From contig JACQGL010000262.1 of the NCBI GenBank assembly GCA_016199525.1, positions 1 through 43,676 of the forward strand: DNA of 43,676 nucleotides, given 5' to 3'. The notes beneath the pieces are model-generated. The model did no database searches and was not told the DNA's origin. It saw only the letters and a list, made by a program, of their open reading frames with translations. Position 1 is the stretch's first letter; the number at the start of each line of letters is the position of its first letter. Position numbers and translations under genes: made by a program. Shown here piece after piece: positions 1 to 43,676 of this stretch. The stretch is from Armatimonadota bacterium. Lineage in GTDB: Bacteria; Armatimonadota; SYMT01; JACQGL01.

Positions 1-465
1 GCCGGCATAGGGGCCCGCGCCCTCCTGGAGGGCGGTGTGCTGCGGCGAGATACGCGCCAGCCGCGCTTTGCGCTCCCCCAGATCCGTAGGCAGCTGGCCG
101 TCGTCGTAAACGAATGGCTCCGTGATCCGCGCGCCGAAGGCGACGAGGTCGGGCACGGGCGGGGATGCCGAGGCGTCGCCGTGCCCTTCCCCATCCCGGC
201 TATGGCAGCTGGCGCAATAGCGAGCGAAGATCCGCTTACCCCCCGGCACGCCCGCCGTGTCCTGTCGCTCCGATGGTGTGCCCGGAGGCGGAAGGATGCG
301 CCATTCCCGGGACGTCGGGGTATCGCTGGGGATCATCACATAGCCCCCCTGGCTCTTGTGGCCCGTCTCCACGGCCAGCGTCTTCTGCGCGCAGCCGTTG
401 GCCACCAGCGCCAGGGTCGTCACTGCCGCGCCAACGACGATACCCGTTTTCCACCTAGTAACCAT
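1..465 (-). CDS. Cytochrome c lipoprotein, partial (C-terminus beyond window edge)
   Basis: Exported heme c protein, the last visible member of the cbb3 oxidase operon. It reads MVTRWKTGIVVGAAV, then a hydrophobic stretch ending in a lipobox (LVANGC, Cys25), so it is probably a lipid-anchored periplasmic electron carrier. One heme-binding motif CASCH lies near residue 83, preceded by GKRIFARY, the usual alpha helix of class I cytochrome c. The Met ligand is not yet reached when the window ends after about 155 residues. The ATG lies inside the end of the upstream small membrane gene and overlaps it by 11 bp, suggesting translational coupling. It may feed electrons to the oxidase or replace the CcoP cytochrome; that is inference. 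Role as a cytochrome c is firm, partner is not. Confidence 0.85.
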   Translation of the reverse strand, partial: MVTRWKTGIVVGAAVTTLALVANGCAQKTLAVETGHKSQGGYVMIPSDTPTSREWRILPPPGTPSERQDTAGVPGGKRIFARYCASCHSRDGEGHGDASASPPVPDLVAFGARITEPFVYDDGQLPTDLGERKARLARISPQHTALQEGAGPYAG

Positions 466-628
466 AGATCGGGATCCAGCAGATCAACGCCAGAAAGATG
501 GCCACGGCGATCGCCGCCACGATCCACACAGGGACGTAGCCATTCTGCTCCACGATGCCGGCCACGACCTGCCCCTCCGGGGGCTGGAACGGCGCCGGCT
601 CGGGCTGCTCCGGTTCGCGGTCAGACAT
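455..628 (-). CDS. Small single-TM protein of the cbb3 operon (CcoQ/CcoP-anchor-like)
   Basis: A 57-residue protein, MSDREPEQPE..., with an acidic and Pro-rich N-terminus (about residues 1-30) and one transmembrane helix (about 35-52, WIVAAIAVAIFLALICW). It lies 26 bp after the upstream CcoS-like gene and its stop overlaps the cytochrome c lipoprotein start by 11 bp. The start follows an AAGGAG-type site (gtagaaggagcaaaggcag before the ATG). Position and topology resemble CcoQ or the N-terminal membrane anchor that is part of CcoP in standard cbb3 oxidases, but no sequence signature is diagnostic. It could be a detached anchor or an assembly factor. Confidence 0.7.
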   Translation of the reverse strand: MSDREPEQPEPAPFQPPEGQVVAGIVEQNGYVPVWIVAAIAVAIFLALICWIPIYGY

Positions 629-654
629 CTGCCTTTGCTCCTTCTACCGGGCGC

Positions 655-843
655 TCACGGGTGGCCGAGTGGTTTATCTTCCACGTCCAGAACCCGGTAC
701 TTGAGATCCTCGACGTGGTCGAAAATGCCCGATTTCCAGGCCCAGACGAGGGCTGCTATCGCCAGCGCCGCGAACAGCAGCGTCATTCCGGCCACGATAT
801 GATAGACAGGTAGAACTTCTGCCAGCGTGTGCCAGTTCGGCAT
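655..843 (-). CDS. CcoS-like small membrane protein, copy 2
   Basis: A 62-residue protein with one transmembrane helix (about residues 15-36) followed by a short cytoplasmic tail GIFDHVEDLKYRVLDVED. CcoS/FixS proteins, which are needed for cofactor insertion into cbb3 oxidases, share this plan: one helix, then a Phe-Asp and acidic tail. The tail closely matches that of the protein at 3733-3945 (GVFSDAEDVKYLVLRAEED), so the operon carries two paralogues, one at each end of the structural genes. It sits 21 bp downstream of the ccoO fusion. Assignment to the CcoS family is by topology, tail motif and context; it could equally be a structural small subunit. Confidence 0.7.
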   Translation of the reverse strand: MPNWHTLAEVLPVYHIVAGMTLLFAALAIAALVWAWKSGIFDHVEDLKYRVLDVEDKPLGHP

Positions 844-864
844 CGCGTTTCCTCCACCCGCGCG

Positions 865-2316
865 TCACCGGCGGGAAGCATTCCCGGGGATTGCCACGGG
901 CGCCCCAGGGGCCGGTCTGGAGGTCGGCGGGCTTCCTCCGCCAAGCGGGCCTTCCAGGGGTGCCGTTCCATCAGGCGCCGGGGCGGTAGGTGCCGCCAGC
1001 ATCTTCGCCTTCTGGGCCGCCTCAAACTCCGGGGTGCCGCTGATCAGTTTGGGATCCGTCTTCGCCACATACTGAAGCCAGCGCACCAGCCACCAGCGCT
1101 GCTCCTCAGTCAGCAATTCCTTCCAGGCGGGCATCTCCGTGCCGGGCACACCTTCGCTGATGCGCCAGAACCAGCGTGATTCAGGATAGGTGCGGAATTT
1201 CTCCTCGGTGAAGTTAGCCGGCTTTTTAACGAAGTCACGCCCGGCGGGGCCATCTCCCTTGCCGTTGTTGCCGTGGCAATGGGCGCACTTGTCCAGGAAG
1301 ATGCCGCGCGCCTGGGTGATGAAGCGCGTAGAGAACTTCACGGAGGTGGGCGCGTGGCGGGGCTCGAACTCTCCCGTCTTCGGGTCGGTATGGTAGTAGT
1401 ACTCATCCGGCACGTCGGGATACTCGCGCATCCTGTGGCGCGTCCCCAGGCTCTGGATGTAGGTCACCAGGACGTCCATCTCTGTGGCGCGCCGCCAGCC
1501 CTGCGTTGCATACCGCCCCTCGGGGAGGTCTCCCGATCCTTCGGGCCGCCGGGGGTCCTTGATGTAGAGGAAGATCCTGCCGCCGGCTTCGGGCGACTCG
1601 CCCCACCGGTAGGCCGCCGAGTAGTAGGTGTAGCGGTGCCCCTCCGTGTCCACCGCCACCGGTTTGGCGAAATCCAGGTTGTCCAGGGTGGCGGGACGGG
1701 CGGGGTCCTTGAGCTCGAACCGTAATTCGGAGGGGAGGGGCCAGTAGGGCAGCCTGCCGGACCACTCACGGCACATCGCGGCCATGCCCCCGGCGGGCAG
1801 CGATACCTGCGCGCGGTTCAGGAAGTCGAACGGGGGCATCACGCTGCCCGGGCGCACGGCGCGCGGCTGCTTGTGATGGCGGCGGTGGTACTCATCCGGG
1901 AAGCGGCCGCCCACGTTGCTGAGGTCGGGGCCGGTGCGCTCCGTGCCGAGCAGGTGCGGGGAGTCGTAGTAGTAGTCCTCCGCCTTGCTCACGGGGCCGA
2001 GGCCGCGGTCGTTCAGCCTTACGAACTGGCTGTGGCAGTAGAAGCAGCCCTCGCGCTTGTAGATCTCGCGGCCCGCCAGCTCCGCCACGTTGTAAGGCCG
2101 CAGGCCCGCGGGTGCGGGAGGCTGGGCGGCGCTCAGGTAGGGCACGATCACCGTTCCGAAGACCACCGCCAGGAACGCGGCGAGCGATCCGTAGATGATC
2201 ACCGGGATAACCGTTTGTCGGGTGCTTCGGAAGACGAAGTAGGCGTACGCCGCCACAAAGAGGAGCGCGATCGCCGTTACCACCAACGCCAGCGAGTTGC
2301 TTCCCTGTCCCGGCAT
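865..2316 (-). CDS. ccoO: CcoO-type cytochrome c subunit fused to a second cytochrome c domain
   Basis: A 483-residue membrane-anchored diheme protein of a cbb3-type oxidase. Two hydrophobic helices occupy about residues 8-28 and 36-60. The CcoO domain follows, with heme motif CFYCH at 91-95 in the context GREIYKREG, then TGPDLSNVGGR (128-138) and the Met ligand region GSVMPPF around Met160, all typical of FixO/CcoO. After about 130 residues without heme motifs comes a class I cytochrome c domain with CAHCH at 344-348 and GTEMPAW (Met395) as probable axial ligand, like one half of CcoP. The C-terminal 50 residues are Pro/Ala-rich. Normal CcoO is near 200-240 residues with one heme, so this is a subunit fusion. 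It lies 32 bp after ccoN. No separate diheme CcoP is seen. Confidence 0.9.
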   Translation of the reverse strand: MPGQGSNSLALVVTAIALLFVAAYAYFVFRSTRQTVIPVIIYGSLAAFLAVVFGTVIVPYLSAAQPPAPAGLRPYNVAELAGREIYKREGCFYCHSQFVRLNDRGLGPVSKAEDYYYDSPHLLGTERTGPDLSNVGGRFPDEYHRRHHKQPRAVRPGSVMPPFDFLNRAQVSLPAGGMAAMCREWSGRLPYWPLPSELRFELKDPARPATLDNLDFAKPVAVDTEGHRYTYYSAAYRWGESPEAGGRIFLYIKDPRRPEGSGDLPEGRYATQGWRRATEMDVLVTYIQSLGTRHRMREYPDVPDEYYYHTDPKTGEFEPRHAPTSVKFSTRFITQARGIFLDKCAHCHGNNGKGDGPAGRDFVKKPANFTEEKFRTYPESRWFWRISEGVPGTEMPAWKELLTEEQRWWLVRWLQYVAKTDPKLISGTPEFEAAQKAKMLAAPTAPAPDGTAPLEGPLGGGSPPTSRPAPGAPVAIPGNASRR

Positions 2317-2348
2317 CGATCTTCTCGCTTTCCGTATCTCCAGCGGGC

Positions 2349-3743
2349 CTACACCCGCGCGGGCGCCGGCTCGATTCCCGCCGGCAGTTCCTCCGGCTGG
2401 GGAGCGGCCATCAGAGCGGTGCGGACCACGTTATAGGCGAAGATCAACTGGCCCGTGAGCAACGCGAACCCAGCAAACATTCGGAACACCATCATTGGCT
2501 TGAGCGCTCTGACCACCTGAATCCACGGCGTGGACTGCGACCAGTAGGCCGCCTGCTGCAGACCGGCGATGGTCAGCACGATGAAGAAGAGCCAGAACCC
2601 CAGGAAGGTGAGCCAGTAATGCCAGTTGGCCAGGCTCATGCTGTACCAATTCTTCTTCAGGATACGGGGCAGCATGTGGTAGATGGCGCCAAAGGTGAAG
2701 AATCCGAAGGAACCCAGCAGCGCCAGGTGCGCGTGCGCCACCACCCAGTTGGAGAAGTGCAGGTAGAAGTTCACCGGCCGCGCCGCCTGGAACGGCCCCT
2801 GCAGGCAGGTCATCAGGTAGAACAGCACCCCTGCCATGGTGAACCGCAGGGCCACGTTGGAGAAGACCACGTGCCACTTCCCCTTGGTGGTCATGTAGAA
2901 GTTGGTCACCGCGGCGCTCACGGGGATGAGCAGCAACAGGCTGGAGATGATTGCCGCGCTCTTGAGCCACTCGGGGATCGGCGCCTGGAGCAGGTGGTGC
3001 GCTCCGGTGGGAGCGTAAACCATGGCGATGGACCAGAACCCGATCAGGGATAGCTTGTGGCTGAACAGCGGGTTCCGCGTGATGACGGGGATCAGGTAGT
3101 AGACCATCCCCACGCCGACGGTGGTGAACCACAGCCCCAGGTGGTTGTGTCCGTAGAACCAGTTGACGGCGGCATCGTTCAGACCGGAGAGAGGTACAAA
3201 CGTCCGGTTCCCGATAAACCACACGAGCGGGAACCAGACCATAGTGCCCATGAAATACCACAGGGAGACATAGATCTGGCGCTCCCGCCGCCGGGCGATG
3301 GTGGAGAAGACGTTGAAAGCGGTGATCAGCAGGAAGCCAAGGATCAGCCAGTCCCACAGCCGCGGCAGTTCAAGGTACTCGCGGCCCTCCGTGTAGCCCA
3401 GCAGCACGGCTAGGATGCCGGTGCTCAACGTGAGGTTGAACGCCAGGCAGGAGAAGTTGCCCAGCCGCTCGCTGTACAGGCGAACGCCGGTAAGACGGGG
3501 CACCATGTAGTAGAGGGAGGCGACGTAACCGGCGGAGAGGAACCCCAGCGCCACGGACTGAACGTGCGCCACTCGCACGCGGCCGAACGTGAGATAGGAG
3601 TTGACGCCCAGAAAGTCGGGGATCACGAACTTGATTGCCAGGATGACGGCAAAGGTAACCCCGACGACCAGCCAAGCGACGGCAGAGTAACAAAAGTTCT
3701 TCGAGGCGCTGAACTCTTCGTCGCTGAACCACTTAAGGAACAT
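2349..3743 (-). CDS. ccoN: cbb3-type cytochrome c oxidase catalytic subunit I
   Basis: Reduces O2 to water and pumps protons in the cytoplasmic membrane. The 464-residue protein has about 12 transmembrane helices. Visible ligands are His60 (low-spin heme b, VRVAHVQSV), His199 in WFYGHNHLG (CuB, partner of the Tyr cross-link), Tyr243 in MVYAPTGAHH, His249/His250 (CuB), and His337/His339 in VVAHAHLALLG (hemes). Tyr243 sits six residues before the HH pair, the spacing of the catalytic Tyr in cbb3 enzymes. The start MFLKWFSDEE is chosen over an upstream in-frame start at 3800 because an AGGAG site precedes it and because the upstream gene ends just after it, overlapping by 11 bp. Followed by the ccoO fusion. 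Family assignment is firm. Confidence 0.95.
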   Translation of the reverse strand: MFLKWFSDEEFSASKNFCYSAVAWLVVGVTFAVILAIKFVIPDFLGVNSYLTFGRVRVAHVQSVALGFLSAGYVASLYYMVPRLTGVRLYSERLGNFSCLAFNLTLSTGILAVLLGYTEGREYLELPRLWDWLILGFLLITAFNVFSTIARRRERQIYVSLWYFMGTMVWFPLVWFIGNRTFVPLSGLNDAAVNWFYGHNHLGLWFTTVGVGMVYYLIPVITRNPLFSHKLSLIGFWSIAMVYAPTGAHHLLQAPIPEWLKSAAIISSLLLLIPVSAAVTNFYMTTKGKWHVVFSNVALRFTMAGVLFYLMTCLQGPFQAARPVNFYLHFSNWVVAHAHLALLGSFGFFTFGAIYHMLPRILKKNWYSMSLANWHYWLTFLGFWLFFIVLTIAGLQQAAYWSQSTPWIQVVRALKPMMVFRMFAGFALLTGQLIFAYNVVRTALMAAPQPEELPAGIEPAPARV

Positions 3744-3945
3744 GACGCTGGTTCCTCTCCTTAGTGCCAGGCATCTGTGGGAGGGGATCCGGCGGCGCAA
3801 GGTCGTCTTCCTCGGCGCGCAGAACCAGATACTTCACGTCCTCCGCGTCGGAGAAGACGCCGAAGCGCACGGCCCACACGAAGACGGCAATGGCGACCAC
3901 GCCGAGGATCAAGACGAGGCTAAGGAGTACCCAGGAAGTCCACAT
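3733..3945 (-). CDS. CcoS-like small membrane protein, copy 1 (first gene of oxidase operon)
   Basis: A 70-residue protein with an N-terminal helix (about residues 5-28, SWVLLSLVLILGVVAIAVFVW) and a tail GVFSDAEDVKYLVLRAEED, then a hydrophilic C-terminus. Its helix-plus-acidic-tail plan matches CcoS/FixS, the cbb3 maturation factor linked to copper and heme insertion. It is paralogous to the protein at 655-843. Its stop overlaps the ccoN start by 11 bp, so translation is probably coupled. No strong ribosome binding site precedes the ATG, so the start is less certain. The roughly 270 bp upstream gap to the divergent kinase gene at 4220 should contain the operon promoter, but I see no convincing -35/-10 pair. 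Confidence 0.7.
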   Translation of the reverse strand: MWTSWVLLSLVLILGVVAIAVFVWAVRFGVFSDAEDVKYLVLRAEEDDLAPPDPLPQMPGTKERNQRHVP

Positions 3946-4219
3946 TTGCCAGGCATATATACGGCTTCAGATCGTTGGGAAGGTGTTTAGTTACTTGCCG
4001 GAACTGGAATGGGATGGGCTGACATCCTGCGCCTAGCCCCCCAGGGCCCGCCCGGATACGCAATTGTATCTCACGCCTTGTGAGGGCGCACATCGCAAAT
4101 GGAAATCAGTTAAGAAGCGTCCTTAATCAGCGACATAGGGCGCCTGCGCCCCACAACGCCGTCGGTGAAAGATGGCCTCCTGCCGCGGGCAGGCCGGCTC
4201 TGCACCCGGAGGGCAGCGC

Positions 4220-5290
4220 ATGGAGACAGGCTATACCCCGTGGCCGGAAGCCGTGGCCGCCATCGCGACACAGCGCGGGGCAGTGCTGCTGCTGGGCGCC
4301 ACTGACACGGGTAAGACCACCCTGGCTCGATGGGCCGCCAATCACGCCCTCGCGGCCGGCCGCGCCGTGGCGCTGGTGGATGGGGATGTAGGCCAGTCCG
4401 AGATTGGTTCCCCCGGCACGATCGGTCTGGCGCGACCGGAAGCCCCGTTCGAGAGCTACGCGTCCCTCCGGGCGCGCGCGCTGGCGTTCGTGGGCGATAC
4501 CAGCCCTGTGGGCCATCTGCTGGCCGTGGTGGGTGGTGTCCAGTCGCTGCTTCGCCACGCGCTGGATCGAGGGGCGGAACTCATTCTCCTGGATACCCCG
4601 GGACTCATTCAGGGGCGGATGGGAGAGAAGCTGCACGTGGCCACCGCGCAGGCGACACAACCCACGCTCCTGGTGGGGCTAGCACGCGGGGCGGAGCTGG
4701 ATCGTCTGGTGGCGCTTTGCGAGGCGGCGTGCGGGGCGCCATCGCTGCGCGTGCGCACGCCTCCGGAGGCGGACCGCAAGACCGCTCTCTACCGGAAGAG
4801 CAAGCGCGCCCACCAGGTTGCCACTTACTTCGCGCGTGCGCGGCCCATCGAGCTGCCCGGCGCCCAGGTTATCCCCTTCGATGGCTGGCCGTTCACCGGC
4901 CAGCCACTAGCGGCGCACTTACTCCGCCTGGCGGCGGATTGTCTGGAAACGGAGATCTACCACGCAGAGGAGACGCCAGACGGGCTCTGCTTCTGCACCG
5001 CCCAGCGCCCCACACGGACGCAGATGGTGCACCTCCAGGAGGCGTTCGGGCGGCGGCGGCTGGTGGTGACCCCCGCTGCCTGGTTCCGCTACCTGATGGT
5101 CGGCTGCCTGGCCGAATCGGGTCGCCTGGCAGCGGTGGGGTTGCTCCAGGGGGTCAACTTCCAGCGGCGGGTCTACTCCCTGCTCACCCCCGCCGCCTCG
5201 CTGGCGAACGTCCGCACGCTTTGGTACGGCCGCTACCGGGTGCAGCCGGACGGCACGGAGCTGGGACGCCTGCGGCCCGGCGATCTGTGA
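4220..5290 (+). CDS. Clp1/Grc3/NOL9-like polynucleotide 5'-kinase
   Basis: Predicted P-loop kinase that phosphorylates 5'-OH ends of nucleic acids. The 356-residue protein has Walker A GATDTGKTT at 26-34, the family signature DGDVGQSEIGSPGTIGL at 54-70 (Clp1/Grc3 proteins have DxDxGQ followed by PPGTV) and Walker B LILLDTPGLI at 121-130. The C-terminal third, about 270-356, forms an extra domain with no motif I recognise. In eukaryotes and archaea these enzymes act in tRNA splicing and rRNA processing; the bacterial members are poorly characterised. The ATG at 4220 is preferred to one at 4172 because GGAG lies 8 bp upstream. It stands alone, divergent from the oxidase operon and convergent with the glycosyltransferase gene. 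No RNA ligase is adjacent. Confidence 0.85.
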   Translation: METGYTPWPEAVAAIATQRGAVLLLGATDTGKTTLARWAANHALAAGRAVALVDGDVGQSEIGSPGTIGLARPEAPFESYASLRARALAFVGDTSPVGHLLAVVGGVQSLLRHALDRGAELILLDTPGLIQGRMGEKLHVATAQATQPTLLVGLARGAELDRLVALCEAACGAPSLRVRTPPEADRKTALYRKSKRAHQVATYFARARPIELPGAQVIPFDGWPFTGQPLAAHLLRLAADCLETEIYHAEETPDGLCFCTAQRPTRTQMVHLQEAFGRRRLVVTPAAWFRYLMVGCLAESGRLAAVGLLQGVNFQRRVYSLLTPAASLANVRTLWYGRYRVQPDGTELGRLRPGDL

Positions 5291-5383
5291 GCGTGTAGCC
5301 CCGGCTTCTAGCCTGCAGGAAGATGCGGCCGGGATGGGGGCGCTGCAACAGGCTTCCCGCCTGCACCGATCTCTTTTCTTGCC

Positions 5384-6187
5384 TCACGCCGCCTTTCGTT
5401 TTTCGCACGCTTCCCAGATCTTGCACGCCTGCACGAACTGATAGATCGAATTCAGGCCGCAGATGATCACCCCGTGCAGACCGTCCCGATAGCCTTTGCG
5501 GAAGAAGTAGAGATTGATGAAGGTGAGCGGCACATTCAGGAGCGCGCGCCAGGGCCGGGGAGGCACGAAGCCGGGTGCGGATAGGTCCATCTGCGCCAGG
5601 TCGCCATCCGTATAATGGTTCATTTTGGCGATCCACTCGGACACAGACGCGTGCGAGTAGTGGTCATAGGGATGTTTCAGATAGCCCCAGCGCCCGCGTG
5701 ATTCCAGGTCATCGTGGTAGCTGCGGCCGGGGTAGCGCGCCACTCCCTTCCGGTAGAACCCCTTTCGATAGGAGCACCCCTCCGGCGCGGCGGGATGGTA
5801 AGCCATCCCGTACCGGATCCACTTGCCGAAGAAGTAAACTCGCTGGGGGACGTAATAGCCATCGAACGGCAGCTCGTCCAGAGCGAGCAGGGACTCGATC
5901 TCCGCGCGCAGCTCGGGGGAGGGGATCTCATCGCTGTCCAGTCGCAGGATCCACCCGCCGCGTGCCCGCTCCTGGCCCAGGTTGTAGTTCACCGGCACGA
6001 AGGCGTCGCTCTGGATGAAGGTTACGTTGGGATAGCGCGCCGCAATCTCCACCGTGCGGTCGGTGCTGAACTGGTCCACGAGGACAACTTCATCCACCCA
6101 GGTCAGAGCATCCAGGAAACGCGGCAGGCGGTCCTCCACGTTCCGGACCGGGGTGATCACGCTAACGGTGTGCTTGCGAGAAGACAT
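5384..6187 (-). CDS. Family 2 glycosyltransferase (WaaE/KdtX-like)
   Basis: Inverting GT-A glycosyltransferase, probably acting on lipopolysaccharide or another surface glycan at the inner membrane. The 267-residue protein starts MSSRKHTVSVITPVRNVEDR and shows the GT2 nucleotide-sugar fold: VDEVVLVDQFSTDRTVEIA near residues 35-53 and the metal-binding DSDE motif (ILRLDSDE) near 85. A conserved middle part (YFFGKWIRYG, then YHDDLESRG) is typical of the WaaE/KdtX branch, and a hydrophobic region near 220-235 may touch the membrane. An in-frame GTG at 6214 would add nine residues; the ATG at 6187 has a GGGAAG about 10 bp upstream. The sugar donor cannot be deduced. Confidence 0.85.
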   Translation of the reverse strand: MSSRKHTVSVITPVRNVEDRLPRFLDALTWVDEVVLVDQFSTDRTVEIAARYPNVTFIQSDAFVPVNYNLGQERARGGWILRLDSDEIPSPELRAEIESLLALDELPFDGYYVPQRVYFFGKWIRYGMAYHPAAPEGCSYRKGFYRKGVARYPGRSYHDDLESRGRWGYLKHPYDHYSHASVSEWIAKMNHYTDGDLAQMDLSAPGFVPPRPWRALLNVPLTFINLYFFRKGYRDGLHGVIICGLNSIYQFVQACKIWEACEKRKAA

Positions 6188-6490
6188 AAGTTCAGACTTC
6201 CCACGCGAGCCCACGGGGTCACCCCTGAGACGGGGCCACGCCCCGGCGGTGACTGCCTGGCGATCTTGCTCCCGCGGACGTCCTGATACATTCTCCTGCT
6301 ATCAGTGTTGCCAGCCGGCACTCGATCCAAGACGGCGAGCAGTACAGCAGCGCTTGTCCCGGTGAACCGGCGTGGTCGACCCCGGCGCGCACGCACGGCG
6401 CTCTCCACGAGGGCGCCCCACTCCGCGATCTCTGCGTCGCAACCAACCGCATCCGTTAAAAGCGCGGCGGCAGTACTGATGCCCGACGCC
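6188..6490. other. Intergenic region between mutM and the glycosyltransferase gene
   Basis: About 300 bp. It contains several short inverted repeats in its first 70 bp (for example GGGGCCACGCCCC near 6232-6244) that could sit in the glycosyltransferase leader. I found no supported gene, promoter pair or RNA. Confidence 0.5.
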
Positions 6491-7303
6491 TTACCCCTGG
6501 CACCGGGGACAGTAATAGGTGCCGCGGCCGGCGATCACCGTACGCCGGATCGCTTCCCCGCAGGCGGGGCAGGGCTCGCCCCGCCGCCCGTAGAGCGAAA
6601 AGACGTTCACCGCGCCGCGCTCGCCCAGGTAGACCGGATCGTGCCGCGATTGCGCCTCGATTGCCCAGCGCAGGTACTCGGGGATCAGCTCCGCCAGACG
6701 GGCGATCTCCGCCTCGCTCAGTTGCCCGGCAGGCATCTCCGGGGCGATGCGGGCGCGGAACAGGATTTCCCCCGCGCAGATGTTGCCCAGGCCGCTCAGG
6801 CGGCGTTGGTCCATCAGCAGCGCCTTGATGCTCTGCCGCCGTCCGCATGTCAGCGCCATCAGAGCGGGCGCGGAAGGTGGTTCTTCCAGGGTGTCTGGCC
6901 CCAGGCTTGCCAGCTGCGGGAGCGATTCTACCGCCGGGGTCGGGAGCACCCACGCCTGGCCCAGACGGCGACGATCCTGGAATGTGAGCCGGCTGCCATC
7001 TTCCAGCCGGAGGAAGAGGCGCGCTCCGGGAGGTGGCGCTGCGTCGCCGGACTCGCGCAGGAAGCGGCCCGTCATCCGCAGGTGGGCGACCAACGTGTGG
7101 CCGCCCTCGAAATCGGCCAGCAGGTACTTCGCCCGCCGGCGTACCGCCCGGCCGCACCGGCCTGCCAGCGCCGCGTGCCAGTCCGCCGCTGAGGCCCCTC
7201 GGAGCAGCAGCGCATCGTCTGTTTCCACGTGCGTTACGCGACAGCCCACCAGCCACTCGCGCAGCCGGCGGGCCGCCAGTTCAACCTCAGGAAGTTCCGG
7301 CAT
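6491..7303 (-). CDS. mutM: Formamidopyrimidine-DNA glycosylase
   Basis: Removes oxidised purines such as 8-oxoguanine from DNA and nicks the abasic site. The 270-residue protein has the full family layout: N-terminal PELPEVE with catalytic Pro2 and Glu3 (after Met removal), the beta-sheet Lys59 in RRAKYLL, HLRMTGRF near 74-81, the helix-two-turn-helix region SGLGNICAGEILFRARI, and a C-terminal zinc finger with CPACG and CPRCQ flanking RGTYYC. The start is fixed by MPELPEVE; upstream in-frame codons are not conserved. Fourth in a co-directional run lnt, PRC-barrel, mutM. It begins 92 bp after the PRC-barrel gene. Nei is excluded by the PELPEVE N-terminus and the length. Confidence 0.96.
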   Translation of the reverse strand: MPELPEVELAARRLREWLVGCRVTHVETDDALLLRGASAADWHAALAGRCGRAVRRRAKYLLADFEGGHTLVAHLRMTGRFLRESGDAAPPPGARLFLRLEDGSRLTFQDRRRLGQAWVLPTPAVESLPQLASLGPDTLEEPPSAPALMALTCGRRQSIKALLMDQRRLSGLGNICAGEILFRARIAPEMPAGQLSEAEIARLAELIPEYLRWAIEAQSRHDPVYLGERGAVNVFSLYGRRGEPCPACGEAIRRTVIAGRGTYYCPRCQG

Positions 7304-7395
7304 TCGCAGGACAAAGGATGGAAATGAGGGATGAACGGCAAGAGATCGAGAATGACGGGTAGTCGCCCAGGTTCCGCGCCCCCTATGCCGCTGAA

Positions 7396-8076
7396 TCAGG
7401 TGCGAGGTTGGCCCTCGTCTTCCGGCGGTTCGTCTTTCCCCAATTTCGCTCTTTCGTCCTCCACGTCGGCCAGCTGTTCGAAGGCGGCGCGGCTCATGTC
7501 GAGGAAGACACCCGCCGCCTCCACTACCGCGACACGATTGAGCGGCACGCGCACCCGTCGCCCGGGGGGCAGATCGTCCCACACTACAATCGCCAAGACG
7601 CGGCCCTCTTCCCGGGTGATTACCTCTTGAACGGCGCCCACACGTCCATCAATGGCGAACACGGGCATATCCGGCGCCAGATCCACGTCTCCGGGGGGCA
7701 GGTTCTTGTCCGGGGGGAGGTCCGGCTGGGTGCTGGGCAATATCAACGCCTCGATGACATACGGCGAGGCGGGAAACAGGAACTGGGAGGCTACGGTATC
7801 GGGCGGCGGGATCCACTCTTCGGGAGGGGCGGTGTACTGCTCCATGCTGAAGGGTGGGAGAGCGGCGATTTCCTCTACCGTTCCCACGACCTCCACGCGG
7901 TCATGATGGGCGCGCCGCACGCGGTCTATGGGGATCACCACATCGCGGGGCACAAGCCTGCCCGCGACACCTACCAGCGCCACCACCTTCCCGCGTTCCG
8001 GGTCGTAGATCAATCGGCCCACGTAGCCCACGGGGCCATCTTCCGCGTAAATCGGCGCTTCCAGACGCAGTTCCAT
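7396..8076 (-). CDS. Protein with two PRC-barrel-like domains
   Basis: A 226-residue soluble protein. Residues about 1-75 (IYAEDGPVGYVGRLIYDPERGKV...) and about 135-205 (DGRVGAVQEVITREEGRVLAIVVW...) share the PRC-barrel pattern: a G-x-V-G turn, a strand, then an acidic-Gly turn and V-x-x-V-V-W. A Pro-rich linker (PPEEWIPPPD, LPSTQPDLPPDKNLPPG) joins them and an acidic tail ends the protein. PRC-barrel domains occur in RimM and photosynthetic reaction centre H subunits and bind RNA or protein; the role here is unknown. ATGAAAATG allows two starts; the second (8076) is chosen since GAGGTGA is 7 bp upstream of it but directly abuts the first. Only 11 bp separate it from lnt, so co-transcription is likely. 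Confidence 0.75.
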   Translation of the reverse strand: MELRLEAPIYAEDGPVGYVGRLIYDPERGKVVALVGVAGRLVPRDVVIPIDRVRRAHHDRVEVVGTVEEIAALPPFSMEQYTAPPEEWIPPPDTVASQFLFPASPYVIEALILPSTQPDLPPDKNLPPGDVDLAPDMPVFAIDGRVGAVQEVITREEGRVLAIVVWDDLPPGRRVRVPLNRVAVVEAAGVFLDMSRAAFEQLADVEDERAKLGKDEPPEDEGQPRT

Positions 8077-8087
8077 TTTCATTCACC

Positions 8088-9713
8088 TCAATCGGTCTTA
8101 CCCGGCGGAGACGCTGCTTGCGGCAGCCCCGAAAGCTTTCGGGGCTGCCGCCCACGCCACAGGCACCATGCCGCCATGGTGAGTGCGGAAAGATAGCCGG
8201 GCCAGTCCCCCAGCCGGACATAGAGTGTCCGGTCCTCCCGCAGCGGCAGCGTCGCCACGCGGAAATCCTGCTGAAAGAGAGGAATTTCGGCCACACGCCG
8301 TCCGTAGGGATCGATAAGGTCGGAGATGCCCGCATTGGCGGCGCGAACCACGCTGCGGCGCGTCTCCACGGCTCGCAAAGGCGCCATCGCCTCGTGCTGG
8401 AGCGCGGCGTTCCGACGGTCCCGCCAGCTATCGCTGGTAAGTAGCGCCAGCAGGTTGGCGCCGTTGCGAACCTGCTCTCTGGTGATCCGGCCAAAAGCGG
8501 ACTCGAAGCAAATGGCCACGCCTACCTGCAGATCGCCGTCGCGCACGGGGCGGAATGCGCGTCCCGGCGTCATATCTCGCCGCGGAGCGCCCAGAATGGC
8601 GGCGGAGGGCCACAACCAGCGTAGAGGTAAGTACTCGCCCATTGGGACGAGGAATACCTTATCGTAGCGATCTACGATCCGCCCCCGGGCGTCCAGGAGA
8701 AAGGCGGAGTTGGTCAGGCCCCGCGTGGGAGATCTGTCGAAGCTGCCGGTCAGGATGCGCGCGTGATACTGTTGCGCCATTCCGGCCAGCTCCTGCTGCA
8801 GGGTGGGGCTGGCGAGCAGGTCGTCCCACGTCGCCGCTTCTCCCCAGACGATCAGCTGCGCGCGCGCGCTGCCCGCGCCGCGGGTAAGCGGGTAGTAGCC
8901 CTCCGGGGCCGATTGTACGTCAACATACGGCTGGTCGGACGGATAGGAGATGCTCCCCTGGACGACACCCACCCGCAGCACGGGGGAGGGAGGGAGCGGG
9001 GTGGTGAGCAGCCAGAGCCCCCGCCCGAGTGACAGGGCAACCGCTGCGCCCGCCGCGGCCAGTCGCCAGAGTCTGCGGGACCCACTCCCCGGCGGCTTTA
9101 CCAGCGCCTCCGCCAGGGAAGCGGCCAGCCAGGCCATCAGAAACGATAGTCCGCAGCTGCCTGTGAGATCGAGCAGTTGCAGCGCCACGGGGCAGCGATG
9201 CTGACTGACGGCGAGGTCCCCCCAGGTGAATCCCAGCGGGCCGAGGGAACGGCCCCACTCCGCCGCCGTCCAGGTGGCCGCGAGCGCGAGGGATCGCCAG
9301 CCGGGGGGAACCGTGATGGCCAGCCTGCGCCCCAGGCCCACCGCCAGCCCGATCCAGGCGCCGCTGATCAGTGCCGCGGCGACCCATCCAGGTGCGGAGA
9401 AGCGCGCCATCCACGTAAGATGGAGCAGGAAGAACAGGAAGCCGGCGAGCAGACCCCACAGGCCCGGCCTTTGCCAGGGCCCCAGGGCGAGGAGGAACAG
9501 CGGCACGGGTGCGAGCCAGCCCAACCAGCCCTGATCGAAGGGCGGAAATGCCAGGAGCAGCCATCCCGCTCCGACCAGCGCCAGCATCAGCGGCGACCAC
9601 ACACTTCGGAGCGTGACCGCAGGTGACTCACTGCCACGGCTGCCAGCAGCGGCAGGGGAGGGCTGCTTCCCGGCAAGGGACGGGTTCTTATCCACGCCAG
9701 CGTCTCGGTGCAA
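8088..9713 (-). CDS. lnt: Apolipoprotein N-acyltransferase
   Basis: Transfers a third acyl chain to the N-terminal Cys of lipoproteins in the inner membrane. The 541-residue protein has an N-terminal block of six to seven transmembrane helices (about 41-235) and a C-terminal nitrilase-fold domain (about 245-500). The catalytic triad is visible: Glu292 (LIVWGEAA), Lys352 (YDKVFLVPMGEYLP) and Cys402 (VAICFES). A last helix near 505-520 ends the family domain. The final 21 residues (after CLWRG) are encoded largely by a palindromic repeat at 8121-8150 and look like an added tail. The start (TTG at 9713) is uncertain; the first 37 residues are not conserved and a GTG at about residue 38 is possible. 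It fits with the several lipobox proteins nearby. Confidence 0.93.
   Translation of the reverse strand: MHRDAGVDKNPSLAGKQPSPAAAGSRGSESPAVTLRSVWSPLMLALVGAGWLLLAFPPFDQGWLGWLAPVPLFLLALGPWQRPGLWGLLAGFLFFLLHLTWMARFSAPGWVAAALISGAWIGLAVGLGRRLAITVPPGWRSLALAATWTAAEWGRSLGPLGFTWGDLAVSQHRCPVALQLLDLTGSCGLSFLMAWLAASLAEALVKPPGSGSRRLWRLAAAGAAVALSLGRGLWLLTTPLPPSPVLRVGVVQGSISYPSDQPYVDVQSAPEGYYPLTRGAGSARAQLIVWGEAATWDDLLASPTLQQELAGMAQQYHARILTGSFDRSPTRGLTNSAFLLDARGRIVDRYDKVFLVPMGEYLPLRWLWPSAAILGAPRRDMTPGRAFRPVRDGDLQVGVAICFESAFGRITREQVRNGANLLALLTSDSWRDRRNAALQHEAMAPLRAVETRRSVVRAANAGISDLIDPYGRRVAEIPLFQQDFRVATLPLREDRTLYVRLGDWPGYLSALTMAAWCLWRGRQPRKLSGLPQAASPPGKTD
8121..8150. repeat. Palindrome family copy 1, inside the lnt 3' end
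   Basis: A perfect 30-bp inverted repeat: arm CGGCAGCCCCGAAAG followed by its exact reverse complement. The core CCCCGAAAGCTTTCGGGG is shared by copies at 9896, 10551, 17659 and 25633. It encodes QPRKLSGLPQ near the Lnt C-terminus. Confidence 0.85.
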
Positions 9714-9857
9714 CGCGCTCGTCGAAGGGTACCGGAGCCGTCAGGTCCTGCATCAGGCTGCGAGCGCGACTGGGGGCCCCTCCACCCGGATCAGCACCGG
9801 GCCGAGGTCCGTTATATCCCAAACGGCCCTGGAGAACGGAGCGTTTCCTTCCTGCCT

Positions 9858-9913
9858 GCCCCGATAGCTATCGGGGCCTGCGGCGCGCGGCCCGATCCCG
9901 AAAGCTTTCGGGA
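9858..9913. repeat. Palindrome family copies 2 and 3 between lnt and the VWA gene
   Basis: Two palindromes lie 18 bp apart in the gap: GCCCCGATAGCTATCGGGGC at 9858-9877 and TCCCGAAAGCTTTCGGGA at 9896-9913. The second is 5 bp past the VWA stop codon. They could fold as tandem hairpins and end or stabilise the VWA transcript, but there is no U-tract. The sequence identity to copies inside genes argues for a mobile repeat rather than a dedicated terminator. Confidence 0.8.
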
Positions 9914-9918
9914 CTGGA

Positions 9919-12900
9919 TCACTCGTCCTGCCCACGGGCGCGGCGCTTGGCGCGCAGAAGCCGGGAGGTGTGGTCCTCCGGCTCTGTTGCGCTCGCGTCG
10001 GCCGCAGGCACGGCATCGGGCCGGGCGCCGGTCCCGATGAAATCGGGATCGGATGGCCCGGCGGCAGCGGGAACGCCCGGCACGGACTTGCTCCAGGCCA
10101 CGGCCGGCCGCGACGGCTTGGGTGTCGGCGCGAGGGACGGCTCTGCCGCCTGCGTTCCCGCCGCAGGAGGTGATGCCGCTTCGTCTCCCCTCGCTGCGGG
10201 GGGCGGGGCAGCCGCCCCCGCGGGTTCGGCGATCCGTCCCGGTCCCGACCCCGTCGCCACTCGCTGCCGCGCCTGTTCCTTTGCCCGGCGCAGTCGGACC
10301 AGCGGCTCCGGGGATGGCTGTTCCATCCCCGCTCGTGGGGACCGGAGAATGCCCGTACGGCGGAGAAGCGCGAGCAGCCCCGCCCACAGCCAGCCCCACA
10401 CTTCGCGCGGGGAGACCATCACCCGCCGCACGGCGATATCTGCCAGCAGCAGCCACGCCGTCACCAGCACCAGCAGCGGCCAGAGATCGACCGGGGCCGC
10501 GTGCGTGGGCCGGTCATGGCGGAACAGGATCCTGCCCCACTCCCCTCCTTGTCCCGAAAGCTTTCGGGACGGGCGCGGGTACCCGGAGGAGGGATCAGGG
10601 GTGAGGCCCGGGTGCAGGCGCCCGCCCGTTCGCTCGGCCAGCCCGGTGAGCACCGGCTCGTTCGCCTGCAGGCTGGCATACTCCGGCGAATAGGGCACCG
10701 ACGCCCCCACCGTGTAGAGCCGCTGTCCGACCTTCGGGTCCTGGTAGCTCAGGCTGATGATGTACTGTCCGGTGTCGGGGGCGTCGAAAGTTCCCTCGTA
10801 GCGGCCGGGAGCGGTCTGCTCCAGCCGCAAGTCGAGCGAGCGTCGCTCCGAGGCCACACCGCCGCGGATATCGAGGAAGTTCAGGAAGTTGCCCTGCTCG
10901 TCCAGGGCATCGATCACCACCCGCCCGCGGCGCTCCGAGATCTCCACCGAGGTCTCGAAGCTGGCGCGCGCGGTGCTGCGGATCGTCCAGCGCACCACCT
11001 GCGCCCAGAACTGGTTGAATCTGCCGCCCCATCGGACCAGCCAGGGAGCGGCCCACTTGTTCGTCGCGTCGGAGGTAAACGCCACCGCCTTGCCGAGTCC
11101 GAACCGCCAGGTGGCGAGGACCGGGTCGTTCTTGTGCGAAGCGATCACGATCTCGACGCCGGGCGCCTGCTTGGCGGTGGTGGCCACGTAGCCGCGCAGT
11201 GGGGGCGGCACGCCCAGCCCCTTCAGGAGGGGCGCATCCATCTGCGCCTGGGGCTGAAACACCTCCTCGATGATCGCGGGCTTCAGAACCCGCTGTGCCT
11301 CCTTCAGGAAGATGCGGGGGATCTCTTCTGCTTGCTGTACCTGGTAGAAGCGCCCCCCGGTGGCCCTGGCCATCTGCTGCATCGCTCGTACGCCGTTGCT
11401 GTCGTGCGGAAAGACGGCCACTGTGCTGATGGAGATCTTCGCCCGCGTGATCTCCTGAAGCAGGCGAGAGGTGGGTGATTGCGGATCACCATCCGAGATG
11501 ACAATGATGTGCTTGACCCGAGCATCCGTTTTCCGCAATCCATCGTAGGCCATAGACATGATGCGGTGGAAGTCCGGCATATCTAACGGGTTCAGCTGGA
11601 AGATGCGGGTTTTGAGGAAGTCTTTATCGCGGGCGGGCTGCATCGGCAGTCCCCACTCCTCCGGCGGGCTATAGAGCAGCACCCCGATCTTGTCCTCCTC
11701 GCCCAGGACGTCCACCACGGCGGCGGCGGTTTCGCGTGCCCAGCGAGTGCCATCCGGGAACTCGCACGTGTGTAGCACCAGCGCCACGGCGCCGGAGGGC
11801 ATCACCCGTTCCTTCCGGATCTCCATGTTCACGGGTAACGCCTCTTCCACGGGCGTGCCTCGCCATGCCCCTGGGCCGAAGCTCTGCTCGCCCCCCACCA
11901 TAATCAGCCCTGCCCCCAGGTCGCGCACGTTGCTGCGGATCATCTTCATCTGGTCGGGGGTGAGCTGATCCGCCCCCACGTTGCAGAGGATGAGGCTGTC
12001 GTACGTCTGAAAATCCGCCAGGCTGGCCGGCAGCTGCCCCGGCGCCCGTACGTCCACCTCGATCTGCTGCGTGCGCAAAGCAGCGGCCAGAAACCGCGCA
12101 TCCTCGGGATCGGCACTCACGAGCAGCACGCGCGGGCGGCCACGGACCAGCGTGAGCGCCAGCGCGCGGTTGTTATCCGGTAGCTGGTCCGGCTGCGCCT
12201 CGACCACCGCCTCAAAGGTGTGTGGTCGGCTGCGAGTGAGCGTCTGTGGGAAGCGGATCAAGTTCTTCCCGGGACGCAGCGCCACGGGGCGACTCTCCAC
12301 CAGCTGGCGGTCGCGGAAGAAGCGGAGGGTCGCCTGACCCGCGTAGGTAGAGTTCACAATGGCGCGCACCTCAAACGGCTCGCCGACCTTCGCCTCTGCG
12401 GGGGCAAGAAGCTTCTCCAGGAGCACCTCGTGCTGGTAGTGGTAGCGGATGGGGACCACATCTACCTGGATGCCCGCCGCATTCGCCCCCAGCGCTTCCT
12501 GGAGCGCGGACCCAAGGTTCTCGTTCCCGTCCGTCAGCAGAACGATGCGCTTCTGGGCGTCATCCGGAAAGGCGGCCATCGCCAGACGGAGGGCGCCCGC
12601 AATATCGGTGTAGTCGCGCGCCGGCAGGCTGTGGATCCGATCCAAACGCAGCGCGGCGCTCGGCTCCACCTCCAGGTAAGCGTCCGATCCAAAGACAAGG
12701 ACGCCGGCGCGGTCATTGGGCCCCATGCGTGCTGCGGCCTCGTTGACGAAGTCCAGCTCCCGCTGGTGATGGTCGTCGGGAATGCTGTGGGAGCGGTCCA
12801 GGAGGAAGAGGACGGCCAGCCGCTTCGTTGGCCGGGTGATCTGGGTTCCCGCCAGCGCGAAGACCAGGGCGGCCACCAGGGCGCACCGCAGGCCAAGGGC

Positions 12901-13023
12901 CAGGCGCGCGCGGCCGGCGGGCAGCCCTGCCAGGCTGCGCTGGCTGACCCACCAGAGGCCTGGCAGTAGCAGTAAGAGTATCAGGTAGGCGAGGTGTGTG
13001 AAGCTGACCTGCGGCAGCAGCAT
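9919..13023 (-). CDS. Large membrane-anchored VWA-domain protein
   Basis: A 1034-residue inner-membrane protein of the batA/BatB-like or CoxE-unrelated bacterial VWA type. N-terminal helices span about 10-30 and 45-62. A first VWA domain begins at LAVLFLLDRSHSIPD with an intact MIDAS start DRSHS (Asp76). Next come a beta-sandwich part (about 190-290), a glutamine-amidotransferase-like fold without an evident catalytic Cys (RVLLVSADPEDARF to GGEQSFGPGAW), and a second VWA domain starting GAVALVLHTCEFPDG whose DxSxS is absent. A C-terminal helix (DLWPLLVLVTAWLLLADIA) is followed by a 150-residue Ala/Pro-rich tail. The ATG at 13023 has AGGTGG at suitable distance. Two palindromic repeats (10032, 10551) are inserted in the tail and in the linker before the last helix. 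Function unknown; likely protein-protein assembly at the envelope. Confidence 0.85.
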   Translation of the reverse strand: MLLPQVSFTHLAYLILLLLLPGLWWVSQRSLAGLPAGRARLALGLRCALVAALVFALAGTQITRPTKRLAVLFLLDRSHSIPDDHHQRELDFVNEAAARMGPNDRAGVLVFGSDAYLEVEPSAALRLDRIHSLPARDYTDIAGALRLAMAAFPDDAQKRIVLLTDGNENLGSALQEALGANAAGIQVDVVPIRYHYQHEVLLEKLLAPAEAKVGEPFEVRAIVNSTYAGQATLRFFRDRQLVESRPVALRPGKNLIRFPQTLTRSRPHTFEAVVEAQPDQLPDNNRALALTLVRGRPRVLLVSADPEDARFLAAALRTQQIEVDVRAPGQLPASLADFQTYDSLILCNVGADQLTPDQMKMIRSNVRDLGAGLIMVGGEQSFGPGAWRGTPVEEALPVNMEIRKERVMPSGAVALVLHTCEFPDGTRWARETAAAVVDVLGEEDKIGVLLYSPPEEWGLPMQPARDKDFLKTRIFQLNPLDMPDFHRIMSMAYDGLRKTDARVKHIIVISDGDPQSPTSRLLQEITRAKISISTVAVFPHDSNGVRAMQQMARATGGRFYQVQQAEEIPRIFLKEAQRVLKPAIIEEVFQPQAQMDAPLLKGLGVPPPLRGYVATTAKQAPGVEIVIASHKNDPVLATWRFGLGKAVAFTSDATNKWAAPWLVRWGGRFNQFWAQVVRWTIRSTARASFETSVEISERRGRVVIDALDEQGNFLNFLDIRGGVASERRSLDLRLEQTAPGRYEGTFDAPDTGQYIISLSYQDPKVGQRLYTVGASVPYSPEYASLQANEPVLTGLAERTGGRLHPGLTPDPSSGYPRPSRKLSGQGGEWGRILFRHDRPTHAAPVDLWPLLVLVTAWLLLADIAVRRVMVSPREVWGWLWAGLLALLRRTGILRSPRAGMEQPSPEPLVRLRRAKEQARQRVATGSGPGRIAEPAGAAAPPPAARGDEAASPPAAGTQAAEPSLAPTPKPSRPAVAWSKSVPGVPAAAGPSDPDFIGTGARPDAVPAADASATEPEDHTSRLLRAKRRARGQDE
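10032..10048. repeat. Palindrome family copy 4, in the VWA protein tail
   Basis: TCCCGATGAAATCGGGA, a 7-bp inverted repeat around GAA. It encodes PDFIGT in the low-complexity C-terminal tail of the VWA protein. Confidence 0.75.
10551..10570. repeat. Palindrome family copy 5, in the VWA protein linker
   Basis: GTCCCGAAAGCTTTCGGGAC, a perfect 20-bp palindrome, identical to the copy at 17659-17678. It encodes SRKLSGQ in a linker just before the last transmembrane helix of the VWA protein, without breaking the frame. Confidence 0.85.
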
Positions 13024-13221
13024 CTTAATTCCCACCTGGAAGCGGATAAGACCACGGAGACGCTGAGACCCAGAGCAGAGAGGAAGAGACCATTCAAGGT
13101 ATGGATTGCTGATGAAGCAGTTCGGCTGTTTACAACCGCCTATCTCTATGCCGCTCTCTGTCTCGTCTGATCTCCGCGTCTCTGTGACTCTACGATGAGG
13201 CCTTGGCGTGCTTGATTACGG

Positions 13222-14193
13222 CTACGGTGGCGGGAGCGGCGCAAACTTCTGGATACGGTAATTCTGTGTATCCGCCACAAGCACGTTCCCCGTCGGGTCC
13301 ACGCCGACCCCCCACGGCTGGTCAAACTCTCCCGGCGCCCGGCCCGGCCGGCCCCATGAGGTAAGAAACTGCCCCTCCCGCGTGAACACCGAGATACGGC
13401 TGTTTCCGTAGTCGGCCACGTAGACTCGCCCATATCGGTCGAGGGCCACGTCGTAGGGATAAGTGAGCTGGCCGCGCGCGTGCCCGCGTGTGCCCCACAC
13501 GGTCAGCAGCACGCCGTCCGGCCCGAACACCTGGATGCGGTGGTTCACCGCATCGGCCACATAAACGCGCCCTTGCCGATCCACGGCGAGGCCCTGCGGC
13601 CGCGAGAACTCCCCGGGCGCGCTACCGCGCCGGCCGACGGTTAACAGAGACCTGCCGCGCGGGTCGAGCTTCTGGAGCCGATCCTGCCGCCCGCCATATT
13701 CGCACGTCCAGAGGTTGCCCTGAGGATCGAGCGCCACGCCCGTGACGGCGGCAAACTCGCCGAGGCCGCGCCCCGGGCGGCCGATACGCCGCACCTCGCG
13801 CCCGTCTGGCTCGTAAACGATGATCTGGCCGTTGTGCGTATCCGCCAGCCAGAGTCGCCCGTCCGGCGCCACGCACAGGTGGCGCGGATTGCTTACTGTG
13901 CTTGGAATCCGGGGTGGAATTGGCGTCTGCCAGCCGCGCCGGTAGCGGCCGGAAGCGTCGAACACCTGCACGCGATGGGTACGGTCCAGCACATACAGTT
14001 CGCGGCCATCAGGTGAGCAGGCGATGGCCCGTGGCATCCGCAGCCGCCCCGGGTGCTCGCCGGGCTCTCCGAAAATGAGCGTCGGGGATCGGTAATCTGC
14101 CAGGCCGGCGCCGCAGCCGGCAAATCCCCAGGCCGCCAGCGCGACCCACGCCAGCCGTCCGAGGCCTGTCCACCATGTGCGCCGGAAGTGCAC
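13222..14193 (-). CDS. NHL-repeat beta-propeller lipoprotein
   Basis: A 323-residue exported protein. The signal peptide ends in a lipobox (WGFAGC, Cys27), so it should be lipid-anchored in the envelope. The rest is six NHL-type blades, each with a pattern such as PRGLAVDRQGRVYVADAVNHRIQVF, giving a six-bladed beta-propeller: blades start near residues 52, 104, 150, 195, 242 and 290. NHL propellers bind proteins, RNA or small ligands; there are no catalytic residues visible. The GTG start lies about 30 nt after the predicted transcription start of the promoter at 14227-14279. Gene order beside the VWA protein gives no clear pathway. Confidence 0.88.
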   Translation of the reverse strand: MHFRRTWWTGLGRLAWVALAAWGFAGCGAGLADYRSPTLIFGEPGEHPGRLRMPRAIACSPDGRELYVLDRTHRVQVFDASGRYRRGWQTPIPPRIPSTVSNPRHLCVAPDGRLWLADTHNGQIIVYEPDGREVRRIGRPGRGLGEFAAVTGVALDPQGNLWTCEYGGRQDRLQKLDPRGRSLLTVGRRGSAPGEFSRPQGLAVDRQGRVYVADAVNHRIQVFGPDGVLLTVWGTRGHARGQLTYPYDVALDRYGRVYVADYGNSRISVFTREGQFLTSWGRPGRAPGEFDQPWGVGVDPTGNVLVADTQNYRIQKFAPLPPP

Positions 14194-14226
14194 GCGCCGT
14201 CCCGGAGTAGTCCCCTCGTGTCTTCT

Positions 14227-14279
14227 GCCTCACTGTAGCAGAGCGGACCGGGGGCGTCAACGCGGCAGACGAGGAGGGA
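14227..14279 (-). promoter_or_regulatory. Duplicated sigma70 promoter, copy A (for the NHL lipoprotein)
   Basis: On the minus strand TTGACG (14255-14260) and TACAGT (14232-14237) are separated by exactly 17 bp, a near-consensus sigma70 promoter. The predicted start point is near 14224, some 30 nt before the lipoprotein start. The whole 53-bp block recurs at 15062-15114 with a single mismatch (14247 against 15082). Confidence 0.8.
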
Positions 14280-14296
14280 AAAGTCGGGCCTGGCCA

Positions 14297-14713
14297 TCAG
14301 GGCTGGGGCCCTGTCTGGCTCCAGGCGGGGGCCTCTGGCGGTGTCTCTTCACCCCCCGTGTAGAGCGCGTCGGCGGCGGGCGATTCCCTCACGGAGCCGG
14401 GCAAGGTTGGCGAGCTGGTCGCCGGTGGCAGACTCACCTGACTGGCTTGCTCCTCCCACTGATCCAGCAGCGGCTTCCACCCTGCCGCCCGCGCGATCTC
14501 GTGCATCCGCTCGCGAATCCAGGGGGCATCGGCGCTCAGGTCTCGCTCCTCGAAGAGGCGTAGCAGCACCTGGGGGACGTGGTCAAAAGCGTAGGCAATG
14601 GAGTGGCAGCGCGCGGCATCGCCTTCGGCGGCCCAGTAACGAATCTCCATCAGGGCGAATTGGAGGAGTTTCAGGTAATACCGGATGCGCTCGTCCACTG
14701 GTTCAGGCTTCAT
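14297..14713 (-). CDS. Hypothetical protein, 138 aa
   Basis: A soluble protein of unknown function. The first 90 residues (MKPEPVDERIRYYLKLLQFALMEI...) look wholly helical and could form a small helical bundle; the last 45 are Ser/Pro-rich and probably disordered. The helical part resembles in outline a bundle of about 85 residues seen in immunity or adaptor-type small proteins, but no family is recognised. The ATG at 14713 is preferred to GTG at 14722, since AGGGTG is then about 6 bp upstream. It starts 35 bp after the frameshifted gene at 14749-15047 and should share its promoter at 15062-15114. It stops just before promoter copy A. Confidence 0.65.
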   Translation of the reverse strand: MKPEPVDERIRYYLKLLQFALMEIRYWAAEGDAARCHSIAYAFDHVPQVLLRLFEERDLSADAPWIRERMHEIARAAGWKPLLDQWEEQASQVSLPPATSSPTLPGSVRESPAADALYTGGEETPPEAPAWSQTGPQP

Positions 14714-14748
14714 AGGATGCACCCTGTGTCATTGGTCTGCGGCCCCGT

Positions 14749-15047
14749 TCACGGTGACTGGGGCGGATAGGTTAGGTACGGGAGAAGAGCGTCACCTGGC
14801 AGATCTCCGCGCTGGTAACGCCGCCACAGCTCCTGGATCCGGGCGTTGCCGTTGTAGACACGCACAGGCCGGATGTCCGTCCGGATGATAATCGCCTCCG
14901 ACGGGTTCCTGGCGGCGATGCCTTCTGACAGATCGTCGCTGCTCTGGTGCTCCATGAAGGTTTCACGCTGGGCGGGATCGTCCCGGGCTGATGCACCCAC
15001 GTTTCCGGCCCCAGGTCGCGGATGCGAATCCAGTTGATCTCCCGCAC
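14749..15047 (-). pseudogene. Small unknown gene with an apparent frameshift
   Basis: A GTG at 15047 with GGAGG 8 bp upstream and a strong promoter 20 bp further up starts the frame VREINWIRIRDLGPETWVHQ. This frame is plausible for about 30 codons, then degenerates. A second frame, plausible from FMEHQSSDDLSEGIAARN (about 14958) to the end at 14749, needs a -1 shift, as if one base were missing. Together they give a protein of about 100 residues ending QRGDLPGDALLPYLTYPP. Alternatives are an independent 68-residue gene starting at the ATG at 14955, which has no good ribosome binding site, or an assembly error. No family recognised. Confidence 0.5.
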
Positions 15048-15061
15048 GCCAGTCGCCTCCC

Positions 15062-15114
15062 GCCTCACTGTAGCAGAGCGGGCCGGGGGCGTCAACGCGG
15101 CAGACGAGGAGGGA
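15062..15114 (-). promoter_or_regulatory. Duplicated sigma70 promoter, copy B
   Basis: Same 53-bp block as 14227-14279. TTGACG at 15090-15095, 17-bp spacer, TACAGT at 15067-15072 on the minus strand. The start point near 15060 falls right at the GGAGG site of the GTG at 15047, giving a leader of about 12 nt. Confidence 0.8.
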
Positions 15115-15261
15115 GGTTCGCGGGAAATCGTACGAGCCGAGCGCCGGTCGGTGTGTCACCAGATGGGCCGCCTCAAGAGTGTGCCGATGCACATCGCTGC
15201 CTCATCCGGTCGGGCAAGAGGGGGGTGAATGCGAGGCGTGAACAACGCTGAACGGGTCCTA

Positions 15262-15279
15262 TCCCGAACGCTTTCGGGA
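15262..15279. repeat. Palindrome family copy 6
   Basis: TCCCGAACGCTTTCGGGA, one base off a perfect palindrome, in the gap between 15115 and 15355. It is a diverged copy of the TCCCGAAAGCTTTCGGGA core. Confidence 0.75.
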
Positions 15280-15303
15280 CCCAAACAGAGACGCGCCAGA
15301 AAC

Positions 15304-15330
15304 GAGCGGGCGCCAGCGGGGCGTCCGCTC
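15304..15330 (-). terminator. Hairpin downstream of the secreted Gly-rich protein gene
   Basis: Minus-strand arms GAGCGGACGCC and GGCGCCCGCTC form an 11-bp stem with one G-A type mismatch around CCGCT, 26 bp after the stop of the gene at 15356. The following GTTTCTGG is only weakly U-rich, so this is a probable rather than certain intrinsic terminator. Confidence 0.5.
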
Positions 15331-15355
15331 GCTCCCGAGCGCCTTTTTCCATCCG

Positions 15356-16435
15356 CTACCCGCTCACCGGCTGCGAGCGGGGCGCGTCGGGAGTAATGAT
15401 CAACGATCCGTAATTCCCACTCAGGCGGCGCCCTGTCTTTAGATGCACCAGGCGCGCGCGCCAGCGACCATCCTTGTGTGGGCTCAGTCGGGCTCCCATC
15501 AGGAACCGGGTGCCGCCGCCCTTGGGGACCAGGGTCAGCAGCGCGTCGCCTTCCGCGTCCCGCTTGCCCATCACGCGCACGGGGGTCCCGTCGTTGAGCA
15601 GGGCACGGCCGGTGAACGCCTGCCCGGAGTCGCCCATCATCTGCTCGGCCACTCTATAAAGGCGTGCGTACTCGCCCTGGTTGCTATCCGCCGCCGCTGT
15701 GAGTCCCGCCACGTTGAGTAGCCGGTTGGCCAGATCGACCTCCTCGTCGGAGAGGACGGTCAGGCGCGTCTGCTCGATATCTTCGCGAGTGGCGCCACGG
15801 GCCGCCCAGATCGCGTACTGGGTGACGTTACTAGCCGCGATCCCCAGCCGGGCGGCAGCGCTCAGGAGGAGCGGCAGGTGGGGCGCCGGCATGGGAGAAG
15901 CCCCCTCCGGCGTGAGGAGGATTCCCGCGCCCACGTTCAGCGCTACCGGCTCGTGGCTCTGGTTCACCCAGAGAATGTGGAGCGCGCCCCAGCCGTCGCG
16001 CGGCAGTTGCTCCATCGGCCCGGGCCCGCGCGCGATGAGTACTCTGGCCTGCACCGCCTCTGGCAGCGAGAACCCCATTCCGGACGCGAGCAGCACTCGG
16101 CCCGCGTCCGCAGGGGGTGCGTAGCGCGCCGTCTGGTCCGGCGGTGAGGCGAACAAATCGGTGCAGTACGCCAGAGAAATGGCCGCCCCGCCCGGGAGCA
16201 GGATGCCTTGCGTGTTGCTGCCCAGGAACCCTCCCTGGAACGGGGTCTGCCCGGATCGGAACCCCGGTCCGCCGAACGGCTGGCCGCCAAACGGCACACC
16301 CCCGCCCACCCCTGGCCCGCCGTAGGGAGCGCCGCCGATCCCGGGCACCTGCGCCCTCCCGGGGCCACTGATCGCCGCCATGCACAGCGCCGCGCCGACC
16401 AGCCAGAGGGGTCGCATCCATCGCTGTCCCTTCAT
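15356..16435 (-). CDS. Secreted protein with Gly-rich N-terminal region
   Basis: A 359-residue exported protein of unknown function. The signal peptide is MRPLWLVGAALCMAAISGPGRAQ-like, with cleavage after GRAQ or near it. Residues 30-75 are Gly/Pro/Phe-rich with a repeated GGxPFGG unit. The folded part (about 80-350) starts with a domain (ISLAYCTDLFASPPD) and ends in two strand-rich stretches (LVPKGGGTRFLMGARLSP, KDGRWRARLVHLKTGRRL). The start ATG follows a strong AAGGAGGGG site. It has its own likely terminator at 15304-15330. The low-complexity N-terminus is reminiscent of the secreted protein at 39674, but I see no shared domain. Confidence 0.75.
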   Translation of the reverse strand: MKGQRWMRPLWLVGAALCMAAISGPGRAQVPGIGGAPYGGPGVGGGVPFGGQPFGGPGFRSGQTPFQGGFLGSNTQGILLPGGAAISLAYCTDLFASPPDQTARYAPPADAGRVLLASGMGFSLPEAVQARVLIARGPGPMEQLPRDGWGALHILWVNQSHEPVALNVGAGILLTPEGASPMPAPHLPLLLSAAARLGIAASNVTQYAIWAARGATREDIEQTRLTVLSDEEVDLANRLLNVAGLTAAADSNQGEYARLYRVAEQMMGDSGQAFTGRALLNDGTPVRVMGKRDAEGDALLTLVPKGGGTRFLMGARLSPHKDGRWRARLVHLKTGRRLSGNYGSLIITPDAPRSQPVSG

Positions 16436-16508
16436 CCTTCCCCTCCTTGTCCACGCGATGCAGATCTTATAACCATTGGACGCCGCCCGACCCGGCTTTG
16501 TCGCCGGA

Positions 16509-17501
16509 TTACTCCGGCCACTGGAACAACACCCCCATTATCTTCTCGTCCCATTGGGCCAGCCGGTGGTACGCCTGCGGCGCGTACTGCGCGGGGATGC
16601 GGTCGGTAATCAGTGGCCGGGGATCCAGCCGGCGGGTCTGGACCAACCGAAAGAACGCGGTTACATCGTCCCGCCAGGTCCACCAGCCAGGAGCAGAGTC
16701 ACGCGCCGGCCGTGCGTAGGTGTGCGCGCCGATCACCTGGAGGCCCTTGCAGTGGACGTCGGTATAGAAGTTGACCCCATCCGTCACGCCGCGCGTGCTT
16801 GCCAGAAGAACGACGCGCCCGTGGGGCCGGGCCATCTGAAGGGCGGTGATCACTGGCTCCGGGCGGCCGGTCGCCTCAATCACCACGTCTGGTCCGTCGG
16901 GGGTGCACAGGGCACGCAGGCGGTCAGAGAAGTCGGCAGCCTCAGGGTTGAGGCAGGCGTCCGCCGCGCCTTCGGAGAACGCCAGCCGGCGGGGGGACAG
17001 GTCGAGCGCGGCCACGGGGCAGGCGCCGCCCAGGCGGGCAAGACGTACCGCCAGCTGGCCCACGAGCCCCTGGCCGAGCACCGCCACTGATTCGCCGATC
17101 TCCAGGCGCGCCTTGCGCACCCCCTGGAGGGTGATTGCCGCCAGGTTGAAAAATGCCGCGGCTTCCAGGTCGATCCCGGCTGGCAGTGGCACCGCCTCGT
17201 CCGCGCGGGTCAGCACGGCGCCCGCGTGGGGAGCAGGCGCCGCAATCAGATCGCCAGGCTGTACCGAGCGGACTTCTTCCCCTACCGCCTCCACCACGCC
17301 GATGAAGCTGTAGCCGGGGTAAATGGGAAAGTGGCGCGGGGTGTTGGGGAGGCCGAGCAGCCATGCGCGCTCGGTTCCGGGGCTGATGAGCGTGTAGCGG
17401 GCGCGCGCCAGGATCTGGTCCGGTGCCGGGGGATCCGGCACGAAGCTCTCCATCTCGACACGGCCCGGCTCCGGCCAAACGACCCGCACAGTGGGTTTCA
17501 T
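16509..17501 (-). CDS. Zinc-type MDR dehydrogenase-like oxidoreductase
   Basis: A 330-residue medium-chain dehydrogenase/reductase. The N-terminal GroES-like domain has ISPGTERAW where active alcohol dehydrogenases have the zinc-binding Cys (C-G-T-D), then YPGYSFIGVVEAVGEEV. The Rossmann part has VLGQGLVGQLAVRLARLGG (about 147-165) for NAD(P) binding, and later VVIEATGRPEPVI. The catalytic zinc Cys and the four-Cys structural zinc lobe are both missing. This fits the branch with SPGTER seen in sugar- and polysaccharide-related MDR proteins and in BchC-like enzymes. GGAGG lies 9 bp before the ATG. The substrate is unknown; it neighbours a secreted phosphodiesterase without clear link. Confidence 0.8.
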   Translation of the reverse strand: MKPTVRVVWPEPGRVEMESFVPDPPAPDQILARARYTLISPGTERAWLLGLPNTPRHFPIYPGYSFIGVVEAVGEEVRSVQPGDLIAAPAPHAGAVLTRADEAVPLPAGIDLEAAAFFNLAAITLQGVRKARLEIGESVAVLGQGLVGQLAVRLARLGGACPVAALDLSPRRLAFSEGAADACLNPEAADFSDRLRALCTPDGPDVVIEATGRPEPVITALQMARPHGRVVLLASTRGVTDGVNFYTDVHCKGLQVIGAHTYARPARDSAPGWWTWRDDVTAFFRLVQTRRLDPRPLITDRIPAQYAPQAYHRLAQWDEKIMGVLFQWPE

Positions 17502-17546
17502 CGCAGGTACCTCCCGAGCCTTGTACCGGCAAGCGGGGACGGCACT

Positions 17547-18671
17547 CTACCGATTGATTCGCGGGACGAAGCCGGTTTCCTGCGCTACCCGCTCTTTGCT
17601 GCGCGCGGCGCCCGGCGCCGCACCGCTACAATCGCCAGTCCCGCTGCCATCGGGACCAGTCCCGAAAGCTTTCGGGACCACGCCCGCCCGGGTGGATGGC
17701 GACCCCATGGTGCCGCCGATCGGGCCGGGCGATTCTGGCTGGGATAGCGCCGGGCTGCGCTTGGGAACGCCGTGCACGTCTCCAGGGGACGCCAGCGCCT
17801 CGACCACAGGCCGGCCCTGGCAGCCGGAGGGTAGCGGGAGACCAAGCGCGAACAGCACCGTCGCCGCGGTATCGCACGTGCTGATCTCCACCCGGAGATC
17901 GGTGTGCGGACGGGCCGCCCCACCGGCGGCGATCCAGGGGATGAGTTGGTCGACGGCACGGGCCGATCCGTGCCCGCGGCCGTGGCCCCCGTGGTCCGAG
18001 GTGATCAGGAACAGGGTGCGCTCCCAGTCGCCGGCAGATCGGATGGCGGCAGTGAGCCGCCCTACGGCGGCATCGCAGTCGGCCAGGGCGCGCATCTGGG
18101 CAGCGCTCATCCAGCCCCAGAAGTGGCCGGCGGAGTCCGGATCGGGGAAATGGACGAACAGCAACTGCGGCCGATAGCGCCGGTAGTAGGCTGTCGCTGC
18201 TGCGCCAATCTCACGGGCCGAGACGCCGGGAATGCTGAACCGAGTCAGCGTATCTTTGGCAACCAGATGACGAAACTTCGTTTTGCCTGCGAACAGGGCG
18301 ACCCGCAGCCCCGCCTCCCGCGCCACGCTGAAGATCGTGGGCACGGACAACGTTCCCCGGCGCGGCTTGTAGTCGTTCCAAGTGATACCGTGGCCCGCGG
18401 GCAGCAACCCGGTCACCATGCTGGCGTGGTTTGGCAGGGTGACGCTGGGGAGTACGGCGTGCGCCGTCCATGAGTGGGCACCGCTTTCCCACAACTGGCG
18501 CATCACGGGCACGCGGGCGCGCTGCAGAGCATCCGGCCGGGCGCCATCCAGACTCACGATCACCACCCGCTCGGCGGGTGCGCCGAACGCGGCCGGGGCC
18601 AGCACGCCGAGCAGCGCGAGGAGGAACCACCGTCCCACCGTCCGGCGGAGAGGAGCAAACCAGGGGAGCAC
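17547..18671 (-). CDS. Secreted NPP-like phosphodiesterase/pyrophosphatase (alkaline phosphatase superfamily)
   Basis: A 374-residue exported enzyme of the ectonucleotide pyrophosphatase/phosphodiesterase type. A signal peptide (about 1-32, ending LLGVLAPAAFGAPA) precedes the metal site. Visible motifs are VVIVSLDGARPDAL (first metal Asp), SVTLPNHASMVTGLLP (nucleophile Thr just before LPNH), PDPDSAGHFWG (Asp and His of the second metal), and ITSDHGGHG. The family domain ends near GRPVVEALASPGD; the last 75 residues are a low-complexity tail carrying palindromes at 17639-17678 in frame. The GTG at 18671 with AGGAAAGG upstream is preferred to a start at 18728. Substrate is probably a nucleotide or a phosphodiester headgroup; this is inference. 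Confidence 0.85.
   Translation of the reverse strand: MLPWFAPLRRTVGRWFLLALLGVLAPAAFGAPAERVVIVSLDGARPDALQRARVPVMRQLWESGAHSWTAHAVLPSVTLPNHASMVTGLLPAGHGITWNDYKPRRGTLSVPTIFSVAREAGLRVALFAGKTKFRHLVAKDTLTRFSIPGVSAREIGAAATAYYRRYRPQLLFVHFPDPDSAGHFWGWMSAAQMRALADCDAAVGRLTAAIRSAGDWERTLFLITSDHGGHGRGHGSARAVDQLIPWIAAGGAARPHTDLRVEISTCDTAATVLFALGLPLPSGCQGRPVVEALASPGDVHGVPKRSPALSQPESPGPIGGTMGSPSTRAGVVPKAFGTGPDGSGTGDCSGAAPGAARSKERVAQETGFVPRINR
17639..17678. repeat. Palindrome family copy 7 and a diverged neighbour, in the phosphodiesterase tail
   Basis: GTCCCGAAAGCTTTCGGGAC at 17659-17678 is a perfect 20-bp palindrome. Just beside it, at 17639-17655, TCCCGCTGCCATCGGGA is a diverged copy with TCCCG and CGGGA arms. 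Both lie in the C-terminal low-complexity tail and preserve the frame (VVPKAFGTGP, DGSGTG). Confidence 0.8.
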
Positions 18672-18787
18672 GACCCCATCCTTTCCTGGCGGACCCACCA
18701 CACTCCGCCGGGAGGAGGGCGGCGGCAATGCAACTCCTTAAGTCTAGCACCAGGCGGTACGACCCGCAACCCACGCCAGACGAGCCC

Positions 18788-19723
18788 TCACTCCTCCTCC
18801 AGGCTGCTAACGGCGCGTTCGACGTCGCGCAGACGCTGGCGAAGGACGGCCAGTTCGGTAACCAAGCGGCGGTAGCGGGGGTCCGAACCGACTTTGGGCC
18901 GGGACGCCCAGGCGACGGCGGACCAGGCGATACCCGCGCCCGCCACCACCCAGGTGAGCGGATCCGGCACCATCATTAGCCACTGAATGCTCGCTGCGGC
19001 AGCGGCACCGGCGGCGACCGCGGCGCCACTCGCGGGCCGGCGTGTCCAGTGCACAGGGGTGGAGCGGAAATCCCGTTCGCGGTAGTCCAGATAAGACTCC
19101 ACCTGTCGGATGTGACGCTCCAGGTGCCGCCGTTCGGCCCGCTTCTCCGCCAGCAGACGGCGGCGCGCCCTCCAGACGACGAGCAGCACCTCGTAGAGCA
19201 TCATCGGGCCGCGATCCGGAGGCAGGGGCAGGCCCGCCACCATTCGCCGCGGCGGGGGCGGCAGCGGCAAGGGGAGAGTATCCAGGGCAGCGGCGAGGGC
19301 GCGCAGGCCCGTTGGCCGGCACAGCAGCGCTTCCACGCCCGCGTGCAGCGCCAGGACGTCGTCCGGGGCGGGGAGGGCAAATAGCGGCTTCGCCTCCGCG
19401 TCCCATAACTCGAGCGCCCGAGCGAGGACGTGCCGCTGGTATTCCGGCGAGGCATCGTCCCAGGCCAGGCGCAAGAGTGCGGCGAGCACCTGTCGCTCGA
19501 GTGCGGGCAGCAGGGCCGAAGGGTTGCCTACACCCAGCCGCCGCGCCGCGTGGAGGAGGAGCAGGTCTTCGCGCCAGACAGGGAACAGGCCGAGCACTGT
19601 CACGCGCAGGGCGCAGCATAGGGCGCGCAGGATGGCATCCGGGCCCGCTTCCAGGGCGGCGCCACACGCCTGGCCGGCGCGGCGCTGCTCTTCTGCCGTT
19701 AGCTGGCGCAGAATAGAGAGCAT
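18788..19723 (-). CDS. Hypothetical membrane protein with C-terminal coiled coil
   Basis: A 311-residue protein without recognised family. The first 190 residues are Ala/Leu-rich and mostly helical; they contain a Pro run (LPLPLPPPPRR) near 150-160. A charged helical segment (KRAERRHLERHIRQVESYLDYRERD) lies near 193-218, two hydrophobic helices at about 228-275 are likely transmembrane, and the last 35 residues (RRLVTELAVLRQRLRDVERAV) form a coiled coil. No clear ribosome binding site is seen before the ATG at 19723, so the start is uncertain. Codon use resembles the neighbours. It is the first gene of the long minus-strand run, facing an 846-bp gap. Confidence 0.65.
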   Translation of the reverse strand: MLSILRQLTAEEQRRAGQACGAALEAGPDAILRALCCALRVTVLGLFPVWREDLLLLHAARRLGVGNPSALLPALERQVLAALLRLAWDDASPEYQRHVLARALELWDAEAKPLFALPAPDDVLALHAGVEALLCRPTGLRALAAALDTLPLPLPPPPRRMVAGLPLPPDRGPMMLYEVLLVVWRARRRLLAEKRAERRHLERHIRQVESYLDYRERDFRSTPVHWTRRPASGAAVAAGAAAAASIQWLMMVPDPLTWVVAGAGIAWSAVAWASRPKVGSDPRYRRLVTELAVLRQRLRDVERAVSSLEEE

Positions 19724-20569
19724 ACTGAATTAAACGTGACGGAGAAGATAAGGAAACGAGGTGCCGGGTCCACCAGCCCTTTGTTCCCCGGTCGAATGCT
19801 TCCTCGTATTCTTTGACGAGCCGGACTGGCAATCGGGGCTACTAGCGTAGAGAACGGACGCGGTTCCGTCCCTGGGGCCGGTGAGCTGATCCTCGGCCGG
19901 AACGGGAAGGCGAGGGCGCGTTCCCTGCCAGGGGCGTCGGTGACTGTAGGCGTTCCCTGGGGTAGCCGTTCAGGCTACGACTACCGGTTCTGGCGGTGAA
20001 GTCCTCATGAAACGCGCCAGGAGCCCCTCGATGTACGTCCGGCCGTGGTCCAGCCGGTCCCAGGCGCACCCCGTGCCGGAACGCCTGGCGCGCCAGACGC
20101 GCCAGGTCGTCGCCCCGCGCGCGGCGGTGGGGCGTTCGGGCACTGCGATGTTCGTCCGTTTCCGTTTCCCATTCAGACGTTCATCCAGGGCCTTGCGCAC
20201 TGTCGCAGGAGGAGGAGCCGGCCTACTTGCAGTCATTCCAGATCGAGGGCGAGGCGGCCGCCCGCAGTTGTCGGTCGCGTCGTCGCGGCACGATGAACCT
20301 GGGGTTCCTGAAAGGGTACCAGCGTGTGAGCGGCGGTTTGTTCTAATGGGGTCACGCCACGCGCTCCGTCCGACCACGCCTCTGCAGGGTAGACGGCGCT
20401 TGCGATAGCATGCCATCGGGAAGCCAGATCGCCAAGCGACAGATCACCGCCCTACCGGTGGCCACCAGGGTAATCAAGTCACCGATTATCGGCCAGTTTC
20501 CACGCGGCGTGCGTATTGGACGAACCTTAAGGAGTGGGACCGACCCCACGGGCCCCAACAACTGATTTG
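19724..20569. other. Gene-poor gap between divergent genes
   Basis: About 846 bp. Open frames here are on both strands and have no start context or recognisable product. A short stretch near 20205-20345 in the frame reading SQEEEPAYLQSFQIEGEA has protein-like character but ends in a stop and has no beginning, so it could be a remnant of a decayed gene. The first bases likely contain the promoter for the gene ending at 18788 and the last bases that of the antiporter gene; neither is resolved. Confidence 0.5.
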
Positions 20570-22015
20570 ATGATGACGAAATCTGCGAAAGCCAAACAGA
20601 CCCCACGGCGACCGCCCTCACGCCGCCGGTGGCTGCTTCTAGGTCTGCTCTTGGCCGGGCTGGTGATGGCCTGGTCGGGTGCGGCGCAGGAACATCCCTC
20701 CGCGGCAGCGAGGGAAGGCGTGGCGGCTCCGGCGCCCCCCGCCGGCGATCCGGAGCATCACCGGCAGCAGGTTGCCAGCCTCCTCCTGGGGTTGACCCTC
20801 ATCCTCGTGGGAGCTAAGGTGGGGGGGGAGGTGTTCGAGCGGGTGCGCCAGCCCGCCGTGCTGGGAGAGCTGCTCGCTGGCATCGTTTTGGGCAATCTCT
20901 CACTCCTCGGGATTGGCTTCTTCGAGTCGTTGGAGCGCCACGAGGTGCTGCTGGCGTTGAGCGAGGTGGGCGTCATCCTGCTCCTCTTCGAGGTTGGGCT
21001 GGAATCCGACCTTCAGGAGATGTGGCGGGTAGGCCTTTCCTCAATCCTGGTGGCTACGCTAGGAGTAGTGACGCCATTCTTCCTCGGGTGGGGCGTTAGC
21101 GCCTGGTTGCTGCCAGAGCAGTCGTCGCTGGTGCATGTATTCATTGGCGCAACGCTGTGCGCTACCAGCGTGGGGATCACAGCGCGCGTTCTGCGGGACA
21201 TGGGCGAGTTGCAGCGGCCGGAATCGCGCATTGTGCTCGGCGCGGCGGTAGTGGACGACGTGATGGGATTGGTAATCCTGGCGGTGGTGCAGGGCATGAT
21301 CCGCGCGCAGGCGGGAGCCGCTCCCGTGGACGCAGGTGCGATCGCCTGGCTCATCATCAAGGCGATACTGTTCCTGGTCGGAGCAATCGTGCTCGGCAGG
21401 CTACTTGCGCCTCAGCTGTTCCGGTTGGCCTCTTACCTGCAGGGTCAACACGTGCTGCTTGTGGTCAGCGTGGGCATCTGCTTCACGCTGGCCTGGCTGG
21501 CGAATGAAATCGGCCTCGCGTTTATCGTCGGGGCATTCGCCGCCGGGCTTATCCTGGACCCCATCACCTATCGCAGCTTCACGGATCGGGGTGAACACCA
21601 CATCGAAGAGCTGATCCGTCCCACTGCCGCCTTGCTGGTGCCCATCTTCTTCGTGGTAACCGGAATGGCAGTGGATCTGCGTGTGCTCGGTGACCCGGCG
21701 ACCCTCGCTTTTGCGGCGGCGCTGATTGTGGTTGCTATCCTGGGGAAGCAGGTCTGCTCGCTCGGCGTTGTAGAGCGCGGTCTGGATCGCCTCTCCGTAG
21801 GGCTGGGGATGATCCCCCGCGGAGAGGTGGGATTGATCTTCGCCAACATCGGCCGCGGCCTGGTCGTGGTAACCTCTGGCCAGCGCCTGCCCGTCGTCAA
21901 CGACCACGTGTTCGGCGCGGTGGTAGTGATGGTAATGGTCACCACGCTCCTCACGCCGCCCCTGCTGGCATGGTCGCTGCGCCGGTCGGCGAAGCGCGGA
22001 GCGAGGGGGGGATAG
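20570..22015 (+). CDS. CPA2-family cation/proton antiporter
   Basis: Monovalent cation/proton antiporter in the cytoplasmic membrane, NapA/KefB-like, without the C-terminal TrkA-N or TrkA-C domains of Kef channels. The 481-residue protein has an N-terminal helix (WLLLGLLLAGLVMAWSGAA, about 21-39) that could be a signal peptide, then about 12 helices. The CPA2 hallmarks are visible: EVGVILLLFEVGLESD near 132-147, ATLCATSVGITARVL near 194-208 (unwound TM4), and the ion-binding Asp pair VVDDVMGL at 229-230. A Gly-Leu-Gly-Met-Ile-Pro-Arg-Gly-Glu motif follows near 415. The tandem ATGATG at 20570 lacks a clear ribosome binding site. It ends in a basic tail. Cation specificity cannot be read. Confidence 0.88.
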   Translation: MMTKSAKAKQTPRRPPSRRRWLLLGLLLAGLVMAWSGAAQEHPSAAAREGVAAPAPPAGDPEHHRQQVASLLLGLTLILVGAKVGGEVFERVRQPAVLGELLAGIVLGNLSLLGIGFFESLERHEVLLALSEVGVILLLFEVGLESDLQEMWRVGLSSILVATLGVVTPFFLGWGVSAWLLPEQSSLVHVFIGATLCATSVGITARVLRDMGELQRPESRIVLGAAVVDDVMGLVILAVVQGMIRAQAGAAPVDAGAIAWLIIKAILFLVGAIVLGRLLAPQLFRLASYLQGQHVLLVVSVGICFTLAWLANEIGLAFIVGAFAAGLILDPITYRSFTDRGEHHIEELIRPTAALLVPIFFVVTGMAVDLRVLGDPATLAFAAALIVVAILGKQVCSLGVVERGLDRLSVGLGMIPRGEVGLIFANIGRGLVVVTSGQRLPVVNDHVFGAVVVMVMVTTLLTPPLLAWSLRRSAKRGARGG

Positions 22016-22139
22016 CAGACGCGACGCCAGGGGGGAGAGCAGGGGTATGGGAGAGGCACTGCATCCAGCCCTGAACACCCACACGCCCACTCTCTACCCC
22101 TCTCGCAGTCTCCCACCTTATAAACCTGGGCCGTGACGC

Positions 22140-22816
22140 TTACGGCGCGCTGGAGGCGGCCAGAGCAGTCGCCGCCGGCGGAGCCGCGGCCAGCGTGGTT
22201 GGCAGCGGGCGGTACTGGCGCGTCACCTGTGCCACTGTCTGGCCCGGGAACACGGCCACGAGCTGCACCGTCAGCGGCAGCCCTGGAGCCAACGCCTCGC
22301 GTTGCACGGCCACTGTATCCCCGATGGCCACATCGGCCAGAGTGACCGGCTCACCGTGGAGCAGAATCGGCGCCAAGCCGGTGCGCACCAGTCGGTACCC
22401 GGTGCGGGTGCGCAGGTAGAACGCACCCTGGTTGGCATTGATGCCGACTACCTCACCCACCGTCAACGCGCCCGGCGGCAGGGCCGCGCGCGGCGCCGCC
22501 TCCGGTGCGTACACCACCTTCACCTCATCCGCATACAGCGCGCCCGTCGGCCGGGATGAGCCGAGACTTCCACCTCTGCGTTGAGGGGGAGCTGGGAGGT
22601 GTCGATTTCCGATCCGTTCCAGCGGATGACCGCCTCGGAAGTGAGATGCAACCAGCGCGGGCGGCTATACGTCCGCAGCAGGATAGCCCCCGTGGCCTGA
22701 TCGACCCAGCTGACAAAGCCGCGGGTCACGATCCGCTGTGCCTCCGCCGGGGGAACTACCGAGAACGCGGCGCCCAGCGCCAGCCAGGCGATGACGAGCC
22801 CTCTTACACGCGTTAT
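22140..22816 (-). pseudogene. Exported two-repeat (DUF5666-like) protein gene with frameshift and ATA start
   Basis: Read together, two frames give a coherent exported protein. The first frame begins ITRVRGLVIAWLALGAAFSV (signal peptide) and continues VTRGFVSWVDQATGAILLR; the second continues SRPTGALYADEVKVVYAPEA to the end at 22140. The switch, near 22560, needs a -1 shift, as if one base were missing. Both halves repeat a 65-residue unit, GFVSWVDQATGAILLRTY... and GEVVGINANQGAFYLRT..., resembling the oligosaccharide/DUF5666 type of beta-rich periplasmic domain. GGAGG lies 4 bp before an ATA codon (22814-22816); no ATG, GTG or TTG is available in frame upstream of the signal peptide. Either start and frame are mutated, or the sequence has errors. 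Confidence 0.65.
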
Positions 22817-22952
22817 CTTGCCTCCATTACCGCACAGGGCTTACCCGTGCGCCGAGAAGTCAAAACCGATCCGGGCAGAGGAAATGGCCGACAGCGCGTC
22901 GCACGTATTGCGCGGACGGGGCCTGGCAACCCCGGTGAAGAGGAGGTAGGTG

Positions 22953-23585
22953 ATGGCAATGATCAAGACGTTGGTGTTCGCGGGCGGCCCTATTCACGAC
23001 TTCCGTGGAGTGGGAACGGCGGCGCGGGAAGGGCTCGCGGGCGCCGGTGACTTCGACATCGATTACCTGGAAGAGGACCTCGACGCGCTCCTCGCCCCGC
23101 GCCTCGAGCCTTACCAACTACTCGTCTTTTACTACACCATCGGCTCGCTGACCGACGCGCAGAAGAACGGCCTGCTGAACTGGGTAAACTCCGGCCGTGG
23201 CTTTGTGGGCATTCACTCGGCCGCCGATTCCTTTCGCGAGTGCCCCGAGTATCGCGCGCTGGTGGGTGGCCACTTCGTGACGCATCCCCGCTACCGGGAT
23301 TATCAGGTCAGCATTACCGACCGTGCTCATCCGATCACCGATAGGCTGAGCGAGTTTATAGTTCGAGACGAGCAGTATATCCTTGACTACGATCCCCGCG
23401 TTCAGGTGCTGGCCACCGCGCTCTGGCAGGGACAGGCAATGCCTGTGGCGTGGACCAATGCGTGGGGTAAAGGGCGCGTCTTCTACCTGGCGCTGGGCCA
23501 CGATGAGCCCGCGATGCGGCAGACGATGGCGCAGCTGCTCCTGGTTCGCGGAGCGCGCTGGGCGGCGGGTGTTCGGGAGGAGTGA
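22953..23585 (+). CDS. ThuA-like protein, first copy
   Basis: A 210-residue cytoplasmic protein of the ThuA/trehalose-utilisation fold, a class I glutamine-amidotransferase-like domain without the catalytic triad. It begins MAMIKTLVFAGGPIHDF, has the nucleophile-elbow region GFVGIHSAADS near 90 and a conserved GGHFVTHPRYRDY near 112. Family members occur in trehalose, sugar-alcohol and rhamnogalacturonan loci and may act as oxidoreductase partners or sugar isomerases; the reaction is not settled. GGAGG lies 6 bp before the ATG, so it is chosen over the GTG just upstream. It precedes ilvD but a large hairpin separates the two. Confidence 0.85.
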   Translation: MAMIKTLVFAGGPIHDFRGVGTAAREGLAGAGDFDIDYLEEDLDALLAPRLEPYQLLVFYYTIGSLTDAQKNGLLNWVNSGRGFVGIHSAADSFRECPEYRALVGGHFVTHPRYRDYQVSITDRAHPITDRLSEFIVRDEQYILDYDPRVQVLATALWQGQAMPVAWTNAWGKGRVFYLALGHDEPAMRQTMAQLLLVRGARWAAGVREE

Positions 23586-23598
23586 AACGTAACGTGCA

Positions 23599-23675
23599 AC
23601 ATGTGAGGGGCAGGGGCAAGGGCCTCCGCAGAGTCCCGTGAAGCGGGAGCCACCTTGCTTCCGCTCCTCACGTGT
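23599..23675 (+). promoter_or_regulatory. Large leader hairpin before ilvD
   Basis: Arms at 23599-23621 and 23653-23675 pair over 23 positions, with one A-C mismatch and four G-U wobbles. The 31-nt loop contains a smaller hairpin with TCCCG and CGGGA arms. It ends 5 bp before the GGAGGA site of ilvD. The wobble pairs fit an RNA acting in the plus-strand transcript. It could be a terminator between ThuA and ilvD, an attenuator or a protein-binding leader. No leader peptide rich in branched amino acids is seen. Confidence 0.65.
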
Positions 23676-23691
23676 GGCGCGGAGGAGATAG

Positions 23692-25344
23692 ATGAACAGC
23701 GACAAGATCAAGAAGGGGTTTGAGAAGAGTGGCCAGCTGGCGCTTTTGCACGCCACAGGGATCACCAGGCGTGCGCTGGAGAACCCGTTCATCGGCATCG
23801 TCAGCTCGTTTACCGACCTGGTGCCCGGGCATGTGGACATGCGCAGCCTGGAGCGACAGATCGAAAAGGGAATTCATTCCGGGGGTGGCAACGCCTTCAT
23901 CTTCGGGGTGCCCGCGCTCTGCGACGGCATCACCATGGGGCACCTGGGGATGCACTACTCCCTGCCCTCCCGGGAGCTGATCGCCGACGCGGTGGAATCG
24001 ATGGCGCTCGCCCACGCCCTTGATGGGCTGGTCCTGCTCACGAACTGTGACAAGATCACACCCGGCATGCTGATGGGCGCGATGCGGCTGGATATTCCCG
24101 CGATCGTGGTGACGGCGGGCCCGATGATGACGGGGAGATACCAGGGCCGCCGGCTGACGCTGGTCAAGGACACGTTCGAGGCCGTAGGGGCGTACCGCGC
24201 GGGGAAGATCACGGATGAAGAGCTGGCCTGCTTCCAGCTGGAGGCGTGCCCGGGAGCCGGCTCCTGCCAGGGCCTGTACACCGCCAATACCATGGCGTGC
24301 CTGTGCGAGGCGATGGGCGTCTCGCTGGCGGGATGCGGCACGGCGCTGGCAATGTCCGCGAAGAAGAAGCGGATCGCCTTTGAGAGCGGCGAGCGGAGCG
24401 TGGGTCTGGTGAGAGAGGGGCTGTCGATCCGAAAGATCCTCACCCGGAACGCTTTCGAGAACGCAATCTACGTGGATATGGCGCTGGGAGGCTCTACCAA
24501 CACTGTGCTGCACCTGCCCGCGATTGCCTGGGAGGGAGGCGTCGAGGTGGGGTACGATGACTTCATCCGTATCAACCCCACGGCCCCGTACCTCTCGGCT
24601 ATCCAGCCTTCTGGGGACTACGCTATGGAAGACCTGGAGTACGCGGGCGGCATCCCCGCGGTGCTGAACACCCTTAAGCCGCTGCTGAAGGACAACCCCA
24701 CGGTATCAGGGTGCGGCATCCTGGCCCTGGCGGATGAAGGGTGCGTTACGGACCCCGACGTGATCCGGCCGCTGGAGAAACCGATCCAGAGCGAGGGCGG
24801 CATCGCCATCCTGTTCGGGAACCTGGCGCCGGATGGGGCGGTGGTCAAGGCCTCCGCGATGAGTGAGGGGATGCACCGGTTCTGCGGCACGGCGCGGGTA
24901 TTCGACTCGGAAGAGGAGGCGATGCAGGCGATTATGGATCGCCAGATCCGCGCGGGGGACTTCGTTGTGATCCGTTACGAGGGCCCCAAGGGCGGCCCCG
25001 GTATGCGGGAGATGCTCGCCATTACGGCGGCGCTGGTGGGCCTGGGCCTGCGGGACCAGGTGGCCCTGCTAACCGACGGCCGGTTCTCCGGGGGCACGCG
25101 CGGCAACTGCATCGGCCACGTCGCGCCGGAGGCGTATGAGGGTGGTCCGATCGCCCTCGTCCAGGATGGCGACCGCATCGAGTATGATGTAGACGAGCGT
25201 GTGCTGAACCTGCTGGTGGACGACCGGGAACTCGCCCGGAGGCGGGAGAACTGGCGCTGCCCCGGCCCCAAGATCCGCACGGGGTACCTGTCCAAGTACA
25301 TCAAGCTGGTCTCCTCCGCCCGGCAGGGGGCCGTGTGCCGGTAG
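23692..25344 (+). CDS. ilvD: Dihydroxy-acid dehydratase
   Basis: Converts 2,3-dihydroxy-isovalerate and related acids to 2-keto acids in valine, isoleucine and leucine synthesis. The 550-residue protein has the IlvD/Edd layout: [14 protein letters not shown] (37-50, Gly-His form, as in E. coli), the iron-sulfur cluster Cys119 in [12 protein letters not shown] and Cys192 in [14 protein letters not shown], the Mg-binding Asp78 region [10 protein letters not shown], and the catalytic Ser motif [12 protein letters not shown] near 455. C-terminal [12 protein letters not shown] ends the domain. GGAGGA lies 9 bp upstream of the ATG. Standing apart from other ilv genes; preceded by a large hairpin that may regulate it. 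Phosphogluconate dehydratase is excluded by length and lack of its signature. Confidence 0.95.
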
Positions 25345-25464
25345 ACCTGCCTGCGGAGGGGATCTGCCGATCCGCATTCCGCCGCACCTCCCATAAGAGG
25401 CGCAACGGGCGCGTATAATATATCCCGGCGCCTCCGTGCGCTTTCGGGGCGGACCGGAGATACT

Positions 25465-26211
25465 GTGCGGCGGTCGCTTGAAGAACTGTACGCGGAGATA
25501 CAACGGCTCTCCTGGGAGGAGAAGCAAGAGCTGGCGGCACGCCTCCGGCAGGATCTGGCACATCCTGACGGCCCAACCGCCAGCGTAGGGGAAGGCTTCT
25601 CATCCCAGAAGTCCCCTGCGCGGGAGGATGCTCCCCGAAAGCTTCCGGGGGCAGTTGCAAGGCGGGGTGCGCAGGCCCCGGCGCTGCCCGCGCGGCGGTC
25701 CCGTGCGGTGGCGGAGCCGCCCCGCAACGGCTCGGCCGGCGGGGGCGTGCCGCTGCTGATCGACGGCTGCAACCTCCTGGGGATCGTGCCCGACTTGAGC
25801 CTTGGCTCGCGCGCTGACTACGAGCGACTGGTATTCCTGCTCCAGGATTATGCCCAGCAGCATCCCCGCCTGCATATCTTCCTGTTTCTGGATGGGAGGC
25901 GGGTGCGCCGCTATCAGCAGGGCGCCGTGCAGGTGCGCTACGTGGCGGGACGCCCCGCAGACGATTCGCTGATCGCGCTCCTCGGCGAACTCCCCGAGGC
26001 GCAGCGGCGCCGCGCCCGCGTGGTGACCGCGGATAAGGACCTGACCCGCCGGGCACGGGCGCTGGGTGCGCGTGTGGAGGTGCCCCTGGCATTCTACCGG
26101 CGCATCGCCCGACCTGAGCCAGAGGCCGACCAGCGGGACAGACCCCTTACCCCAGATGAGGTGCGGGCGTGGGAGGCCTACTTTCGCCTGCCGCCGGACG
26201 AGAGGAAGTGA
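25465..26211 (+). CDS. YacP-like NYN-domain predicted nuclease
   Basis: A 248-residue protein with an N-terminal helical segment (about 1-30, SLEELYAEIQRLSWEEKQEL), a long Ala/Pro/Arg-rich linker, and a PIN-like NYN domain (about 95-225). The domain has the metal-binding DGCNLLG (Asp-x-Cys/x-Asn), then ADDSLIAL and VVTADKDLTRRA, the acidic set seen in YacP/Rae1 proteins. Rae1 of Bacillus subtilis cleaves mRNA in the ribosome A site. A palindromic repeat at 25633-25650 lies within the linker. The GTG at 25465 has GGAG about 8 bp upstream. Role is probably RNA cleavage, but the extra N-terminal segment is not typical of YacP, which is about 170 residues. Confidence 0.82.
   Translation: MRRSLEELYAEIQRLSWEEKQELAARLRQDLAHPDGPTASVGEGFSSQKSPAREDAPRKLPGAVARRGAQAPALPARRSRAVAEPPRNGSAGGGVPLLIDGCNLLGIVPDLSLGSRADYERLVFLLQDYAQQHPRLHIFLFLDGRRVRRYQQGAVQVRYVAGRPADDSLIALLGELPEAQRRRARVVTADKDLTRRARALGARVEVPLAFYRRIARPEPEADQRDRPLTPDEVRAWEAYFRLPPDERK
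25633..25650. repeat. Palindrome family copy 8, in the NYN protein linker
   Basis: CCCCGAAAGCTTCCGGGG, with one mismatch to a perfect palindrome. It encodes PRKLPG in a linker, like RKLSG in the lnt and VWA copies. Confidence 0.7.
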
Positions 26212-26269
26212 GCCCGAAGCCGGGGCGGCGGCGATTCGCGTTGGTATCGATCTCGAGGCTGGCGGCGCC

Positions 26270-26306
26270 ATAGCATCCGGCCTCCGGGCCGGGTGAGGAT
26301 TGAAAC
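26270..26306 (+). repeat. Solitary CRISPR-repeat-like 37-mer
   Basis: The 37-nt element starts ATAGCATCC, has a 6-bp stem CCGGCC/GGCCGG around TCCG (26277-26292) and ends GATTGAAAC. The terminal GATTGAAAC, a palindromic core and 37-nt length are the typical shape of repeats of class I CRISPR arrays. No second copy is found in the window and no cas gene is near. It could be a remnant of an array, or an orphan target. The remaining 380 bp of the gap to 26689 show no further repeats or genes. Confidence 0.55.
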
Positions 26307-26689
26307 ATGAGCACGAGGTTGAAGGTGCGCTGGCGATGCCAGGTGTGGATCGCCTCTGGTGCAATGGTGCTCGGGTGGCCCTGACCAGACGCGAGCCGGG
26401 CGAGCAATCTCCCCTGACTTATAGATGGAGGTATCCAGCGGGCTGGTGCTCGCCACCCGAGAACTCATTGCCAGGCACGCAGAACAGGCACAGCATGATA
26501 GGGGCGCGCGAGGCCCGGAAGAGTTCCGTACTTGCCGGCGAGTTCCGCTTTCGCGCTCGCTGATCCTGGCGCAATCGGGTCGCCAGCGAGTTGCCAGGCA
26601 GGTCCCCGGCATATGGACGACGAAACGAAATTAGGCTTCACTTCTTTTGCAAATGCCGGCCGAGACATCTGGGAGGAGGCCATCCAGCG
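26307..26689. other. Gap after the CRISPR-like element
   Basis: About 380 bp. It contains several short G+C-rich partial inverted repeats and no supported gene. The last part includes GGGAGGAGG at about 26671-26679, the ribosome binding region of the ABC transporter gene. Confidence 0.5.
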
Positions 26690-27901
26690 ATGGCGGGCGT
26701 GACCCTGCGCAATCTGACCAAGACGTTCCGGGACGTCGTGGCCGTAAACAATGTGAGCCTGGAGATTCGCGACCAGGAGTTCCTTGTTCTGGTAGGACCG
26801 TCAGGGTGCGGCAAGAGCACCGCTCTGCGCATGATTGCGGGGCTGGAAGAGGTCACCGCGGGCGAGATCTTCATTGGCGACCGCCTGGTCAACGACGTCT
26901 CGCCCAAAGACCGCGACATCGCCATGGTCTTCCAGAACTACGCCCTCTATCCGCACATGAGCGTCTATGAGAACATGGCCTTCGGGCTGAAGCTGCGGAT
27001 GCTGAAGGGCATATTCTGGCAGCTGCTTCACTATTCCGAGGCGCAGAAGACGAAGCGCGAGATCCGCGATCGGGTTTTAAGAACGGCGCAAATGCTCGGC
27101 CTGCAGAACTTGCTGGATCGCAAACCAAAGCAGCTCTCCGGCGGCCAGCGGCAGCGCGTGGCGCTGGGGCGCGCCATCGTGCGGGAGCCCAAAGTATTCC
27201 TGATGGATGAGCCCCTCTCTAACCTGGATGCCAAGCTGCGCGTCCAAACCCGTGCGGAACTGATTAAGCTCCACCGGCGGCTGGGAATCACTACCATCTA
27301 CGTCACCCACGATCAGGTCGAGGCGATGACCATGGGGGATCGGATCGCGGTGATGAAGGACGGGGTGATCCAGCAGCGTGATACACCCCTGAATCTCTAC
27401 AACCATCCGGCCAATATGTTTGTCGCCGGCTTCATCGGCAGCCCCTCGATGAACTTCACGGACGCCCGTGTGGTCCGCAACGGCAATAGCTATCTGCTGG
27501 ATACGGGTCTGTTCCGGGTGGCCGCGCCGCCCAGCCAGGCAGAGCGGATCAAACCCTACGAAGGCAAGACGGTAGTCTTCGGTATCCGCCCCTCGGATAT
27601 CTTCAGTAAGGATCTGCACCCGCCCGGGCTGATCCCCGGCGACGGCAACATCGTCCGCGCCTTCTGCGATGTGACTGAACCGATGGGCGACCGCGTCCAC
27701 CTCTACCTCTCGCTTGACGGCCGCGGCCCGCAGGAGCGCGCGGGTTTGGCCGATGTGGACGAGCGGGGTATCTCCGCCAGCGCGCTGATCGCGGACGTGG
27801 ATGCCGAAACCGGGGTGCAGGAGGGCGGCGAGGTCGAGCTCGTCTTTGATATGGAGAAGACGCACGTGTTCGACAAGGAGACGGAGGCGGTGATTTATTG
27901 A
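26690..27901 (+). CDS. ABC transporter ATP-binding protein, MsmK/UgpC/MalK type
   Basis: Energises a binding-protein-dependent importer, usually for sugars or glycerol phosphate. The 403-residue protein has Walker A GPSGCGKST at 36-44, the Q-loop MVFQNYALYPHM, signature LSGGQRQR near 145, Walker B VFLMDEPLSNLDAKLR and the switch His in YVTHDQVEAM. An insertion of about 25 residues after the Q-loop (GIFWQLLHYSEAQKTKREI) is unusual for MalK. The C-terminal part (about 240-400) holds the TOBE regulatory domain. GGGAGGAGG lies about 12 bp upstream. No permease or binding protein is adjacent, which suggests it is a shared ATPase serving several permeases, as for MsmK. Confidence 0.92.
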   Translation: MAGVTLRNLTKTFRDVVAVNNVSLEIRDQEFLVLVGPSGCGKSTALRMIAGLEEVTAGEIFIGDRLVNDVSPKDRDIAMVFQNYALYPHMSVYENMAFGLKLRMLKGIFWQLLHYSEAQKTKREIRDRVLRTAQMLGLQNLLDRKPKQLSGGQRQRVALGRAIVREPKVFLMDEPLSNLDAKLRVQTRAELIKLHRRLGITTIYVTHDQVEAMTMGDRIAVMKDGVIQQRDTPLNLYNHPANMFVAGFIGSPSMNFTDARVVRNGNSYLLDTGLFRVAAPPSQAERIKPYEGKTVVFGIRPSDIFSKDLHPPGLIPGDGNIVRAFCDVTEPMGDRVHLYLSLDGRGPQERAGLADVDERGISASALIADVDAETGVQEGGEVELVFDMEKTHVFDKETEAVIY

Positions 27902-27975
27902 TCCGCCCCCTCTTTGGACGAAACGACCTGCCACGTCCTGAGAATCCTCCCGCTTCAGAAGCTTCCCGGGTGCAG

Positions 27976-27998
27976 GCACCCGCGCGGAGCGCGGGTGC
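27976..27998 (+). terminator. Hairpin after the ABC transporter ATPase gene
   Basis: Arms GCACCCGCGC and GCGCGGGTGC form a perfect 10-bp stem around GGA, 75 bp after the stop. No U-tract follows, so it may be a stabilising or factor-dependent terminator. The preceding GAAGCTTCCCGGG is reminiscent of the palindrome family. Confidence 0.45.
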
Positions 27999-28230
27999 AA
28001 GGTCAGGCGCGGCACAGGGGCCGATACTGCCGGTTCGCTTCGCCAACTTCTTCTCGGGAGCCTTCCGAAGCGCCCTGCTGCGTCGTGAACGGGGCGATAG
28101 TTGCGCCGCTTTGGCGGCCGGCGCGCGGCGATCTGAGGGAATGGAACGTCGTTCGTTGCCCGCAGTCGGTCGCTGTACTGTCGGTGGCTCCTAGCGTAGC
28201 CGGGGGGTGGAGGAATAGCCAGCAGAGATG

Positions 28231-28249
28231 TTGACAATATCGCGCTCAA
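28231..28249 (+). promoter_or_regulatory. HAIR-like HspR operator overlapping the dnaK promoter
   Basis: TTGA (28231-28234) and TCAA (28246-28249) are separated by 11 bp, the spacing of the two core halves of HAIR (CTTGAGT-N7-ACTCAAG). The flanking bases do not match fully (CA/GC rather than GT/AC). A repressor here would cover the -35 and spacer. hspR is the last gene of the operon. This is a plausible, not proven, operator. Confidence 0.5.
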
Positions 28250-28259
28250 CTTCTATAAT
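28231..28259 (+). promoter_or_regulatory. Consensus sigma70 promoter of dnaK
   Basis: Perfect TTGACA (28231-28236) and TATAAT (28254-28259) with a 17-bp spacer. The start point should lie near 28266, giving a leader of about 210 nt before dnaK. It is the best promoter match in the window. Confidence 0.88.
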
Positions 28260-28265
28260 AACGCT

Positions 28266-28474
28266 GTGCTAAAACTCGGCCCTCGGCCGTGTTCCTGTCC
28301 CTCGTTGCGGGTATGATACGCAAGGGCCGGCCACGGGCGGCTGCCCCGACTGAGTCCGGGACGCTTTGATCTGCGCCAGGGCCTGGCACGAAAGGGAAAG
28401 CAGTTCGCGCCCGGGTCCCTTAGCGGGACCGCGGGGCTCTGCGGCATCCATTCGTTCTCGAGGAGCATTTCGCG
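28266..28474 (+). other. dnaK 5' leader, about 210 nt
   Basis: The leader has a hairpin GGTCCC-TTAGC-GGGACC (28414-28430) and a diverged palindrome family copy (CCCCGACTGAGTCCGGG, 28344-28360). No CIRCE inverted repeat was found. AGGAG at 28461-28465 is the dnaK ribosome binding site. Confidence 0.5.
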
Positions 28475-30373
28475 ATGGGAAGAACCGTAGGCATTGACCT
28501 GGGTACTACCAACTCCGTGGTCGCCGTGCTGGATGGCGGCGAGCCGCGCGTGATTCCGAATGCGGAAGGCAGCCACCTGACTCCGTCCGTGGTGGCCTTC
28601 ACGAAGACGGGAGAGCGTCTCGTGGGCGCGCCTGCGAAGCGTCAGGCGATCATTAACCCCGAGAACACCGTTTACTCCATCAAGCGCTTTATGGGTCGCC
28701 GCCTCGGCGAGGTGGAGGCCGAGCGGAAGATCGTCCCCTACAAGATCGTCGACGGCAAGAACGGCATGGCCGTGGTGGAGATTCAGGGCCGCCAGTACAC
28801 GCCCGAGGAGATTTCGGCGATGATCCTTCAGAAGCTGAAGGCGGACGCCGAGGCCTACTTGGGGGACACAGTGGACAAGGCGGTGGTCACCGTGCCCGCC
28901 TACTTTAACGATGCCCAGCGCACGGCCACCAAGAACGCAGGACAGATCGCCGGGCTGGAGGTGCTGCGCATCGTCAACGAGCCCACCGCCGCCTCCCTCG
29001 CCTACGGCCTGGATAAGAAGGAGAACGAAACGATCCTCGTCTACGACCTGGGGGGTGGCACGTTCGACGTCTCCATCCTGGAAGTGGGCGAGGGCCTCTT
29101 CGAGGTGCGCGCCACCAACGGTGACACGCACCTGGGCGGCGATGATTGGGACCAGCAGATCGTTGACTACGTCGCCGACGCCTTCCAGCGTCAGACGGGG
29201 ATCGATCTGCGGAAGGATCGCCAGGCCCTCCAGCGGCTGCGCGAGGCGGCGGAGAAAGCCAAGGTGGAGCTCTCCTCCTCCGTGCAAACGACCATCAGCC
29301 TGCCATTCATCACCGCCGATCAGGAGGGCCCGAAGCACCTGGATGAGGCACTCAGCCGCGCGCGCTTCGAGGAGCTGACGCGCGATCTGGTGGAGCGCAC
29401 CGTGGGGCCGTTCCGATCTGCGCTGGCAGACGCCCGGCTTGCCGAGGGGGATATTGATGAGATCATCCTCGTAGGCGGCTCGACGCGCATGCCGATGATT
29501 CAGGAACTGGTCAAGCGCCTGGGCGGCGGCAAGGAGCCGCACCGGGGCGTGAACCCGGACGAGGTGGTGGCCATCGGGGCGGCGATCCAGGGAGGCATCA
29601 TCGGTGGCGAGCTGAAGGAGGTTGTGCTCCTCGACGTGACGCCGCTTACCCTGGGCATCGAGACCCTGGGCGGGATTGTGGATAAGGTGGTGCCGCGCAA
29701 CACCCACATCCCGCACCGCACCGAGCGCATCTACACCACCGCCGCCGATGGCCAGACACAGGTGGAGGTGCACGTGCTCCAGGGCGAGCGGGAGATGGCG
29801 CGGGACAACAAGACGCTGGGGCAGTTTATGCTCACTGGTATTCCGCCCGCACCGCGCGGCATTCCGCACATCAAGGTTACCTTCGATATCGACCGGAACG
29901 GCATTCTTAATGTCGCGGCGCAGGACGAGGCCACCGGCCGGCAGCAGAGCATCACCATCACCGGTTCAACCAACCTCCCGAAGGAGGACATCGATAAGAT
30001 GGTGCAGGAGGCGCAGCGGTACGCGCAGGAGGATAGCCGCCGCCGGGAGATAGCGGATGCCAAGAACCGCGCCGAGCAGATGATCTACCAGACGGAGAGC
30101 TACCTGCGCGATTTGGGCGATAAGGTTCCCGTCGATCTGAAGAACCAGATCACCGCTCAGCTGGCGAACCTCCGCGAGGCGCAGCAGAGCGATGATATCG
30201 AGCGCATCCGCACGGCGATGGATACGCTTCAGCAAACCACCCTGCGGCTGGGCGAGCTCGTCTACCAGCAGGCGGGGGCGGCCGCCGGCGGAGGGCAAAC
30301 CTCCGGCGCGGGTCAGCCACCGCAGGGCGCCGAACAGGAAGAGGTTATCGAAGCCGAGTACAAGGCCGAGTAA
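28475..30373 (+). CDS. dnaK: Chaperone DnaK (Hsp70)
   Basis: ATP-dependent chaperone that binds exposed hydrophobic peptides; works with DnaJ and GrpE in the cytoplasm. The 632-residue protein has the ATPase signatures [14 protein letters not shown] (6-19), [14 protein letters not shown] near 190 and [14 protein letters not shown] near 330. The substrate-binding domain begins [18 protein letters not shown] near 386, and the C-terminus [11 protein letters not shown] has the EEVD-like acidic end. Typical length for the family is 610-640. It sits first in a dnaK-dnaJ-hspR operon, with a 106-bp gap to dnaJ holding a long inverted repeat. grpE is missing from the operon. Confidence 0.98.
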
Positions 30374-30393
30374 ACGGACCTTCAGTGTTGGCC

Positions 30394-30448
30394 GTTGAGC
30401 GTTGGGCATTCGGAAGCTCTTCCCAACCCCGAATGCCCCATGCTCAAC
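30394..30448 (+). repeat. Long imperfect inverted repeat between dnaK and dnaJ
   Basis: Arms at 30394-30413 and 30429-30448 pair at 18 of 20 positions around a 15-nt loop. The left arm is built from GTTGAGC-GTTGGGC heptamer-like units, which recur in other gaps (near 31700, 32095, 34757, 42363, 43412). It may act as an mRNA stabiliser or weak terminator, reducing dnaJ expression. Confidence 0.7.
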
Positions 30449-30479
30449 ACCTGAACACCCGAAGGCGGGGAGGATCGGG

Positions 30480-31568
30480 GTGCGAAAGCCGGACTATTAC
30501 GAGAGACTGGGCGTTCCACGGAATGCCGACGAGAAGATAATTCGGCAGGCCTACCGCAGTCTCGCCCGCAAGTACCACCCCGATCTCAACCCCGGGGACA
30601 AGGAGGCCGAGGAGAAGTTCAAGCAAATCAGCGAGGCTTACTCCGTCCTGAGTGATCCCGAGAAGCGGCGGCAGTACGACATGCTGGGGGATCAGGGGCA
30701 GCCGGGAGGCTTCGCGGGGTGGCCCGGGGGGTTTGAGGGAGCGGCGGGCGGCACACCGTTCGATTTCCTGAACGATCTGTTCGGGGGCGCGGGCGGATTC
30801 CCGTTCGGTGAGACCATCGCGGCGGGCGAGGACGTGGAGGCCGCTGTCGAGATCTCCCTGGAAGACGCCTACCGGGGGGGTGAGCGCAGCCTGACCATCG
30901 CTACGGAGGAGCGCTGCCCCACCTGTAGCGGCACTGGCGCACAGCCCGGCAGCCAGATGGTGGAGTGTCCCCAGTGCCACGGCAGCGGGCGGGCTCATAA
31001 CCGGGGCGGGTTCACCCTCCGAGGCCAGCTCTGCCCACGCTGTCAAGGGACCGGCCAGGTTCCCTCCCGGCCGTGCGCCACCTGCCTGGGAAGGGGAGTG
31101 ACCCAGCGACCGCGCGTCCTCACGGTTACCATCCCTGCGGGAATCAAGGATGGCCAGCTGCTGAAACTGTCCGGCCAGGGCCGCCCGGGGCCGCGGGGGG
31201 CGCCGGCGGGAGATCTGCTGCTGCGTGTTCATATCCGCCCACACCCGATTTTCGAGCGACGCGGCGATGACCTTATCATAGACCTGCCGGTTACCTACGC
31301 CGAAGCGGTGCTGGGAGCCGAGGTGCGCGTGCCAACCCTGTCGGGAAGGGTGGTCCGCACGCAGGTGCGGCCGGGGATGCATTCCGGCCAGCTGCTGAAG
31401 CTCCCCGGTCTGGGAATGCCGCGGCCCCACGGGGGTTACGGGGATCTGTACGCACGCCTGCAGATTGTTGTGCCCCGCACCTTATCTGATCGGGAGAGGC
31501 AGCTGATCGAGGAACTGCGGTCGCTGCGCACAGAAGACCCGCGGGAGAAACTACTTGCGGGCCGGTGA
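30480..31568 (+). CDS. dnaJ: Chaperone DnaJ (Hsp40)
   Basis: Co-chaperone that stimulates DnaK ATPase and delivers substrates. The 362-residue protein has a J domain with HPD at 33-35 ([10 protein letters not shown]), a Gly/Phe-rich stretch about 75-115 ([16 protein letters not shown]), and four CxxCxGxG zinc-finger motifs ([32 protein letters not shown]) near 147-200. Two beta-rich C-terminal domains follow. A GTG at 30480, with GGGAGG 7 bp upstream, is preferred over an ATG at 30402 because it starts directly at [10 protein letters not shown], the J-domain beginning. The full DnaJ rather than CbpA type is shown by the zinc fingers. Confidence 0.96.
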
Positions 31569-31735
31569 GAAAAGAGTATGTCGGAAAACGGCAGGGCAAT
31601 GCAGTGACGGCACGAAGGGGCCAGGGATGATGCGGACGATCCGGCTTTTACCCTATGGGTTTCTCGTTCCCTCGTCCTTTCGTCTGTGCGTGCCATGCCT
31701 GGATACCCAGTGCCGAACACCCGAGGCGCAAGTCG

Positions 31736-32071
31736 ATGCCCGAGCCAAGTCGAGAACCGGTTTATGTGATTAGCGTGGCCGCGGAACGGATTGGGGTGCA
31801 CCCCCAGACGCTGCGTACCTACGAGCGCCTGGGTCTGGTAAAGCCGGCACGGCGCGGGGGCAACCGGCTGTATAGCGACTGGGATATCGAGCGCGTGCGC
31901 CAGATCCAGCGGCTTACCACCGACATGGGGGTAAATCTGGCGGGAGTGGAAATCATTCTGCACCTGCTGGATCAGGTTCACCAGCTGCAGAAAGAAATCG
32001 AAGAGGTGCGCCAGCAGCGGCTGCCGGTGCCTATCCTGGAACGCCCGCGGCGGCCCCGGCGTAGCGCGTAA
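31736..32071 (+). CDS. hspR: HspR-type MerR-family repressor
   Basis: Autoregulating heat-shock repressor of the dnaK operon in Actinobacteria and some other phyla; it binds HAIR sites, usually with DnaK as partner. The 111-residue protein has a MerR helix-turn-helix (YVISVAAERIGVHPQTLRTYERLGL, about 10-35), the wing ARRGGNRLYSDWDIERVRQI, and a C-terminal coiled coil (LLDQVHQLQKEIEEVRQQR). This length and the RTYERLGLVKPAR motif fit HspR rather than other MerR proteins. ATG at 31736 is the first Met of the conserved frame. It follows dnaJ after 167 bp. A HAIR-like site overlaps the dnaK promoter at 28231. Confidence 0.9.
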   Translation: MPEPSREPVYVISVAAERIGVHPQTLRTYERLGLVKPARRGGNRLYSDWDIERVRQIQRLTTDMGVNLAGVEIILHLLDQVHQLQKEIEEVRQQRLPVPILERPRRPRRSA

Positions 32072-32161
32072 CCGAGTATCAAACCTTGGGTGTTGGGATT
32101 GGTAGGCGCGCCCCAGTGCTCAGCACGCAAACCCTAACGTTCAGCACCCCGGCCCGCTCGT

Positions 32162-33214
32162 TTATGTCACCGCCGGTGCCGCCACCCCCAGCTCCCGCGC
32201 GCATTCCACCAGCTGCCGCCAGGTTTCCGGATCGATGGGGATCCCCTCGCGCCGGCGCCGCTCTTCCTCCCGGAACTCCACCTCCCCGGGCATGAGGATT
32301 TCGCGGCCCCCCGGCGCGAGCGGAGAAGCGCGCACGTGGTTGATTAACACCTCCACGTGGCGCCGGAACTCCTCCAGCGGCACGAACTTACCGATGTCCA
32401 CCACTGTGAAGAACGTCGCGTTGCCCGGGCGGGCGGTGGCAGACTGGCTGCACCCTGCGCCCGAGAGCGCGCCTGCCAGAACGTCCACCATCACCGCCAG
32501 GCCGTAACCCTTGTGCGCCACCTCGCCCCCGAGCGGTAGAATCGCCCCGGGCGGATCGGTATAGAGATCATTCGGATCCGTGGTGGGCTCGCCCCGGTAG
32601 TTGATCAGCCATCCCAGCGGCACACGCTCCCCCACATTGCGCTTCACGCGGACCTTCCCTTCGGCCACCACGCTGGTAGTAATGTCGAGCAGCAGGGGCC
32701 GTTCGGGTCCCGGGCTGGCGATGGAGATTGGGTTGGTAGCCAGGCGACCGTCCATCCCCCCGAACGGGGCGACTATGTTGCCGTGACCGTGGTTGTTGAC
32801 ACACCCGATGCCGATCATCTCTGCCTTCGCGGCGAGCAGGGTGTATTCCCCCAGACGGCCCAGGTGATTGCTGTTGCGGACGCTCACCGTGCTCACGCCC
32901 CACTGGCGCGCCTTGCGGAGCGCCACATCCATAGCGCGGCGGGCTACCAGTTGGCCAAAGTTCCAGCCGCCATCCAGGAGCGCCGTCGCCGGCGTCTCCT
33001 TAATCACCGTCACCGGCCCGCCCAGGATGATGGCGCCCACTCTCACCATCTGCGCGTACTGCTCCAGGCGGATAACGCCGTGGGAATCGTGCCCGGCCAG
33101 GTTGGCGTCTACAAGCGAGCGCGCGATGACCTCCGCCTCGTCCGCAGAGGTGCCCATCGCGCGGACGATCTCCGTGGCGAAAGACAGCAACTCTTCGTGA
33201 GATACAGTAGGCAT
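32162..33214 (-). CDS. LDH2/MDH2-type NAD(P)-dependent oxidoreductase
   Basis: Member of the malate/L-lactate dehydrogenase (LDH2) family, which also includes ureidoglycolate, sulfolactate and delta-1-piperideine-2-carboxylate reductases. The 350-residue protein has the N-terminal HDSHGVIRLEQYAQMV (about 45-60), the NNHGHGNIVAPFGG region near 143, and APLAPGGREILMPGE in the last third, all family hallmarks. It reduces a 2-keto acid with NAD(P)H or the reverse; the substrate cannot be read from sequence. The ATG at 33214 begins the conserved frame MPTVSHEELLSFA. It is convergent with hspR and stands alone on the minus strand. Confidence 0.9.
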   Translation of the reverse strand: MPTVSHEELLSFATEIVRAMGTSADEAEVIARSLVDANLAGHDSHGVIRLEQYAQMVRVGAIILGGPVTVIKETPATALLDGGWNFGQLVARRAMDVALRKARQWGVSTVSVRNSNHLGRLGEYTLLAAKAEMIGIGCVNNHGHGNIVAPFGGMDGRLATNPISIASPGPERPLLLDITTSVVAEGKVRVKRNVGERVPLGWLINYRGEPTTDPNDLYTDPPGAILPLGGEVAHKGYGLAVMVDVLAGALSGAGCSQSATARPGNATFFTVVDIGKFVPLEEFRRHVEVLINHVRASPLAPGGREILMPGEVEFREEERRRREGIPIDPETWRQLVECARELGVAAPAVT

Positions 33215-33354
33215 GTTCAGAGCTACTCCGGAACTGCAACCGCTAGCGGTTGGTGCTATTGTGCAGCCTGTGGCGCAACCCGCGCAGCCGGAAGGGCGGC
33301 CTCGTGACCTCGATGTGGCTTCTCGCCCACCTGCTGGCAGATTGTTAGACGTCA

Positions 33355-33663
33355 TTAAGACTCGGAGCGGCGGATGCGCGCCTCCGTACTTGTCTCCACT
33401 CCGGCAGTGAAGCGATCCCGTTCCAGCTCGGCCAGGCGCTGCTCGATCTGCTCTATGCGCGTGTCGTAGTGCAGGACGGTATCGATCAGATCCTTCTTCT
33501 GACGCTCGTTCTGCTCCAGCAGCTGCTGGAAGCGCGTTTCCAGGTCGCGCGTGGCCGATCGCCGCCGCGCCACGTTCCAGATCGCCCAGATGCCGAACCA
33601 GACGGTGGCGAAGAAGCACAGGGAGACGATCGTGAGGAGCTCAAAGATGGAGTTCGCCAGCAC
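33355..33663 (-). CDS. Small TM + coiled-coil protein, paralogue A
   Basis: A 102-residue protein: one transmembrane helix (about 8-30, LLTIVSLCFFATVWFGIWAI) and a charged coiled coil (about 35-82, RDLETRFQQLLEQNERQKKDL...HYDTRIEQIEQRLAEL), ending in a basic tail. Its sequence is closely similar to the protein at 33954-34253 (HYDTRxEQIExRLAELERxRF in both), so this is a tandem gene pair. The GTG at 33663 has GGAGGGGAAGG upstream, and a hydrophilic upstream extension to 33804 is not favoured. No known family identified. Such small single-TM coiled-coil proteins may scaffold membrane complexes; this is speculation. Confidence 0.72.
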   Translation of the reverse strand: MLANSIFELLTIVSLCFFATVWFGIWAIWNVARRRSATRDLETRFQQLLEQNERQKKDLIDTVLHYDTRIEQIEQRLAELERDRFTAGVETSTEARIRRSES

Positions 33664-33953
33664 TACCTTCCCCTCCGCGGTCTGCCCGAACCAACATGCT
33701 TTCGTCCTTGCAGGCCGCTCTTTCCTGCGTGCCGGGGTGAGGCGGAAGCGCCCCGCACGCTTTCGGAACCCCCGGGAGCGTCCCCGTTCCTGTCGGCTAC
33801 CCATTGAGTAGCATCAACTGCCTGGCGGCAGTTGTACCAGGCGCCGCGGAGCGCGGTGCTACGGCCCGCAGCGCGCTGGAAGATGCCTTCCTATGGGTGA
33901 AACGGGGACTCAGGAATGAAAGAATGCGAGGTGGAATGGCAACGGAGGCCGGG

Positions 33954-34253
33954 TTACGGCCCGCGCCGGATTACCTGCCCCGGAGAGCCTGTCTCGGTTC
34001 CGGCGGCGAAGCGGGCCCGCTCCAGTTCGGCGAGACGGCGCTCGATCTGTTCCATACGGGTGTCGTAATGGAGGATCGTATCAATCAACTCCTTCTTGTG
34101 CTGTTCATGCTGCTCTAGAAGTTCCTGGATGCGCGCGTCTACGCGCTGGTGCGCGGATCGCTGCCGCGACCCGATGAACACCGCCCAGACCGCAAACCAT
34201 ACCGTGCCAAAGAAGCCAAGCACAGCAACCAATCCGATAAGTTCCCCCAGCAT
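33954..34253 (-). CDS. Small TM + coiled-coil protein, paralogue B
   Basis: A 99-residue protein with one transmembrane helix (about 4-27, ELIGLVAVLGFFGTVWFAVWAVF) and a coiled coil (about 32-78, HQRVDARIQELLEQHEQHKKEL...HYDTRMEQIERRLAEL). It is the paralogue of the protein at 33355-33663, 290 bp downstream. GAGGAGGAG lies about 3-11 bp before the ATG at 34253, so it is preferred over an in-frame ATG at 34298. Both copies keep the helix, the coiled coil and the HYDTR motif, while their termini differ, suggesting selection on the middle. Confidence 0.72.
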   Translation of the reverse strand: MLGELIGLVAVLGFFGTVWFAVWAVFIGSRQRSAHQRVDARIQELLEQHEQHKKELIDTILHYDTRMEQIERRLAELERARFAAGTETGSPGQVIRRGP

Positions 34254-34811
34254 GTGCTCCTCCTCAGTCCGGCCTGCACGCAGCATGAGTGCTTTCACCG
34301 CGAAAGCGGCGGCGTTCCTGCGCGGCGCAGGCGAGTACTATACTTCACATCCGTCACGAATATCGGGCGCTTGCTCGCTGATGCTCCCAATGCTCTCTGA
34401 AAGGGTAATTACTTTGTTGCTAACCGACCGTCACCGACTGAGGCAATGTTTTCCACGCGGCTTGCGGATGGACCAGAGTTGTCCGCACATGGAATCTGCG
34501 CCGGACATTGGGAGCGCGTCAACGGTGCCGGACATGCATTTCTCACACAAGCCTACGGTGGGCGCCGTTAGCGAGAGCAGCGGCGCACCTCAACGCCTAT
34601 CGGGTTCCACCGGCCTGCTTACCCTCGCCGTGGCGGTAGGTCCCATTGAGGGTGTTGCACAGCGGCACCGTGAGCGCAGCTGAAAAAAGCCGTCAGTGTT
34701 CCCGGAGATCAGTGATTGCCAAACATAATGCTGGACAGATTCTCCTTCGCAGTGATAGCATTCCTATTGAGCATTGAGTTCACCCCCCTCAAAACGGAGG
34801 CATCGAAGAGC
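34254..34811. other. Gap before the basic winged-helix-like gene
   Basis: About 558 bp. No supported gene. Near 34757-34775 CATTGAGCATTGAGTTC is a pair of heptamer-like units of the kind seen at 30394. The region before 34812 contains CGGAGG about 12 bp upstream of the ATG. Confidence 0.5.
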
Positions 34812-35405
34812 ATGAGCGAAGCACGATCCGTCGCAACCGCCGAACTGAGCATCCACCTCCGCCTGGATTCACTGGAGCAATTGGCGCGCGTGCTGGAGGC
34901 TTTGCGCGAAGCGCCCGTGGTTACTGCCGTCACCGCCCCACCGGTGGAAGTCACCGAGCCGACCCCCGCTCCCGCCGCTCCTGCCGCTCCCAGGCGGCGC
35001 GGGAGGCGCCCGAGAGCTGCCGCCGCGCCTGTGGCAACCGCGCCTACAGCCGAGGCTGCCGCCCCGCGTCGCCGTGGGCGTCGGGCGATCGTCCCACCCG
35101 CGGGTGGGGCCGTGGATCTCCCTCGACTCCTGGGCAGCGCTCCTCTGCTCCAGCAGAAGCTGGTGCAGTTTCTCGCCGAGTATCCGGGGCAGCGCTTCAC
35201 CACGGACGAGCTATTGGATCCTATGGGGGTTACGAGCCGCAAGATGCTGGGCGGTCGTCTCACCGGGTTCAAGAAGACGCTGGGCCAGCAAGGAATCGGG
35301 TTGGTCAAGCAGCGCTGGTTGGGGAAGGAGTACGAGTATTGGATGGAGCCGGAGGATGCGGAGAAAGTACGCCGCTACTTCGCGGAGCACCCGCTCCCCG
35401 CGTGA
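34812..35405 (+). CDS. Basic protein with AT-hook-like motifs and a C-terminal helical domain
   Basis: A 197-residue protein. The N-terminal 35 residues form a helical segment (ELSIHLRLDSLEQLARVLEAL). A Pro/Ala-rich linker follows, carrying two basic motifs PRRRGRRPRA (60-69) and PRRRGRR (85-91), shaped like AT-hooks. Residues about 105-195 form a compact mixed helix/strand domain (LLQQKLVQFLAEYPGQRFTTDELLD...GVTSRKMLGGRLTGF) that resembles a winged helix: helix, helix with TSRKMLGGRL as possible recognition helix, then a strand-wing (LVKQRWLGKEYEYWMEP). Together this suggests a DNA-binding, perhaps nucleoid-associated protein; it is inference. CGGAGG lies about 12 bp before the ATG. No family named with confidence. 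Confidence 0.65.
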   Translation: MSEARSVATAELSIHLRLDSLEQLARVLEALREAPVVTAVTAPPVEVTEPTPAPAAPAAPRRRGRRPRAAAAPVATAPTAEAAAPRRRGRRAIVPPAGGAVDLPRLLGSAPLLQQKLVQFLAEYPGQRFTTDELLDPMGVTSRKMLGGRLTGFKKTLGQQGIGLVKQRWLGKEYEYWMEPEDAEKVRRYFAEHPLPA

Positions 35406-35548
35406 CTGCTGTCTCTGCGCGCCTCGCCGTCCGTCGCGAAACCAGGAACAGCGCCGGACGGCGAGTTCTCTGTACGGAGCAGGAGGCGCACACGCTCACG
35501 GCGTAGCTCACGGTGGCCGCGCCCCAGCGGCAGAAAAGGAGGCGCACC

Positions 35549-36922
35549 ATGTCCGGCGTAGGACCGCCACGGCTGGCCGCGCTGCGCGATGAATTCACAC
35601 GCGTAGAGCGAATCCTGGCGGAAACGCCCACGGTGGACAAGTTCTTTGGCATTCCCAAAGAGGAGTTCCAGACACGTCAGCGCCGCGTGGCTGATGCTCT
35701 CCGCGCCCGGGGACTGGACGTCGGCTTTGTCTTCTCCGACGAGCACTACAACGGTGACGTTCCGTACCTGGGCGGCAATACCAATGTTACCGTCGAGCAG
35801 GTGGCCGGCGTCATCGGCCCGGACGGCTTCCACATCGTGGCGGGTCTGGAGGGGGGCTATGTCGCCGAGCAGCTCGCGCCACGTGCGGGCGCCCGCGTGC
35901 ACAAGGTGGAGCTGCTCCAGCTCGCCGATGAGAAATACCCGATTGATGCCGAGCGATTGGAAGACGTAATTGCCGCGGCGGCGGGCGGGCGTCGGGTGGA
36001 TCGCATTGGCCTCCTCACTCCCCGCCAGGTGATCCCTGACGGCGTCGTCGGCTACCTGGAGAACCTCTTTGGCGCCGAAAACGTGATTGATGCCCAGGAG
36101 ATCTACTACCGGATCAAGTACGAGAAGTCCGATAACGAGATGCGCCTGATCCGCGATGCGAACGTGATTGCGGATGCGATGCTGCGTGCCATGCTGGCCG
36201 TGCTCAAACCGGGAATGCTGGAAACGCAGCTGGCCGCCTGGGCCTACTTTGTCGGGCGCGAGCTGGGTGCGGAAGGGATGGGCTGGGACGTTATCGTCGG
36301 CGCGAATACCGCCAACCGCACTCTCATCGGCAAGGCCCTCAACCGTCCTATCCAGCACGGAGACTGGGTCCACCTGGGGGTTGCTCCGCAGCGGGACGGC
36401 CTCAACGCCTGCGTCCGCCGTTCGGTCATTGCCGTCGAGTGTCCCGAGGACGTGACGTCCGACCAGCGCTACTGGTTCCGACTCGTGGAGGAGGCCTACC
36501 AGGTTGGCCTGGACGCCTACCGCCAGGTGGCCGAACACCACTTACCCGCCCGCCTCCAGGAGCAGGCGCTGGTTGATTTCTTCCGCAGCAAATCGGCGGA
36601 AGTATCGGCGCGGATCGGCAAGCCGGTCCAGCTGGAGCGCCTGAAGCCCTACACGGGCACACACAACGCCGGCTACACCGAATGTCAGGAGTTCTTCGGA
36701 GCAATCACCCTGGAGAGCGACGAACCGCTCGGCCAGCAGATCGTCACTATGCTGGACGTAGCCCTGCGCGGCATCGGTAACTACTGGGACGATGTGATCC
36801 TTCCCGAAGTGGACTTCGTGGTGGTGGAGAACACCCTGGGCAAGTTCGGGACGCGCGTGGAAGAGTTCAATCGCGTGCCGCGAAACGCACAGGCGCTCGT
36901 GGGCACGGGCCTTTATCCCTGA
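35549..36922 (+). CDS. M24 (Xaa-Pro aminopeptidase/creatinase-like) fold protein, metal site altered
   Basis: A 457-residue protein of the M24 fold with an N-terminal creatinase-like domain (about 40-175, FQTRQRRVADALRARGLDVGFVF) and a pita-bread domain (about 185-450, IKYEKSDNEMRLIRDANVIADAML). Real M24 peptidases have two Asp ligands in D-x-G-x-x-x-x-Y-x-x-D-x-T-R; here the equivalent HLGVAPQRDGLNACVRRSV (275-293) has neither. The later His (GTHNAGY) and a Glu-type position remain partly. It may be an inactive or altered member rather than a peptidase. AAGGAGG 6 bp before the ATG fixes the start at 35549. It is convergent with the glycosidase gene at 36955. Confidence 0.8.
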   Translation: MSGVGPPRLAALRDEFTRVERILAETPTVDKFFGIPKEEFQTRQRRVADALRARGLDVGFVFSDEHYNGDVPYLGGNTNVTVEQVAGVIGPDGFHIVAGLEGGYVAEQLAPRAGARVHKVELLQLADEKYPIDAERLEDVIAAAAGGRRVDRIGLLTPRQVIPDGVVGYLENLFGAENVIDAQEIYYRIKYEKSDNEMRLIRDANVIADAMLRAMLAVLKPGMLETQLAAWAYFVGRELGAEGMGWDVIVGANTANRTLIGKALNRPIQHGDWVHLGVAPQRDGLNACVRRSVIAVECPEDVTSDQRYWFRLVEEAYQVGLDAYRQVAEHHLPARLQEQALVDFFRSKSAEVSARIGKPVQLERLKPYTGTHNAGYTECQEFFGAITLESDEPLGQQIVTMLDVALRGIGNYWDDVILPEVDFVVVENTLGKFGTRVEEFNRVPRNAQALVGTGLYP

Positions 36923-36945
36923 GTAGCCTGGCGAAGCGGGACCAG

Positions 36946-36966
36946 GAGCGGACGCTACGTCCGCTC
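36946..36966. terminator. Bidirectional hairpin between convergent genes
   Basis: Arms GAGCGGACG and CGTCCGCTC form a perfect 9-bp stem around CTA. The CTA loop is the reverse complement of the TAG stop codon of the minus-strand gene at 36955. GTTCTCCTT follows on the plus strand. It can serve the plus gene ending at 36922 and the tail of the minus gene. Confidence 0.6.
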
Positions 36967-38010
36967 GTTCTCCTTGGTGGCCATCTTGGGAGAGCGATTC
37001 GGCGTCAGCCGCTGCGCGACGCGCTTGTAGGTGCTGGCGCGGTCGTAGATCACCAGGAGGTTGGTGAGCGGTCGCCGTGGCGCCAGGTGCGTTTTGCCCC
37101 GGTAGTAGAGGCCCGCCGAGTTGCCGCCGTCCAGACACATCGCATCTCGCGCGCCCAGGGCGAGCGCGGCGCGGGCCGCTTCCCGAAGGGTGATCGGCCG
37201 TCGCACGCCGAGCAGGAGCAGCTTGTGGTGCCGCGTGATACCCACCAGCGCGCGCCGCTTCCGCGCCCAGATGCCCGGGTCTCGGAACCCTTCACGGCGC
37301 GGGGAGAGGACGATCCGCCCGCCCGCCACCAGCCGTGGACCCGCACGCAGGACGGTATCGTAGTGGCTCCCGTCGAAGCGCTCCCCCGCGCGAAGCGTCT
37401 TCATCCGCACGCGACCGGGCGCGCGGAAGGCAAGGGCGGTGCCCACCGCGCCGCCATGCACCGGCTTTCCTTGCACCACGATGCTGCCCACCGGCAATGC
37501 GGAGGCCGGGTCGAAGTAGGTTCCCGTGATGGCCGCTGTAGGGCGTGTGCGAGCGATGATCCGACCCCAGGAATCTCGATAGCCGATCCCGCCTCCCGCG
37601 GTGGCCACTGCGAGCCGCAGGTCCGGATTGTTCAGGTCCGCCTGAACCACGTGCAGCGGCAAGCCCCCGGCGATAGCGGCATAGTAGACGACTGCCACCT
37701 CCCGGGAGCGCGGCGGGCGGCGGGCGGGCAGACGTCCATTGAGACGCGTACGGACCCGTCCTGTCCTGCGGTCGCCCGTATGCGCGGCGTGGGGGGAGCG
37801 GCGAACGGGAGGGGGTGCCACCCTGGCCGCCGTCTCCTGCGTGCCGGGATGCCCTTTGGGACCCGTGTTTGGCGGCGCGGCGCGCCTTATGACTCGCGTT
37901 CCGCCTCCCGGCGACACGAATGCGCAGGCCACCCCCAGGACAACCAGGCTCACAAGCGCGGCGCCACCCATCCGCAGTCGCCGCGCGCGGCGATAGTGTC
38001 GGTAAGTCAT
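36955..38010 (-). CDS. Phosphodiester glycosidase (NAGPA-type) domain protein
   Basis: An exported or membrane-anchored protein of the NAGPA phosphodiester glycosidase family, which cleaves N-acetylglucosamine-1-phosphodiester or related bonds. The 351-residue form starting at 38010 (MTYRHYRRARRLRMGGAAL) has an N-terminal TM helix (about 15-33), a Pro/Arg-rich linker (about 38-105) and the glycosidase domain (about 110-345). Visible family motifs are VVYYAAIAGGLPLHVVQADL, ITGTYFDP near 182, AGPRLVAGGRIV near 243 and the catalytic-site CLDGGNSAGLYYRG near 312-325. An upstream in-frame ATG at 38049 is possible. The loop of its stop codon lies in a terminator hairpin. Role likely cell-wall or glycan remodelling in the periplasm. 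Confidence 0.85.
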   Translation of the reverse strand: MTYRHYRRARRLRMGGAALVSLVVLGVACAFVSPGGGTRVIRRAAPPNTGPKGHPGTQETAARVAPPPVRRSPHAAHTGDRRTGRVRTRLNGRLPARRPPRSREVAVVYYAAIAGGLPLHVVQADLNNPDLRLAVATAGGGIGYRDSWGRIIARTRPTAAITGTYFDPASALPVGSIVVQGKPVHGGAVGTALAFRAPGRVRMKTLRAGERFDGSHYDTVLRAGPRLVAGGRIVLSPRREGFRDPGIWARKRRALVGITRHHKLLLLGVRRPITLREAARAALALGARDAMCLDGGNSAGLYYRGKTHLAPRRPLTNLLVIYDRASTYKRVAQRLTPNRSPKMATKENERT

Positions 38011-38702
38011 TGGACCTATCTCGTGTAGCAACATCACGCCGGCCATCACCTACGCCTGGCACCGCCTCCCGCCCGGTCTCCGCCCCGGCAGGAGCCCGAA
38101 AGCGGAAAGCCACGACCGGCAGGCCGTGGCTCAAAGCAACTGGGACGGCGGTCGCCCGGGATCCCGGTCCCAATGAGGTCGGGAGGCCCCCGGGTGTCGC
38201 CAGGTGCTTCATGCCGTACCCGCGGGGTTCGCGAAAAGGGCTTGGGCTTGAAGCTGCCCGACGTAGCGTCCCCGGTACTTCCGCGACGACGCGATTCGCC
38301 CCCCGGGTGGTTCCCCCGCCTCCGCCGTCGCGGAGCTTGGCACTTTCTTACCCAGGAGGGTGGCAATTCAACCGCCCGCTAGGAAACTCTTCCCATCAGC
38401 CAGGCTATCTGGCATCTTTTCAGGGCGTGACTGCCGTATCTCTCCCCTTATGCCAGCAATCGTACGCCCGTTAGAGAATGGGCCGCGTCCCAACGTAGTC
38501 GGGATGCCATCGGTAAGGTAGGAGTCGCCCCCGCTATGGTGACAACGTATCTCCGGCAGCGCAGATCCGGCCAAGGGGATGCGGAAACGTGAGGGAATGA
38601 GAGCCGGGGCGCTCTGATCCCTTCATCCACCCGCACACGCCTCCCTTAAGGCAGGGCAGCCCGACGATGGCGGGCATTCGCGCTTACGGAAGGAAGGCTT
38701 GG
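38011..38702. other. Gene-poor region with two diverged palindrome copies
   Basis: About 690 bp between divergent genes. Two diverged copies of the palindrome family are present: TCCCAATGAGGTCGGGA (38168-38184) and TCCCAACGTAGTCGGGA (38488-38504). A hairpin GCCACG-ACCGGCAGG-CCGTGGC lies near 38110-38131. Open frames on both strands have no start context. A GGAAGG site at about 38692 belongs to the MobA-like gene. I do not see a riboswitch I would name. Confidence 0.5.
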
Positions 38703-39452
38703 ATGGCGGATCCGATACCGGCGATCATGCTCGCCGGCGGGCGGGCATCACCCGAGCTGGCGCGCGCTGGTCACAGCGACTACCGTGCGCTGGCGGCGAT
38801 TCACGGTCAGTCGATGGGGAGTTACGTCCTCCGCGCCCTTCGCGCCACCCCCGGCATCGGCGAGGTGGTCGTTGTGGGGCCGCAGGCCTGCGCCATCCTG
38901 GATGCAGACCGTTTCGTCGCGTCTGATGCGGGCATTGTCGCCAACACCCTGGCGGCGTTCGCCGCGTGCGACTTTCCGGTGGCGCTGGTGGTTACGGCAG
39001 ATATTCCGCTGGTCACCCCTGCGGCATTCACCGACTACCTTGGGGCAGCGATCACCTCGCAGGCGGCCTTCTGCTACTCCGCCATCCCGCGCGCGGTCTA
39101 CGAGCGGCAGCTCCCGCGCATGAAACGCACCTGGGTTCATCTGGCGGATGGGGTCTACACGGGCGGCAATGTGGTGCTGATCCGTCAGGACGCGCTGGCC
39201 GCCGCGCGCCGGGTCCTCACTCTGGCGGTGGAATCCCGCAAGCAGCCGTGGAAGCTCATTTCTCTGCTGGGATGGCGTGCCATCTGGCGATGGTATCGGT
39301 GCCGGCTCACCCTTCGGGAGATCGAGATGCGGGCCGCCCGGCTCCTCGACGCCCCAGCGGCAATCGTCGTCGCGCAGCACGCCGCCCTCGGCGCGGACGT
39401 GGATAAGCCGGAAGACCTGGCCGCCGTGCGCGCCATCCTCTCCCCGCTGTAG
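38703..39452 (+). CDS. MobA-like nucleotidyltransferase
   Basis: A 249-residue nucleotidyltransferase of the GT-A/MobA-like superfamily. It starts MADPIPAIMLAGGRASPELARA with the LAGG phosphate-binding loop, then ADIPLVTPAAFTDYL near 96-110, where MobA proteins have a conserved Asp. Residues about 115-215 are unlike MobA of E. coli, with GVYTGGNVVLIRQDAL near 143 and a helical C-terminus (DVDKPEDLAAVRAIL), a D-x-x-x-P-E-D-L end common to nucleotidyltransferases that recognise sugar phosphates or molybdopterin. Other molybdenum-cofactor genes are not nearby. GGAAGG lies 7 bp before the ATG at 38703. The activated substrate is unknown. Confidence 0.78.
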   Translation: MADPIPAIMLAGGRASPELARAGHSDYRALAAIHGQSMGSYVLRALRATPGIGEVVVVGPQACAILDADRFVASDAGIVANTLAAFAACDFPVALVVTADIPLVTPAAFTDYLGAAITSQAAFCYSAIPRAVYERQLPRMKRTWVHLADGVYTGGNVVLIRQDALAAARRVLTLAVESRKQPWKLISLLGWRAIWRWYRCRLTLREIEMRAARLLDAPAAIVVAQHAALGADVDKPEDLAAVRAILSPL

Positions 39453-39550
39453 ACTGAAGTTTCGCCCCCCTGATCCTCTTGGTACCAACATAGCGTGGCA
39501 GCCGACGGCCCGTGAGCACGGGCCGCGCTGGCCGTCCCGGAGGCGCTCCT

Positions 39551-39605
39551 GAATGCTTTCGGGAAGGGTGTTGCCCGAAGGCGTTTGGGCCCGAAGGTGT
39601 TCGGG
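39551..39605. repeat. Cluster of three diverged palindrome copies
   Basis: GAATGCTTTCGGGA (39551-39564), CCCGAAGGCGTTTGGG (39574-39589) and CCCGAAGGTGTTCGGG (39590-39605) lie in tandem in the leader of the secreted protein gene. They share the arms CCCGAA and TTCGGG and the spacing of the palindrome family, in various states of decay. The block ends 69 bp before the start codon. Confidence 0.65.
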
Positions 39606-39673
39606 AAAAATTTTACGGATCGGTCGCCCTGCGAAGTACCGGGCAACAGTCCCAAGAGGATGAGGAGAGCAGT

Positions 39674-40834
39674 ATGAGACCATTGACAGGGGCCTTACTC
39701 GCAGCGGTGCTGCTGTGGTGCGGGGGATCAGCGGCGGCGCAGAGTAACAGCAACACGGACCCCCGCGCGCTGCCGGACTTCAGCGGGCCAACCGGGAATC
39801 AGTTCATGGTTCCCAGCACGCGCAACCCCGTTTTCACCAACGTGCCCGGCCTGGGCGTCCTCCCGCTGCCCTTGCCCACGCTGCGCGGGCCGGACCTATT
39901 CACGTTCGACCCACGCACGGGATTCGTGCCGAACTCCGCGCAGGCCACCGTGCAGCAGAACCGCTTTTTCTTCCTGCCCGGCGTGGGCTTCGTGCCCTCC
40001 GGCCAGCCGCTGGCGTTCGGGAACTTCAACGGGGCCAACAACGACTTGTTCCTTGGCCCGGGCTTCTTCGGCCAGGGAGCGGTGGTGGTAAGCTCGCCGT
40101 TCCCCTACTTGCCGGCACTGGGGACGCCCGGCATACAGCCGTTGTTCCCGCCGCTCCCATCGGGCCTGCAGCTGCCCGTGGCAGTGAACGTGCTGCCCCC
40201 TGGCGGGGCCGTCTTCTCGGGAGGGGCGGTGTTTGGTACGGCGCCCCGCACAACGACGGCCTCCGGCATCCGCCTGTCGCAGGACACCCTCGGTCCTACG
40301 GGCGGCCCAACCGTGGCGGCTCGCCCTGGCACCTTGCGGGAGCGGATGACCCAGGGCCAGCGGGAGCGCGTCGCGGGAGCGCGTGAGGAACGCCGCGCCG
40401 AAGCCACCCCAGAAGATGCGACCACCGCGCGCCTCGCTGCCTTGATGCGCCAGCGCCCCGTCCAGCCCGCGCAGGTCGAGGAGGTCGGTGCCACGGCGGT
40501 GCTGGTGCGCATCCAAACGGATAAGGGTCCCGTGCTGCGCCGCTACCCGCACGAGGAGGTGTTCTTCTTCGTGGGCGACCAGCTGTTCAGCGCCGCGCGG
40601 GCGCCGGAGCTACTCGCGCGCGGCGATCAAGTGCTGGTTCCCGAGCCGACGCGAGAAGCGGTCGCGGGGCAGCGTGAGGAGCTAGCCACGCCTGACCCTA
40701 GCGCCGGGGGCAAGCCTGCCGCGAGGCGCCCATCCACCGCACCCACACCGAACGCGGTGGCGGAGAAGGTGAACGTGCACCCGCGCGCCCGGCGGGCCCC
40801 GGCGCGACAGCCTGCGGCCCAACAACATCGGTAG
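39674..40834 (+). CDS. Secreted protein, Gly/Pro/Phe-rich N-terminal region
   Basis: A 386-residue exported protein, no family recognised. The signal peptide is MRPLTGALLAAVLLWCGGSAAAQ, with cleavage near AAAQ. Residues 25-180 are rich in Pro, Gly and Phe with repeated LPxxGxxPLxPPLP-like elements and no obvious fold. A charged helix (about 210-250, LRERMTQGQRERVAGAREERR) and an alpha/beta strand patch (about 275-320, VEEVGATAVLVRIQTDKGPVLRRYPHEEVFFFVGDQLF) follow; the last 60 residues are Pro/Ala/Arg-rich. GAGGAG precedes the ATG at 39674. It resembles the Gly-rich secreted protein at 15356 only in style. A stem-loop at 40885 lies 50 bp after the stop. Confidence 0.75.
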   Translation: MRPLTGALLAAVLLWCGGSAAAQSNSNTDPRALPDFSGPTGNQFMVPSTRNPVFTNVPGLGVLPLPLPTLRGPDLFTFDPRTGFVPNSAQATVQQNRFFFLPGVGFVPSGQPLAFGNFNGANNDLFLGPGFFGQGAVVVSSPFPYLPALGTPGIQPLFPPLPSGLQLPVAVNVLPPGGAVFSGGAVFGTAPRTTTASGIRLSQDTLGPTGGPTVAARPGTLRERMTQGQRERVAGAREERRAEATPEDATTARLAALMRQRPVQPAQVEEVGATAVLVRIQTDKGPVLRRYPHEEVFFFVGDQLFSAARAPELLARGDQVLVPEPTREAVAGQREELATPDPSAGGKPAARRPSTAPTPNAVAEKVNVHPRARRAPARQPAAQQHR

Positions 40835-40884
40835 GGTGACTGGCACGACGGACCGGTTCGCGTGGCGGATGCGGTAGTATGAAA

Positions 40885-40914
40885 GCGGGAGGGTCGCCAA
40901 GGCGACCCTCCCGC
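40885..40914. terminator. Perfect 14-bp hairpin between the secreted protein gene and mnmE
   Basis: Arms GCGGGAGGGTCGCC and GGCGACCCTCCCGC, with AA as loop, form a perfect 30-nt hairpin. It ends 13 bp before the mnmE ATG (40928), where it is too close to hold a separate mnmE promoter, so mnmE is either read through or translated from a transcript that includes the hairpin. No U-tract follows. Confidence 0.6.
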
Positions 40915-40927
40915 CGTTGCCAACTCC

Positions 40928-42304
40928 ATGGCCCTCCTGGAACCGGATACTATCGCCGCGATCTCCACTCCGCTCGGCGAGGGCGGTATCGGTATCGTGC
41001 GCCTCAGCGGTCCGCGTGCGCTGCCGGTAGGCCTGGCGCTGTTCCGTCGCGCAGATGGCAGCGCCCTCCCGCCTCCCGCTGCCCAGACCGCTCATTACGG
41101 TCGTGTCTACAATCCGCTGAACGGCGAGACGATTGACGAGTGCGTGCTCACCTGGTTTCACGCTCCTCACAGCTACACCGCGGAGGATGTCGTCGAGCTG
41201 GCGTGCCACGGCAGCAACCTGGTATTGCGGCGGGTGCTGGAGGCCGCCCTGCGGGAGGGAGCGCGTCTCGCCGAGCCGGGTGAGTTCACCCAGCGCGCCT
41301 TCCTGAATGGGCGGCTGGATCTGGCGCGCGCCGAAGCGGTGATCGATGTCATTCGCGCCCGCACCGACGTCGCGCTGCGGGTGGCGACGCAGCAGATGGA
41401 GGGGCAGCTCTCGCAGGAGATCCGCACCATCCGCGAGACCCTGATTGGTCTGCTGGCGGAGATCGAGGCAGCCATCGACTTCCCCGACGATGTTGAGCCG
41501 CTGGCGACGGAGGGGCTGATCGCCCGGGCGGAGGCGGCCCGCGCCGAGGCCCTCCTTCTGCTACGGCACGCAGAAGCGGGCCGCCTCTACCGTGAGGGCG
41601 CGGCGGTAGTCATCGCCGGGCGACCGAACGTAGGGAAATCAAGCCTCCTGAATGCGCTGTTGCGCGAGAGCCGCGCCATCGTCACCGAGATCCCCGGCAC
41701 CACCCGTGACGTAATCGAAGAGAGCCTGCACCTGCGCGGGTTGCCTCTGCGAGCCATCGATACCGCCGGGTTGCGCGCCACCGCGCACCCGGTGGAGCGG
41801 ATCGGTGTGCGCCGCACCCGTGCCGAGGTGGAAGCCGCCGACCTGATCCTGTTCACCGTGGACGCGTCTGTGGGGCTCACCCCCGAAGACAGCGTGCTGC
41901 TCGCCGAGCTGGCGGGGCGGCGGATGATCGTAGTGGGCAACAAGATTGACCTGGGGGATCGCCTGGACGCTGCCGCTCTGCCCGTGGGGACGCCGGTGGT
42001 GCCTCTCTCGGCGCTGACGGGCGCGAACCTGGCGGCGCTGGAAGCGGCAATCTACGATAGCCTGATCGGCGCGGAGACCTCGGCAGCGGAGATCCTGGTC
42101 AGCAATACCCGCCACCGGCGACAGCTGGAGGAAGCGGCAGCGGCGATCGAACGGGCCGTGGAGGCCGCGAAAGCGGGCTTCGAGCAAGCGGTAGTGGCCG
42201 TGGATCTGAAGATCGCGGCCGAGGCTCTGGGGGAGATTACAGGAGAGACGGTGACGGAGGCGACGATCTCCCAGATCTTCGCCCGCTTCTGCGTGGGGAA
42301 ATGA
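40928..42304 (+). CDS. mnmE: tRNA modification GTPase MnmE
   Basis: Together with MnmG adds the carboxymethylaminomethyl group to uridine 34 of certain tRNAs. The 458-residue protein has the N-terminal tetrahydrofolate-binding domain (about 1-120, IAAISTPLGEGGIGIVRLSG), a helical domain, and an inserted G domain with G1 GRPNVGKS at 231-238, G3 DTAGLR near 281, and G4 NKID near 338. The C-terminal CVGK (455-458) holds the catalytic Cys. The ATG at 40928 begins the conserved frame; no clear ribosome binding site is visible, only a preceding hairpin. mnmG is not adjacent. Confidence 0.97.
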   Translation: MALLEPDTIAAISTPLGEGGIGIVRLSGPRALPVGLALFRRADGSALPPPAAQTAHYGRVYNPLNGETIDECVLTWFHAPHSYTAEDVVELACHGSNLVLRRVLEAALREGARLAEPGEFTQRAFLNGRLDLARAEAVIDVIRARTDVALRVATQQMEGQLSQEIRTIRETLIGLLAEIEAAIDFPDDVEPLATEGLIARAEAARAEALLLLRHAEAGRLYREGAAVVIAGRPNVGKSSLLNALLRESRAIVTEIPGTTRDVIEESLHLRGLPLRAIDTAGLRATAHPVERIGVRRTRAEVEAADLILFTVDASVGLTPEDSVLLAELAGRRMIVVGNKIDLGDRLDAAALPVGTPVVPLSALTGANLAALEAAIYDSLIGAETSAAEILVSNTRHRRQLEEAAAAIERAVEAAKAGFEQAVVAVDLKIAAEALGEITGETVTEATISQIFARFCVGK

Positions 42305-42361
42305 TCGCACCGCCGAGGCGTCGAGGACGCCGAGGGAGTGGGAGAATAGGAAAGTGTATGC

Positions 42362-42435
42362 CTGGCGTTAAGCGTTAAGAAGCCGGTCTGAACGCTCGAT
42401 ATCTAACCGCCCAATACCCAGCGCCCACCGTCCCC
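42362..42435. repeat. Heptamer-type repeat block after mnmE
   Basis: The stretch contains GGCGTTAAGCGTTAAG (42364-42379) and CCCAATACCCAGCGCCC (42411-42427), which read as GTTAAGC units on one side and their GTTGGGC-like relatives on the other strand. This is the same style as the dnaK-dnaJ repeat at 30394. Confidence 0.5.
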
Positions 42436-42465
42436 TCTGTGCCGCGCTCCGCGTTCCGAACGCCC

Positions 42466-43194
<729 letters not shown>

Positions 43195-43569
43195 AATGAC
43201 TGGTGGCCTCCATCGGGAGGGACACTCTCATACAGGAACGGCACGTCCGCCGTTCCCTGAAGAGTTCGCCTCTCGGGCGGGCGTTCCTGCGTGGATTTGC
43301 GGGCGCTTCGCGCCGGAGCCGGCGGGAGGGCGCAAACCAGATTGTGCCCGGCGCACTCTTCCGCGTGCGCGATTGTACGAGTATGTAGGTGCGAAGGAGT
43401 GGAAACCCGGATGCCGAACACTCAAGCGCCAGCACCCCCGCACTCTGAGGGGACGGGGGTGTATGCGGCAATTCACTCCTGCAGGGCAGGGATTTCTGGA
43501 TCCCGACTGCGTGGGGACCGGCCTCGGGCCCCAAAGCGACTTCTCACCTTGTGACGAATCACCTGTCAC
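43195..43569. other. Gap upstream of the second ThuA gene
   Basis: About 375 bp. It contains a heptamer-type block, GCCGAACACTCAAGCGCCAGCACCCC near 43412-43437, and no supported gene. No clear promoter pair is seen for the gene at 42466. Confidence 0.45.
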
Positions 43570-43676
43570 TCAGCCAAACTGCGCCACCACATCCATGGCG
43601 ATGTCCGCCCATTCCCACAGACGCTGCGGCTCATCGCGTACCGTGCTGATGTCCTTAAAGATCACTTCCACTACGC
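43570..43676 (-). CDS. C-terminal end of an unidentified gene (partial)
   Basis: The last 34 codons of a minus-strand gene whose start lies beyond the window. It ends VVEVIFKDISTVRDEPQRLWEWADIAMDVVAQFG, then TGA. The KDISTVRDxPQRLWEWADIAM part is reminiscent of uroporphyrinogen decarboxylase-like or sugar phosphate isomerase-like C-termini, but the piece is too short to decide. It should be read with the neighbouring sequence. Confidence 0.6.
   Translation of the reverse strand, partial: VVEVIFKDISTVRDEPQRLWEWADIAMDVVAQFG

Follow-up and report, generated by a model that had tools for sequence, protein, structure and literature searches.

The window, which here means the whole stretch of 43,676 nucleotides that was analysed, carries a family of short palindromes. 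Within an apolipoprotein N-acyltransferase gene (8088-9602, minus strand), at its 3′ end, a C-type core, CCCCGAAAGCTTTCGGGG (8127-8144), is flanked by locus-specific arms and forms a perfect palindrome of 32 bp (8120-8151). Two intergenic copies follow: a 28-nt C-type element (9854-9881) that has the centre ATAGCTAT, a core at 9859-9876 and GCCTGC on both sides, and a perfect T-type copy, TCCCGAAAGCTTTCGGGA (9896-9913), located 6 nt past the stop of a VWA/glutamine-amidotransferase-like gene. The gene at 9919-13035 (minus strand) contains two copies in frame, a triloop-family copy, TCCCGAT-GAA-ATCGGGA, on the plus strand at 10032-10048 and a perfect T-type copy at 10552-10569, which is read as SRKLSG. 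The intergenic copy at 15262-15279 is also T-type but is altered at one position of the loop (TCCCGAACGCTTTCGGGA). In the phosphodiesterase gene (17547-18671, minus strand), a perfect T-type copy at 17660-17677 is in frame and is read as PKAFG; it is adjoined by a decayed copy, TCCCGCTGCCATCGGGA, at 17639-17655.

The remaining copies are intergenic. These are a C-type-like copy with one stem change (25633-25650), a decayed triloop-family copy (TCCCAATGAGGTCGGGA, 38168-38184), a second decayed triloop-family copy that is on the plus strand and has one stem mismatch (TCCCAAC-GTA-GTCGGGA, 38488-38504), and a cluster at 39547-39605 of three decayed copies (39547-39564, 39574-39589 and 39590-39605). 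The sequence-only reading had listed at least ten copies, all of which are present, most of them 0-7 nt from the starts that it gave; the decayed copy at 17639 was absent from its list. An Rfam search of the window returned 0 matches.

Copy number and hairpin anatomy

The genome is a fragmented metagenome bin of 266 contigs and 3.74 Mb that is 88% complete. Exact CCCGAWAGCTWTCGGG sites numbered 185 in this genome vs 0 for the reversed pattern used as a control, and the chance expectation, by our own arithmetic from the base composition (66% GC), is approximately 0.006 per genome. When all loops of 4 to 7 nt were included (TCCCGA-N4-7-TCGGGA), 317 sites were found genome-wide vs 0 for the control. 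The dispersed family that had been proposed from the window, on the understanding that a genome-wide search for TCCCGA/TCGGGA would reveal an excess, thus stands on an extreme one. Core 12-mers were the most over-represented in a 380-kb sample, with an observed/expected ratio in the thousands for the strongest of them. Perfect, one-mismatch and two-mismatch copies in that sample numbered 33, 11 and 8, compared with 0, 0 and 0.12 for 40 shuffled palindromes, and copy counts fell to background beyond two mismatches. Among 60 relatives, the CCCGAWAGCTWTCGGG pattern was found once, in one same-order genome. The spread and decay suggested by the sequence-only reading are supported by this peak of perfect copies with its mismatch tail, by the lineage-restricted expansion, and by insertions relative to empty homologues, which are described below. 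The exact 18-mer was not found in viral contigs, and the core string had no match in the literature searched.

The TCCCGA/TCGGGA arms are common to the copies as first noticed, but the copies are not one palindrome with random centres. The family consists of one stem, (G)TCCCGA/TCGGGA(C), with differing tips, and includes two 16-mer subfamilies, T-type and C-type, and a separate triloop family. Anatomy and placement were determined from approximately 1.15 Mb of the genome sampled as stretches, in which the first two groups take in 134 of the 145 copies with full flanks: T-type is GTCCCGAAAGCTTTCGGGAC (76 copies) and C-type is GCAGGC-CCCGAAAGCTTTCGGG-GCAGGC (58 copies). The T/C split may stem from two source copies. 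The triloop family is GTCCCGAY-GNA-RTCGGGAC, and its GNA copies number 107 genome-wide vs 0 for the control; in the 1.15-Mb sample, 45 of the 61 copies with a five-base centre have GCA, GAA or GTA as their triloop. The elements are 17-28 nt in size, with an 8-bp stem and a 3- or 4-nt loop.

The outermost pair, which played no part in finding the copies, follows Watson-Crick pairing in 138 of 149 (permutation mean 74, maximum 96) and switches between T-A and C-G. Similarly, 53 of 61 triloop-family copies have an intact sixth pair (permutation mean 25, maximum 38), which switches between C-G and T-A; both permutation tests overstate significance because the copies share descent. In the decayed copies, a single loop position accounts for half of the mismatches, and these occur without compensation. 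In terms of orientation, the GNA strand is unbiased with respect to genes (8 same and 13 opposite in genes, 9 and 4 in tandem spacers), which argues against a transcript function. Given a stem that covaries, loops that are free to vary and the lack of any strand bias relative to genes, the stem-loop is the conserved unit, and it is more likely to act as DNA than as RNA. GNA loops with G-C closing pairs are extraordinarily stable DNA mini-hairpins (PMC4686876); the DNA preference of the GNA loop is taken from this literature because the ViennaRNA DNA parameters did not tell GNA apart from its complement. Larger locus-specific hairpins around the copies were also considered and rejected, as flank complementarity was not above that of shuffled pairs and 8-bp arm extensions were present in only 2 of 141.

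Placement and insertion sites

As the sequence-only reading had observed within the window, copies are found both between and within genes, and approximately 45% of the T-type and triloop copies are intragenic. Densities per kb, which are approximate because the gene calls came from a simple in-house coding model, were 0.042 in genes vs 0.115-0.175 in spacers for T-type, 0.009 vs 0.17-0.23 for C-type, and 0.030 vs 0.03-0.13 for the triloop family. Copies are thus several-fold less dense in genes than in spacers, and the intragenic ones preserve the reading frame. The T-type core has no stop in any of the three frames; its intragenic copies read SRKLSG, PKAFG or PESFR, and such in-frame copies alter proteins and are a source of small peptide insertions. 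A first sample hinted at avoidance of convergent spacers, but this was not upheld in the larger sample, where the copies did not consistently favour any one type of spacer, and the argument was dropped.

Filled and empty sites were compared in several genes. On contig 27, an IS5-type transposase gene (L031) that contains three copies was aligned with intact plasmid homologues (approximately 74-78% identical) and with its paralogues from the same genome. At the first copy, DSRTLRSTPESG of the homologues has become DSRTLQSRKLSG, a replacement of a 12-nt block with a net change of 0 nt that, taken alone, could be compatible with substitution. At the second, six bases before CCGCCCTGG were replaced with a net gain of 11 nt that broke the frame, and this event is common to a second IS copy that is 96% identical. 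The third is an inserted C-type copy with a net gain of 22 nt and GCCTGCCC on both sides. This one resolved C-type insertion looks like a duplication of GCCTGCCC, and the C-type route may be different. L151, a diverged paralogue, carries a copy of its own that is shifted by a few codons, with a net gain of 6 nt; because the position is separate, this represents an independent event.

Protein alignments with same-order genomes, in which the homologues are 40-54% identical, placed further insertions. Two copies in an FGGY kinase add 2 amino acids (6 nt) each, and a copy in a CsaB-like pyruvyl transferase adds 4 amino acids (12 nt). PDB homologues were tried as the reference for placing insertions and proved too distant; relatives and IS homologues worked better. 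In Bacteroidota, tRNA genes that are duplicated beside an intact copy provide further pairs: 9 nt were replaced by 18 in tRNA-Trp (L120), 5 nt by 18 in tRNA-Asn (L085), and 3 and 5 nt each by 18 in a tRNA-Met that has two elements and an adjacent intact gene (L128). The length gain in these tRNA duplicates is 9 to 15 nt. No excess of direct repeats flanks the T-type copies, which indicates that there is no target-site duplication. Judging from these alignments, copies for which an empty counterpart exists are genuine insertions, most of which overwrite 3-18 nt of the target.

Proposed mobility of the hairpins and comparison with known repeats

Our data somewhat favour a model in which micro-hairpin elements, made of a constant stem with interchangeable tips, multiplied in this lineage through copying of a folded strand and replacement insertion. 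The tips, an AGCT-type tetraloop or a GNA triloop, are carried on the constant (G)TCCCGA/TCGGGA(C) stem, and the hairpin DNA would fold as a single strand, with a replication fork or a repair gap as the probable place. The folded strand would then serve as a template, or as a joined-in patch, at a short open gap in the target, and 3-18 nt of the target would give way to the new hairpin. The GNA loop rule points to such a folded DNA intermediate. The enzyme may be a replication/repair activity of the host, or else a transposase that the bin does not include; Ku and reverse transcriptase were not found in the 88%-complete bin.

An alternative that we consider unlikely, though the best placed of the rivals, is that a RAYT (Y1 tyrosine transposase) moves the hairpins as REP/REPIN-type elements, its gene being either located in the part of the genome that the bin does not cover or lost not long ago. 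REPs are likewise short, perfect or imperfect palindromes that are present in hundreds of copies, are mostly extragenic and are recognised as a single-strand hairpin, and most of the genomes from other phyla that have the same stem also have Y1_Tnp genes. A RAYT-like transposase had been suggested as something to look for nearby; no match to Y1_Tnp (PF01797) was found in the window's genome (G000), in a search with positive controls, or in two others (G002 and G074). The bin is only 88% complete and absence is therefore unproven; since 12% of the genome is missing, the RAYT model is kept at a lower probability. The defining features of GTAG REPs are a GTAG end, the RAYT and doublets, and those of CGTC REPs are the CGTC tag and a tail (PMC3733652, PMC3116915). 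GTAG or CTAC is near only 1 of 42 triloop and 2 of 76 T-type copies, and among the 42 triloop copies only 1 has a CGTC tag before the stem and only 4 have a CCA-type tail after it. In contrast to the inverted doublets of GTAG REPs, the hairpins are mostly singletons; among 167 sites there are 10 gaps of 200 nt or less vs 4.8 expected, a slight excess. Replacement of the target is, to our knowledge, also not a known feature of REPs. The REP/BIME-like label given in the sequence-only reading is therefore retained as an analogy only.

The insertion data bear directly on another model, in which the copies are selected binding or methylation sites, either HIP1-like or for nucleoid or segregation functions, and the duplex palindrome is kept or made by point mutation for a protein. 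The palindromes are often perfect, are strongly over-represented and are present within genes, as is the case for HIP1 (PMC4390886). However, HIP1 is 8 bp and is tied to methylases (PMC4390886), whereas here the stem-loop is the unit, loop positions change without a symmetric change, and the same stem occurs with different centres and with an oriented GNA loop. The family is also lineage-specific. Gain by substitution without length change is not what the block insertions display (+6, +11 and +22 nt in IS genes, +9 to +15 nt in tRNA duplicates), and this model is accordingly improbable. Hairpins that function in RNA, as intrinsic terminators or mRNA-stability elements, are less probable still: the fold is stable and the copies are mostly intergenic, but there is no T-tract on either side, the triloop and C-type copies have neither strand bias relative to transcription nor a consistent spacer preference, and nearly half of the T-type and triloop copies are inside genes. 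An assembly or library artefact of the fragmented bin, which might be suspected because the end of contig C45 folds back around a copy and several copies are at contig ends, is the least credible explanation, given the coherent subfamilies with decay, the in-frame copies within single continuous homologous genes, and the same 18-mer in isolate genomes.

The nearest kind of known element is the cyanobacterial small dispersed repeat (SDR). The SDRs of Nostoc and relatives are reportedly approximately 20-27 nt in size, with hairpins that have compensatory changes and hundreds of copies (Elhai et al. 2008, Genome Res 18:1484); they are said to be nested in other repeats and are regarded as mobile, although no enzyme is known for them. 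The present hairpins are similar in being dispersed at this size in hundreds of copies with compensatory changes, and are set apart by belonging to another phylum and probably by sequence. SDR work is cited in PMC4390886 and PMC2884548, and the former describes precise insertion of SDR5 between HIP1 nucleotides 3 and 4, whereas the hairpins here overwrite 3-18 nt of varied target and follow the GNA-loop rule.

Also near are the CGTC REPs (PMC3733652), which occur in several phyla, have intragenic copies and have no known dedicated transposase. Their stem is 8-9 bp and their loop 4-5 nt, compared with the 8-bp stem and 3- or 4-nt loop found here, and the present hairpins have no CGTC tag, CCA tail or A-T first pairs in the stem. 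Rickettsia RPEs (PMC2229807) are also palindromic repeats that are in frame in conserved genes and occur in RNA genes, but they are 105-146 bp. The overwriting of the target, the GNA-loop rule and the recurrence of one stem in distant phyla look new. The means by which palindromic repeats of very small size increase in number in the absence of a dedicated transposase are described as an open question for CGTC REPs (PMC3733652), and to this question the present genome contributes hundreds of copies, clear subfamilies, and filled/empty pairs with replacement junctions.

The 18-mer TCCCGAAAGCTTTCGGGA is present in at least 112 stretches of other bacteria, including isolates such as Leeuwenhoekiella palythoae and Flavobacterium palustre; among the matches listed, the hosts are mostly Bacteroidota and also Nitrospirota, Verrucomicrobiota and Cloacimonadota. 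In such genomes, TCCCGA-N6-TCGGGA occurs, for example, 177, 58, 58 and 39 times vs 0-2 for the reversed inverted repeat. A tentative and rather doubtful extension is that one unrecognised mechanism, common to the phylum of the window, Bacteroidota, Nitrospirota and others, copies (G)TCCCGA-loop-TCGGGA(C) mini-hairpins into new sites, where they overwrite 3-18 nt. In that case, no replicating mobile DNA smaller than these hairpins of 17-20 nt would be known, and their copying would depend on a host replication or repair activity instead of a transposase. Should this stem be active in several phyla, a shared enzyme or a fork-associated process would become searchable. Within the phylum of the window, the stem with GNA loops is patchy, with 6-18 copies in G190, G081, G110, G014, G009, G186 and G169 and 0 in most others.

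Hairpin copies within tRNA and protein-coding genes

In three Bacteroidota loci, 3-9 nt of duplicated tRNA genes were replaced by the same hairpin that is found in G000, the genome bin holding the window, and in each case an intact tRNA copy adjoined the altered one (L120:7068; L085:1967 and 2376; L128 around 180-230). Within a tRNA cluster, a tRNA-like gene to which ARAGORN assigned the anticodon agct (L041:1572-1657) had the palindrome, exactly, as its anticodon arm, resulting in a loop of 8 nt; this gene may be a real tRNA or an inactivated copy.

Three elements were located in an IS5-type transposase gene on G000 contig 27 (L031:1-870), and this density, three in less than 900 bp, far exceeds the G000 genome average. 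A long Gly/Pro-rich reading frame (L018:15098-17428) also contained three elements in its low-complexity linker, all of which lie in frame.

Triloop variants and expansions in other genera

The CCCGAY-GNA-RTCGGG form has undergone separate small expansions in other genera of the same phylum (G190, G081, G110, G014 and G009), and the preferred loop differs from genus to genus. Several triloop copies carried an extra ATCGGG following the stem (TCGGGATCGGGA; L191:17123, L214:8218, L197:5816, L212:2744, L183:9994 and L192:11284), and these could possibly represent a longer subfamily or a product of slippage.

Longer repeats and a contig terminus

In Leeuwenhoekiella palythoae, two palindrome copies (L095:5126 and 5611) both lay at the same position within a longer dispersed repeat (GTCACTTCGAGCGCA...GAGAAGC). 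The window's 58-nt direct repeat (14222-14279 and 15057-15114; 95% identity), whose units are 835 nt apart, is unrelated to the palindromes. The terminus of G000 contig 45 (L150) consisted of a fold-back inverted repeat with the palindrome at its centre; this structure probably arose at the hairpin as an artefact of assembly or of the library.

Follow-up and report, generated by a model that had tools for sequence, protein, structure and literature searches.

A putative sigma-70-type promoter present in two near-identical copies before non-homologous genes of an Armatimonadota bacterium

Among the documented routes of gene activation in bacteria is promoter capture, in which an existing promoter is copied by rearrangement in front of a gene that needs to be expressed, and the cases described in PMC5906472 and PMC11111574 include the copying of promoters by tandem duplication without homology. 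Mobile promoters that occur in multiple copies are also known (Matus-Garcia et al. 2012 and van Passel et al. 2014, as cited in PMC8049555). Here, we compare with these systems a short repeated block in an Armatimonadota genome (assembly GCA_016199525.1, contig JACQGL010000262.1), analyzed within a stretch of 43,676 nucleotides that is referred to as the window.

The repeated block and its promoter class

A direct repeat search of the 43.7-kb window returned the block pair as its longest and most identical direct repeat, with the two copies on the minus strand at 14222-14279 (copy 1) and 15057-15114 (copy 2), a spacing of 835 bp, and 95% identity over 58 nt (three mismatches). The inner 53 nt (14227-14279 versus 15062-15114) differ at a single position within the spacer between the -35 and -10 hexamers (A/G at about 14247 / 15082), in agreement with an earlier note that had described a 53-bp block repeated 835 bp apart with one mismatch and carrying TTGACG-17-TACAGT on the minus strand in both copies. 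The block also takes in 19 nt upstream of the -35 hexamer, and a search with a 32-nt core pattern gave two matches against an expectation of 0.00. Outside the block, the similarity of the upstream flanks was lower than that of shuffled sequence and the similarity of the downstream flanks was not higher; the block edges are sharp and the flanks unrelated. A gapped alignment that seemed to suggest homology running on into the leaders and upstream flanks was rejected, as it did not exceed shuffled sequence. The claim that the identity is wider than the promoter core while the downstream genes are non-homologous is therefore borne out by the 58-nt repeat and its sharp edges.

Because the copies are not identical and are embedded in unrelated flanks, a trivial assembly duplicate, the caveat raised in the earlier note, is unlikely. 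A misjoined or duplicated contig end would find some footing in the fragmentation of the assembly (266 contigs, 88% complete) and in a frame break in one of the downstream genes, but neither copy lies at a contig end, their flanks are unrelated, and 3 of their 58 positions differ, and we regard an assembly artefact as extremely improbable. Throughout these 266 contigs (3.7 Mb), the block is present in two copies only, both local, and the genome-wide search proposed in the earlier note gave no further copy. The 1,061-nt region that holds both copies has no match in 60 genomes of the same phylum and no match among plasmids; a plasmid origin of the segment was rejected on the latter result. Membership in a dispersed family of mobile promoters would account for a promoter-sized repeat in front of unrelated genes, but with just two copies in the whole genome, both local, and nothing matching the region in the 60 relatives, this reading is scarcely credible, and a dispersed promoter family was dismissed on copy number. 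Of the earlier description of a promoter cassette copied as a unit, the promoter reading and the copying as a unit are retained, given the sharp edges, the identity beyond the core, and the non-homologous genes, while the notion of a repeatedly mobilized unit is dropped, given only two copies.

Copy 1 contains the candidate promoter P1, with -35 TTGACG at 14260-14255, -10 TACAGT at 14237-14232 after TGC, and a predicted start near 14225-14224, and copy 2 contains the candidate promoter P2, with -35 TTGACG at 15095-15090, -10 TACAGT at 15072-15067 after TGC, and a predicted start near 15060; TTGACG-17-TACAGT thus spans 14260-14232 and 15095-15067. Each matches the sigma-70 hexamers at 9 of 12 positions, has a spacer of 17 nt (within the 16-18 nt expected), and carries the TG of an extended -10 promoter one base before the hexamer. 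P1 and P2 are the sole promoter-like sites in 12900-17600 (4.7 kb), where shuffled sequences gave 0.4 +/- 0.7. The more general pattern TTGAC-N15-TGNTANNNT (equivalent to TTGAC-N15-TG-N-TANNNT) was found at 41 sites in the 3.7-Mb assembly versus 0 in the reversed control, and of 30 sites inspected in their sequence context, 7 were directly followed by a tRNA gene in the same orientation (Ala, Gln, Ala, Gly, Leu, Ser, and Pro). Together, these two results argue that the pattern marks a real housekeeping promoter, in which case the window sites P1 and P2 would belong to the housekeeping class, probably the main sigma-70-type promoter of this genome. They also suggest that extended -10 promoters are common at its tRNA genes. 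The tRNA genes directly downstream of the pattern are located at L124, L128, L130, L136, L138, L139, and L148. No structured RNA leader was matched by Rfam within the window.

A regulator shared by both units and binding the whole block, as in a regulon of two members, could keep the copies alike in place of recent duplication, and the extension of identity over the spacer and upstream of the -35 hexamer is consistent with such binding. However, the genome has no further block copy, no clear operator dyad was noted in the block by eye, and recent copying alone accounts for the identity, which leaves this explanation unlikely.

Downstream genes and the origin of the second copy

The first gene after P1 has a GTG start and encodes an NHL-repeat beta-propeller lipoprotein (13222-14193, minus strand; Pfam NHL, 1.2e-40), with 59% identical homologs in the two genomes of the same order (order-mates). 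It is followed by a gene for a large VWA / GATase1-like protein (9919-13035, minus strand), and the two genes are apparently neighbors in both order-mates as well (L010 and L011, read by eye from antisense ORFs). No promoter-like site was found upstream of the NHL gene in these two order-mates. A search of genome contigs with the NHL protein yielded distant relatives alone, from other phyla and with identities of about 42% or less, too remote to inform on the ancestral arrangement, and a search with the protein of 15356-16435 yielded none.

Copy 2 was described in the earlier note as preceding a small frameshifted gene; the frame break stands, with the correction that a second, intact small ORF follows 26 nt on, so that copy 2 likely precedes a two-gene unit, B-A. 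Gene B (14749-15047, minus strand) is a small orphan ORF broken near 14995, with the N-terminal part VREINWIRIRDLGPETWVHQP in one frame and the C-terminal part, beginning ARDDPAQRETFMEHQSSDD, in another, and the break may reflect either a pseudogene or an assembly indel. Gene A (14297-14722, minus strand; 141 aa) stops 17 nt short of block copy 1. Neither gene was matched by a Pfam or NCBIfam model, and neither has a homolog anywhere in the genomes of the two order-mates. Family-model and homolog searches assigned gene B to no family and gave it no credible homolog; a candidate in G207 was discarded because the match is arginine-rich and due to chance, and its frame looks non-coding. For gene A, a single homolog, weak but sensible, is present in another genome of the phylum (G044). 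In that genome the homolog (L030, 1456-1782) lies among small genes of no known family (1077-1499 and 1911-2252).

Starting from the repeat, its sharp edges, its two copies, and its promoter class, all of which are read directly from the DNA, we consider it likely that the pair arose from a single recent, local duplication of an ordinary sigma-70-type extended -10 promoter, with P1 driving NHL-VWA and P2 driving B-A. At both copies, RNA polymerase carrying the housekeeping sigma factor would initiate about 7 nt downstream of TACAGT, and the two neighboring units would be transcribed at similar basal strength without common coding homology, although P2 may now drive a pseudogene since gene B is frame-broken. 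The limitation of the duplication to about -54 to +5 relative to the start, together with the identity of 16 of 17 positions in the unconstrained spacer, suggests either that the event was recent or that the copies have undergone gene conversion with each other. The second copy could have been made by illegitimate or template-switch recombination along either of two routes, in which a bare promoter was placed before B-A or a [P2-B-A] segment was joined beside P1-NHL. The arrival of [P2-B-A] as a unit has the lineage restriction of A and B in its favor: both are without homologs in the order-mates whereas the NHL gene has one, which makes a recently added B-A unit plausible.

A different origin for the same arrangement is that B-A was inserted by recombination at the block, from a circle or donor DNA that carried one copy, leaving block copies as direct repeats on both sides, between which recombination could again delete the 835 bp. 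The geometry (block-B-A-block), the lineage restriction of B and A, and the greater age of the NHL-VWA pair all fit this scenario, but no integrase, transposase, or recombinase gene and no element ends were identified in the B-A segment, and the codon-position base composition of A and B resembles that of the neighboring genes; we hold it to be possible, although on the unlikely side. That the blocks form a small recombination site pair, between which B-A is gained and lost as a promoter-flanked cassette that leaves P-NHL intact each time, is a speculative extension and very unlikely.

A palindromic repeat in the window

A separate repeat, the palindrome CCCGAAAGCTTTCGGG, is more striking than the promoter repeat and merits more attention. 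It was found at 293 sites genome-wide (allowing up to one mismatch) versus 0 in the reversed control of the same genome, and at 0 or 1 site in each of 20 relatives. In the window, it is located at 8128, 9860 (variant), 9897, 10553, 15263 (variant), 17661, and 25634 (variant); the variant at 15263-15278 is intergenic and upstream of P2. Because the copies at 10553 (within the VWA gene, ..PRPSRKLSGQ..) and 17661 (within a phosphodiesterase-like ORF, ..VVPKAFGTGP..) are in frame inside ORFs, the palindrome resembles a REP-like element that has proliferated, or a palindromic element tolerated in coding sequence.

Comparison with described systems

Two near-identical copies with sharp edges in front of non-homologous genes are what promoter duplication or capture produces, and the block pair is best classed as such a case. 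As in promoter capture, an existing promoter appears to have been copied upstream of another gene with no homology between the genes, although here we see a natural end state alone, without observed selection or a known ancestor. Like mobile promoters, the pair consists of a short promoter sequence repeated in front of genes without homology, but it falls below their copy number, with two copies 835 bp apart and no dispersal within or between genomes. Compared with sigma-70 extended -10 promoters (TTGAC, a 17-nt spacer, and TGnTAnnnT, as in the tRNA promoters of this genome), the sole difference is that the two copies here are near-identical over 53 nt. The pair is not a new kind of element and leaves the understanding of promoter evolution unchanged, as local promoter copying is an already understood way to gain expression. 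Its value is that of one clean case from nature in which an entire promoter was copied locally, with sharp edges, in a lineage that has received little study and that incidentally appears to use the extended -10 sigma-70 promoter at its tRNA genes too.
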